DNA of 36,326 nucleotides from a virus. This document shows positions 1 to 36,326 of the stretch, piece by piece. The notes under the pieces were generated by a model. The model was given only the letters and a program-made list of their open reading frames with translations. It did not search any database and had not been told where the DNA came from. The translations under genes were made by a program, and so were the position numbers. Where the stretch lies: positions 1-36,326 of the IMG/VR virus record IMGVR_UViG_3300017783_000080; one strand, written 5' to 3'. Each line of letters begins with the position of its first letter. The first letter of the stretch is position 1.

Positions 1-771
1 GCAGTGAAGTCATACTGGTCGAACATTGGTAAGCATCTACCTAAGCCAGAGATTGCGGACATGGGGGCTGTGTTTGGAGGTGTTGAAGTAATCCACTCCC
101 GTGCCTACTCAGAGATCCTGACGAAGCTTGGGTTGGAGGACGAGTTTAAGACTCTCTTAGAGAATGAGCCTGTACTGAACCGCGTTAACTATCTGAACAA
201 GTACGTCGATCGCGTATTTGAAGACGACAAGAAGCAGTTCCTGTACAGTCTCATACTCTTTACTCTCTTCACTGAGAACGTGTCACTGTTCAGTCAGTTC
301 TACACCATCCTTGGATTCAATCGATTCAGGGCCGTGCTCAAGGATACAGCTAACGTTGTGCAGTACACAAGCAAGGAGGAGAACCTTCACGCAGAAGGCG
401 GCATGGCTTTGGTTAATCAGATTCGATCTGAGCACCCCGAGTTGTTCGACGCAGAGCTGGAGGCTCGTATCTGGGAAGAGGCGCAAGTAGCACTCGAAGC
501 AGAGCAAGGATTAATTAAGTGGATCTTGCAAGGCTTTGATAATGAGTTTCTTAGTGAGTCTGTCTTAAACAACTACTTGAAGAATCGTGTGAATGAGAGC
601 ATGCGTCGTATCGGCTTTGCCTTTGAATTCCCTGTGAATCAAGAAGAGCTAGAGGTGACAGCATGGATGGATGAGGAGGTGTACGCTTCTGCCCTGTCTG
701 ACTTCTTCCACAAGAAGCCAATCGACTACGCGAAGAGCACAAAGAGTTTCACAGCAGAAGAATTGTTTTAA
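1..771 (+). CDS. nrdB: Ribonucleotide reductase class I small (radical) subunit, C-terminal part
   Basis: This encodes the R2 subunit, which houses the diiron-tyrosyl radical that NrdA uses to reduce ribonucleotides. Numbering from the first codon in the window, ExxHSRAY supplies two metal ligands and the radical tyrosine (E29, H32, Y36), matching E115/H118/Y122 of the E. coli enzyme. TENVSLF gives E92, and EENLH gives E127 and H130. The C-terminus (TAEELF) resembles the acidic-aromatic tail that docks R2 on R1. The reading frame is open at base 1. The first ligand (Asp84 in E. coli) and about 85 or more N-terminal residues lie outside the window, so the GTG at base 4 is not a credible start. 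The stop overlaps the nrdA start (TAATG), so the two are translationally coupled. The family call is very secure. Whether an extra N-terminal domain exists cannot be seen. Confidence 0.93.
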   Translation, partial: AVKSYWSNIGKHLPKPEIADMGAVFGGVEVIHSRAYSEILTKLGLEDEFKTLLENEPVLNRVNYLNKYVDRVFEDDKKQFLYSLILFTLFTENVSLFSQFYTILGFNRFRAVLKDTANVVQYTSKEENLHAEGGMALVNQIRSEHPELFDAELEARIWEEAQVALEAEQGLIKWILQGFDNEFLSESVLNNYLKNRVNESMRRIGFAFEFPVNQEELEVTAWMDEEVYASALSDFFHKKPIDYAKSTKSFTAEELF

Positions 772-2435
772 TGAAAGAATTTTACTGGGTCACAGAAGAG
801 ACCCGACAATTTATGGAGAAGGGCTACCTCGACCCTGGCCAGACGGTCGAAGAGAGGGTGAGAGAGATTGCCGATCACGCAGAGGCTATCCTTGAGAAGA
901 CAATGGACGGAGCGTTCGACAACTTTGCCGATACATTCTACGACTACATGAGCCGTGGCTGGTTCAGCTTGAGCACCCCAGTGTGGGTGAACTTCGGTAA
1001 GAACAAAGGCCTGCCTATCTCGTGCTTCGGCACAGCTGTGCAGGACGATACGTTCGACATCCTGCGTGGTGCTGCAGAGATTGGAGCCATGAGTAAGGTG
1101 GGTGGGGGTACGGCTACGTACTTCGGGAACCTGCGTCCTCGTGGTGCTAAGATCAGCACAGGCGGGGAGACCAATGGGTCTGTGTCTATGATGGAGTTGT
1201 TCAACACAACGACCAACATCATCTCGCAGGGCAAGGTTCGTCGTGGAAGCTGGGCTGCATACCTAGATGTGGAGCACCCAGACATCGAGGAGTTCTTGCA
1301 GATCCGCAGCGAGGGGCACCCTATTCAGGACGTGTCGTTTGCAGTGTGCATCGGTGACGACTGGATGAAGGACATGATTCGTGGCGACCAAGAGAAGCGA
1401 TCTATCATGGCTAAGATCCACAAGAAGCGCAGCGAGACAGGCTACCCATACATCTTCTTCCGTGACAACGTGAACAAAGATCGCCCAGACTACTACGTAG
1501 ATAAAGGGATGGAGATCAAGCACTCACAGTTGTGCGCTGAGATTATGGAGTACACTGACGACACCAAGTCTTTCGTGTGTTGCTTGTCATCAATGAATGC
1601 GTTGTACTACGATGAATGGAAAGGTACTGATGCTGTGCAGATCATGACAGCTTTCCTTGACGCAGTATACACTGAGTTCGTGGATAAGGCTAAGGATCTC
1701 CCGTTCATGGAGAAGGCTGTTCGCTTTGCTGAAGAGCACAGGTCTATTGGCATCGGAGTGCTCGGGTACCATTCGTACTTGCAGAGTAAGGGCATCCCAT
1801 TCGAGAGCGTCATGGCACGTAGCTTGAACAGGTCGATCTTCCGCTCCATCCAAGAGGCATCTGACAAGATGAGTCAGGCGTTGGCGCTGATGGGTGGTGA
1901 GCCAGAGGTGCTTAAGGGTTATGGCTTCCGTCACAGCACACGCATGGCAGTAGCCCCTACTACCTCGTCATCGTTCATCCTCGGTCAGGTGTCTCCGTCT
2001 ATCGAGCCGCTTCAGTCTAACTACTTCACAAAGGACTTGGCTAAGGGTAAGTTCACATACAAGAACCCATACCTCAAAGACCTACTTGCTGAGAAGGGTA
2101 AGGATGATGCAGCTACATGGAAGGATATCATGATGAAGGGCGGATCAGTACAGCATCTAGACTTCCTGAATAAGGAGGAGAAGGATGTGTTCAAGACATT
2201 CGCTGAGATCTCACAGATGGAGGTTGTACAGCAAGCTGCCGATCGCCAGAAGTATATAGATCAGGGCCAGTCCCTTAACGTTATGATCAGCGACGAGGTC
2301 CCTCTTAAGGATGTCAATCAACTGGTTATTAAGGCTTGGGAGCTGGGCATCAAGACACTCTACTATCAAAGAGGTGTCAACCAGGCACAGGCTGTTGGCA
2401 GGGATATCTTAAATTGCGCAGTGTGTGAGGCGTAG
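771..2435 (+). CDS. nrdA: Ribonucleotide reductase class I large (catalytic) subunit, short form without ATP-cone
   Basis: NrdA reduces nucleoside diphosphates to deoxynucleotides together with NrdB. The glycyl/thiyl barrel residues are visible: C85 in PISCFG (E. coli C225), C255 in SQLCAEI (C439, the thiyl radical site) with E257 (E441), and C270 in FVCCLSS (C462). The radical-transfer pair LYYQ lies near the C-terminus, followed by a CxxC tail (NCAVCEA) that would accept electrons from a redoxin. At 554 aa it is far shorter than the usual 700-760 aa. The first redox Cys is at 85 rather than about 225, so the N-terminal ATP-cone and neighbouring helices are absent. The residue before LC is Gln (Q253), where E. 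coli has the catalytic Asn437. Arg codons are mostly CGT/CGC. It is the last gene of the plus-strand operon and is followed by a strong terminator. Confidence 0.94.
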   Translation: MKEFYWVTEETRQFMEKGYLDPGQTVEERVREIADHAEAILEKTMDGAFDNFADTFYDYMSRGWFSLSTPVWVNFGKNKGLPISCFGTAVQDDTFDILRGAAEIGAMSKVGGGTATYFGNLRPRGAKISTGGETNGSVSMMELFNTTTNIISQGKVRRGSWAAYLDVEHPDIEEFLQIRSEGHPIQDVSFAVCIGDDWMKDMIRGDQEKRSIMAKIHKKRSETGYPYIFFRDNVNKDRPDYYVDKGMEIKHSQLCAEIMEYTDDTKSFVCCLSSMNALYYDEWKGTDAVQIMTAFLDAVYTEFVDKAKDLPFMEKAVRFAEEHRSIGIGVLGYHSYLQSKGIPFESVMARSLNRSIFRSIQEASDKMSQALALMGGEPEVLKGYGFRHSTRMAVAPTTSSSFILGQVSPSIEPLQSNYFTKDLAKGKFTYKNPYLKDLLAEKGKDDAATWKDIMMKGGSVQHLDFLNKEEKDVFKTFAEISQMEVVQQAADRQKYIDQGQSLNVMISDEVPLKDVNQLVIKAWELGIKTLYYQRGVNQAQAVGRDILNCAVCEA

Positions 2436-2439
2436 TGCT

Positions 2440-2447
2440 TATATTTG
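2440..2447 (+). promoter_or_regulatory. TATATTTG box (Bacteroidota -7-like) downstream of nrdA
   Basis: This is an exact TATATTTG, matching the Bacteroidota TAnnTTTG -7 element, and the only plus-strand copy I found. A TTG occurs 23 bases upstream (2414-2416), inside nrdA, where a -33 element could be. It starts four bases after the nrdA stop and points into about 70 bases that end in a terminator. No start codon with a useful reading frame follows. Confidence 0.4.
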
Positions 2448-2451
2448 CAGA

Positions 2452-2521
2452 GTTACACAGGGATAATTGCTGTGGAACTTCGCTACTAGGGTCGGCTGCT
2501 TAATTGCGGTCGGCCCTTTTT
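2452..2521 (+). ncRNA. Candidate small RNA between convergent operons
   Basis: If the TATATTTG box at 2440-2447 is used, transcription would begin near 2452 and stop at the terminator ending at 2521, giving an RNA of about 70 nt. It contains a small hairpin (CACAG at 2456-2460 pairing with CTGTG at 2470-2474) followed by the 11-bp terminator stem. It has no ATG. It matches no RNA family I recognise. It could equally be just the 3' UTR of nrdA. Confidence 0.25.
2489..2521 (+). terminator. Rho-independent terminator of the nrdBA operon
   Basis: GGGTCGGCTGC (2489-2499) pairs with GCGGTCGGCCC (2506-2516) across the loop TTAATT, giving 11 pairs of which three are G-U, followed by five T. Read on the minus strand, the same three positions become A-C mismatches and no T-tract follows. 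The signal is therefore directional and ends only the plus-strand transcript. It overlaps the stop codon of the convergent minus-strand gene. Confidence 0.88.
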
Positions 2522-2828
2522 ACTTGCAGTCTTTTTGACGCAGCTCATCGACAAGTATCTGAAGCTGTTCCATGTCTCTCTCTAGGTGATTCAACCTAAG
2601 GTTCTGTTCAGCGTCATCAGGAAGACTACCCATTTCCCCTCTTGGCCACTTGATCCTAAACTCTGAGTTCAGTTCGATCTCTTGATTGTGACGCATGGTT
2701 TCTATCTCAAGCTGAGACAGTCCAGACATAACAGTAAAGTATAGCGTAACGGCAGCTCCGACTCCGACGACAATCTGTACGAGCCACTTGATATTTATTC
2801 CAACGTTAGTGCTGTCGTCTAGATTCAC
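2520..2828 (-). CDS. Small membrane protein with C-terminal coiled coil (lysis cassette)
   Basis: This 102-aa protein has one hydrophobic segment (about residues 14-36), then a charged, heptad-rich tail (about 37-102, ending near LERDMEQLQILVDELRQ). Such an N-terminal anchor plus coiled coil is the layout of i-spanins and of several phage accessory membrane proteins, but no specific family is recognised and no lipobox partner is visible. The chosen start is GTG at 2828, which overlaps the stop of the upstream gene as GTGA, implying translational coupling. No ATG exists until residue 35, and starting there would remove the membrane segment. It is the last gene of the late cluster. A role in lysis is inferred from position only. 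Confidence 0.65.
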   Translation of the reverse strand: MNLDDSTNVGINIKWLVQIVVGVGAAVTLYFTVMSGLSQLEIETMRHNQEIELNSEFRIKWPRGEMGSLPDDAEQNLRLNHLERDMEQLQILVDELRQKDCK

Positions 2829-3034
2829 TCCACCTTATTTTTAGCGAGCAACAACTTAATCTCTTGAATGTCCTTGAGCATCTGCTTGAAGTCGTCCTTA
2901 AACTCTTTGTTGTCTGCCTCTAATGCGTGAACCCTAGCGCTTAGCCTGCCGTAATCAGACTGAAATTTAATCCAACCCATGACAAGGGCTCCTGCCACCG
3001 TCAAAAACTCAAAATGACTAAGGTTGTCAAGCAT
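2825..3034 (-). CDS. Small membrane protein, one TM plus coiled coil
   Basis: This is a 69-aa protein with a hydrophobic helix near the N-terminus (about residues 8-24) followed by a strongly heptad-patterned charged segment to the C-terminus (ending IQEIKLLLAKNK). The layout is similar to the next gene downstream, so the two could form a coiled-coil pair in the inner membrane. It resembles small XhlA-type or holin-accessory proteins in general form only. The ATG overlaps the stop of the holin gene (TAATG), and the stop overlaps the next start (GTGA). This tight coupling supports a shared function in the lysis cassette. Confidence 0.65.
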   Translation of the reverse strand: MLDNLSHFEFLTVAGALVMGWIKFQSDYGRLSARVHALEADNKEFKDDFKQMLKDIQEIKLLLAKNKVE

Positions 3035-3480
3035 TACTTCCTAGCTTTTTCTATAGTGCGTCCAGCAAAGTAAGCGCCGAAAGCTGTCAACATAAGGATT
3101 TCAAGCAAAGATACATAACTATCTTTTACGTTAAATGGCAGATTATCAAGGGAATCGAATACCATAGTCGCCATAAACATTACCATAAGGCAGATCAAAG
3201 TAACTGGCCTAATAAGTTTTGCGAGCTTCACGTCACTGTTCATGTCCGCCTCCCATCTCCTAGACACTTCTTTTTGGTAAGCAACCTCTGCGTCCAGCAT
3301 TGCCTTAGCTTCTGCTGGGTCTACGCCTGGCTCCTTGTCGAGCAAGTTCTTCACTACACCGAGGGCTCCGCTATCTGGTAGCAGACCCCCTACAGTGTTG
3401 AGTACTCCTGGTGCCTTCTCTTTAAGCCACTTACCTAGTCTCGTATCTTTAATCTTCTTCCTGCTGTTCTCCTGACTCAT
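3034..3480 (-). CDS. Holin of the 3TM type (gene-transfer-release holin family)
   Basis: This 148-aa protein has a soluble N-terminal half and then DVKLAKLIRPVTLICLMV, which begins a membrane segment (about 91-109). A second membrane segment follows (about 121-139), ending AYFAGRTIEKARK. The pattern 'SxxLxxLIRPxTL ... YxxGRxxEK' is what I associate with the Pfam family 'Holin of 3TMs, for gene-transfer release'. Holins accumulate in the inner membrane and time lysis. A weaker hydrophobic stretch (about 24-43) could be the third helix. The first 32 bases overlap the end of the giant gene upstream, and two further small membrane genes follow with overlapping starts. No endolysin gene is seen near it. 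Confidence 0.75.
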   Translation of the reverse strand: MSQENSRKKIKDTRLGKWLKEKAPGVLNTVGGLLPDSGALGVVKNLLDKEPGVDPAEAKAMLDAEVAYQKEVSRRWEADMNSDVKLAKLIRPVTLICLMVMFMATMVFDSLDNLPFNVKDSYVSLLEILMLTAFGAYFAGRTIEKARK

Positions 3481-6400
3481 AGATTTCTTGAATTACATCG
3501 AGGACTGCGAGGGTGTGGTTCTTAAACTGTCTACCGTCGTACTCCTTGACTGAGTTGTACATGTCGTTAACCTGATCCATGGCCTCGACTCTTTCGTCGT
3601 CGCTCATGTACTGGTAGTCAACGCTGTTGATCAGCATCTCCAGTTGTTGGTATCTCTCCTTACCTGCGATAGCCATGAGTCTGTTCAGCTGCTCTGTATT
3701 GAAGTACACGCCGCTGTCGACAAACTTCTGATCGTCCAAGTAGCTGTAGTCCTTGCCTGCTATTCTCAATGCCATGCGCTCGTTCTTGCTCTTGATGTTT
3801 GGCACGCTGACCTTACGCTTCTTCGCAAACGAAGGAGTAGAAACAGCCTTGGAGATGTTACCTGTGGACTCCATGAGCCTGTAAATCTCTTGAGATACTG
3901 CGTCGTCCTCACCCTGTCTGAGCTTAGTCACATCGAAGAGCTGGTACATCCATCCAACATTACCTCTTGGGTTCTGCTTGATTGGGTTACCCTTCCAGTC
4001 GACTCGGATTGGAATCTCAGCCCCTCCAAACGTGCGCTCCTTGATGGTGTACTCAAGGTTCTTCATCATGCGCTCACCCATGTCCATATCCTTTGTGACT
4101 CTCTTGTCTGGCATGAACTCACGAGTAGCCCTGTGAATTGCACTGAACTGATTTGGGAACGGAACCGACATAGCGACGTTTGCCACACTGTTCATGAGGT
4201 TCTCTGCAGATCTCTCTACATCCCCTCCAGCGAGGACTTGCAAGAAGTCGTTAAGACCCTGCAAGAAGCTTTGCTCCATCATAGATCCTGCCGCAGTCAG
4301 AGGTCCAAGACCGACCATGTCTGAGAACATGTGCTTGGCGAAATCAATCGCTCCATCGTAGTCTCTTTCTCTGAGCTCTTCTTTGTCGTATCCCACTGCC
4401 ACTGCAGCCATGAGAGCTCCTGGAGTTCCCATCTTCATGTAGTTAACAAACTCATCGTCAGGCTGCTTAGTGGGGTCTTCTCCAGACAACATGCGCTTAA
4501 GAGCGGAGATGTTGATGCTGGTGGGAGGGAACTGATCGTAAGCAAGGTTCTTCTCCTCTTCTTCATCCCAAGCAACTGGGCCAGACATGATGCCTTCCGC
4601 GAGCATCATAACCGCTGTCTCTGTGACAACTGCTCCGATGATGCCTTTAGCCATGTTCCTAGAAGCTTCGTCTAGATCTCCCTTGTTAAGGTCCGACGCT
4701 GCTCTGGCGGCGGCTACAACAGGAGAGGCAAAGGTTGCGCTCTCCAAGAGGATGTTAGCAGGTGTGCTTCGGAATGGAATCATGAACCTCAAAAGAGCCT
4801 TGGCTGTCTGCTCTCCATTTACGTATGGCAAGACATCCATTGCCGCTCCAAGCTTCTGCTCTATAAATGAGATGGATTCATTAACACCCTTTGAGAATCC
4901 TGTTTCTTCTTGGAACGTAATTCTTCTGCCTGCCGTTCTAGCTGTCTCAGCGTTCTTTCTTGGTGGGTGCTTCAAGAAGTCTGCGAGTGCGTCACCTTCA
5001 AGACCCAGAGCCTTAGCCTGCTCGTACAAGTTCTTGTCTTCAAAGTACTTTCTGAACGGAGTATCACCGAAAGAAAGCATTCTAAACATCACCTCAGCAG
5101 GCACCCCAAAGGTCCCCTGGAATGCAAGCTTAGCCCTCTGACTAGGCGGAATGTCTCCCTCGCTGATGGCAGCCATGAGAGATCTCATAGGCATCATGCC
5201 TCTAGACTGACGCCACTCGGTAGTGTCTTTGTCTTGACCTGTGATAACCTGATCAATGGTATCGAGCATGTTCTTACCCATGTGAGTCATCGCGTAGAAG
5301 TACGCGCTCAAAGAGACTTGTCTATCTACATCATACTCTTTCCCAGCAAGTTTAGCAATCGAGTTGGCAAACGCCTTCACTGGAGCTGATGTCAGGTCAA
5401 CGCCGACATCAAACACAGAGTTGACTGCGTTAGCCACAACGTTCGTTACTTGTGACATGGTTGTCAGCAAGTTACCTTGCGCTACTTGACCAACTAGTTC
5501 ACCCCATCCGCGCTCGATAACCACGTTTGTAAACGCATCCATCTCACGCTCCACCGCCTTCAATCTTTTGACAGCGTCCTCAAGCTCCTTGCTAACCTTC
5601 TCTCCTTTGATCGCTCTGGTCTGAAGGTCTTCTACCTCCGCCTGAGCTTGGAACATTCTGGCTGCAAGATCTTTCAGCTTAGCTTCGCGTTCAGGGTTGA
5701 GGCTGTTCCCTTTCTCTTCTACTGCAGCAGTGATGATGTCAACCATCCCCTTAGGAGAGCTCTTCTTCACCTCTCTGAAGTGACGAAGCAATCTACCTGC
5801 GGTGGTGCCCATCGCTCCCATCTCAGCAATGAGGTCTGGAATTGAGTCAGCCTCACCTCTAGACACAGCCCTAGCCAATCGCTCAGCTTGAGCAAGAACC
5901 GAGAGGTTATCGTTCATCATGGAGATGGCTCCGAGCTGCTCGTCGTTTACGATGTCAAGAAGCTCCTTGTCGGTCAGATCTTGAACGTCCTTCTTAAGCT
6001 CCTTAAGTTTTTGAGGAGTTATGTAGTTTCTAGGATCTTTAACAATCTTAGATCTGATGTCAGGTGAGAACTGGCTTTTTCTCTTCTTCACTCCATCCCG
6101 CATCTTCTTCTTTGTGTTGACGGAGATTGCAGCACGCTCCATAGCTCCAGCCATGTTGCTTGCAACATCAGACTCTGATGCGGCTACCTCAGAAGGGATC
6201 ACCATGCTGTCATACTCCGCCTCAAGCTTTTCTCTTGAGTCGAACTCCATGCCCAGAACCCCCTTTGCATACCCCTCGAATCTAGCAACAGCCTTGTCGT
6301 ACTTAGGTCCGCGAGTTGTTCTCTTCACTCTTGATTCTTCCGACTCGATTCTACCTCTGTCGAGCACTGGGTCTGACATGTCGTAGTATTCAATCTTGCC

Positions 6401-9400
6401 TCGCAAGAACACATCGCTTCCGATGATGGTCGCCTCTTCAGCAGACTTGATCGGTCTACCAGCCATGTCCACGAATACATTGTGGCGGAACGGATTGAAC
6501 TTGGCTCTAACCCCGTCGTAATTAAGGTCAGTTCCCGAAGCAACGAATTCGCCATTGACGCTTGCCATTGGGAACTTGTTCTCTTGGAACGTGACAATCT
6601 TCTCTCTCGCATTCTGGTTTACGTTCAGTGTTGCATTCTTGACGGTCACCGCTGGCGCGTATGTCAGGGCCTCCCCAGTAGCGCTCTTATCGTGTACAGT
6701 TTGAACTGGAACGCCTGTGTTCTTCATGACGTTCAGGTTCAGTCTAATTCCAACCTTACGTCCAGTCTCTACATCTATACCCTTCGCCAAGATCCTTCTT
6801 GATGTAGCATCTGTAGACAGAGCTTCATCCACCATGAGTTGACTCATGTTTACATCATTGCCTCTCACCTTCAAGGCAGTGGCTGCCTCTTGATTTCTAT
6901 CTCTGTACAGCTGACTTTCAGAGGCATCGATGGAAGCTTTCTCTTGTTTAGTGACAAGCTTTCTTCCTGGAGTAGGCATGATTTTCTCAGATTGAGGATC
7001 TACTTCCTCGAAGTTAATTGCAAGCTGTTCTCCTGCTGTCGCGTCAAGATTTACAGAGGAGAAGTCTGTCTCTGCGGATCTGGTCATAGCTGACTTGTAG
7101 TCGCTAACGAACGGGTTGCCCTGATAGCTGCTCATAGAGTAGATGCCATCATGGTACATGAGTTGCTGAACCTGGAATGGTGTGAGCCCCATCTTTTTGG
7201 CAACCTTTTTTACGAACTCAGTAGACTCTGCGTCGGTTTCTTTGTCGAACTGCCTGAGCTTTTCGATTTCGTTTCCGACTAGGTCATTGTAAACTCTTCT
7301 TGCTCCCCCAACAGTAGCGTTGTCACCTGACGCCTTTAGGCTTCTTACTGCAGCAAACAACTCAGCATCAGAACTCATAGCGTTAACATCACTTCCTAGC
7401 TCATTTAAGCGTGCAATAATGGACGTTCTCATCTCTTCTGATATGACGAGTCCATCTGAAAAATCTGTGACGTTAAATCGGCCTCTAAATATGTTGAACT
7501 GATCTCTGAAGTGGCCGTCCTTGGGGATTGCATTTTTATCCCCCATATTCCCCGCCGCCAGTTCGGACAGCTTAACCGCATCCTTACCCACTATTGAAGC
7601 AAGAGCAAGCTTCCCGTCTTGATCCCTTGTCATGGCTTCTTTCTTGAATGCCTCCGCATCAAACACACCGTCTTTAGTAAAGCGCTTTACAACTGTGTTG
7701 ATGTCATTGAGGTGACTAGACATGGTGTTGGCTCGGTCACCTCTTACGTAACCGAGTGTTCCCTCCTGCTCTCTTTTTGCAATAGCCGAAATTCTTCTTG
7801 GGCTAATGAAGTCTGTGGCTCCGCTTTGCATTCTCTTGACGCCAGCGGCAAACAACTGTATGGATAGATTCAAGTTTGGATCAATCTTGGAGCCGTTTGA
7901 GGTATAGGCTGTCAGTAGATCGTATACTATTTCAAAGGACCTAGGGTTCATGGTTACGTCAGGGTCCTGACTTACAGCCCTCATGGTTACGTCAGGGTCC
8001 TGACTTACAGCCCTCATGACCACATCCTTTCCTTCATTGTAGTTGCCCAGTGGGTCTGCTACGTCAATACCCGTGCCTCTAAGGATGTGCTGCCTTGCTA
8101 CGTCCAGAGCTTGCGCTGCCACCTCGACACTCTGATCTAGAGTTGGATCTTCACCGATCATGCCCTTAATAACGTGGCTTTCCATTTGCATAAGGGAGAC
8201 CTTGTCGTTTGCCGCGCATGTTCCAGATCCAACAGAGCATAAGTACTTTGCTTTGTTATCCAGCTGAGATTCGTGTCTAGCCGAAAGATCAGGGGTCGAG
8301 ACAATCTTATCCACAGTGAAGATTGCAGCACGCTCTGTGATTCCATCACCGTCATCAATCCCAAACTCCTCGTTCATCTTGTTGAACGCAGCCTCTACCT
8401 CTTCGAGGTTAGCGTACCTATCAAGAATTTCCCATGCAAACTGGTACTCTTCTTCGAGCCCCATGTTTTGCATAATGCTTTCCTTCTGTTCGTTGAGGTA
8501 ATCAACGGCGTCTGGAGTCATCTCATTGAGAACCCTTTCAAGAGCACTGATGTAGTCAGTCCCCATGAACGGCTCTTGACCTTGCTCTTTTCTGCGCTCA
8601 GTGTTTAGAGTTTCGTAAAACTTATTAAGAAGCCTTCTCTTGGACAGCTTTCTTTCCTCCTCCATTCGGGCCTTTTGCTCTGGATATACTGGAGGCTTGA
8701 GCTTCCAGTTCTTCATGACATCCGCATTGATAGGCTCCAGAGACCCATCCTCTTTAACCAAGTTAAAGTAGCCGTAACTTCTGAAGCCTCGACCCTTACC
8801 CATATTGGTCTTGTACTTCCACCAGTTGATGAACTGCCACTTGCCATTAAAGGTCATTTGCATGGGCTTGCCGTCAGTCTCGCCGCCTTCTATATCTCTC
8901 TTGAAGGTCATCATCTCAACTGTAAACGGAGTAGACTCAGGAAGTCTAGATGGTGACAAGGCGGCTCTCTCTGTGTTGACGTCTTGAGCTTCTGACTTCA
9001 CACTTAACACCTCTCCTGTTCTGATAGCTCGCTGAAGCTTTTTCAGCACAACGTCTGCTTGGGAGATGTCTTGGATAAGCATAGCATCCTTACCGAGGGT
9101 TGCCCTCAAGAACTTATTAATGAGAACCCTAACCTTATCAAGAAGCTTGGGTTGAGATGCGTCGTAGTTAACAAGCTCGGTTAGGTACTCAAGAGCTTGC
9201 TCTTCTTTGATCTCTCCTTCACCAGCTTGACGCTGCTTTCTGTACTGCTCTCCTTTGACCTTAACCTGCTCAACAAGCTCTGGGTTTCCAGACTTCAAGG
9301 CAATCTCTTCTAGCCCATCTATAAGATCATAGACTGCCTGAGGATTATCCTTGAACGCCTTTCTAAGAGCGGGACCAATGGCAGCTGCATGCAGTACTTC

Positions 9401-12400
9401 CTCTGCGATGACGGCTCGTGGGTCCTTCCCTGCCTTTCTAGCTTCAGCTAAACGCTGCGAGTTAAGGTGGATCTCAAGACTTCCGTCTGTATTCTCAACC
9501 ATCAATCCCAAGACATCACCACCTTTTCTTGAGGCCTTGTCTCCAGACTCTTTTGTGTTGTGAACTACAATCTTATACTTAGAACCAGCGATAGCTTTGA
9601 GGTGAGGAACAAGGAATTTATTTACAAGCTTTACGTCTTTCTTTGTGAGCCCAGGCATAGACGTAATACCAGCAGATCCGTCTTCTTTTGCTACGTACTC
9701 GTCGAACTGCCCCTGAATACCTCTGATATCTGACTCACTCTGAGGCTGTTCTGCTTTTTGCTTTGGGGTTGGCTCCGCTACTGGCTCTGCCTGAGGCACC
9801 TGCTCTGCTTTACGAGACTTAACCTCATCCACCCTTTGCAATGCGATGTCCATACCAGCATCGTAGTCTGACACGACCTCACCTTCTCCGACCTTACCCC
9901 TTCCAGGAGCAAAGAACACTACGTCTGGCTTATCCTTGAGCGGAGAGTCTTCATCATTCCATCCTTCTGGGGCATACTCTTCGTTAAAAGGAACTCTAGC
10001 CACAGGTCTGAACCCGTTCTGTACATACTGACGCTCCAGGTCTGTGCCGTATGCGTCAAAGAACGTACCTCCATTCTCACGTCTTACTTGCTGGAGAGGT
10101 CTAGACACACCCTTGAGCTCAGAATCTGGAGACTTAAAGAGGCCACCCATGTATCCGTCACCTTTGACGTATGCGCCAGCAGATCCATCCTCAGACACGA
10201 ACAGCTTCCCGCCTCCATCTACAACGGATTGCGCTGTCTCAAGATCTACCTGAGTAACTTGCAAGAACTTCTTGTCGCCTCTTTCTTTAGCCACCTCGAA
10301 GGCACGAGACATGGCGTTAACATACTCCTCTGGTGTAGCCTCTCTAACCCCTTCAGGAGCTTTGGGTTTTGCATCAGCCTTAGCTTTCGGAGCCACAGGC
10401 CTCATACCTAGATGGTTACGCAAGTTTTGCTCCGCCACGAATGCCTCTTCAGCTGCCTTACTGAGACCTTCGGTTGGACCAGCCTCTGTTGCTGAAGCGC
10501 CCTGCTCTTCTCTGAGAACTCTTCTCTTTGCCTCAACCTCACCCATTAGTCTGAGCGCATCTTTCTTGGCTTGTTTAGTTGCCTCTAGTCTCGCTGACAG
10601 ATCATCCACTTGAGATGGATCTACGCCCACCCCACCGAGATCTTCTTGAGCAGAATTGAGTGCTTCCTGAAGAGCAGTAACGTCTTCGTTCAAGCCCTCC
10701 ATTTTCACCGCGATCCTGCCGTCTTCAAGCTTTGAAGATTCCTCAGCAGTCAGCTCCATGCTTTCGCCTTTGTGCTTTGCAATCAGACTCTCTCTCTGAT
10801 TGACAAGGTTAAAAATCTCACCCGTAAAAGCCTGAAGCTCTTGCTCTGAAGCGCCAGCTTCTTTTGCTCTCTTGTGCTTAATTTGTGTCTGCCTGACAGC
10901 CAAGTCAATGTCGTTGATAGACTTCATGGTGCCTGGATGACGAACCGCGATCATCTGATAGAGACGCTCATTGTCCGCCCTGTTCCTCGCTCTTGACTTA
11001 TCAAAGTCACTGGACATCATGTTATCAAACGACTGAGACTTGTTTAGGGAATCAATGTTTTGTTGATCCTTAGACGTCATGTTGTTCTTCTCGACAACAG
11101 AGTTGGCGGCTGCCTGTGGGCGCCTAATAACTTCGGCTCCAGCTCTCAGCGTGGTTCTTACACCTCCTGGCGCGGCAATAGCCCCAGTGGATACAACACC
11201 CAATAGAAAGTTTTCAAGAACTCTTTCCGTGTAATCAGATTTGCTATAATCAGCATTACCTAGAGCATCTTCGAATACCATCCTGCTCGTTTCTTGAAGA
11301 GCCTCAACACCGCCCTCAAGAATGGGGTCAGCCACGCCCTGCATCAGAACGTACTTCTTAAATGCCTGGACAGCTGTTTCCTTTAGGGCTGGGTTTTTGG
11401 TGAGAGCTCTAAATCCCACGCTGGCGACGCGACTTTGAATTGTGCCTCCAGCAGCAGTCAGACTACCATCCGCGATTGCCATGCCAGATCTGGCCAAGTT
11501 ACCAGAAAAAGTATCTTCGAAGATTGGCTCAAGGCCCTCTTGAACCCTGTTGTAATCCTCCCTTTCTGAGTCAATGTATGTGTTCTGTGCAGCCACCGAA
11601 CCAGACACAAGTCTTCCAATCGGGCCGAATGCGGCGGCTACGATATACGGAGAGCTCTCTCCGATAGTCTGAGCTCCTCTAGAAAAAAGCTCTGCAGCAT
11701 CACCCCAGTTAAACTCACCTTCAGGTATTTCGCCTAAGGTCTCAGTAATCGTTCTGCCGTACTGAGTTTTCTCATTCCTTAGATCATCAGTGAGGTCAGC
11801 CAAAGCTTGGTCAACCGCTCTGGTTACTGCTTTCTTTTGCTCTGGTGCAAAGATTTCAGCAACAGCCAATGGCGCCGTTGCAAATGGCCCGAGCAAAGCT
11901 CCAGAAGATATCGGTCCAGAAAGAAAATCAATCGCCCCAGTGCCTAGTGAGATTGAGCTATCCCTAAGGAGATCCACCCAGCCTCCACCGAAACCAGTAG
12001 TCTCATTGTATCTGTCGTCACCATCAAGAGGAATCGCAAGTCCGAACTTATCGTACAGCTTGTTGGCGTAGTCTTCTTTGTCTATGCCAGCACTGCCAAT
12101 GCGCTCATTGATCTCATCAGAGTAGCTTTGTAAGAGCTGGAGCTGTTGCTTCCGCGATTCTGACTGGAAGAGATTGTTGATGTCTGCTTGCTTCTGAGCA
12201 TCAGACTTATCTGGGTTTGCCGAGATCTCATTGATCTTTCGGCTAAACTCCTCTTTCTCCATCATGCCAGAGAACATGGAGCTTTGGTCTTGTGCGAATC
12301 GATTAGAGAACTCGTCTCCAATCGTCTTCAAGCTTAGGTCTGGAGGCGATACTGGATCAGCTGGTTGGGTCTGTGATGAAGAATCCAAATCTTCTGCCGA

Positions 12401-12607
12401 AGGCACGGAAGTTATAGACTCTATAGTTTGACCCCCTAGTTCTGCTGAATCTTTTTTTTTTGACTCTTCAGATAGACCGCTGGCGTAGTTCTTTACTTCA
12501 TCGTAATCCAGCTCTGGATTTTCAAAGTACATCTCGTTGGCGATCCACGATGCGTTTCTGCCCTTAGAAAGGTAGTCTTGAATTTGTGCTTGAAGCTGTT
12601 CGTTCAT
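3449..12607 (-). CDS. Giant polyvalent internal virion/ejection protein (3052 aa)
   Basis: One uninterrupted 9.2-kb frame. It begins with a charged, low-complexity region after a short helical start, then a hydrophobic Gly/Ala-rich segment (about 213-254). Residues about 760-920 resemble the GNAT-like module of phage polyvalent proteins (NGFRPVARVPFNEEYAPEGW). Residues about 1030-1145 resemble a zincin metallopeptidase, but the motif reads EEVLH (H1073), not HExxH. From about 2377 (TTMSQVTNVVANAVNS) to about 2622 (RFMIPFRSTPANIL) it matches the helical 'large polyvalent protein' type region, followed by a possible membrane helix (about 2650-2673). Proteins like this are packaged in the head and ejected with the DNA. 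It follows two other internal-protein candidates and precedes the holin. It carries a perfect 33-bp duplication and a 10-A tract. The role is inferred, and the domain limits are approximate. Confidence 0.8.
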   Translation of the reverse strand: MNEQLQAQIQDYLSKGRNASWIANEMYFENPELDYDEVKNYASGLSEESKKKDSAELGGQTIESITSVPSAEDLDSSSQTQPADPVSPPDLSLKTIGDEFSNRFAQDQSSMFSGMMEKEEFSRKINEISANPDKSDAQKQADINNLFQSESRKQQLQLLQSYSDEINERIGSAGIDKEDYANKLYDKFGLAIPLDGDDRYNETTGFGGGWVDLLRDSSISLGTGAIDFLSGPISSGALLGPFATAPLAVAEIFAPEQKKAVTRAVDQALADLTDDLRNEKTQYGRTITETLGEIPEGEFNWGDAAELFSRGAQTIGESSPYIVAAAFGPIGRLVSGSVAAQNTYIDSEREDYNRVQEGLEPIFEDTFSGNLARSGMAIADGSLTAAGGTIQSRVASVGFRALTKNPALKETAVQAFKKYVLMQGVADPILEGGVEALQETSRMVFEDALGNADYSKSDYTERVLENFLLGVVSTGAIAAPGGVRTTLRAGAEVIRRPQAAANSVVEKNNMTSKDQQNIDSLNKSQSFDNMMSSDFDKSRARNRADNERLYQMIAVRHPGTMKSINDIDLAVRQTQIKHKRAKEAGASEQELQAFTGEIFNLVNQRESLIAKHKGESMELTAEESSKLEDGRIAVKMEGLNEDVTALQEALNSAQEDLGGVGVDPSQVDDLSARLEATKQAKKDALRLMGEVEAKRRVLREEQGASATEAGPTEGLSKAAEEAFVAEQNLRNHLGMRPVAPKAKADAKPKAPEGVREATPEEYVNAMSRAFEVAKERGDKKFLQVTQVDLETAQSVVDGGGKLFVSEDGSAGAYVKGDGYMGGLFKSPDSELKGVSRPLQQVRRENGGTFFDAYGTDLERQYVQNGFRPVARVPFNEEYAPEGWNDEDSPLKDKPDVVFFAPGRGKVGEGEVVSDYDAGMDIALQRVDEVKSRKAEQVPQAEPVAEPTPKQKAEQPQSESDIRGIQGQFDEYVAKEDGSAGITSMPGLTKKDVKLVNKFLVPHLKAIAGSKYKIVVHNTKESGDKASRKGGDVLGLMVENTDGSLEIHLNSQRLAEARKAGKDPRAVIAEEVLHAAAIGPALRKAFKDNPQAVYDLIDGLEEIALKSGNPELVEQVKVKGEQYRKQRQAGEGEIKEEQALEYLTELVNYDASQPKLLDKVRVLINKFLRATLGKDAMLIQDISQADVVLKKLQRAIRTGEVLSVKSEAQDVNTERAALSPSRLPESTPFTVEMMTFKRDIEGGETDGKPMQMTFNGKWQFINWWKYKTNMGKGRGFRSYGYFNLVKEDGSLEPINADVMKNWKLKPPVYPEQKARMEEERKLSKRRLLNKFYETLNTERRKEQGQEPFMGTDYISALERVLNEMTPDAVDYLNEQKESIMQNMGLEEEYQFAWEILDRYANLEEVEAAFNKMNEEFGIDDGDGITERAAIFTVDKIVSTPDLSARHESQLDNKAKYLCSVGSGTCAANDKVSLMQMESHVIKGMIGEDPTLDQSVEVAAQALDVARQHILRGTGIDVADPLGNYNEGKDVVMRAVSQDPDVTMRAVSQDPDVTMNPRSFEIVYDLLTAYTSNGSKIDPNLNLSIQLFAAGVKRMQSGATDFISPRRISAIAKREQEGTLGYVRGDRANTMSSHLNDINTVVKRFTKDGVFDAEAFKKEAMTRDQDGKLALASIVGKDAVKLSELAAGNMGDKNAIPKDGHFRDQFNIFRGRFNVTDFSDGLVISEEMRTSIIARLNELGSDVNAMSSDAELFAAVRSLKASGDNATVGGARRVYNDLVGNEIEKLRQFDKETDAESTEFVKKVAKKMGLTPFQVQQLMYHDGIYSMSSYQGNPFVSDYKSAMTRSAETDFSSVNLDATAGEQLAINFEEVDPQSEKIMPTPGRKLVTKQEKASIDASESQLYRDRNQEAATALKVRGNDVNMSQLMVDEALSTDATSRRILAKGIDVETGRKVGIRLNLNVMKNTGVPVQTVHDKSATGEALTYAPAVTVKNATLNVNQNAREKIVTFQENKFPMASVNGEFVASGTDLNYDGVRAKFNPFRHNVFVDMAGRPIKSAEEATIIGSDVFLRGKIEYYDMSDPVLDRGRIESEESRVKRTTRGPKYDKAVARFEGYAKGVLGMEFDSREKLEAEYDSMVIPSEVAASESDVASNMAGAMERAAISVNTKKKMRDGVKKRKSQFSPDIRSKIVKDPRNYITPQKLKELKKDVQDLTDKELLDIVNDEQLGAISMMNDNLSVLAQAERLARAVSRGEADSIPDLIAEMGAMGTTAGRLLRHFREVKKSSPKGMVDIITAAVEEKGNSLNPEREAKLKDLAARMFQAQAEVEDLQTRAIKGEKVSKELEDAVKRLKAVEREMDAFTNVVIERGWGELVGQVAQGNLLTTMSQVTNVVANAVNSVFDVGVDLTSAPVKAFANSIAKLAGKEYDVDRQVSLSAYFYAMTHMGKNMLDTIDQVITGQDKDTTEWRQSRGMMPMRSLMAAISEGDIPPSQRAKLAFQGTFGVPAEVMFRMLSFGDTPFRKYFEDKNLYEQAKALGLEGDALADFLKHPPRKNAETARTAGRRITFQEETGFSKGVNESISFIEQKLGAAMDVLPYVNGEQTAKALLRFMIPFRSTPANILLESATFASPVVAAARAASDLNKGDLDEASRNMAKGIIGAVVTETAVMMLAEGIMSGPVAWDEEEEKNLAYDQFPPTSINISALKRMLSGEDPTKQPDDEFVNYMKMGTPGALMAAVAVGYDKEELRERDYDGAIDFAKHMFSDMVGLGPLTAAGSMMEQSFLQGLNDFLQVLAGGDVERSAENLMNSVANVAMSVPFPNQFSAIHRATREFMPDKRVTKDMDMGERMMKNLEYTIKERTFGGAEIPIRVDWKGNPIKQNPRGNVGWMYQLFDVTKLRQGEDDAVSQEIYRLMESTGNISKAVSTPSFAKKRKVSVPNIKSKNERMALRIAGKDYSYLDDQKFVDSGVYFNTEQLNRLMAIAGKERYQQLEMLINSVDYQYMSDDERVEAMDQVNDMYNSVKEYDGRQFKNHTLAVLDVIQEIYESGEQQEED
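7948..8013 (-). repeat. Perfect tandem duplication, 2 x 33 bp, in frame
   Basis: Two identical 33-base units (7948-7980 and 7981-8013) lie inside the giant gene, followed by five bases of a third copy. They encode two copies of an 11-residue unit (VTMRAVSQDPD in one phase). Each unit contains an inverted repeat, GTCAGG-GT-CCTGAC. Identity at every base, including silent positions, indicates a recent duplication. Confidence 0.97.
12452..12461 (-). repeat. 10-base A tract near the start of the giant gene
   Basis: On the coding strand ten A residues encode the end of a Ser codon and three Lys codons (EESKKKDS, about residues 48-55). Such tracts can cause transcriptional slippage. The -1 frame stops within a few codons and the +1 frame after roughly 30 codons. 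It may also be an assembly-sensitive site. Confidence 0.9.
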
Positions 12608-12627
12608 GGTAAACAGATGGTTTCAAG

Positions 12628-12635
12628 CAAAGATA
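12628..12635 (-). promoter_or_regulatory. TATCTTTG box upstream of the giant gene
   Basis: TATCTTTG fits TAnnTTTG and lies 20 bases before the ATG of the 3052-aa gene, in the 40-base gap after the previous gene. No TTG is seen at a -33 distance. Confidence 0.4.
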
Positions 12636-12647
12636 ATGAATCTTCTC

Positions 12648-14021
12648 TTACTCTCCCTTATTCCTGATATCTCTTAGCAATTTAAGCATGTCGTCTTGAC
12701 TCAAGCCAAGCGCCGCAGCTATGGCGTCCTTGGCTTGATCTCCTGGTTTAGGATCAAAAGGCATCACCACATCCTGATCACCATCAAAGATTACGACTGA
12801 GAATCCACTTCCTCCCGCTTCTTGAGCATTAGGGTTGTAGATGATCTTTTTCAAGCTACCCTCTTTCCCCCCGTCTAGGCCAACCCTTCCTTTTACGACC
12901 AACCCAGAGGTGCCCCCCACAGACTCCTCAAGATCTCCAAGACCAGTGTTGATTGTCAAGTCTCCGCCGCCGATCTGTCCAAGGTATCCATCAAGCTTTG
13001 ACGAGGATTTTGACGGGGTAGTCTTCTTGGGTTTAGTCACGTCTTGCAAGTCTCTCCACCCCTGCATCATCTCTTGCACATAGTCGTACTGAGGCTGTGT
13101 AAGGTTGTCAAACCCAGCAGATGTTCTAGGGTGTTTCTCAAACAAATCCATTACCTCTTCAGACATTTCCGCACCCTGTGGCTCAAGCTCAGACAACCCG
13201 AGTTTCTCTACTCTTCTTCGATCTGCTATAGCAGGGTTGTTCAATACGTAGTTCAGGAACGCAGACTCTGCTTTTGTAGCTGTGTCGTATGACCCCCACT
13301 TCTTTTCTTCAACAAGGGTCTTGCCGTCAACCACAGGCACTGGTCGTAAGTCTGGCTTAGACAAGTTAACAATCTCTTTCAAGTAGTCTTGCTTGCTGGC
13401 GTATTCTCCTACCTTCATACCCGACTCGTCTGTCAGAATAATCTTACCAGAGTTAGGGTCTTTAATTGTTGTCCCGTATCTGAGCGCGTTGGCAACCTTT
13501 ATGGTTTGATCAAACTCAATAGCACCTGCCTTTGCGTTATAGTAGTCAATACCACCAACCTTTTGGGTAGGGGCTTGCTTAGGATCGCCACCAGCTTTCA
13601 TGAACAGATCGTGCTGCTGCTCCAGACTTTGCAGCCCCTTGACAGCCTCAGCATACACGGGCTCAAACTCGGTCATCTCTTTTTTGAGCTTGGCAACATC
13701 CATGTTAAACCTCTCTACTTCGTTAGGATTTGCAAAGTTATACGCTCCGTCTACACCTCCTTGAATCTTATTCATGAGGTCTTTAGCGTCATCCACAAAC
13801 AATGAGTTTGGGCCAGCGTCTGATGTGAAGTCAGCGTCTGGAATCAAGGCCATAGCCTTGGCTTCAGTTGACTTGAGTGCAGAAAATTGTTTGGCGAAGT
13901 CTCCGAAGGCGTCACCAATTCCTTGGGTGCTTTTTTGGAGATCTTTCATCTGCTGACTGTAGTCTGGCAGCCTCACAGGCTGAGACAGCCTGCTGTCGAA
14001 CCTAGTTACAATCCTACTCAT
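12648..14021 (-). CDS. Probable internal virion protein (457 aa)
   Basis: I do not recognise a named family. The protein is soluble, with no signal peptide or membrane helix. The first 180 residues are mostly helical and heptad-like (for example QQMKDLQKSTQGIGDAFGDF), followed by a mixed region and a Lys/Ser/Pro linker (about 330-340). The C-terminal part (about 340-457) is Gly-rich and beta-like, then ends in a helix (KLLRDIRNKGE). It sits between an Ala/Gln-rich protein and the giant ejection protein, the place where podoviruses keep their internal core proteins, so a packaged ejection or core role is inferred. The start overlaps the previous stop as TAATG. The ATG is the first in frame and no Shine-Dalgarno is seen. 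Confidence 0.6.
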   Translation of the reverse strand: MSRIVTRFDSRLSQPVRLPDYSQQMKDLQKSTQGIGDAFGDFAKQFSALKSTEAKAMALIPDADFTSDAGPNSLFVDDAKDLMNKIQGGVDGAYNFANPNEVERFNMDVAKLKKEMTEFEPVYAEAVKGLQSLEQQHDLFMKAGGDPKQAPTQKVGGIDYYNAKAGAIEFDQTIKVANALRYGTTIKDPNSGKIILTDESGMKVGEYASKQDYLKEIVNLSKPDLRPVPVVDGKTLVEEKKWGSYDTATKAESAFLNYVLNNPAIADRRRVEKLGLSELEPQGAEMSEEVMDLFEKHPRTSAGFDNLTQPQYDYVQEMMQGWRDLQDVTKPKKTTPSKSSSKLDGYLGQIGGGDLTINTGLGDLEESVGGTSGLVVKGRVGLDGGKEGSLKKIIYNPNAQEAGGSGFSVVIFDGDQDVVMPFDPKPGDQAKDAIAAALGLSQDDMLKLLRDIRNKGE

Positions 14022-15154
14022 TATGAATTTTGCTTATTGATTTTTTTGAACCAACTTTTCACAAATTTATGCAAAGGCGTGTTCCCTTTTCCTGCAAGCT
14101 GTTCCATTTTACCCATGTCTTCAGGTGACACGATTCCTTCGCCCCCAGTCATCTCTCCAATCTTAGCTCCATCCTGCATGATTTCAATCGGGTTGTTTTC
14201 ATGCGAAAACTCTCCAGGAGTCTCCCCTCTAAGCAAGGCCCCTTTCATCGCCATGATCATCATTTTTTCCTCGTCGTCAGGGATCATACCTCCTTCAGCC
14301 ATGTTCGGCAACATAAGACCTCTGTTATCTACATCCACGCCAGTGCTTATTTGAGTTGGAGGAGTTATAGTAGCCATTGTGCCTGGAGCGGGGCTAGGAG
14401 CTCCACCACCGAAGTTGCCATACTGAGCACCCAACATGAGAGCATCAGAAACACCCCCTGATATCGCGTCAATAACACCTGTCTGTCCAGCCAGATCAGC
14501 CTGTACACCCATGCTGGCGGCTGAAGCTTCAGCGTCTGTGAGAGCGCCTTGTTGCGCCAGTGCCCCTTCTTTGAGCTGCCTACCAAAGGCAAGGTCTTGC
14601 TGAGCTGCACCAAACTTGTCTCTAGCAACTCGTGATTCTGCTTCACCTATGGTCTGCAAGCCAGCTCTTCTTCTAGCAGACTCATCTGCTGCGATCTTAG
14701 AGAATCTGTCTGCTGAACTCTCGGTTACTTTATTTAAGCCTCCAAGCAAAGCTCTTGCACCCCCAGCTTTAAGTGCGCCAACAGAGGTAGATAGGTCTCT
14801 TTCAGCCTGCTTTCGCTGAAGGTCCGCCATGGGGTCCTCCGCAACAAGACTCCTCAACTCATTGTAACTAGGCGGCAGCCCATACTTAGATCTCTCTGCA
14901 AGAGCGTCTGCGATTGATGAGTCTGCTTGCTTAGCTGCTGCTTGTGCTTGTTTCTCCCTAGCTGCTATTTGCTGCTGAGCAATATCTTGCTGAGCTTCTA
15001 AGGCTTTCTTTTGTTTGCGACCCTTGAAAAAATTTCCAAGAGCTGAAGCCCCTGCGCTCAAAGCCATCAAGGTAACAGGTTCAATAAAGTAAGTTACGTT
15101 AGGGTCTGGAGCTTGAAAGATCACATCCCATATTACCTTCAGTACTTCTAGCAT
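14021..15154 (-). CDS. Probable internal/ejection virion protein, Ala/Gln-rich coiled coil (377 aa)
   Basis: A hydrophobic start (about residues 1-40, including LMALSAGASALGNFF) is followed by a long Ala/Gln/Lys-rich helical region (about 45-230) that would form coiled coils. Then come a Gly/Pro linker and a C-terminal part with GAKIGEMTGGEGIVSPEDM near residues 330-350. This composition and the size are like the small internal head proteins of podoviruses (T7 gp14-like in general character), but no sequence family is claimed. ATG 15154 is chosen because a TATATTTG box lies only four bases upstream; an alternative ATG at residue 30 would lack the N-terminal hydrophobic stretch. It is coupled to the next gene by TAATG. 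Confidence 0.6.
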   Translation of the reverse strand: MLEVLKVIWDVIFQAPDPNVTYFIEPVTLMALSAGASALGNFFKGRKQKKALEAQQDIAQQQIAAREKQAQAAAKQADSSIADALAERSKYGLPPSYNELRSLVAEDPMADLQRKQAERDLSTSVGALKAGGARALLGGLNKVTESSADRFSKIAADESARRRAGLQTIGEAESRVARDKFGAAQQDLAFGRQLKEGALAQQGALTDAEASAASMGVQADLAGQTGVIDAISGGVSDALMLGAQYGNFGGGAPSPAPGTMATITPPTQISTGVDVDNRGLMLPNMAEGGMIPDDEEKMMIMAMKGALLRGETPGEFSHENNPIEIMQDGAKIGEMTGGEGIVSPEDMGKMEQLAGKGNTPLHKFVKSWFKKINKQNS

Positions 15155-15158
15155 TTTA

Positions 15159-15166
15159 CAAATATA
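15159..15166 (-). promoter_or_regulatory. TATATTTG box 4 nt before an ATG
   Basis: This exact TATATTTG lies in the 13-base gap between the 1665-aa tail protein gene and the 377-aa gene, four bases before ATG 15154. If it is a -7 element, transcription would begin at or near the start codon, giving a leaderless mRNA. No TTG is present 19-25 bases upstream. Confidence 0.5.
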
Positions 15167-15167
15167 G

Positions 15168-18100
15168 TTATTGCGCGACTAATGAGTCGTTAAGAGGTGA
15201 GTTGACAAAATGAGCGTTGATAGCGTATAGTTCTTCGCCACTTAGTACAATGTCACTAGATGTTGCAGCCGAAGGCGTAAAAGACAGTTCTGCTACAGCG
15301 TACCTATCTCTGATACGCTCAGAAGTCAACCCTAAGTTAGGATTGGCTATAAAAAGCTTTGTGCCTACTGGAGGGTTGGTCAAGACGTTGGAGTTCGGTG
15401 TCCCATCCCAAGCTGGCTCAAACACAACGGTACTGGTTGACCTGTCGACTGAAGTTAGCTTTGGTGTCTGCCCATATTCAGCCAGATTTGAATCAGCACT
15501 TGCCATGTCTCCGCTGGAATTGATATAGTACAGTTCGTATCCCAAGGGTAGTGACATACCACGTAGGCTGTTTTCAAGGACAATCGTGCTTTTGTCGTTT
15601 CCGAATCCCTGATCTCCTGAGTTTACAGCTGAAGCTATGGTTCCTAACGGGATATATCTTGAGTCACTGGTGTGTCTATTGAGGTCAACGCCGCCTGCGG
15701 TGGCTATTGTACTTAGGTATGATTTTATGCCCCCTATACTGCCGTAGAAGGCGTCTTCTCTTTCTGAGAAAGAAATAGAATCAGATTCCCTGCCGTCACT
15801 GTCCATAACTTTTGCAGACCAAGCTTCTTTAGCTTCAACTGATATTGCTTGGAATGTTTTAACCATAGAAGGATTACCGTTGAATACTACTCTTATCTTA
15901 GAAGGAGATGGGCTGCCTGAGCTGTTGAAAAATCTGTTTGACAGAGTTGTGTCCTTAAACTCGTGAATAATAGTGTTGTTGCTAGACTTGAAAGCAAAGA
16001 ATTTGTCTTTTAGGGCTGCGTATCTATCAGCGTAGAAGGTGTAGTTTCCTTGCCAGAAACCTCCCTTCTCGTCATAACCGAGAGTGTACCCGCCAAAACC
16101 TCCTTGAGGAGATAGAGTCACATAGTAAATGTTGTCCTCTGGATCGAATCCACTCACAATGGTTTTGCCAGTTGCTGTTTCCCATGCAGCTATTTGCGCC
16201 TCAACTGTAGAGCTAATGTCTTTGTTTGAAATAACCTCAAGACCCTGATTGTTTACCTTCAATACCGCTCTCCTCTCTGAGTCTACAAAATACGTTACTC
16301 CATCTCTTATCAGTACAGATTCTGGATTGCTAGTTCCAAAGTCACCTGAGTAAGACACTAAGTTGTTGATAAGTTTAGACGAGATAGTCACAACGCCAGC
16401 CTGAGTTCCTGTCTCCAGGACGTCTTTGTTTATACCTAGTCTAGAAACTTTATTTTCCTGTATGGCCAGAAGCTGATCTGAGCTCATGCCCAAGAAGTTA
16501 CAGGCTCCATGCTCTGACGGCAGATCAAAGAAGTTTGCTTGAGATGGAACGAATGCAGACAGAGCAAGAACAGATGTATCATCAGCATAGGGCTGACTAA
16601 ACGTAATCCCGTTGTATCTGTTTATAGTGGCTGCTCTTTCAAAAACTGCATGCACTCTGCCCTGGCTCCATGCTTTTTCAGTTATGAACTCTCCAGGAGC
16701 TTCGTTCTCAAGAACTATTCCTACATCTACCCAGTCAGAAAGACTGCCTACTGAAGTCGTATATGTAGCTTCAGCTCTATCTGGGCCTTTGCAGGAGACC
16801 TCTCTCATTTGGACATCGCCCTGAGACAGCTGCAGAGCCGAGCCATGCTTAGGGGAGGACGAAGACAGAGTTATTCTATCTCCAATCTCATAGTAAACAG
16901 GAGTGTCTGAAGTTTTCTTTGGGGTGAGTATCTCAACAACAGTTTCTCTGCCCCAGTAGTTGTTAGCTGATGGAGCGACATTGTCTGGGTAAGTGAGGGT
17001 CGTGTTTCCATTCAAGACACTGCTTAAGTCAAGTTGGGGTCTAGCATCCCAAAACTTTGAAATGCTAAACCAATCAAATCCATCGTACTTGAGGCCCCCT
17101 TCTTTTATATCTCCAGAAACCAGGGTGATGGTGATGTTAAGGCTACTTTGAGTGGTGCAAGGGAATGTGATAACATCTCCTGCCAGCAATCCCGAGCCTT
17201 CTCCATTAACTACAATAGCATCTAAAGAAGATCCATTGCTGCTTACAGTGATACCATCAAAAGACGGTGCTCCGACATCTGCTGTCACGTTTACTCCACC
17301 TCTAGTCACCGTGACGGTGTCAGATGTATCTCCGCTAGTGTTAACGGTTCCGCTTGCAACAGCTGAGCTGGAAAGAATGCTTTCATTCGCTTCAAGCTCC
17401 CCCACTCTTACCTGAGAGTTCCCATCAACACGAGGCGCTCTCAGTACAAGAAACTTTCCTTGCGTTTGTGGCGTAGACTGATCCCACTGAATAGGGTTCC
17501 CTACACCGTCTTCAAAACCAGTGCCAGATTGAGTTAGCGTTTCTACGCCGACTACTTCAAACTCTATAATGCTACCATCGTTAGCCCTAGGGTAAACTCT
17601 TGCGGCTCCAGTGGGTCTATACGATATAACTCTAAGAATATCACCCTTAGTAAAAGAGTAATCTCTTGGAGATCCAGTGCTGTCTTTGTGTTGCTCTATG
17701 GTGTTCAATGAAACAAATATCCTGTGATCGTTTTGAAGAAGCCTGTTGCTTGCTTGTGGGCCAGCGGTTGCGGGGAAGCCGCCCGTGCCATAGTCTTTAT
17801 TCTCCATAGGCATATAAGCCCCTCCAGTAACGTAACTAAACACGTTTGAGTACTGAGATCCACCGTATACGACTTGATAGCTATGTGCAAATGATGGGAT
17901 AGAGCTATCTAGCCCACTACCTACGGTAAGAGATATTGAAGAACCTCCTTTATCGTCTGTCCTTATTGAGCCCCTTTCAGCTGGGTGCTTGACGTAGGCA
18001 GAGCCTATCTTATTTACAAAGCTAGATCTCCCCCACTTGTCATAGTATACGACTCCAAAATCATGAGAAGAGCCTTGCTTAAAGCTGAACCCAGCCGCGT

Positions 18101-20165
18101 TAGAAAAAGCCTCTACCTCTGAGTTAACGATGTAGTCTGCAGCATCGCCAGCCACATCGTGTCTCTGTCTAATTACTAGAGTGCCAGGAGTTTCAAAAAC
18201 AGTTTGGTCGCTGCTAAGTCCAGAGTTAACGAAAAATGAATTGCCAACCGAGGTGTCAGTAGGTGTAGGCATAGTAGATATAGTTCCAGCGCTTGTCCTG
18301 GAAAGCTTATATATGTAAGGCCTTATCTTGAATATAGCATCGTCTTCCGTGTCTTCTAAACGGAATCTAAAATGTGCTCTGTAATTTGCTGTTCGAGTAA
18401 ATGTGTCACCAACGTCAGCGTTTGTGTCTTTTCCAGCGTTATTGTTGACCTCCACCACCTCCATAACCTGCGCGACGTTTAAAAAGTCAACAGTAATTTC
18501 AGTATTACTTCCGAAGCTCTCTTTCAATCCGTTATATACATCTTGTGCTGACTGCCCCGCTGTCGTAGTAAATACTGCTTCCAGCCTAGGAGTCTTCGAT
18601 GGACTTAAGTTCGTTGAATTAAACTTAGAGTTTACAGAAACTCCTGATTTCATCGTGAAGTTTCCTGAGGCATTTGCCACCTTGAGCGACTCAAAACATT
18701 TATCCGTGGCGCCGCCAGGTGAGGTGCCGCTTGTGTAGTACTCTCCTTTGGTGTCAAACCCGAAAGAGAGCCTAACCTCTGTGCCCTCTGGCAAAATTGT
18801 AGCCCCTAAGGTAGCTTCAGCCCCTGGCCAGTTAAGAGCGTTACCAGAGCCCCCAGTGTCAGCAAGGTTTATGTTTATCTCACCTCTTCTTTTTGCGCCA
18901 TCGCGCAGCGTCGTAGTTGCATAAGCGCTAGTGATCGGAAAACTAACAACATTGTCTTTGCTTCCTACCAAGTAGCTACCTCCAAAATCTTGGGCTGATC
19001 CGTAATTTACAGCCAGCTCTACCTGAGGAGATACGTCAAAGTTAGGGTAACCCTCGGTGTAGTTAGAGTACATAAGCCTACTCGATGCTATCGTCTGACC
19101 CCTAGCCTTTAGCGGCACGTTATCAAACAGCTTCCCTGTGTCCAAATCAGATACGCTAGGGTAGTATCCATCATTATAGAATCTGTACGTTCCCGTATCT
19201 GCGTTGTACACTTCTTTTTCTATGCTGCTCCCTATCTCTCTGTTTAGATTTGATCTCGGGTCAAACTCGTCGATAACAAAAAACGGATTAGAGTTTTCTG
19301 ATCTAGCGAGCAGCCTCACTTTACTTACATCGAAGTAGGTGTCCGAGTCTGTTCCGTTATCCCAGGGAATGCCTACCAAACAAACGTTGCCATTGAGGGC
19401 TGAGGCTGTAATTTCGCTATCGCCTTTGCTTACGATATATGGAGATACTGCCAGCTCCGAGTAAGATGAAATCCCAGACTCTTCCCCGTCTTTGTACAAG
19501 AACTGACAGGCAAACTGAAACGTTTCGCTTTTGAAGTTGTTAGTGGACAAGTCAGAATCGTTGGAAAAAGAAAACGTAGGTATCTTTTTTGGCACCCCCT
19601 TCATGGTTAGAAGAGCATAGTCTAAGTCAATGGGCGTCGTGGTAACTGGGTTGCCATCATCATCTACTACAGCGGTAGGTTCGTACTCCCCAGCAAGCGC
19701 CCTGTCTATGTTTATTTTCCTAGGAGGATTATTGTTGTCTGTGAAGTACATCACAGTCTGAACGTTTCCATCCTGATTGAAAGCTTTGTTTATGAGGTCA
19801 GCTTTGACTGGGTAAATCTCATTAAAAGCCAAATACGCATCCTTAAAAACAGTTTGCCAAGCACCGCCATCTATAGACATAACGATCCTTTGGTCTGTCG
19901 TATCAGCCGTGTCATAAACAAAAGCGTACACTCTGCCTCGCTGCTCGTCACTTATGCTCCCAACAATCTTCCAAGTAGCTGCGGGGGTGTCTTCTCCAGA
20001 TGCCTTATCTATCTCACTGGTGCCCTTCATCGTCTTAAGGATAGCGGCACTTCCATCGGCCCTCTCAGAGACCGTAACGTTTTCAGCAAGGATCATCTCG
20101 TTCGGAAGAACGAGGCGCTCATCTTTATCTGAAACAAACTTTGCAGGTTTAATCTTTTGAATCAT
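15168..20165 (-). CDS. Large beta-rich tail/stabilisation protein (1665 aa)
   Basis: The protein is rich in Ser, Thr, Gly, Asp and Asn with alternating beta-strand patterns and no membrane segments. The N-terminal part (LPNEMILAENVTVSERADGS, then YFTDNNNPPRKINIDRAL near residue 130) resembles a large structural protein common in Bacteroidota phages. The C-terminal third has short motifs such as VTYFVDSERRAVLKV, NIYYVTLSP and GGFWQGNYTFY at regular spacing, typical of a beta-propeller as in P22 gp10-like or tail-tube-B proteins. It directly follows two neck-type genes (ATGA overlap with the upstream one). I infer a tail tube, hub or stabilisation role at the portal vertex. The exact homology is not certain. 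Confidence 0.65.
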   Translation of the reverse strand: MIQKIKPAKFVSDKDERLVLPNEMILAENVTVSERADGSAAILKTMKGTSEIDKASGEDTPAATWKIVGSISDEQRGRVYAFVYDTADTTDQRIVMSIDGGAWQTVFKDAYLAFNEIYPVKADLINKAFNQDGNVQTVMYFTDNNNPPRKINIDRALAGEYEPTAVVDDDGNPVTTTPIDLDYALLTMKGVPKKIPTFSFSNDSDLSTNNFKSETFQFACQFLYKDGEESGISSYSELAVSPYIVSKGDSEITASALNGNVCLVGIPWDNGTDSDTYFDVSKVRLLARSENSNPFFVIDEFDPRSNLNREIGSSIEKEVYNADTGTYRFYNDGYYPSVSDLDTGKLFDNVPLKARGQTIASSRLMYSNYTEGYPNFDVSPQVELAVNYGSAQDFGGSYLVGSKDNVVSFPITSAYATTTLRDGAKRRGEININLADTGGSGNALNWPGAEATLGATILPEGTEVRLSFGFDTKGEYYTSGTSPGGATDKCFESLKVANASGNFTMKSGVSVNSKFNSTNLSPSKTPRLEAVFTTTAGQSAQDVYNGLKESFGSNTEITVDFLNVAQVMEVVEVNNNAGKDTNADVGDTFTRTANYRAHFRFRLEDTEDDAIFKIRPYIYKLSRTSAGTISTMPTPTDTSVGNSFFVNSGLSSDQTVFETPGTLVIRQRHDVAGDAADYIVNSEVEAFSNAAGFSFKQGSSHDFGVVYYDKWGRSSFVNKIGSAYVKHPAERGSIRTDDKGGSSISLTVGSGLDSSIPSFAHSYQVVYGGSQYSNVFSYVTGGAYMPMENKDYGTGGFPATAGPQASNRLLQNDHRIFVSLNTIEQHKDSTGSPRDYSFTKGDILRVISYRPTGAARVYPRANDGSIIEFEVVGVETLTQSGTGFEDGVGNPIQWDQSTPQTQGKFLVLRAPRVDGNSQVRVGELEANESILSSSAVASGTVNTSGDTSDTVTVTRGGVNVTADVGAPSFDGITVSSNGSSLDAIVVNGEGSGLLAGDVITFPCTTQSSLNITITLVSGDIKEGGLKYDGFDWFSISKFWDARPQLDLSSVLNGNTTLTYPDNVAPSANNYWGRETVVEILTPKKTSDTPVYYEIGDRITLSSSSPKHGSALQLSQGDVQMREVSCKGPDRAEATYTTSVGSLSDWVDVGIVLENEAPGEFITEKAWSQGRVHAVFERAATINRYNGITFSQPYADDTSVLALSAFVPSQANFFDLPSEHGACNFLGMSSDQLLAIQENKVSRLGINKDVLETGTQAGVVTISSKLINNLVSYSGDFGTSNPESVLIRDGVTYFVDSERRAVLKVNNQGLEVISNKDISSTVEAQIAAWETATGKTIVSGFDPEDNIYYVTLSPQGGFGGYTLGYDEKGGFWQGNYTFYADRYAALKDKFFAFKSSNNTIIHEFKDTTLSNRFFNSSGSPSPSKIRVVFNGNPSMVKTFQAISVEAKEAWSAKVMDSDGRESDSISFSEREDAFYGSIGGIKSYLSTIATAGGVDLNRHTSDSRYIPLGTIASAVNSGDQGFGNDKSTIVLENSLRGMSLPLGYELYYINSSGDMASADSNLAEYGQTPKLTSVDRSTSTVVFEPAWDGTPNSNVLTNPPVGTKLFIANPNLGLTSERIRDRYAVAELSFTPSAATSSDIVLSGEELYAINAHFVNSPLNDSLVAQ

Positions 20166-20980
20166 CCCTTAGGTGCTTGCTTGTAATTCTTTCTGATTGT
20201 TCTCAAAAGCTCTTCTTTGGTGAAGGACTTCATGCGAGCGTTAGCCTTTCTTCTTTCGTTGTAGTATTCAGCTCTGGCGCGAGCCTTTTCGTTGGCTGGA
20301 ACGGCGGCTTTTCTTTCGATGATCTTGTAGTACATGTATGCCATCAACGCCTCTTCTGCGTAAGCATGAACTTGCGGGTTAGATGAGCGAGCTTCGTCTG
20401 CTACATATTCGATCACTACTTCACCGACGTCCGTGTTGCTTTTTATCTCTATCCTATTTTGATCGAGGTTCATTCTAAATTCACCCTGATACCTGCCACC
20501 TCCATGCCCGTAAAGCTGTCCAGCAGAGTTGCTGTACACATAGTTTCTAAAGATGTACGATCCGAAGCCATCGTCTGTGGTGCCGCCAGTGTTTCCGCTC
20601 GTAGCGCCTTTGGCGTCCTCTCTATCAAGTAGTCCGTCTCCGTCGGCGTCATAGTTGACATTGTTGACGTCTGAGTATTTTTGAGAGTAGTTTATATTTT
20701 TGTTTTCTCCAAGCACATAAACCAATCCATCTCCACCTACAATACCAACCTTGCTCCAGTCAACAAAATCGTCTGGAAGATCCACTGTGTTGTTTGTAGA
20801 ATTAACAGGAAGCTTCAGTGACTTGATTACTTTGAGTAGATCAAAGCCAAGCTCTCTAACTCCTCTGAGTGCAAAGTTTCTAACAGCCGAATCGCCTACG
20901 TGAGCACCGAAGTCGTTGCCATCCAAGCTAAGCATGAAGTCATTTATGACCTGTTGAAGTGGTACGTAATTTCTAGCCAT
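20162..20980 (-). CDS. Neck/tail-tube connector protein with a calcium-binding-like loop (272 aa)
   Basis: The start (VPLQQVINDFMLSLDGNDFG, then a helix with ALRGVRELGFD) and the later LPVNSTNNTVDLPDDFVDWSKVG region match my memory of a protein widespread in flavobacterial phages, placed beside the head-tail joint. A loop DADGDGLLDRED (residues 111-122) has the DxDxDG spacing of EF-hand or thrombospondin-type calcium sites, followed by a Gly/Thr-rich linker. The C-terminus is helical and strongly basic (NERRKANARMKSF, RKNYKQAPKG). It overlaps the gene before (TAATG) and the gene after (ATGA). It is probably a ring or tail-tubular protein. The function is inferred from position and character. 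Confidence 0.65.
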   Translation of the reverse strand: MARNYVPLQQVINDFMLSLDGNDFGAHVGDSAVRNFALRGVRELGFDLLKVIKSLKLPVNSTNNTVDLPDDFVDWSKVGIVGGDGLVYVLGENKNINYSQKYSDVNNVNYDADGDGLLDREDAKGATSGNTGGTTDDGFGSYIFRNYVYSNSAGQLYGHGGGRYQGEFRMNLDQNRIEIKSNTDVGEVVIEYVADEARSSNPQVHAYAEEALMAYMYYKIIERKAAVPANEKARARAEYYNERRKANARMKSFTKEELLRTIRKNYKQAPKG

Positions 20981-21729
20981 TAGAAGGATTGTTCAGATTT
21001 TTTCTCAGTTTGCTCCTTTTGAGCGAACGCCTGCACGTTAGTGTCTCTAAGGTTCAGACCTATAAGGTCCGCTATCTCATAGACCAATTCCATAGTGTAA
21101 TGCTCTGGCAACTCAAAGTCTCTACTGTTGGTAGAGTTGTAAGTGTCATTGTTTGTGTTCGTTGCAAACGTCGGGGGATCGTCTGATCTTACAGGGGTTG
21201 CAGCCGTAGTGAAGCTCTGAGGGATCTTGTAGTATCTAACCTTGATCTTCTGAATGGACTCAGGGAACACCTCGATGTCACCAGTAACCAAAGCAACTGG
21301 GAATGATTCACTAGGCGCATTCAAAGTGCTGCCTAGAATTCTTTCGATCTTCTCTTCGTCGTACACAATCTCCACAGGAGTTCTGGTTGTCTGACCAAGA
21401 AGCAAGTCACCCGATGTGGATATAGAAATGACCCTAGATAAGTCTGAAGGTCGAGCGTACACACCACTGCTTTTAGGTATGTCTGATGACTTTGCAAGTA
21501 CTGCGAGGTCTTCTAGGATCTGCTTGAACTTGGACTTGTCTCTGCCCTGGCCGAAACCAGCGCGTTCTAACCTGCTCCCATCTTTGAGCTGATCGAAGAG
21601 TCTGTTATAGATTCTGAGCTGAGCTACCTGTGCAAACCTGTTGAATTCGTCTACATTGACAAACCCTCTTTGGTCCTTATTCACTAGGTTTTTCAGTGTT
21701 CCATAAACTACGTTTACACTTACTGGCAT
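20980..21729 (-). CDS. Head-tail joining/neck structural protein (249 aa)
   Basis: The N-terminus (VNVVYGTLKNLVNKDQRGFV, then VDEFNRFAQVAQLRIYNRLF) resembles a conserved virion protein of Bacteroidota phages in which an N-terminal helical bundle precedes a beta domain. The remainder alternates strands (VRYYKIPQSF) and ends in a charged helix. The start is set at ATG 21729. A longer frame opens with TTG at 21744, but that extension runs through the TATATTTG box at 21734-21741 and the terminator T-tract, so it is rejected. It begins the neck-tail block after a terminator and is coupled to the next gene by TAATG. It is probably a connector or adaptor on the portal. Confidence in the exact role is moderate. 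Confidence 0.6.
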   Translation of the reverse strand: MPVSVNVVYGTLKNLVNKDQRGFVNVDEFNRFAQVAQLRIYNRLFDQLKDGSRLERAGFGQGRDKSKFKQILEDLAVLAKSSDIPKSSGVYARPSDLSRVISISTSGDLLLGQTTRTPVEIVYDEEKIERILGSTLNAPSESFPVALVTGDIEVFPESIQKIKVRYYKIPQSFTTAATPVRSDDPPTFATNTNNDTYNSTNSRDFELPEHYTMELVYEIADLIGLNLRDTNVQAFAQKEQTEKKSEQSF

Positions 21730-21733
21730 AAGG

Positions 21734-21741
21734 CAAATATA
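21734..21741 (-). promoter_or_regulatory. TATATTTG box 4 nt before an ATG, abutting a terminator
   Basis: Exact TATATTTG four bases before ATG 21729. It begins directly after the T-tract of the upstream terminator, so the usual -33 position falls inside the terminator hairpin. Nothing like TTG is found there. Confidence 0.55.
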
Positions 21742-21776
21742 CAAAAAGAAAAAGCTCCCTATAAGGGAGCCTTTCC
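21742..21776 (-). terminator. Rho-independent terminator after the 267-aa gene
   Basis: On the minus strand GCTCCC (21765-21770) pairs with GGGAGC (21754-21759) over a 5-base loop. The flanking AAAG can pair further with the first T residues, and a TTTTTCTTTTT tract follows. It separates the capsid-side block from the neck-tail block. Confidence 0.85.
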
Positions 21777-21793
21777 TAGGAGGTTGTATGTAG

Positions 21794-22597
21794 TCAGCTT
21801 AACTGCTTGTCGATTTCGTCTGCGACAACAGAGCCCTTGTCTGTGAGCAAGTGACGAACCATTACGTCTACTCCGTCCATACCAGCTGGAACTGAGAGGA
21901 TCAGGCTGTTCGTATCAAACCAACGAACTGAGTCTTCAGAGACCTTGAGGATCTGATAATCTACAGCTCTATTCACTTTGGCTCGCATCCGAACGGCAGG
22001 ATCGTCAAAGGACTTCATGAACCCTTCTGGATTCTTTTTTGCCCTGACCATCAGATCGTGCTTGATCTCAGCAAAGTCTCTGTCGGTATCTAGACCGTAG
22101 GCTGTTGCTACTGTGAGCAATTCGTCGATCGGCTTTGTGCGGATCAAGATGACAGCATCAGCAACGAGAAGTTCTTGGTCGATACTTACTTCTGCTTTTT
22201 TAGCGAAGTCAACTCGGCGGAAAAGAGCACCTCCATTAGATTCATTCCTTGGGTGCATGTCCAAAAACTGCTTGAGGTTTGGCTGCTCTCTATTTACCCA
22301 CAACTTGCTCTTTGTGAAAACTACTGGAGACTTTACTGGGTTGTCACCCTGTTCATCCGAAAAGATAGATTTCTCTGAGGCACAGTATCTTGCCTTTCTG
22401 ACTTCGTTTTTAGTCTCGTCGTAGTAATCATAAGATGCGTTTCGCATCATGAAGATGGCTCCGTTAGGCTTGCAGAGCTCATACTCTACGTGCTGGAGTG
22501 TTGGTCTCACTGGGGTAGGCGTACCACCCATTTTGGTGAGGCTTTTCTTGGCCCCTGTTTTTGCAGCAGGGCGGCTGCCTTTAACTTTTTGTGTCAT
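21794..22597 (-). CDS. Uncharacterised structural-region protein (267 aa)
   Basis: I do not recognise a family. The first 30 residues are basic and disordered (VKGSRPAAKTGAKKSLTKMG). A short beta-rich segment follows, including GAIFMMRNASYDYYDETK and a VFTKSKLWVNREQPNLKQFLDMHP stretch. From about 110 on it is mainly helical (SIDQELLVADAVILIRT; IDELLTVATAYGL). It has no membrane segments or signal peptide. It lies between a decoration-like gene and the neck genes and is framed by terminators on both sides, so it is transcribed as a single-gene or short unit. It may be a head-completion or internal head protein, but that is inference. ATG 22597 has an A/T-rich leader without Shine-Dalgarno. Confidence 0.6.
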   Translation of the reverse strand: MTQKVKGSRPAAKTGAKKSLTKMGGTPTPVRPTLQHVEYELCKPNGAIFMMRNASYDYYDETKNEVRKARYCASEKSIFSDEQGDNPVKSPVVFTKSKLWVNREQPNLKQFLDMHPRNESNGGALFRRVDFAKKAEVSIDQELLVADAVILIRTKPIDELLTVATAYGLDTDRDFAEIKHDLMVRAKKNPEGFMKSFDDPAVRMRAKVNRAVDYQILKVSEDSVRWFDTNSLILSVPAGMDGVDVMVRHLLTDKGSVVADEIDKQLS

Positions 22598-22623
22598 TGT
22601 AATAGAATTAAATTAAAAAGAAG

Positions 22624-22655
22624 ATAAAAGAGAGGGAGGTCGTTTCCTCCCCCTC
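22624..22655 (-). terminator. Rho-independent terminator after the 112-aa gene
   Basis: On the minus strand GAGGGGGAGG (22646-22655) pairs with CCTCCCTCTC (22630-22639) across a 6-base loop, ten pairs with one G-U, followed by TTTTATC. It lies between the decoration-like gene and the 267-aa gene. Confidence 0.82.
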
Positions 22656-22670
22656 AGTTACCGATTTAGA

Positions 22671-23009
22671 TTACGAAGAAGTGTCGGCAACCAATGGCGC
22701 CACAACCGTAATATCTCCAGAAGCCGAAGAAACCATCAACTGAACCTTCTCACCAGTGGCGTTAAGAAGTTCGGTTTGACCTCCGCTTGCAGAGGTTATT
22801 GTGATTGTTGCTCCGCCTGCGATAGTTCCTGCAACGACTTGAAAAAGCAAGCCAACAGGAAGCTCTCCAAGAGTTGCAATGCCAGCCTCGCCGCTTGCCA
22901 CATTCAGAGTAACAACTCTGCCTGTAATATCAAGAGTTTGAGCTGCAGTAGTAATTGTTTCTGTTTGCGTAGCCGCTTTCGGAAACAGTGGGAAAATGTT
23001 ATCTGCCAT
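22671..23009 (-). CDS. Small beta-rich, decoration-like virion protein (112 aa)
   Basis: A 112-aa protein rich in Ala, Thr, Gly and Val with predicted beta strands throughout (RVVTLNVAS, TITITSASGG, VQLMVSSASGDITVV) and no charged helices, Cys or membrane segment. It lies immediately downstream of the major capsid gene, the usual place for head decoration or cement proteins. It is followed by a strong terminator, so it probably ends the scaffold-capsid transcript. Its short leader holds a stable UUCG hairpin (23031-23054) that would partly insulate it from capsid transcription. The function is inferred from position and composition only. Confidence 0.6.
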   Translation of the reverse strand: MADNIFPLFPKAATQTETITTAAQTLDITGRVVTLNVASGEAGIATLGELPVGLLFQVVAGTIAGGATITITSASGGQTELLNATGEKVQLMVSSASGDITVVAPLVADTSS

Positions 23010-23030
23010 AATTCAAAGATTATGAAGTTA

Positions 23031-23054
23031 GAGAAAGCCCCGAAGGGCCTTCTC
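23031..23054 (-). other. Stable hairpin with UUCG loop after the capsid gene
   Basis: On the minus strand GAGAAGGCCC (23045-23054) pairs with GGGCTTTCTC (23031-23040), ten pairs with one G-U, around a TTCG tetraloop. No run of T follows (TAACTTC), so it is not a standard terminator. It may be a partial attenuator, a processing site, or protection of the capsid mRNA 3' end. Confidence 0.75.
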
Positions 23055-23069
23055 ATAGCTTCAGATTAA

Positions 23070-24476
23070 TTATCCTCTCTTGAGCAATACGTGCTGGTTA
23101 GCAGCGCGAGTTACCAAGTTGGTCTCAGAGCGGTAGTGGAACTTAGCCAAGTCCTCTCCGTTAGTAGCGTATCCGAGGACACCGCCACCTTCAACCCAGT
23201 GCTCAATGTCGCGGCTGTATCCGTTCGCAGCCTTGAAGTTCATCTCCAAAGCAGGAGACTTCACGCCAGTGCGAGCGTCAGCAACGTTAGACATTGGAAT
23301 CAAAGCGCCAGAAACAGCACCAGCACCAATGGTAGAGGAGTGGATTCCGCCGACAGTTGGATCATTCAGCATCTTCCAATCGTGCTTGTGGAAAGTGTAT
23401 CCACCGCGAGTGAAAGATTTGAAGCCGAGACGAACTGCCATGTCAGCGTCGTTGTTAAACGCACCGAACTGACCAGCCAATCCAGCAGTCACCTGTGTGG
23501 CAACTCCTGAGGCCAAGACATCGTCAATGTTCAAAGAAGTCTTTCTGTCAGTGTACATAGCGTACTCGCTAGGAGCGCCTTGCTTGTCGAGCAACAAGAT
23601 GATGTCGTCGATGTCAGCCATGGCGCCGATACCAGCATCAGCAGCACCAGTAGCAACAATGCCTCTGTCTTCGACAGCTGCGAAGTAGCCTTCAGAGCCA
23701 GCAACGCTGCCAGAAGCCAAAGAGAGGTTATTGTCAGTAGCGAGCTGAGAGTACATGAGCATAGCCTCACGCTGATTCATGAAACGCTTACGAGCGTCCA
23801 TCTCACCCTTCATAAACCATCTGTACTGACCGTCTACTTTCAAGTAACCAATGTTGGTGGCTTGAGAACCGTTGACGTGGAAAGTCTCCTTGGTGATAAC
23901 GAATGGGTTCTTGCGCTTGACAATGTCAGTCTCGTAGAACAACCCTGGCTGGTCTGTACCCTGAGCGTAGATGTTACCGATAACGTTGGCTTGAACAGCA
24001 GTGCCCTGAGCGGAAACTGCTCCGTCATCGAGAGCTCTCATTGTTCCAGTTGCAGCTCCTGAAGCAGGTGCGATAACCACGAATCTGTTTCCGAGCTCAT
24101 CCAAAAGGACGTCATTAGGACGGACAACCTGATCAGCATCTGCGGAGCCGATAGCAACTTCGTCGACATGAGTGATTACAAATGCAGAAGTCGCACCTGC
24201 GGCTGCGGCGCCGTAGGTCATCTGAATTGTTCTGTGCAAGCGACCTTCTTCGTAGTACTGAACTTCGTCAGCAGTACCAGCGGTCTTCTTTGCGCCGATC
24301 AAATCCAAGAAACCAGTGATGCCTTGATCACCGAAAGTTTCGACGTAGAGTTCTCTTACGTCAGGCTTGGTGGGGTCCAAGAGGGACCCGAGAGTAGTGT
24401 AAGTAGCTGGTGTGAGGTCGAAATTCTTTGGTCCGACATCAGAGTTTGTGCTACCTGTTTGTTGTGAAAGAGCCAT
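23070..24476 (-). CDS. Major capsid protein (HK97-fold inferred)
   Basis: A 468-aa soluble protein directly downstream of the scaffold gene. Its composition (Ala, Gly, Thr rich, few Cys), early helix, Gly/Ala-rich insertions (about 85-100), LGNRFVVIAPASGAATGTM beta region and a central helical part with MDARKRFMNQREAMLMYSQ are all typical of major capsid proteins of marine phages. The C-terminus (ANQHVLLKRG) is short and basic. It forms the icosahedral shell around the scaffold. It begins at ATG 24476 in an A/T-rich 46-base gap without a TATATTTG box or Shine-Dalgarno, so it is probably transcribed from upstream. It is followed by a UUCG hairpin and a decoration-like gene. The HK97 fold is inferred; no structural test was possible. 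Confidence 0.82.
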   Translation of the reverse strand: MALSQQTGSTNSDVGPKNFDLTPATYTTLGSLLDPTKPDVRELYVETFGDQGITGFLDLIGAKKTAGTADEVQYYEEGRLHRTIQMTYGAAAAGATSAFVITHVDEVAIGSADADQVVRPNDVLLDELGNRFVVIAPASGAATGTMRALDDGAVSAQGTAVQANVIGNIYAQGTDQPGLFYETDIVKRKNPFVITKETFHVNGSQATNIGYLKVDGQYRWFMKGEMDARKRFMNQREAMLMYSQLATDNNLSLASGSVAGSEGYFAAVEDRGIVATGAADAGIGAMADIDDIILLLDKQGAPSEYAMYTDRKTSLNIDDVLASGVATQVTAGLAGQFGAFNNDADMAVRLGFKSFTRGGYTFHKHDWKMLNDPTVGGIHSSTIGAGAVSGALIPMSNVADARTGVKSPALEMNFKAANGYSRDIEHWVEGGGVLGYATNGEDLAKFHYRSETNLVTRAANQHVLLKRG

Positions 24477-24522
24477 AATAGCTAATTATTGTAGGTTGTA
24501 AAAATCAAAAACTTTGAGATCG

Positions 24523-25578
24523 TTACCTGCCAAGCGCGGCTCGAAGCTGTGCTGCCAGGGAACTTTCTCCTGGTTGGGCGCTTCCTTGATTTGGACTTTG
24601 GGCGCTGATATTTGCTGCTTGGTTCACGATTCCTCGCTGGCCGTCTGACGTGCCTTGCTTGTAGACTGACTGTATAATCGTTTCGATATTGTCAACCACA
24701 GTGCGGTGCATGTTCAGCATATCATAATCCCAACTTCCATCCTCACGCACGTAAGGATCAAAGTACTCGTCAAGGCGAGTGTTCTTCTCACTAAGTTGAC
24801 CCTTGTATTCATTCGTCAATCCAAAGGTGAATGAGTTACCATTCCCCAAATCGAACTCTACACCATCTAGGGCATTGAGATCTTTTTGCATATTAGAAAT
24901 CCACTGGTCATCAAAGGGAGAAAAGTCTTCAGCACTTTCTGTTGCGACAGGAGCCTTGTATGTTTCTCGAACAGACAAGATCTTCTCTCTTGCAGATTGA
25001 GCATCCAACTTCAGTTGCAGCGCTGAAAGTTTCACCTCCTCTTCTGTATGCAGATTCGGATCGAGCTTGTACTTGCTAGATAGAAGCGTATCTAATTCAT
25101 CCTGACTCAGGCCTTCATAATCCCCAACCATTTGGATTCTAACTGCTGTCATGTCATCCATTTCGGACGCATCAAGCTGTTGGTATCTGAACCAATCTTG
25201 GGGGTCACGGCCTGTCTCTTGGACAAACTTAGCGATAGCTTCTACACGCTCGTCAAGCACGCTTTCTTGCTGCTGAGGAGTCAAATCATCGAATGAGTTG
25301 AACTCTCGACCAAGCTTTTCGCTTAGGTATGAGAGCACTTCTGCGTCGACATCAATAGGCTCCTGCGTTTGTGTATTCTGCTGTGTATTTTCCGTATTGT
25401 CAATAACCTCCTCAGCAGGCGCCGTTGCTTCCTGCTGGTCTGCCTCACGAGCTGCATCTATGTCTATGACATCTGGCGGAGTGAACGAATCAGGCTCTGC
25501 AGCGACGTCAATGTTTTGGACTTGCTCATCAGACAAAAACTCCACAGAGGGAGTTTCGTTAACTTCTTGATTTTCCAT
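24523..25578 (-). CDS. Capsid scaffolding protein
   Basis: This 351-aa, strongly acidic protein has a low-complexity N-terminal third (Glu, Asp, Gln, Thr rich, about residues 1-75). Helical segments follow (for example LSYLSEKLGREFNSFDDL; ALQLKLDAQSAREKIL), and the C-terminal tail ends in a short helix (LAAQLRAALGR). This acidic, helical, disordered character and the place directly before the capsid gene are typical of phage scaffolds, which direct capsid assembly and then leave the head. A TATATTTG box lies 15 bases before ATG 25578 in a 31-base gap, so scaffold and capsid may be transcribed as their own unit. No protease domain is seen. Confidence 0.8.
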   Translation of the reverse strand: MENQEVNETPSVEFLSDEQVQNIDVAAEPDSFTPPDVIDIDAAREADQQEATAPAEEVIDNTENTQQNTQTQEPIDVDAEVLSYLSEKLGREFNSFDDLTPQQQESVLDERVEAIAKFVQETGRDPQDWFRYQQLDASEMDDMTAVRIQMVGDYEGLSQDELDTLLSSKYKLDPNLHTEEEVKLSALQLKLDAQSAREKILSVRETYKAPVATESAEDFSPFDDQWISNMQKDLNALDGVEFDLGNGNSFTFGLTNEYKGQLSEKNTRLDEYFDPYVREDGSWDYDMLNMHRTVVDNIETIIQSVYKQGTSDGQRGIVNQAANISAQSPNQGSAQPGESSLAAQLRAALGR

Positions 25579-25593
25579 GAATTAAATTTTATG

Positions 25594-25601
25594 CAAATAT
25601 A
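25594..25601 (-). promoter_or_regulatory. TATATTTG box upstream of scaffold-capsid unit
   Basis: Exact TATATTTG 15 bases before the scaffold ATG. A TTG lies 25 bases upstream inside the preceding gene, slightly beyond the usual -33 spacing. This is the best candidate for the promoter that drives scaffold and capsid expression. Confidence 0.55.
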
Positions 25602-25609
25602 TAACGAAA

Positions 25610-26005
25610 TTACTTTCTGTATTTCGCAACCTTCTTAGCGATACGCTTGGGTTGCTTCACGAACTGCTTGCCCTTCTTAGATCCTGCGCGTTTTGCTCGT
25701 GATGTGGCGGCGTACTCCTTAGAAGAGAGGGCTTTGATAGCCTTCTCTGGCAAGTACCTTTCGCCTGTTTCTGAGGACTTCTTCCCCGACTTCGTTCTCC
25801 ACTTCTGCTTAGTCCATTTGCGGAGGCTGTTGCTCTTAGACTTCTTGCCTTTGTATCCTCCGCCTGCCTTTTTGTATGCGGCTACAGCGAGCTGAGCTTT
25901 ACGCGCAGACCACTGTCCAGGCTTACCGCCTTTGCTGCCAGCTTTGATGCGGGCAACGATTCTCTTCCATAGAGACGGGTTCTTTTTCTTGGCTGTTTTA
26001 GCCAT
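25610..26005 (-). CDS. Basic DUF5872-like protein (131 aa)
   Basis: A small, highly basic protein. The run of motifs SLWKRIVARIKAGSKGG, PGQWSARKAQLAVAAYKKAG, then GYKGKKS, LRKWTKQKWRTKSGKKS, RYLPEKAIKALS and a final KGKQFVKQP region is what I recall of the domain labelled DUF5872, found in phages and giant viruses with no established function. The charge suggests nucleic-acid binding. Its place among virion genes, directly before the scaffold, suggests it may be packaged with DNA, but that is inference. It overlaps the preceding 61-aa gene by eight bases. The family name is from memory and should be confirmed by a profile search. Confidence 0.75.
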   Translation of the reverse strand: MAKTAKKKNPSLWKRIVARIKAGSKGGKPGQWSARKAQLAVAAYKKAGGGYKGKKSKSNSLRKWTKQKWRTKSGKKSSETGERYLPEKAIKALSSKEYAATSRAKRAGSKKGKQFVKQPKRIAKKVAKYRK

Positions 26006-26183
26006 GAGAAACCATCTTGAACTTTGCTTCTTTTACAGCGTTAGGATGCGGCTTGTAGTCTCCCTTCATCAAGAAGTATCTACCGCGCTCCTCCATCCAA
26101 TGATAACCATCAGGTGGCGGCACATTCATAGTCTTTGCGCTCACCTTAAGCTTCCCGCCTTTGTTGGTCTTGACAGCGTTCAT
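25998..26183 (-). CDS. Small conserved phage protein (61 aa)
   Basis: A 61-aa protein with a basic, flexible start and the core PPPDGYHWMEERGRYFLMKG, followed by YKPHPNAVKEA and a final MVSHG. I recall similar 'GYHWME...YFLMKGDY.PH..A' short proteins in marine phages, where they are annotated as hypothetical. It overlaps both neighbours (ATGA with the gene before, eight bases with the basic protein after), so it is part of a tightly coupled string. The conserved aromatic and His residues suggest a folded domain. The function is unknown. Confidence 0.6.
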   Translation of the reverse strand: MNAVKTNKGGKLKVSAKTMNVPPPDGYHWMEERGRYFLMKGDYKPHPNAVKEAKFKMVSHG

Positions 26184-26650
26184 CGCTCAATACCAAAAGA
26201 TAAGGCGACCTCCGTGTCTGAATCTGATGTGTATGCAGCCCTAACAACCCCAGCTACATAAATTGATTGCTTGTTTTCTTCAGCCTCCAGAAGCAAATCG
26301 ACATTCAGCTTGCTAGAAACAAAAATCTCACCTAAGTCAGAGCTTCCGTCAGCAGGCACTGTTGGCATACTGACAACACCAATGAGTTCATTGTTATCTA
26401 TTGCCGTCTCAGCACCTGCACCCAGAGCGGCTCCAAGAGTACCTAGAGAAGAACCTCCTTTCTTAAAGAATATCAAATCCATTTCTGGATGGCCAGCGGC
26501 AGTAAAGATAATCGACGTTACTGATTTTAGCAGTGCCGTTCCACCAAGCCTAGATGTAGTATTGGGTATCTCGGTTACGTCAAAAAACAATCCGTTATCC
26601 ACCACAGATGAGTTATGGGTTGTGGGTGATATTCTAATTACTTTGTTCAT
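26180..26650 (-). CDS. Decoration-like virion protein, copy B of a paralogous pair (156 aa)
   Basis: A beta-rich 156-aa protein without membrane segments. Several blocks line up with the next gene upstream: an early V...LFFDVTEIPNTTSRLGG (compare V...IFLPTEVKNAASRIEGD), then KSVTSIIFTAAGHPEMDLIFFKKG (compare ISASLISKGDKCPSVDLVFTEKG), then LIGVVSMP...IFVSSKLNVDLLL (compare ICGILTLD...TYVSTKSNVDLIL). They are therefore ancient tandem duplicates. Two copies among capsid-region genes suggest surface or adaptor proteins, but no family is recognised. The stop overlaps the next start (ATGA). No Shine-Dalgarno is seen; the gap to the gene before is only three bases. Confidence 0.65.
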   Translation of the reverse strand: MNKVIRISPTTHNSSVVDNGLFFDVTEIPNTTSRLGGTALLKSVTSIIFTAAGHPEMDLIFFKKGGSSLGTLGAALGAGAETAIDNNELIGVVSMPTVPADGSSDLGEIFVSSKLNVDLLLEAEENKQSIYVAGVVRAAYTSDSDTEVALSFGIER

Positions 26651-26653
26651 GGT

Positions 26654-27151
26654 TTACTCTATATCGAGGATAAGTGTGAAGTCGTCTGTTGCGGTGGTCG
26701 TCACGGCAGTCTTAGTGATTCCAAATACGTGAAAGCCTGTTGGATTGGGGTATTCAGCACCCTTCAGGGACGTAGAAAGAATGAGGTCTACATTTGATTT
26801 TGTAGACACGTAAGTTCCTCCGAGAGCGCCAGTATTCCCGTCGGTGACCTCGTCTAGGGTGAGGATGCCGCAAATTTGATCGCTGATAAGTTTGGGCCTA
26901 AGGGCAAGCCCTCCAGTAGCGATGGGGTCGCCGATGGAGACGGTGGCTAACGTTCCATCACCCTTCTCTGTAAACACAAGATCTACAGATGGGCACTTGT
27001 CTCCTTTTGAAATTAACGACGCAGAAATAATTCTTACATCACCTTCAATACGAGAAGCTGCATTCTTAACCTCTGTAGGCAAAAAGATGACATCCTCCGC
27101 AACGTGTGCAGAAGCAGTAGTTGTTAATGGTATGGTTATTTTTCTACGCAT
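26654..27151 (-). CDS. Decoration-like virion protein, copy A of a paralogous pair (165 aa)
   Basis: A beta-rich 165-aa protein collinear with the following gene over most of its length (shared blocks SRIEGD/SRLGG, SVDLVF/EMDLIF, YVSTKSNVDLIL/FVSSKLNVDLLL). Identity is low, so the duplication is old. It starts a short string of four coupled or nearly adjacent genes (A copy, B copy, 61-aa gene, basic DUF5872-like gene) and has a TACATTTG box 13 bases before its ATG. Its role as head or fibre surface protein is inferred from position. Confidence 0.65.
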   Translation of the reverse strand: MRRKITIPLTTTASAHVAEDVIFLPTEVKNAASRIEGDVRIISASLISKGDKCPSVDLVFTEKGDGTLATVSIGDPIATGGLALRPKLISDQICGILTLDEVTDGNTGALGGTYVSTKSNVDLILSTSLKGAEYPNPTGFHVFGITKTAVTTTATDDFTLILDIE

Positions 27152-27164
27152 GTTTTGATTTCTG

Positions 27165-27172
27165 CAAATGTA
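27165..27172 (-). promoter_or_regulatory. TACATTTG box upstream of the paralogous pair
   Basis: TACATTTG fits TAnnTTTG and lies 13 bases before ATG 27151, in the 25-base gap after the 100-aa gene. No TTG occurs at the -33 spacing. Confidence 0.4.
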
Positions 27173-27176
27173 CTGA

Positions 27177-27479
27177 TTACCACTTTACTTTGTTTGCCCA
27201 GTACGCTGCACTCATCTTACCCTTGGCAATGTTTCTAGCATGGCGAGCCTTGAAGCTCGCACGCTTCTTACGTCTGGCTGGGGTTGGGTTTGACTCTGTC
27301 ACAGTGTCCGCACCTTTCTCTCCAAATCTTATGAGCTTAATCTTATTGCCTTCCTTAGCGAGAACCATGTGAGACTTCTTGGGGTGCTTAGGTGTAGACT
27401 TAGGCTTATTGACACCCTTCAGTCCATACTTCTTCAGCATGTTCTTGATCCTCTTTGAGATAGCGCTTGGACTGCTCAT
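27177..27479 (-). CDS. Small basic conserved phage protein (100 aa)
   Basis: A Lys/Arg-rich 100-aa protein: a basic N-terminus, then HMVLAKEGNKIKLIRFGEKG, then RRKKRASFKARHARNIAKGK and a C-terminal MSAAYWANKVKW. I recall this 'MVLAKEG..KLIRFG ... SFKARH..NI.KGK.SAAYWA..VKW' pattern from many phages, always of unknown function. Charge suggests nucleic-acid binding. The start is ATG 27479, not the upstream TTG at 27500, because the longer form would run through the TATATTTG box four bases upstream and into the terminator tract. Confidence 0.65.
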   Translation of the reverse strand: MSSPSAISKRIKNMLKKYGLKGVNKPKSTPKHPKKSHMVLAKEGNKIKLIRFGEKGADTVTESNPTPARRKKRASFKARHARNIAKGKMSAAYWANKVKW

Positions 27480-27483
27480 AATG

Positions 27484-27491
27484 CAAATATA
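27484..27491 (-). promoter_or_regulatory. TATATTTG box 4 nt before an ATG, abutting a terminator
   Basis: Exact TATATTTG four bases before ATG 27479, directly after the T-rich tract of the upstream terminator. This is the same arrangement as at 21734-21741. The usual -33 position lies in the terminator hairpin region. Confidence 0.55.
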
Positions 27492-27521
27492 CGAAAACAA
27501 AGAAAGGGGCTCTAGGCCCCT
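27492..27521 (-). terminator. Rho-independent terminator after the 88-aa gene
   Basis: On the minus strand AGGGGC (27516-27521) pairs with GCCCCT (27505-27510) around CTAGA, followed by TTCTTTGTTTT. It separates the fibre-side genes from the basic protein gene. Confidence 0.8.
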
Positions 27522-27543
27522 GTCTTCATGTATAGTAAGGTGA

Positions 27544-27810
27544 TTACGCTACGACTGTTGCTGTTGGGAATGCAGCAGCCATGATGTCGTCGACCAAGTC
27601 GTTGACGTTGTTCTCAGTAGTGGTTGTGTAGGTCACATTTGTGTAGTGCTTAAACACACCGTTGTTTTCTGTGATCTCCACCTGCAAGTGGACAGCGTTC
27701 TCAAGAACCTGGCAGTTGATGGGCGTGATCTTTGGGTTAAGCAAAGTGAAGTCACTGAAGTCGTAAGAACCTGAGATGGTCCATTGTTTTGATGCGAATG
27801 CGTATGCCAT
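27544..27810 (-). CDS. Small uncharacterised protein (88 aa)
   Basis: An 88-aa beta-rich protein (SGSYDFSDFTLL, VHLQVEITENNGVFKHYTNVTYTTTTENN) with a short helix and an Ala/Thr/Val C-terminus. It has no membrane segment. It has no recognised family. It stands alone between the fibre group and a terminator, with a leader that is very A/T-rich (a weak TATATTCG lies 25 bases before the ATG). It may be a minor virion or fibre-associated protein, inferred only from its neighbours. Confidence 0.55.
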   Translation of the reverse strand: MAYAFASKQWTISGSYDFSDFTLLNPKITPINCQVLENAVHLQVEITENNGVFKHYTNVTYTTTTENNVNDLVDDIMAAAFPTATVVA

Positions 27811-27835
27811 TTTTGAATTTTAATGTTTAACGGTG

Positions 27836-27843
27836 CGAATATA
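27836..27843 (-). promoter_or_regulatory. Degenerate TATATTCG box
   Basis: One base differs from TATATTTG. It lies in the 40-base gap before the 88-aa gene, 25 bases from its ATG. It is a weak candidate only. Confidence 0.25.
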
Positions 27844-27850
27844 CGAATTG

Positions 27851-28162
27851 TCAGGAAACCAAGAATACTATAGAGTAGTGGCTTCCACCGAAAGCATCAT
27901 TGATCTGCTCCACCGTTCCGTTGACATCGACGTCACCAGAAAAAGTGCTCACAACAAACTTTACATTAGATGCAGAATTTACGCTAGACCTCGTGGAGCC
28001 AGAGTCTATGGCTGTAGCTGTAATAGCAGATAGTTGACCAGCACTTAGGACATCTTCGAAAGAATCTCCAGGATTACCAGTGTGCCCAATACCAAAGACA
28101 GGATCTTTCATTGGCGTAGCCACGCCGTCTAGGTACAGTGTTATTTGATTTGACTGAATCAT
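27851..28162 (-). CDS. Small beta-rich fibre-associated protein (103 aa)
   Basis: A 103-aa protein beginning IQSNQITLYLDGVATPM, with further short strands (VKFVVSTFSGDVDVNG; SIVFLVS at the end) and Ser/Thr-rich loops. It has no Cys, signal peptide or membrane helix. The start overlaps the fibre stop as ATGA, so it is translated with the fibre gene and may be a fibre cap, chaperone or receptor-side accessory. No family is recognised and this role is inferred from coupling. Confidence 0.55.
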   Translation of the reverse strand: MIQSNQITLYLDGVATPMKDPVFGIGHTGNPGDSFEDVLSAGQLSAITATAIDSGSTRSSVNSASNVKFVVSTFSGDVDVNGTVEQINDAFGGSHYSIVFLVS

Positions 28163-31068
28163 GAAACCGTAATGCTTAAATCTTCAACTCTAAAATCAAT
28201 ACTACCCGCAGCAAAAAATGTTACGAAAAGTCCCAAAACCCACTGACTTCCAGCCTGACTCAAACACGCTGTGGGTGTGGTCTGAGTCAAGGTGATGGTC
28301 TGCTCACTTGGACTGCTAAAGGCAAACTGAGTAGATGGAGTAAATTGTCCTGAAACTGGAGAGAGCGTTTGAATTGCAATGGTAGTGTTTGTAGTCACCT
28401 TCACCGTAATAGAGTACGTAGCAGAATCAGTGGAGGACAAACCATCAAGTGTAAGTGCTCCATTGGACCCATAAGTACCGTGGCTGATACCCTGACCAAC
28501 AAACCCGCTAATCATATCTGTTGATGATGACGTAGCTGTTGCTGATGGGAACTGATAATAGAACGTAGCCGTCTTCGTCACATCTGTGGAGTACCCAGAG
28601 TATTCGTATGTACCACCTCTAGACGCGCCTGCACCGAATGACAGATTACCACTACCGTCCGTCTTTAAGACATCGCCTGAACTTCCATCAGAATCTGGGA
28701 GCACAAGGGTTAAGTCTGAGCTTACGGTTGTGGGGCACCGAAGTGTAACTCCATTGGAGCTGTCTGCGTCCTTGAGGGAGATAAGGCCACCAATCGAACC
28801 GTTACCATTGACTATGGTTCTTCCCTTTGCCTGTATGTATCCTTGAGGGAAGATCTTAGCCACCTCAGTAGACGAGTTGTCAAAAACGAGGGAGTTGCCC
28901 CCCATCTCTATTGTTCTTTCAGCAGAGAGCGTCTGATCTGAGTTACCAATGTTTGTGTCAGTATCAGTAGTCTGATCAACAAAAGTCAGAACTCCACTTC
29001 CATCCGTCTGAAGTACCTGGTTAGGGCTGCCGTCTGCAGCAGGGAAAGTGTATGGGTTTGCGCCGTCGTCAACTTTAATTTGACCAACGACATGAAGCTT
29101 TTCGCCTGGAGCGTTGGTTCCTATGCCTACACTATAAGGTGATGTAGCCGCCGCATCAGTTATGCGAACCACTTCTGTTTCGGTATCATTAGAGTTGCTA
29201 GAGTTCCCTCCTATCTTAAATACAATGTCCTGACCAAGGCCAGTACTACCAAACCCTCTAGACTGAATGATAGATGAAGTGGTTTCCGCAGTAACAAATA
29301 TCTCATTCCCGTTGGTGCCCAGGCTGTTCTGCTGTTGAACCTTAAGGCCTCCTATGTTTGTGGCGTGGTTAGATCTTTCAATATTGATCAACCCAGCAGT
29401 TCCAGAGGCGAAGGCAACATACCTCTGCTTACCAGTGTAACCACTTGTATCTTCGAATCTAATACCAGCTGAAGTACCCCCAGTTGTAGTGTCAACAACA
29501 CCAGTTCCAGTGAACTCTATTGTAGGGCCGCCAGAACTTCTAAGTATAAGTCTGCCTGTGTCCACTCCATTCCTACCTATGCTCGCCTCGTCCTTTACAT
29601 GAAGGGTGCTCATAGGAGACGACTCTTCAATACCTACACGTCTTGTGCTACTACCGAAGTCTCCGTAAATAAGCGGAGTAGTGCTGGAGCTGTTTTCGAT
29701 GTACAGCTTATTTGATTCAGTGGTAAGCGTTGACCCTGCTTTATAGCCAATAAGAACATTACTACCTCCAGTTGTAAGAGCAGTTCCAGCTTGGTGTCCA
29801 ACAGCCACGTTATCAGCACCCGTCGTAAGTTGCTGCAAAGCAAACGCACCCACCGCTACAGTCTGATCAAAGTTAGAATCTGAAGCTCCAAAACCAGCTT
29901 GATTTCCTATTAGGACATTGTCTATGTCACTCACATGCTCACCAGCTCTAAAGCCAATACTTACGTTACCTGATGTGCCAATTCCATAGATACCAGCTCT
30001 ATACCCGAGAGATACGTCGTTTGATCTACTGCCCTGCCTGGCAGCGGCAAAGCCGAGTGCAGTGTTGTAATTACCTGTTGCGTTAGTGAACAGGGCGTCG
30101 GCACCCACTGCTGTGTTGTTGCCTCCCGTAGTCAGAGAGCTGAGAGCTGTATAGCCAACAGCAACGGTCTTTGAAGCAGTAGTAAGTGACCCCCAGGAAG
30201 TCCCAATAAGCACATTGTCGCTCCCATCATTAAGTCTAATCTTACCAGCAATATGCAACTTCTCCGTAGGAGATGTGGTGCCAATCCCGACTCTGCTGTT
30301 AGCAATGTCAATATAGGCTGTGTCTGTAGCTGTAGCTACGCCACTTGAATTACCAGCCCAAATGTATCCTTCTTGAATGTTCGGGATGTCGTTGGATCGA
30401 CCGATAGCCATAACAACAATCTCTCCGCTATTCTGCTGACGTCTACCTACCTTACCTACATTCTGAATGAGGTTTGTTCCAGTAGGCTTGACATTGGTGA
30501 GACCACCTCCAGCCTTGACGTACAGCACATCGCCTTCTTGAAAATCGTTGGGAGATACTTGTGTATTTACGTCATCAAGACTACCCATCGCTGTGGCCTG
30601 ACCATTATCGTTCTGAGAATAGTCAGCAAAAGCCAATCCAATAGACGGCATTTTAGATGAATCAGATGCGTCAGCCTTGGCAACGGCGATTCTGTTTTGA
30701 CCGTTGTTAAAGCCAGTGATGTACAGCGGATCGCCCTTAGATACTGCCTCATCAAATCTAACCTCAAGAGTAATTCTATCTGCATAATCCCACTCTGTGT
30801 CGTAGTCAGTTCCGCTTACCTTCCTTAGAAGCTGAAACTGTGACCCACCTGCGGGCACCCCTTGTCCATCAACACCGTCAGCACCGTCAGCACCGTCAGC
30901 GCCAGCTGGTCCCTGAGGGCCTGTAGCTCCTTGAGGACCTGTCTCTCCTTGAAGGCCAGCAGTGACTTCTACTGGGCTGACTTCTGGAGAAGTTACTTTG
31001 ATTGCAGGAGTGGTCTCCACAGAGACCTTGATAACCCCTGGGCCGCTATTTACAACCTTTACTGACAT
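28159..31068 (-). CDS. Collagen-like receptor-binding/structural fibre (969 aa)
   Basis: After about 37 residues there is a collagen-like stretch of 11 Gly-X-Y triplets (residues 38-70, ending GADGADGVDGQG), which should form a trimeric stalk. Residues about 295-450 are a YadA-like repeat region, with units of the type NTAVGxxAL, VSLGYRAG, VSIGFRAG, VLIGYKAG, as in left-handed beta-rolls. A second repeated element, VGIGTxxPxxKLHVxG, occurs three times (one degenerate). The C-terminal 130 residues are a Ser/Thr-rich beta domain, presumably the tip. No S74 self-cleaving chaperone is evident. It lies between the portal and the scaffold genes, so it could be a head or tail fibre. The start overlaps the 125-aa gene stop (TAATG). 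Confidence 0.82.
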   Translation of the reverse strand: MSVKVVNSGPGVIKVSVETTPAIKVTSPEVSPVEVTAGLQGETGPQGATGPQGPAGADGADGADGVDGQGVPAGGSQFQLLRKVSGTDYDTEWDYADRITLEVRFDEAVSKGDPLYITGFNNGQNRIAVAKADASDSSKMPSIGLAFADYSQNDNGQATAMGSLDDVNTQVSPNDFQEGDVLYVKAGGGLTNVKPTGTNLIQNVGKVGRRQQNSGEIVVMAIGRSNDIPNIQEGYIWAGNSSGVATATDTAYIDIANSRVGIGTTSPTEKLHIAGKIRLNDGSDNVLIGTSWGSLTTASKTVAVGYTALSSLTTGGNNTAVGADALFTNATGNYNTALGFAAARQGSRSNDVSLGYRAGIYGIGTSGNVSIGFRAGEHVSDIDNVLIGNQAGFGASDSNFDQTVAVGAFALQQLTTGADNVAVGHQAGTALTTGGSNVLIGYKAGSTLTTESNKLYIENSSSTTPLIYGDFGSSTRRVGIEESSPMSTLHVKDEASIGRNGVDTGRLILRSSGGPTIEFTGTGVVDTTTGGTSAGIRFEDTSGYTGKQRYVAFASGTAGLINIERSNHATNIGGLKVQQQNSLGTNGNEIFVTAETTSSIIQSRGFGSTGLGQDIVFKIGGNSSNSNDTETEVVRITDAAATSPYSVGIGTNAPGEKLHVVGQIKVDDGANPYTFPAADGSPNQVLQTDGSGVLTFVDQTTDTDTNIGNSDQTLSAERTIEMGGNSLVFDNSSTEVAKIFPQGYIQAKGRTIVNGNGSIGGLISLKDADSSNGVTLRCPTTVSSDLTLVLPDSDGSSGDVLKTDGSGNLSFGAGASRGGTYEYSGYSTDVTKTATFYYQFPSATATSSSTDMISGFVGQGISHGTYGSNGALTLDGLSSTDSATYSITVKVTTNTTIAIQTLSPVSGQFTPSTQFAFSSPSEQTITLTQTTPTACLSQAGSQWVLGLFVTFFAAGSIDFRVEDLSITVS
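30873..30899 (-). repeat. Three perfect 9-bp repeats coding the collagen stretch
   Basis: CACCGTCAG occurs three times in a row on the plus strand, coding Gly-Ala-Asp on the minus strand. Perfect copies suggest recent slippage expansion of the collagen-like stalk, which can change stalk length in steps of one triplet. Confidence 0.93.
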
Positions 31069-31445
31069 TAGGCTCCGATATCGTCGTTTACTTTAAACGT
31101 TCCGTAGAGGAGCGTCTTCACATCGCCTGCTGTAAATCTAACTCCCTCAGCGTCGGTGATTTGCAAGTCATATACGTACAAACCAGGAGACAAGCCTCCA
31201 ATTTGAGCATTGGTGGAATCGATCTTAAGCTTAGAGTTGGTGGCATCACCAGTAGAGCTGGTGTAGATGATAGTCAGAGATTCAGGACTCGCTGTATCTG
31301 ACGTTGCAATCTTCATTTCAAATGCGTTGCTGTTTGTGCCGTGCTGAGGCATAGCCACTCCAAACTCCAAGTTGAGCTCAAACGTATCACCCTTCTTGGC
31401 AATGATGTCGAGTCTGTTCGATATATCTACGCTAACTGTAGCCAT
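31068..31445 (-). CDS. Small beta-sandwich protein, possible fibre adaptor (125 aa)
   Basis: A beta-rich 125-aa protein whose spacing GDTFELNLEFG ... FEMKIATS ... GLSPGLYVYDLQITD ... LLYGTFKV resembles the widespread N-terminal beta-sandwich of phage baseplate/fibre adaptor proteins (BppU-type, from memory). It lies between portal and fibre and overlaps both (TAATG at each end), so it is made with the fibre. I infer an adaptor that links the fibre to the virion. No domain can be confirmed without a profile search. Confidence 0.6.
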   Translation of the reverse strand: MATVSVDISNRLDIIAKKGDTFELNLEFGVAMPQHGTNSNAFEMKIATSDTASPESLTIIYTSSTGDATNSKLKIDSTNAQIGGLSPGLYVYDLQITDAEGVRFTAGDVKTLLYGTFKVNDDIGA

Positions 31446-33910
31446 TATTGTTGAATGATGTTTTTAACGATTTCGTCCACGGATTGCTCTCCGCCAGTCT
31501 GAGTCTCTGTGCCCTCTGTGAGTTCAGATCGGTCTCCCTTTCTCTGAGAGATAAGCTTGCTTTGTTCGACAGCCTGTTTCTCAACTCGGTCGTCTTTACG
31601 ATCCTCCTTAAGGACTTCGAGTTTCTCTTTGAACTCTTGATCTTCAGTCTTAAATCCGAGAGTAGCCTGAGCCCTGATGAGTTCAATCTCTTTGCGGTAC
31701 TGATGCTTGACTTGCTCCATTTGAATTTCTAGCTGAGCTTTCATCTGCATCTTTTGAGCCTCTATTTGAGACTCCATTTGCATCTCTTGCTGTCTAGCTT
31801 GAGAAGAAGCAGCCGCTGACTGCTGCTGAATCTGAGCTTGTTGCTGAGAGTTCTGCATAGCAATCTGCTGGTTCCTAGCGATCCGCTTAGACCTTCTTAG
31901 TATCAGCAACCGCTCCGCTTGGTTCACATCCTTCAACTGCCTGATTGCAATAGCGTCCTCGATGTCCAGTTCTTTTTGAGCCAGAGCAACCTGAATGTTT
32001 TGCTCCAGATACTGCTTCTCTGTGTCCTCCATCTCCTTGACTATCCTTACGCCAAAGTTGTACATCGGAAGGTTTTCAAACGAAGCAAGAACCTCCATGT
32101 TAGCTTCACCAACCGCGTTGGTATACGCTTTGTATATGACACTCTCTGGTGGAAGGACCTGCAAGCACTTGACGATGTCGGAACATACTTTCTTGAAAAG
32201 AACCATGGAAGCATGAGTCATGTCGTAGATAGCGTTGTTGCCAGCCGCGATAGCTTGCTGCCTAACTCCGACCAAAGCATCTCCCTTCGGAGAGCTACCA
32301 TCCATAGCCTCGTTGATACCTGTAGCATCTCTGATGAGCCGTAAGTAGTGGTTGTACAGCCCAACAAACTCATTTATGTTTCGAACTGCATTACCAATCT
32401 CTCGGATCGGCGGGTTTTGAAAACCACCCTCTGGGTTCTTGCTTCTATAGTAGAATACGCCAGTCTGTTCGTAGATGTCGTGAAGCTCTAGTGGCTGAAG
32501 CTCACCTCCTTTACCGAGCTGGACATTCTCAAGTCCTTCGACGTCAATGATGATACCGTCTGGTTTAGCCTTGGCGACAGCCTGTTGAATCTTCAAGTGA
32601 GTCAGCTGAAGCTGGTCTGCGAAACCAATACAGCTATTAACCATAGACTTAGGAATCATATCCTGCATATTTGTTGCAACAGCAGAGTATGAAAGGTTAG
32701 TCTTTGAAAGATCGTGAAGATTCTTAGGCATGTTTGTCTTCAACCCGTAGCTGAACAGCTTATCACAGCCCATAACATAGAAGCCTCCGTATGCAGTCTG
32801 ATTGTGCATCTCGTGAACATCTCTCTTGTATACGGAATTCGAAGGAGCCTTGTAGCTTTCTCCTTTGAAGTAAAACCCTGTATTACCGTACTGACTCTCT
32901 TTCTCCTCGAATACCATCTTGTCCACAGACAGAAACTCAAACTCCAGTACATCAACCATGTACTCATCATATCCGTAATCAGATCTGTTAGATGATGAAT
33001 CATAAGATGACTGGCTCATTCCACCAGTACGATTGCCAGACTTAGATCTTACCTTTCCAGCGATGTACTTGTAATCTTCTTCTGTAAGTTGATCTCCAGC
33101 CAAACGCTTTAGCTCATGGATGGGCATCCTTCGGACGTGACCAGCATATAGCATGTCTCCAAACGAAGGGTCTTGCACGTCGCTGTGGACGAAATCAATA
33201 GGGTCTACATAGTGCGTGGTAATGCCGTAGTTAGGGTCGTTGCTTCTTTTTACAACAGCCATACCTAGGTTGACAATGTCATTGACAGATCTGCGGTAAA
33301 CAGAATCGTGGAAGTCATTCCACTGAAGCGTCATGTCGGTAGCAATCTGAGCTGCTATCTCAGAAGAAGACTTTATGTTGTTCCCCATGAATATCTCAGC
33401 CTCCTCAAGCGAGTCGGGAAGAGCATCCACGTTAGCTACGTCTACATTAGTCTTTTCTTTTATCTCAGCCAAATCTTTCTTGGCCTTGATGAGAGCCTCC
33501 ATTTTCTGCCTTTCTCTATCTTTTTCAGAAGAGGATAAGGGGTCGACAGCTTCCAGGTTTGGGTACGGTTCTCGTGATAGAATCTTGTTCACTACAATTC
33601 TAGCGAACTTAGGAAGGATAGGCACTGGAGTAAAGTCCAGGTTGAGGAAGCTGCCGTCGCCGTTGTTGGGGTCCATACTCGTCAAGAGTTGACGGTAGAT
33701 CGCGGTGTCTTGGGTGCCGTTTGCGTAGGATCGGTTTTTCAGGAAAGTATCTCTTCTTCTTCTGAATAGAGAGTTTTCTCTGTCGATAGACCCCCACTGA
33801 CTCTCAATAGCTTTCGCATATTGTAGGCCATACTTAGCGTTTTCTTTGACCTCTCTGGTTTCAAGAGGACTCGGAAATCCTTTCTTAGATGTATTGTTGT
33901 CCCCGTACAT
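31445..33910 (-). CDS. Portal protein
   Basis: This 821-aa protein would form the dodecameric DNA channel at one capsid vertex. The N-terminal part is helical with an Arg cluster (RRRR at 50-53, all AGA codons). The middle carries the mixed alpha/beta portal body (YVDPIDFVHSDVQDPSFGD near residue 230-250; AMDGSSPKGDALVGVRQQA near 540). The C-terminal 190 residues are a long Gln/Glu/Lys-rich coiled coil (MQNSQQQAQIQQQSAAASS onwards) as in the helical barrel of large portals. It follows the terminase directly and has a TATATTTG box five bases before its ATG, suggesting its own, nearly leaderless transcript. It resembles portals of flavobacterial and crAss-like phages from memory. Confidence 0.85.
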   Translation of the reverse strand: MYGDNNTSKKGFPSPLETREVKENAKYGLQYAKAIESQWGSIDRENSLFRRRRDTFLKNRSYANGTQDTAIYRQLLTSMDPNNGDGSFLNLDFTPVPILPKFARIVVNKILSREPYPNLEAVDPLSSSEKDRERQKMEALIKAKKDLAEIKEKTNVDVANVDALPDSLEEAEIFMGNNIKSSSEIAAQIATDMTLQWNDFHDSVYRRSVNDIVNLGMAVVKRSNDPNYGITTHYVDPIDFVHSDVQDPSFGDMLYAGHVRRMPIHELKRLAGDQLTEEDYKYIAGKVRSKSGNRTGGMSQSSYDSSSNRSDYGYDEYMVDVLEFEFLSVDKMVFEEKESQYGNTGFYFKGESYKAPSNSVYKRDVHEMHNQTAYGGFYVMGCDKLFSYGLKTNMPKNLHDLSKTNLSYSAVATNMQDMIPKSMVNSCIGFADQLQLTHLKIQQAVAKAKPDGIIIDVEGLENVQLGKGGELQPLELHDIYEQTGVFYYRSKNPEGGFQNPPIREIGNAVRNINEFVGLYNHYLRLIRDATGINEAMDGSSPKGDALVGVRQQAIAAGNNAIYDMTHASMVLFKKVCSDIVKCLQVLPPESVIYKAYTNAVGEANMEVLASFENLPMYNFGVRIVKEMEDTEKQYLEQNIQVALAQKELDIEDAIAIRQLKDVNQAERLLILRRSKRIARNQQIAMQNSQQQAQIQQQSAAASSQARQQEMQMESQIEAQKMQMKAQLEIQMEQVKHQYRKEIELIRAQATLGFKTEDQEFKEKLEVLKEDRKDDRVEKQAVEQSKLISQRKGDRSELTEGTETQTGGEQSVDEIVKNIIQQ

Positions 33911-33915
33911 TATCG

Positions 33916-33923
33916 CAAATATA
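33916..33923 (-). promoter_or_regulatory. TATATTTG box 5 nt before the portal ATG
   Basis: Exact TATATTTG in the 19-base gap between terminase and portal, five bases before ATG 33910. No TTG is found at the -33 spacing inside the terminase end. Confidence 0.5.
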
Positions 33924-33929
33924 CTAAAA

Positions 33930-36056
33930 TTACGAGTGCCAGTGTTTTATCTTGTGCTTCCTAAAGAATTTCTTCTCTTGTAAATTTGACTTGGGTTTTT
34001 CGGTCTTTACTTTTTGAGCAGCAAGGAGCGCTAGACCAGAACTAATTGTCAAGTCAAACTTGGTTCTATCTGATATCTTGTAGCCTATCCAGTCCTCCAG
34101 CGTTCTGTTCAAGTACATATTACCCATCTTGCCTGTCTGAGGATTCTCTCCCACGTGATCGTGTATATATGTCTCAATGGCTTGTGCGTGAGACTGGATA
34201 ACTTCTTGTGAGTTAGACGGGATACCCTTTGTCTTGACGTTCACCTTTGAGCTAGAGGATGACAAATGGGCAGGCCTATCCATGAGGTATCCGTCGTACC
34301 CACGAGATTCAAAGTACCTAACTATCCCATACTTGTTGTTCTCCACCAAGAGCGGGTATCCGTAATAGAAGGCACACATCAAAACATCCTCGTAGAAGAT
34401 GCTTGCTAGGTCTGGACGAGAAGCGTATTCTATTACAAAACAGTTACTTACGTCCTCCATGTTAAACTTATTGTAGAGGTGCATAGCCCCCTTGGAACCC
34501 CTGCCATCTACAGTAGCGTCAAGATCATAGGAGTCAACTCCGCCTACTCCCATGTGGACGTTGCCTGGTTTCTTCTTGCCATATTCCTCAACTACTTTAT
34601 TCCTATTAGCGGCCTTGGGCTGCCAAGCCATATAGAACCTACCATTGGCATCTGGAGAGAAGATGACCTCTTTGTCTTTTTCCTTCCACATGAAGTTACC
34701 TCTAACTACTGGGTTGGGGAACAGGTTGTTGTTGTGGTCGATCTGCTGGTAGATCTTACCGACATTAAAAAGACTACTCTCAATGCTATCCCTGAAGGCC
34801 TCTTCTTCTGTAAAAGGAAACTGCCTTACAACCTCATTCAGTTCTGAAGCATCGTTTTTGAGGCTGTCTCTCTCGTTCCTTAGGTACGTCTTCGATCCCT
34901 GATCAATAATATCGCCGTCAATACCGTCCACAGGACTGCCAGGATCATCAATGACTGGCTCTCCGTATTTGTCAAAAAATCCTTCAAGTGCTTCATAAGC
35001 GGGCACAAAGATACGGTAAAGTCCAGTCTTAGTCCTGCCGTTTGCATTCCTTTCGTTCGGGTTGCTATCCTCCCACAAAGCCTTGTATTCACTACCTCCT
35101 TTGTTCATAGGATTCACAGTGCTACCCACCAGTGCTTTGCCTACAATCTTCTTACCGACAATGAGGCAGGTTCTTTCAATACGCCACGCCTCTCGTATGT
35201 CAACTGGCTTCTCCCATTTACCCGCCTCGTCCAGGTACAGCATGTGTAGCTTCTCACCGTCGTATGCGTTGTTGGTGGTGTTCTTCCAGTTGATGATCGT
35301 GTTCAGAGCGTCACCTTTGTATGACGTCTTGTTGTTCTTCGTGATGCGCTTTGAAGGTTCACGGAAGGCCAGTTCCATGCGAGGGTTCGTGGTACCGTCT
35401 TGGATAGGCTTGAAAAAGAATGGATATGACTTGAAGATCGGAACGACCTTCTTCATGAAAATGTTTTCCTGAGAGTCTTTACCAGTCTTCGACTGAATCC
35501 CAAGAAGCTTGTCTTTAACTTGCGTAGCCTCGTCAACAAGAACAGAGCTACAGATATTAGTATAGCCAGAACGGCGACACTTAGTATAAAGCTGACCGAC
35601 GCAGCGGGGATCAGCTTCGCACGCAGCCATGTGTAAGAAGATTTCACGTTGGAAGGAGAGATAGTATGGGGCACCGATATCGATGCTTGACCATTGGAGG
35701 AGCATGTAGTGTCTTCCCGTAATATACGTAGGGATGCCATTGTTGTAAAACCAAACACCGTTACGCCTGCGTTGAAACTCCTTTTCGATGTAGCTAGAAA
35801 ACTTCTTTCTAAACTCGGGAGGGTTCTCGAACCACTCATCCATACTTCTAACCATTTGCAGCTCTTTGGGCATAGGAATGCGTTCCCACATCTGCATAGC
35901 CTTTGGCTTGTCATGGAAGAGTATTTCAGATCGCTTTGGTTTTTTCGGAAGGACAACAAGAATCCCATGGAGTTCAATAGCCTCACCTTCCGTACCGTTA
36001 GGGTCGATCTTAATCCCTTTATCTTCGTATCCATCTATGTCGACAAGAGTTGACAT
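33930..36056 (-). CDS. terL: Terminase large subunit (packaging ATPase-nuclease)
   Basis: It powers DNA packaging through the portal and cuts concatemers. ATPase: a deviant Walker A, KCRRSGYT (159-166), with Tyr at the usual Lys position and a preceding Lys/Arg cluster; Walker B MLYLDE (272-277, D276 and E277); coupling motif GST (311-313). Nuclease (RNase-H-like): GVDSYD (D508), LVEN (E572) and KFDLTIS (D668) supply the acidic metal ligands. At 708 aa it is longer than the common 450-600, with an extended N-terminus (1-130) containing the FQR adenine-type segment at 135-137. It lies directly after a 62-aa zinc-ribbon gene (TGATG overlap) and before the portal. No typical small terminase is seen. 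Confidence 0.92.
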   Translation of the reverse strand: MSTLVDIDGYEDKGIKIDPNGTEGEAIELHGILVVLPKKPKRSEILFHDKPKAMQMWERIPMPKELQMVRSMDEWFENPPEFRKKFSSYIEKEFQRRRNGVWFYNNGIPTYITGRHYMLLQWSSIDIGAPYYLSFQREIFLHMAACEADPRCVGQLYTKCRRSGYTNICSSVLVDEATQVKDKLLGIQSKTGKDSQENIFMKKVVPIFKSYPFFFKPIQDGTTNPRMELAFREPSKRITKNNKTSYKGDALNTIINWKNTTNNAYDGEKLHMLYLDEAGKWEKPVDIREAWRIERTCLIVGKKIVGKALVGSTVNPMNKGGSEYKALWEDSNPNERNANGRTKTGLYRIFVPAYEALEGFFDKYGEPVIDDPGSPVDGIDGDIIDQGSKTYLRNERDSLKNDASELNEVVRQFPFTEEEAFRDSIESSLFNVGKIYQQIDHNNNLFPNPVVRGNFMWKEKDKEVIFSPDANGRFYMAWQPKAANRNKVVEEYGKKKPGNVHMGVGGVDSYDLDATVDGRGSKGAMHLYNKFNMEDVSNCFVIEYASRPDLASIFYEDVLMCAFYYGYPLLVENNKYGIVRYFESRGYDGYLMDRPAHLSSSSSKVNVKTKGIPSNSQEVIQSHAQAIETYIHDHVGENPQTGKMGNMYLNRTLEDWIGYKISDRTKFDLTISSGLALLAAQKVKTEKPKSNLQEKKFFRKHKIKHWHS

Positions 36057-36244
36057 CAGAAACTTCTGCCGAATCGATCCATACGTCCAAGCTTTGCAAC
36101 CCCTGACTTAGGGTTCTTCAGCTCCATGTGCTTGCCACACGGACACTTAATGTCGTGGTAGGCTCCGTCACCGTCAAACTTAATACTGACTCCGCTCTTG
36201 TTTTCTTCGTGCTTCTTATCGCACTTGCAAATGTATTCTGCCAT
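36056..36244 (-). CDS. Small zinc-ribbon-like protein upstream of terminase (62 aa)
   Basis: A 62-aa protein with CKC near the start (C6, C8) and CPCGKH in the middle (C34, C36, H39), a CxC/CxC pair that can hold one zinc ion. Nearby His residues (H12, H39) are alternative ligands. The C-terminus is basic (KLGRMDRFGR). Its stop overlaps the terminase start, so the two are translated together and may work together. It could be a tiny packaging or DNA-recognition factor in place of a normal small terminase. That is inference only. It begins 14 bases after the tRNA with no Shine-Dalgarno. Confidence 0.65.
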   Translation of the reverse strand: MAEYICKCDKKHEENKSGVSIKFDGDGAYHDIKCPCGKHMELKNPKSGVAKLGRMDRFGRSF

Positions 36245-36258
36245 GATTGCTTAATTTG

Positions 36259-36326
36259 TACCCCCGACAGGATTCGAACCTGTGACCGTCTGCTTAGAAG
36301 GCAGATGCTCTATCCAGCTGAGCTAC
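36259..36326 (-). tRNA. tRNA-Arg (anticodon TCT), partial at right edge
   Basis: On the minus strand the D-arm (GCTC/GAGC), anticodon arm (TCTGC-CTTCTAA-GCAGA) and T-arm (ACAGG-TTCGAAT-CCTGT) are all intact. The anticodon TCT is at 36296-36298 and would read AGA (and AGG by wobble). The 3' acceptor strand CGGGGGT plus discriminator A is present without an encoded CCA. The first six bases of the 5' acceptor strand lie beyond the window. It precedes the packaging genes on the same strand, so it could be co-transcribed with them. Confidence 0.95.

What the first reader, a model, noticed from the sequence alone, without database searches (positions are those of the whole stretch)
3449..12607. 3052-aa single-frame virion/polyvalent protein occupying a quarter of the window
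Recognisable pieces (GNAT-like, zincin-like, C-terminal helical polyvalent/ejection region) make up only part of it. Residues about 1200-2300 include several blocks I cannot assign, among them a Cys-containing block CSVGSGTCAAND near 1460-1480 and a beta-rich block around 1960-2130. Such proteins are ejected into hosts and can carry anti-defence domains.
Basis: partly seen in the sequence, partly recalled or inferred. Interest (0 to 1): 0.55.

Follow-up and report, generated by a model that had tools for sequence, protein, structure and literature searches.

The report
Giant phage protein with swappable slot
A bacteria-infecting virus, probably of marine Bacteroidota, encodes a 3052-residue protein, probably injected into the host, that has one interchangeable slot: this virus carries an acetyltransferase-like domain there, and relatives carry in the same place a domain resembling an enzyme other phages use to destroy the methyl donor SAM and so disarm host defences.

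Summary
The ORF is real: minus strand, 3449-12607, 3052 aa, beside the tail (muzzle) module of a podovirus-like contig whose terminase matches Flavobacterium and Cellulophaga phages. The N-terminal ~1880 residues diverge fast. A coiled coil and a zincin-fold domain flank an exchangeable slot. Of 36 proteins the slot holds a GNAT-like domain in 4 (window 754-911), a T3-SAM-lyase-like/DUF3293 domain in 7, a third domain (S2) in 11, none detected in 14. Two relatives ~95% identical elsewhere differ wholly in the slot. On the core tree the slot type changes at least 7 times. For the relatives' SAM-lyase-like domain the evidence is Pfam, PHROG, the known active-site residues and a predicted fold whose best match is T3 SAM lyase (Z 8.0). 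The zincin has EExxH, not HExxH, so proteolysis is doubtful. Best reading: a polyvalent ejection protein with a plug-in effector slot; in the window the plug-in is GNAT-like. Packaging, injection and enzyme activity are inferred, not shown.

The parts
3449..12607 (-). Giant polyvalent (predicted ejection) protein, 3052 aa
11108..12607 (-). N-terminal region, residues 1-500: charged N-terminus, then Gly/Ala-rich hydrophobic stretches (Kyte-Doolittle >1.3 at 235-255, 321-340, 463-481); candidate membrane-interacting part (inference)
10538..10975 (-). Coiled-coil-like conserved segment, residues 545-690; left border of the slot
9674..10537 (-). Exchangeable slot, residues 691-978: A/E/K/P/Q-rich linkers around the cassette
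9875..10348 (-). GNAT-like cassette, residues 754-911
9008..9673 (-). Zincin-fold domain, residues 979-1200; right border of the slot
   Evidence: fold modelled on the relative L014
9389..9403 (-). Non-canonical zincin motif EEVLH, residues 1069-1073
8681..8935 (-). Conserved TFNGKW(Q/H)FINWWK block, residues 1225-1309, function unknown
6953..8410 (-). Hypervariable central block, residues 1400-1885; several types by clade
8216..8239 (-). Cys1457/Cys1464, the only two cysteines
6248..6961 (-). Phage_L5_gp82-like domain, residues 1883-2120 (Pfam match 1965-2066); the most conserved part of the chain
3458..6220 (-). Conserved C-terminal helical core, residues 2130-3050
3034..3480 (-). Downstream holin-like gene (phrog_3427), overlapping the giant gene by 32 bases
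15168..20165 (-). Muzzle-like virion protein (phrog_14478; PF25729 crAss_MUZ_C) upstream

Best explanation
It is a polyvalent protein packaged in the virion and delivered with the DNA. The conserved C-terminal part (L5_gp82-like domain plus ~920-aa helical core) and the hydrophobic N-terminal region would do the common job of packaging and translocation. Between a coiled coil and a zincin-fold domain sits a cargo slot bordered by low-complexity linkers, into which recombination inserts alternative effector domains. In the window the cargo is a GNAT-like domain, predicted to acylate a host macromolecule, perhaps a defence protein, as soon as DNA enters. In sister phages the same slot carries a SAM-lyase-like domain, predicted to remove SAM (against SAM-dependent restriction or BREX) or SAM-AMP (against type III CRISPR signalling), or S2, a probable diverged member of the same fold that has lost the catalytic glutamate. 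Shown by computation: ORF, domain order, slot exchange, active-site conservation. Inferred: packaging, ejection, enzyme activity, targets.
For: Conserved order coiled coil - slot - zincin - FNGKW block - central block - L5gp82 - core. Slot census of 36 proteins: GNAT 4, S2 11, SAM-lyase-like 7, none detected 14, of which 8 are distant (members of each type also seeded its profile). L006 against L007: 6 contiguous 40-column blocks of 82 are at 19-63% aa identity, and they are the slot; the other 76 are at 81-100%. Core tree of 25 rows: slot type changes at least 7 times; GNAT lies beside S2 twice and beside SAM-lyase-like once. SAM-lyase-like domain: DUF3293 E 7.4e-13 (L014) and PF23780 S-AdoMet_lyase E 6.9e-6 (L015); phrog_2226, the family of T3 gp0.3 itself, E 1.2e-7 (L015); Gly-x-Tyr 15 of 16, Glu-x-Ser 16 of 16, Gln-Glu/Asp 16 of 16, matching Gly56/Tyr58, Glu69/Ser71, Gln104/Glu105 of Svi3-3 (PMC7877911, passages); model pLDDT 80, best VIA-align match T3 SAM lyase 7ock Z 8.0, rmsd 3.6, 118 aligned. 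The same domain precedes a zincin in elemo gp18. Holin and 377-aa neighbours found beside the giant gene in 8 of 8 relatives checked. GNAT homologues lie mostly in other giant ORFs; Acetyltransf_10 in 6 of 37.
Against: No proteomics. The window's own slot domain matches no Pfam or NCBIfam family; GNAT rests on homologues below the Pfam cut-off. PF23780 for L015 (26.5 bits) is under its cut-off of 28, and S-AdoMet_lyase was matched by 1 of 20 members. Foldseek found no PDB match with E<0.001, and Z 8.0 is at the border that the tool itself calls ambiguous. S2 lacks the catalytic Glu in 21 of 22 rows where the motif could be read, so at least that cargo is unlikely to be a SAM lyase. Profile-profile comparison of the SAM-lyase-like set with T3 enzymes was weak (p 0.007-0.019, probability about 2%). 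EExxH argues against self-cleavage.
Confidence: 0.62

Rival explanations
1. The slot domains are structural or assembly adaptors (binding portal, DNA or a chaperone), and exchange reflects neutral recombination in linkers, not host defence.
For: The most frequent type, S2, has lost the catalytic Glu; six close relatives have no detectable cassette, so it is dispensable; slot type is partly clade-specific (tree).
Against: Full conservation of the SAM-lyase active-site residues over 16 sequences is not expected of a spacer. The three cassettes also occur in other giant phage ORFs.
Confidence: 0.22
2. The protein is not injected: it is a scaffold, tape-measure-like or inner-core protein that stays in the particle.
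For: Large, helical, Cys-poor, beside muzzle and holin genes. No direct evidence of ejection.
Against: Enzyme-like cargo, zincin fold and hydrophobic segments match what Iyer et al. 2017 describe for injected polyvalent proteins (PMC5512222, abstract and passages).
Confidence: 0.13
3. The protein is made late and acts inside the host as a non-virion effector.
For: No virion data for this phage.
Against: Position in the structural module in the window and next to the same genes in 8 of 8 relatives checked; the cultured counterpart is annotated as structural.
Confidence: 0.03

Closest known systems
Polyvalent proteins of phages (Iyer et al. 2017, PMC5512222)
   Same: Giant multidomain phage protein with zincin, GNAT-like and novel domains, predicted to be injected.
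   Different: The main text has no occurrence of 'lyase', 'S-adenosyl', 'SAM' or 'DUF3293'. Here one defined slot is shown to be exchanged between near-identical proteins, and the zincin motif is EExxH.
Elemovirus gp18 (NC_055854, 3694 aa, 'structural protein; DUF3293')
   Same: Same order SAM-lyase-like domain then zincin; related terminase, portal and muzzle genes.
   Different: No detectable L5gp82 domain, helical core or FNGKW block; its zincin keeps HEIFH.
T3 SAM lyase (gp0.3) and Svi3-3
   Same: Fold and Gly/Tyr/Glu/Gln active-site residues of the slot domain in relatives L014, L015 and others.
   Different: T3 gp0.3 is a free 152-aa protein; here it is a domain in a virion-module giant. 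It is absent from the window's own protein.
[quoted passage not shown]
   Same: SAM-lyase-family domain fused to another domain, conserved Glu (passages).
   Different: Substrate of the slot domain unknown; the protein that holds it is far larger and lies in a virion module.

Membership tests
Polyvalent phage protein | Several domains of unlike predicted activity in one chain | tested here: met
   GNAT-like, zincin fold, Phage_L5_gp82 and helical core
Polyvalent phage protein | Encoded among virion genes | tested here: met
   Terminase, portal, muzzle, holin neighbours
Polyvalent phage protein | Packaged and injected with the DNA | not testable with these tools
   Needs virion proteomics and delivery assays
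Active zincin-like metallopeptidase | Zincin fold | tested here: met
   Homologous region of L014 modelled; best matches for this part are lethal-factor zincins, Z 5.3-5.5, 151-159 residues aligned; window region matches the ZINC profile at 3e-71, having been one of its seeds. The window region itself was not modelled
Active zincin-like metallopeptidase | HExxH motif | tested here: not met
   EExxH in 36 of 36 family rows, HExxH only in elemo gp18
GNAT acetyltransferase (window 754-911) | Reaches a curated GNAT profile | tested here: inconclusive
   Window itself no hit; Acetyltransf_10 in 6 of 37 homologues, best 6.7e-4, 20.1 bits against a cut-off of 23.6
GNAT acetyltransferase (window 754-911) | Acyl-CoA binding and transfer | not testable with these tools
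   Needs expression and assay
SAM lyase (slot of relatives L014, L015, L018, L019, L022, L024, L025) | Sequence profile of the T3/Svi3-3 family | tested here: inconclusive
   L015: PF23780 26.5 bits against cut-off 28, phrog_2226 1.2e-7; L014 2.3e-4, L025 0.035
SAM lyase (slot of relatives L014, L015, L018, L019, L022, L024, L025) | Conserved Gly-x-Tyr, Glu-x-Ser, Gln-Glu | tested here: met
   15, 16 and 16 of 16 sequences, residues from PMC7877911
SAM lyase (slot of relatives L014, L015, L018, L019, L022, L024, L025) | Ferredoxin-like/PII-like fold | tested here: met
   Beta-alpha-beta-beta-alpha-beta at 59-134 of the model of L014; 7ock Z 8.0, rmsd 3.6, 118 aligned; 6zm9 Z 3.9, rmsd 3.4, 80 aligned. 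Foldseek itself gave no significant E-value
SAM lyase (slot of relatives L014, L015, L018, L019, L022, L024, L025) | Cleavage of SAM or SAM-AMP | not testable with these tools
   Needs assay
SAM lyase (S2 cassette) | Catalytic Glu | tested here: not met
   At that place Gly 13, Asn 5, Asp 3, Glu 1 of 22 readable rows, 23 examined
Phage_L5_gp82 (PF25735) | Reaches Pfam's curated cut-off | tested here: met
   37.9 bits against 27 in the window; 20 of 20 members match at E<=0.1, best 1.9e-12

The most novel reading that the evidence does not exclude
One virion protein works as a cartridge holder: lineages of these Bacteroidota phages inject, before any phage gene is expressed, whichever plug-in enzyme fits the host's defences (acetyltransferase, SAM or SAM-AMP lyase, or another), and swap plug-ins by recombination in the slot's linkers. 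The SAM-lyase variant would be an anti-restriction, anti-BREX or anti-type-III-CRISPR enzyme delivered with the DNA rather than expressed early, as in T3.
Probability: 0.38. Interest if true: 0.8.

Novelty: new variant of a known kind. Interest (0 to 1): 0.62.

Why it matters
Polyvalent proteins have been predicted from domain lists. Here the way they diversify is visible: one slot, with near-identical proteins carrying different cargo. This gives natural matched pairs (L006/L007; window or L003/L016) in which the effect of a single cargo domain on overcoming host defences can be tested. A SAM-lyase-like domain inside a virion-module protein would place SAM depletion, or SAM-AMP removal (SAM-AMP is the signal of Bacteroides fragilis type III CRISPR, PMC12255297), at the moment of DNA entry. 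The slot also gives a way to find unknown anti-defence domains: read what sits between the coiled coil and the zincin.

Tried and rejected
A first slot census called 15 proteins 'GNAT' because the seed included L016; aligning the cassettes showed that L016 and others carry a different domain (S2), and the census was redone with clean seeds (GNAT 4, S2 11). A first core tree used fragments for several rows and is not used; it was redone with full cores, and L018, L013 and L023 were dropped as near-copies.

Profile comparison of the SAM-lyase-like cassette with S2 gave 38% probability on 19 columns only (2% with the smaller sets), and S2 with GNAT 0.2%; S2 as a relative of the SAM-lyase fold therefore rests on shared motifs and is tentative. 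PDB sequence searches with the full protein profile, the SAM-lyase-like set, its member L015 and the GNAT set gave only chance hits or none. The core model (pLDDT 57) matched no solved structure convincingly; VIA-align hits fall mainly on one helical stretch, so absence of a known fold is not shown. No relative of the core in the collection of one genome per bacterial or archaeal species. tblastn with residues 1203-3052 against 50,697 phage records: no match; residues 1-1300: 4 records, in the GNAT region only. The L5gp82 domain: no tblastn match in phages; two papers surfaced for 'mycobacteriophage L5' with 'gp82', one was searched for the term, and there gp82 is of another phage, Adephagia. 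'DUF3293': no paper. 'SAM lyase' with 'polyvalent': 3 papers; one opened, where both terms occur only in its reference list, the other two not opened. Slot content of the 8 distant relatives and 6 'none' members was not identified: 5 of the 8 and 2 of the 6 were scanned with Pfam. A possible link of the central variable block to slot type was not examined.
Full report
What is there. The window is a whole 36,326-base virus record. Around it are ribonucleotide reductase genes (4-2435, +), a holin-like gene that overlaps its 3' end by 32 bases, and upstream a 457-aa protein, a 377-aa protein, a 1665-aa muzzle-like protein and further virion proteins up to portal and terminase. The terminase matches 109 of 50,697 phage records, mostly Flavobacterium (68) and Cellulophaga (15), all below 60% identity; the host is therefore probably a member of Bacteroidota (inference). 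The holin gene and the 377-aa gene flank the giant gene in 8 of 8 relatives checked.

Relatives. One scan of viral contigs gave 23 loci; a second with the C-terminal profile gave 44 loci, including more distant ones. Thirty-six proteins over 2500 aa, including the window's, were compared; shorter fragments were left out, while L017, L023 and L065, each cut at one end of the held DNA, were kept. Identity to the window over residues 1886-3052 is 46-96% in the 19 other proteins of alignment A1; over 1-980 it is 13-26% in 15 of the 19. So the C-terminal third is a conserved core and the N-terminal two thirds evolve fast.

Domain map. Residues 545-690 coiled-coil-like; 754-911 GNAT-like; 979-1200 zincin fold; 1225-1309 conserved TFNGKW block; 1400-1885 variable; 1883-2120 Phage_L5_gp82-like; 2130-3050 helical core. 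Its function is unknown.

The slot. Between coiled coil and zincin the relatives carry different domains. Of 36 proteins: GNAT-like 4 (window, L003, L006, L017), S2 11, SAM-lyase-like 7, none detected 14, of which 8 are the distant set. Borders are linkers rich in A, E, K, P, Q, S, T, G, D (window left 71%, right 75%, whole protein 60%). Evidence of exchange: L006 and L007 share 81-100% amino-acid identity in 76 of 82 blocks of 40 columns and drop to 19-63% in 6 contiguous blocks, which are the slot, one holding GNAT and the other S2. On a tree of 25 cores the slot type needs at least 7 changes, the least possible being 3; shuffled labels need 12.5 on average, so it is inherited but repeatedly exchanged. 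GNAT occurs in three places on that tree: beside S2 (window/L003 with L016), beside S2 (L006 with L007) and beside SAM-lyase-like (L017 with L025). The same cassettes occur in other giant phage ORFs: of 55 ORFs examined only L075 has the full family architecture (L116 has a weak local core match); the DNA held does not always reach where a core would lie.

What the cargos are. SAM-lyase-like: DUF3293 up to 7.4e-13 (49.4 bits against a cut-off of 25) and S-AdoMet_lyase 6.9e-6, just under cut-off; phrog_2226, to which T3 gp0.3 itself belongs (6.4e-54), 1.2e-7 for L015. Active-site residues of Svi3-3 (Gly56, Tyr58, Glu69, Ser71, Gln104, Glu105; PMC7877911, passages) map to Gly-x-Tyr (15 of 16), Glu-x-Ser (16 of 16) and Gln-Glu/Asp (16 of 16). 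In nine T3-family enzymes the aromatic place is Tyr in 5, Phe in 3 and Leu in 1, Glu-x-Thr/Ser is found in 9 and Gln-Asp in 9 (alignment, patterns). A model of L014 residues 770-1250 (pLDDT 80) has the beta-alpha-beta-beta-alpha-beta order of the family, and its best VIA-align match is T3 SAM lyase 7ock (Z 8.0, rmsd 3.6, 118 residues); the next row for the same stretch is Z 4.3, and Svi3-3 6zm9 is Z 3.9. Foldseek's own E-values were not significant, so I treat the fold as supported, not proven. S2 keeps Gly-x-aromatic and Gln in most rows but not the Glu and is probably a diverged relative. GNAT-like: 37 aligned homologues, mostly in ORFs over 1700 aa, with weak Acetyltransf_10 and _7 hits in 6 of 37 each; the window's own copy hits nothing. 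'GNAT' is therefore likely but unproven.

Zincin. The modelled region of L014 resembles the lethal-factor zincin fold (Z 5.3-5.5), as Iyer et al. reported for polyvalent metallopeptidases (PMC5512222, passages). But the motif is EExxH in 36 of 36 family rows, while the cultured elemo gp18 has HEIFH and four other S2-bearing giants have HEVFH (L177, L179, L181, L189). Self-cleavage cannot be assumed.

Cysteines. The protein has two cysteines in 3052 residues (0.07%; 0.40% over the other 23 ORFs read). By position lists, 15 of the 28 non-distant proteins have a pair 7-9 residues apart in this region, 13 have none there, and none has a single one: a candidate disulphide gained or lost as a unit.

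Mechanism. Best supported: a virion-packaged polyvalent protein whose common body serves packaging and delivery and whose slot carries an exchangeable effector. Shown: domain order, exchange, active-site conservation. Inferred: packaging, ejection, activity. Phage SAM lyases neutralise restriction and BREX, and a phage SAM-AMP lyase is a candidate anti-CRISPR against the Bacteroides fragilis-type signal (PMC12255297, abstract and passages); either target would fit Bacteroidota hosts. For the window's GNAT-like cargo the target is unknown.

Novelty. Polyvalent proteins with zincin and GNAT domains are known; a defined exchange slot and a SAM-lyase-like cargo were not found in the passages and searches made. 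I rate it a new variant of a known kind.

Noticed in passing
8216-8239 (residues 1457-1464): The only two cysteines of the 3052-aa protein, six residues between them; a pair in the same region in 15 of 28 close relatives and no cysteine there in the other 13.
   Followed up: partly
7948-8018: Perfect 33-bp tandem repeat, 2.2 copies, inside the giant gene (residues ~1531-1553); the 93%-identical relative L003 is exactly 11 aa shorter.
   Followed up: no
15168-20165: 1665-aa protein hits the crAss-like phage muzzle C-terminal domain (PF25729, 30.5 bits, cut-off 27) and phrog_14478, suggesting a tail architecture shared with crAss-like phages.
   Followed up: no
12648-20165 against L003: L003's giant protein is 93% identical to the window's, but the adjacent 457-, 377- and 1665-aa proteins are only 69, 46 and 47% identical in their best segments: strong local mosaicism beside the giant gene.
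   Followed up: no
L090 1279-1516 and L092, L093, L096, L097, L104, L107, L110 (ORF residues): Other giant ORFs carry a GNAT-like cassette followed by one or two weak L5_gp82-like matches, so the two domains may travel together.
   Followed up: no
8813-8860 (residues 1250-1265): TFNGKWQFINWWK, a short, strongly conserved block with no assigned function.
   Followed up: no
28159-31068: 969-aa tail-fibre-like protein with collagen-like matches and short tandem repeats (9 and 18 bp at 30869-30952).
   Followed up: no
4-2435: Ribonucleotide reductase small and large subunit genes on the opposite strand, 83-99% identical in four relatives (L003, L016, L006, L014) whose muzzle proteins are only 31-47% identical in their best segments.
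   Followed up: no

Follow-up and report, generated by a model that had tools for sequence, protein, structure and literature searches.

The window, by which we mean the whole 36,326-nt stretch of viral DNA analysed here (IMG/VR record IMGVR_UViG_3300017783_000080, positions 1 to 36,326), carries a phage structural arm on its minus strand, with genes for the terminase (33930–36056), the portal (31445–33910) and virion proteins, and a giant ORF of 3052 amino acids (aa). Ribonucleotide reductase genes (nrdB/nrdA) lie at the window end (1–2435, plus strand), convergent with the late arm; their best match in the genome collection, from Pelagibacteraceae, is only 39% identical. The window portal is approximately 30% identical to those of Cellulophaga phi38:1 and the Flavobacterium elemo phages, and 58–100% identical to those of 57 uncultured viral contigs. 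Over 5.7 kb, contig L007 matches the window exactly, and it extends the sequence upstream. By sequence comparison, the phages bearing the box described below are an uncultured marine clade, distant kin of Cellulophaga phi38:1 and the Flavobacterium elemo phages, and their hosts are probably Flavobacteriia, as the motif and the catalogued relatives suggest. Host-promoter reference values were taken from the literature; the route to host DNA through NrdA gave only two Pelagibacteraceae loci.

An earlier note on this DNA had described five exact copies of TATATTTG on the minus strand, located 4, 4, 15, 4 and 5 nt before start codons, and had read them as possible leaderless late promoters. An exact-word search of both strands recovered these five copies and no other on the minus strand, a recount returned the same distances, and the gene layout places all five in intergenic gaps. 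The search also identified a plus-strand copy and near-copies in other gaps, which were absent from that note. A sigma-70 promoter scan is ill-suited to Bacteroidota. The features of the window are as follows.

33916–33923, minus strand: late box TATATTTG, 5 nt 5′ of the ATG of the portal gene (31445–33910); relatives also have a box before the portal gene
27836–27843, minus strand: near-box TATATTCG, 25 nt 5′ of ATG 27810
27505–27521, minus strand: intrinsic terminator, a hairpin with a T-tract, directly upstream of the box at 27484
27484–27491, minus strand: late box TATATTTG, 4 nt 5′ of ATG 27479 of a 100-aa gene, immediately after the terminator
27165–27172, minus strand: variant box TACATTTG, 13 nt 5′ of ATG 27151
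25594–25601, minus strand: late box TATATTTG, 15 nt 5′ of the ATG of a 351-aa gene (24523–25578) that itself precedes the MCP-like gene; predicted leader of about 10–11 nt
23014–23021, minus strand: near-box AATCTTTG, 4 nt 5′ of ATG 23009, preceded by a T-tract hairpin
21747–21777, minus strand: intrinsic terminator, a hairpin with a T-tract, directly upstream of the box at 21734
21734–21741, minus strand: late box TATATTTG, 4 nt 5′ of ATG 21729 of a 249-aa virion protein gene, immediately after the terminator
15159–15166, minus strand: late box TATATTTG, 4 nt 5′ of the ATG of a 377-aa gene (14021–15154), just past the stop codon of a 1665-aa gene
12628–12635, minus strand: variant box TATCTTTG, 20 nt 5′ of the ATG of the 3052-aa giant ORF
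2440–2447, plus strand: sixth copy of TATATTTG, 4 nt 5′ of a conserved candidate small RNA
2452–2521, plus strand: candidate phage small RNA, with a 5′ hairpin (GTTaCACAG...CTGTGgAAC) followed by a hairpin and U-tract terminator

Gene starts were taken as the first ATG in each frame. The program-listed ORFs with TTG starts at 21744 and 27500 run across two of the boxes and are mechanical entries; homologues of the 249-aa gene start at, or no more than 3 residues from, the ATG following the box. Since several boxes come directly after a terminator, one transcription unit would end and the next begin within about 30 nt.

On both strands of the window together, TATATTTG occurs six times against 0.72 expected, and none of 100 dinucleotide shuffles reached six copies. 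The looser pattern TANNTTTG was only mildly enriched (31 versus 19), which places the signal in the exact word. In a seven-contig set (the window plus the six longest contigs), the late-strand gaps held 42 copies of TATATTTG, whereas 168 permutations of its letters averaged 1.6. A box was found within 40 nt of 41 of the 271 late genes but of only 1 of the 123 early genes. We further compiled a hold-out set of 13 long contigs, all with a portal gene, which were found through the small RNA rather than through the box; counts come from 12 of them, read fully or almost fully. On their late strand, 75 copies were intergenic and 15 genic, and on the other strand 6 were intergenic and none genic. These strand counts and the late-versus-early gene counts agree in restricting the box to the late, structural arm. 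The gaps are AT-rich, which would favor an origin by chance or base composition, but such an origin is refuted by the permuted-word counts and by the recurrence of a fixed spacing in the hold-out set. The hold-out contigs come from this clade as well, and deduplication at a 60% identity cut strips near-identical upstream regions while shared ancestry remains.

In the uncultured relatives, the late strand carries the box in the gap 5′ of the portal gene as well as ahead of further structural genes, and this comparison establishes the conservation, strand and position of the box. The earlier note had proposed surveying relatives for the box and its distance to start codons, and had regarded an equal frequency inside genes as speaking against its reading. 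In this survey the box recurs across the clade, its distances cluster, and the intergenic excess given above is clear. The Bacteroidota sigma-ABfr (sigma-A) promoter combines TTTG at −33 with TAHHTTTG at −7 (PMC6847099; PMC7366714; PMC9723704), and the −7 element is present upstream of the phage genes in the form of exact TATATTTG copies in the gaps. The proposed role of the box as a −7-type promoter element of structural genes is supported by gap enrichment, late-strand bias and the match to the Bacteroidota element, and we consider it very likely, from sequence, that the TATATTTG boxes are late promoters. Before some late genes there is just a variant box or none at all, and among late boxes TATCTTTG ranks second in frequency (12 of 63). 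The 249-aa gene retains its box in six uncultured relatives and in four catalogued phages (phi38:1, elemo, Panino and MW202828). The orthologs in five uncultured relatives have the box at 4 nt; in G003, phi38:1, elemo, Panino and MW202828, TATATTTG or TATCTTTG stands at a longer gap, and the N-termini align within three residues. Across the lineages of this gene, as aligned here, the box is retained and the leader differs. As the general late box of the four catalogued phages, exact TATATTTG was rejected; following terminators, they often have TAT[A/C]TTTG, and the leaders there are longer.

The distance between box and ATG falls into two classes. Among 43 deduplicated late boxes, 22 lie 4–5 nt from the ATG, none at 6–13 nt and 21 at 14–30 nt; in the hold-out set (49 late boxes), the corresponding counts are 24 at 3–5 nt, none at 6–13 nt and 25 at 14–30 nt. 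In F. johnsoniae, the −7 element is separated from the transcription start by 4–5 nt (PMC6847099), so that boxes 4–5 nt from an ATG would direct initiation at the A of the AUG. In 21 of the 25 leadered hold-out promoters, the fifth base 3′ of the box is A, and the same position is the A of the ATG in the leaderless ones. From these two observations and from the 5′ end of the small RNA, 4 nt past its box, we infer that late transcripts start 4–5 nt past the box and that, in the 3–5-nt class, transcription likely starts at the AUG. The claim that transcription would begin at the ATG behind the closely spaced boxes is thereby supported; of the five boxes of the window it would hold for the four at 4–5 nt, whereas for the box at 25594, at 15 nt, the expected leader is about 10 nt long. 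In the hold-out set, 4 of 11 early-arm boxes also lie 4–5 nt before an ATG, and the leaderless layout may therefore extend beyond late genes.

The sixth box of the window and its counterparts lie before an RNA rather than an ORF. A pattern of the 5′ hairpin alone (GTTACACRG-loop-CTGTGGAACTTCGC), from which the box was left out, matched 33 viral contigs, with loci at window 2452–2521 (plus strand), L121:5198, L117:2911 and others among L092–L124. In all 20 nonredundant copies a TAT[A/C]TT box lies upstream, at 4 nt in 19 and at 5 nt in 1; a T-tract hairpin comes after almost every copy. In the hold-out set, each of the six off-strand copies of TATATTTG stands 4 nt 5′ of the small RNA, the same arrangement as the window copy at 2440. 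No shuffled sequence folded as well as the window region of the small RNA (z −4.9, fold on 2451–2527), and one A-U pair of the hairpin becomes G-U in 12 of the 20 copies. No Rfam family matched at the gathering cut-off, and ARAGORN assigned no name. We regard the small RNA as a new, conserved, terminator-ended candidate. That the box keeps a constant distance to the 5′ end of this RNA, at a place without a start codon, is the strongest argument for a promoter with +1 located 4 nt downstream. It also bears on the proposal that the box is a signal for translation initiation or RNA processing and not a promoter, for which one could cite that half of the copies lie 4–5 nt from an ATG and that Bacteroidota lack Shine-Dalgarno sequences (PMC6847099). 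We consider this proposal very improbable, because the other half lie 14–30 nt from the ATG, the box occurs 4 nt before the small RNA, boxes come directly after terminators, and the phylum is known to use this box as its −7 element.

We therefore favor, with a probability of roughly 0.8, the reading that TATATTTG is the core late promoter of this clade, of the Bacteroidota −7 type, with transcription predicted to start 4–5 nt downstream, leaderless in about half of the cases, and also driving the small RNA. In its extended form, T-rich at −5/−4 and then TATATTTGCA, it would be the counterpart of TAHHTTTG. RNA polymerase, most likely that of the host, would start at the purine 4–5 nt past the box. 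In about half of the promoters this purine would be the A of the start codon, giving a leaderless mRNA; in the remainder it would open a short leader of approximately 10–26 nt. The small phage RNA would be transcribed from +1 by the same element. Late expression is predicted.

The second sigma-A element, a TTG some 20 nt 5′ of the −7 box, was not found in late promoters. At a 20-nt spacer, TTG was present in 0 of 36 late boxes compared with 6 of 10 early-arm boxes in the first set (Fisher P 2e-5), and in 0 of 49 compared with 3 of 11 in the hold-out set; pooled over both sets, 9 of 21 early-arm boxes have it. Early-arm boxes also differ from late boxes in their central bases. In place of the TTG, late boxes show T at −4 (70%), T at −5 (53%) and CA after the box; the T-richness 5′ of late boxes is partly due to terminator tails. 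At the level of sequence, this TTG contrast separates two promoter classes within one genome. The earlier note had taken the missing TTG as a hint of a phage-specific mode of initiation. The lack of TTG was confirmed, but as a hint of a special mode it is weak: the −33 motif of F. johnsoniae is itself "much less evident", with stronger AT-rich patches at −18 and −28 (PMC6847099), so that a missing late TTG alone does not prove such a mode.

These boxes may thus be plain host sigma-A promoters, at which the unmodified holoenzyme reads a strong TATATTTG and an AT-rich spacer and lateness results from gene dosage or repression. This is a serious contender, to which we give slightly less than even odds. 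It agrees with the F. johnsoniae pattern, in which the −18 patch corresponds to the T-rich −5/−4 of the late box, and with the searches for phage polymerase components. Sigma70 region 2 was detected in 0 of 7 contigs at E 10; region 4 gave nothing above the cut-off, with region-4-like HTH matches below it in 4 of 18 contigs; and the contigs searched showed no single-subunit (T7-type) RNA polymerase, an absence that is unproven as the PF00940 search had no positive control. With no sigma or phage RNA polymerase gene detected, host polymerase is the default reader. The early-arm boxes of the same genomes, with TTG at exactly 20 nt in 9 of 21 and with other central bases, argue against plain host promoters, as does the presence of a −33 element in B. 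thetaiotaomicron (PMC7366714).

The early/late split of the −33 element would be explained if a phage factor, for example a MarR-like protein or a displacer of sigma region 4, redirected host polymerase to −33-less late promoters, in the manner of P23-45 gp39. Such a factor would possibly make the −33 contact unnecessary. A 140-aa protein (L007:3666–4088, minus strand) is conserved in 34 loci including L007 and in 11 of the 13 further contigs; the two in which it was not found are fragments. Its gene sits within the late arm, where it is read from the early strand, against the direction of the late genes. Its predicted structure (mean pLDDT 76.7) matches MarR-family regulators (best E 1.8e-3), although no Pfam or PHROGs family scored above chance, and we propose this MarR-like winged-helix protein as a candidate late regulator. 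Because MarR proteins are mostly repressors, nothing ties this one to the box or to polymerase, and it was not found in two contigs, we view redirection by a phage factor as possible but somewhat doubtful. The fuller version, in which such a factor, perhaps the MarR-like protein, lets host polymerase use the −7 box and its T-rich upstream and start at the AUG, yielding leaderless structural mRNAs, appears rather unlikely. If true, late structural proteins would be made from leaderless mRNAs in hosts that rarely use them.

Compared with known systems, the late boxes share with Bacteroidota sigma-A promoters the −7 element, the 4–5 nt to the inferred start and an AT-rich −18 patch, but differ in lacking TTG at −33 and in using one dominant exact word, TATATTTG. 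About half of the late promoters are predicted to be leaderless, whereas leaderless mRNAs make up 5.5% in F. psychrophilum (PMC9723704) and 3.7% of leaders are shorter than 10 nt in B. thetaiotaomicron (PMC7366714). Thermus phage P23-45 gp39 blocks −35-dependent promoters and spares the extended −10 middle and late promoters of the phage (PMC7403470). The present promoters similarly lack an upstream (−35/−33) element and presumably use host polymerase, but have, where those of P23-45 have an extended −10, a Bacteroidota −7 element, and a gp39-like factor is here hypothetical. In T4, late promoters have the sequence TATAAATA, read by gp55. Here, too, late genes are marked by one short core element close to the start site; its sequence is different, and no gp55-like sigma was found in the contigs searched. 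Short motifs at the start site of late genes also occur in phiKZ (TATG) and AR9 (AACA-6N-TA/G, with leaders of 26–491 nt), but these phages encode their own multisubunit polymerases (PMC5312081).

Little is known of transcription control in Bacteroidota phages. With a box whose placement is regular to the single base in at least 18 long contigs, start sites, operons and leaderless translation in these phages become directly testable, and the late boxes offer compact phage-derived promoter parts for Flavobacteriia. Since the group lacks Shine-Dalgarno sequences, a large number of predicted leaderless mRNAs would also bear on how its ribosomes locate start codons.

Several further observations concern the same genomes. 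The early arms of G001–G006 and G014–G025 carry promoters of host type, with TTG exactly 20 nt before TAHHTTTG. The giant 3052-aa ORF (3449–12607, minus strand) has a weak match to L5 gp82 in the middle of the protein as its sole Pfam match; its candidacy as a virion RNA polymerase was rejected, with no PDB relative and no DxDxD motif. A tRNA gene (36259–36326, minus strand), cut by the window end, lies just upstream of the 62-aa gene preceding the terminase, and in the relatives L013, L057 and L012 some late boxes come directly after tRNA genes.
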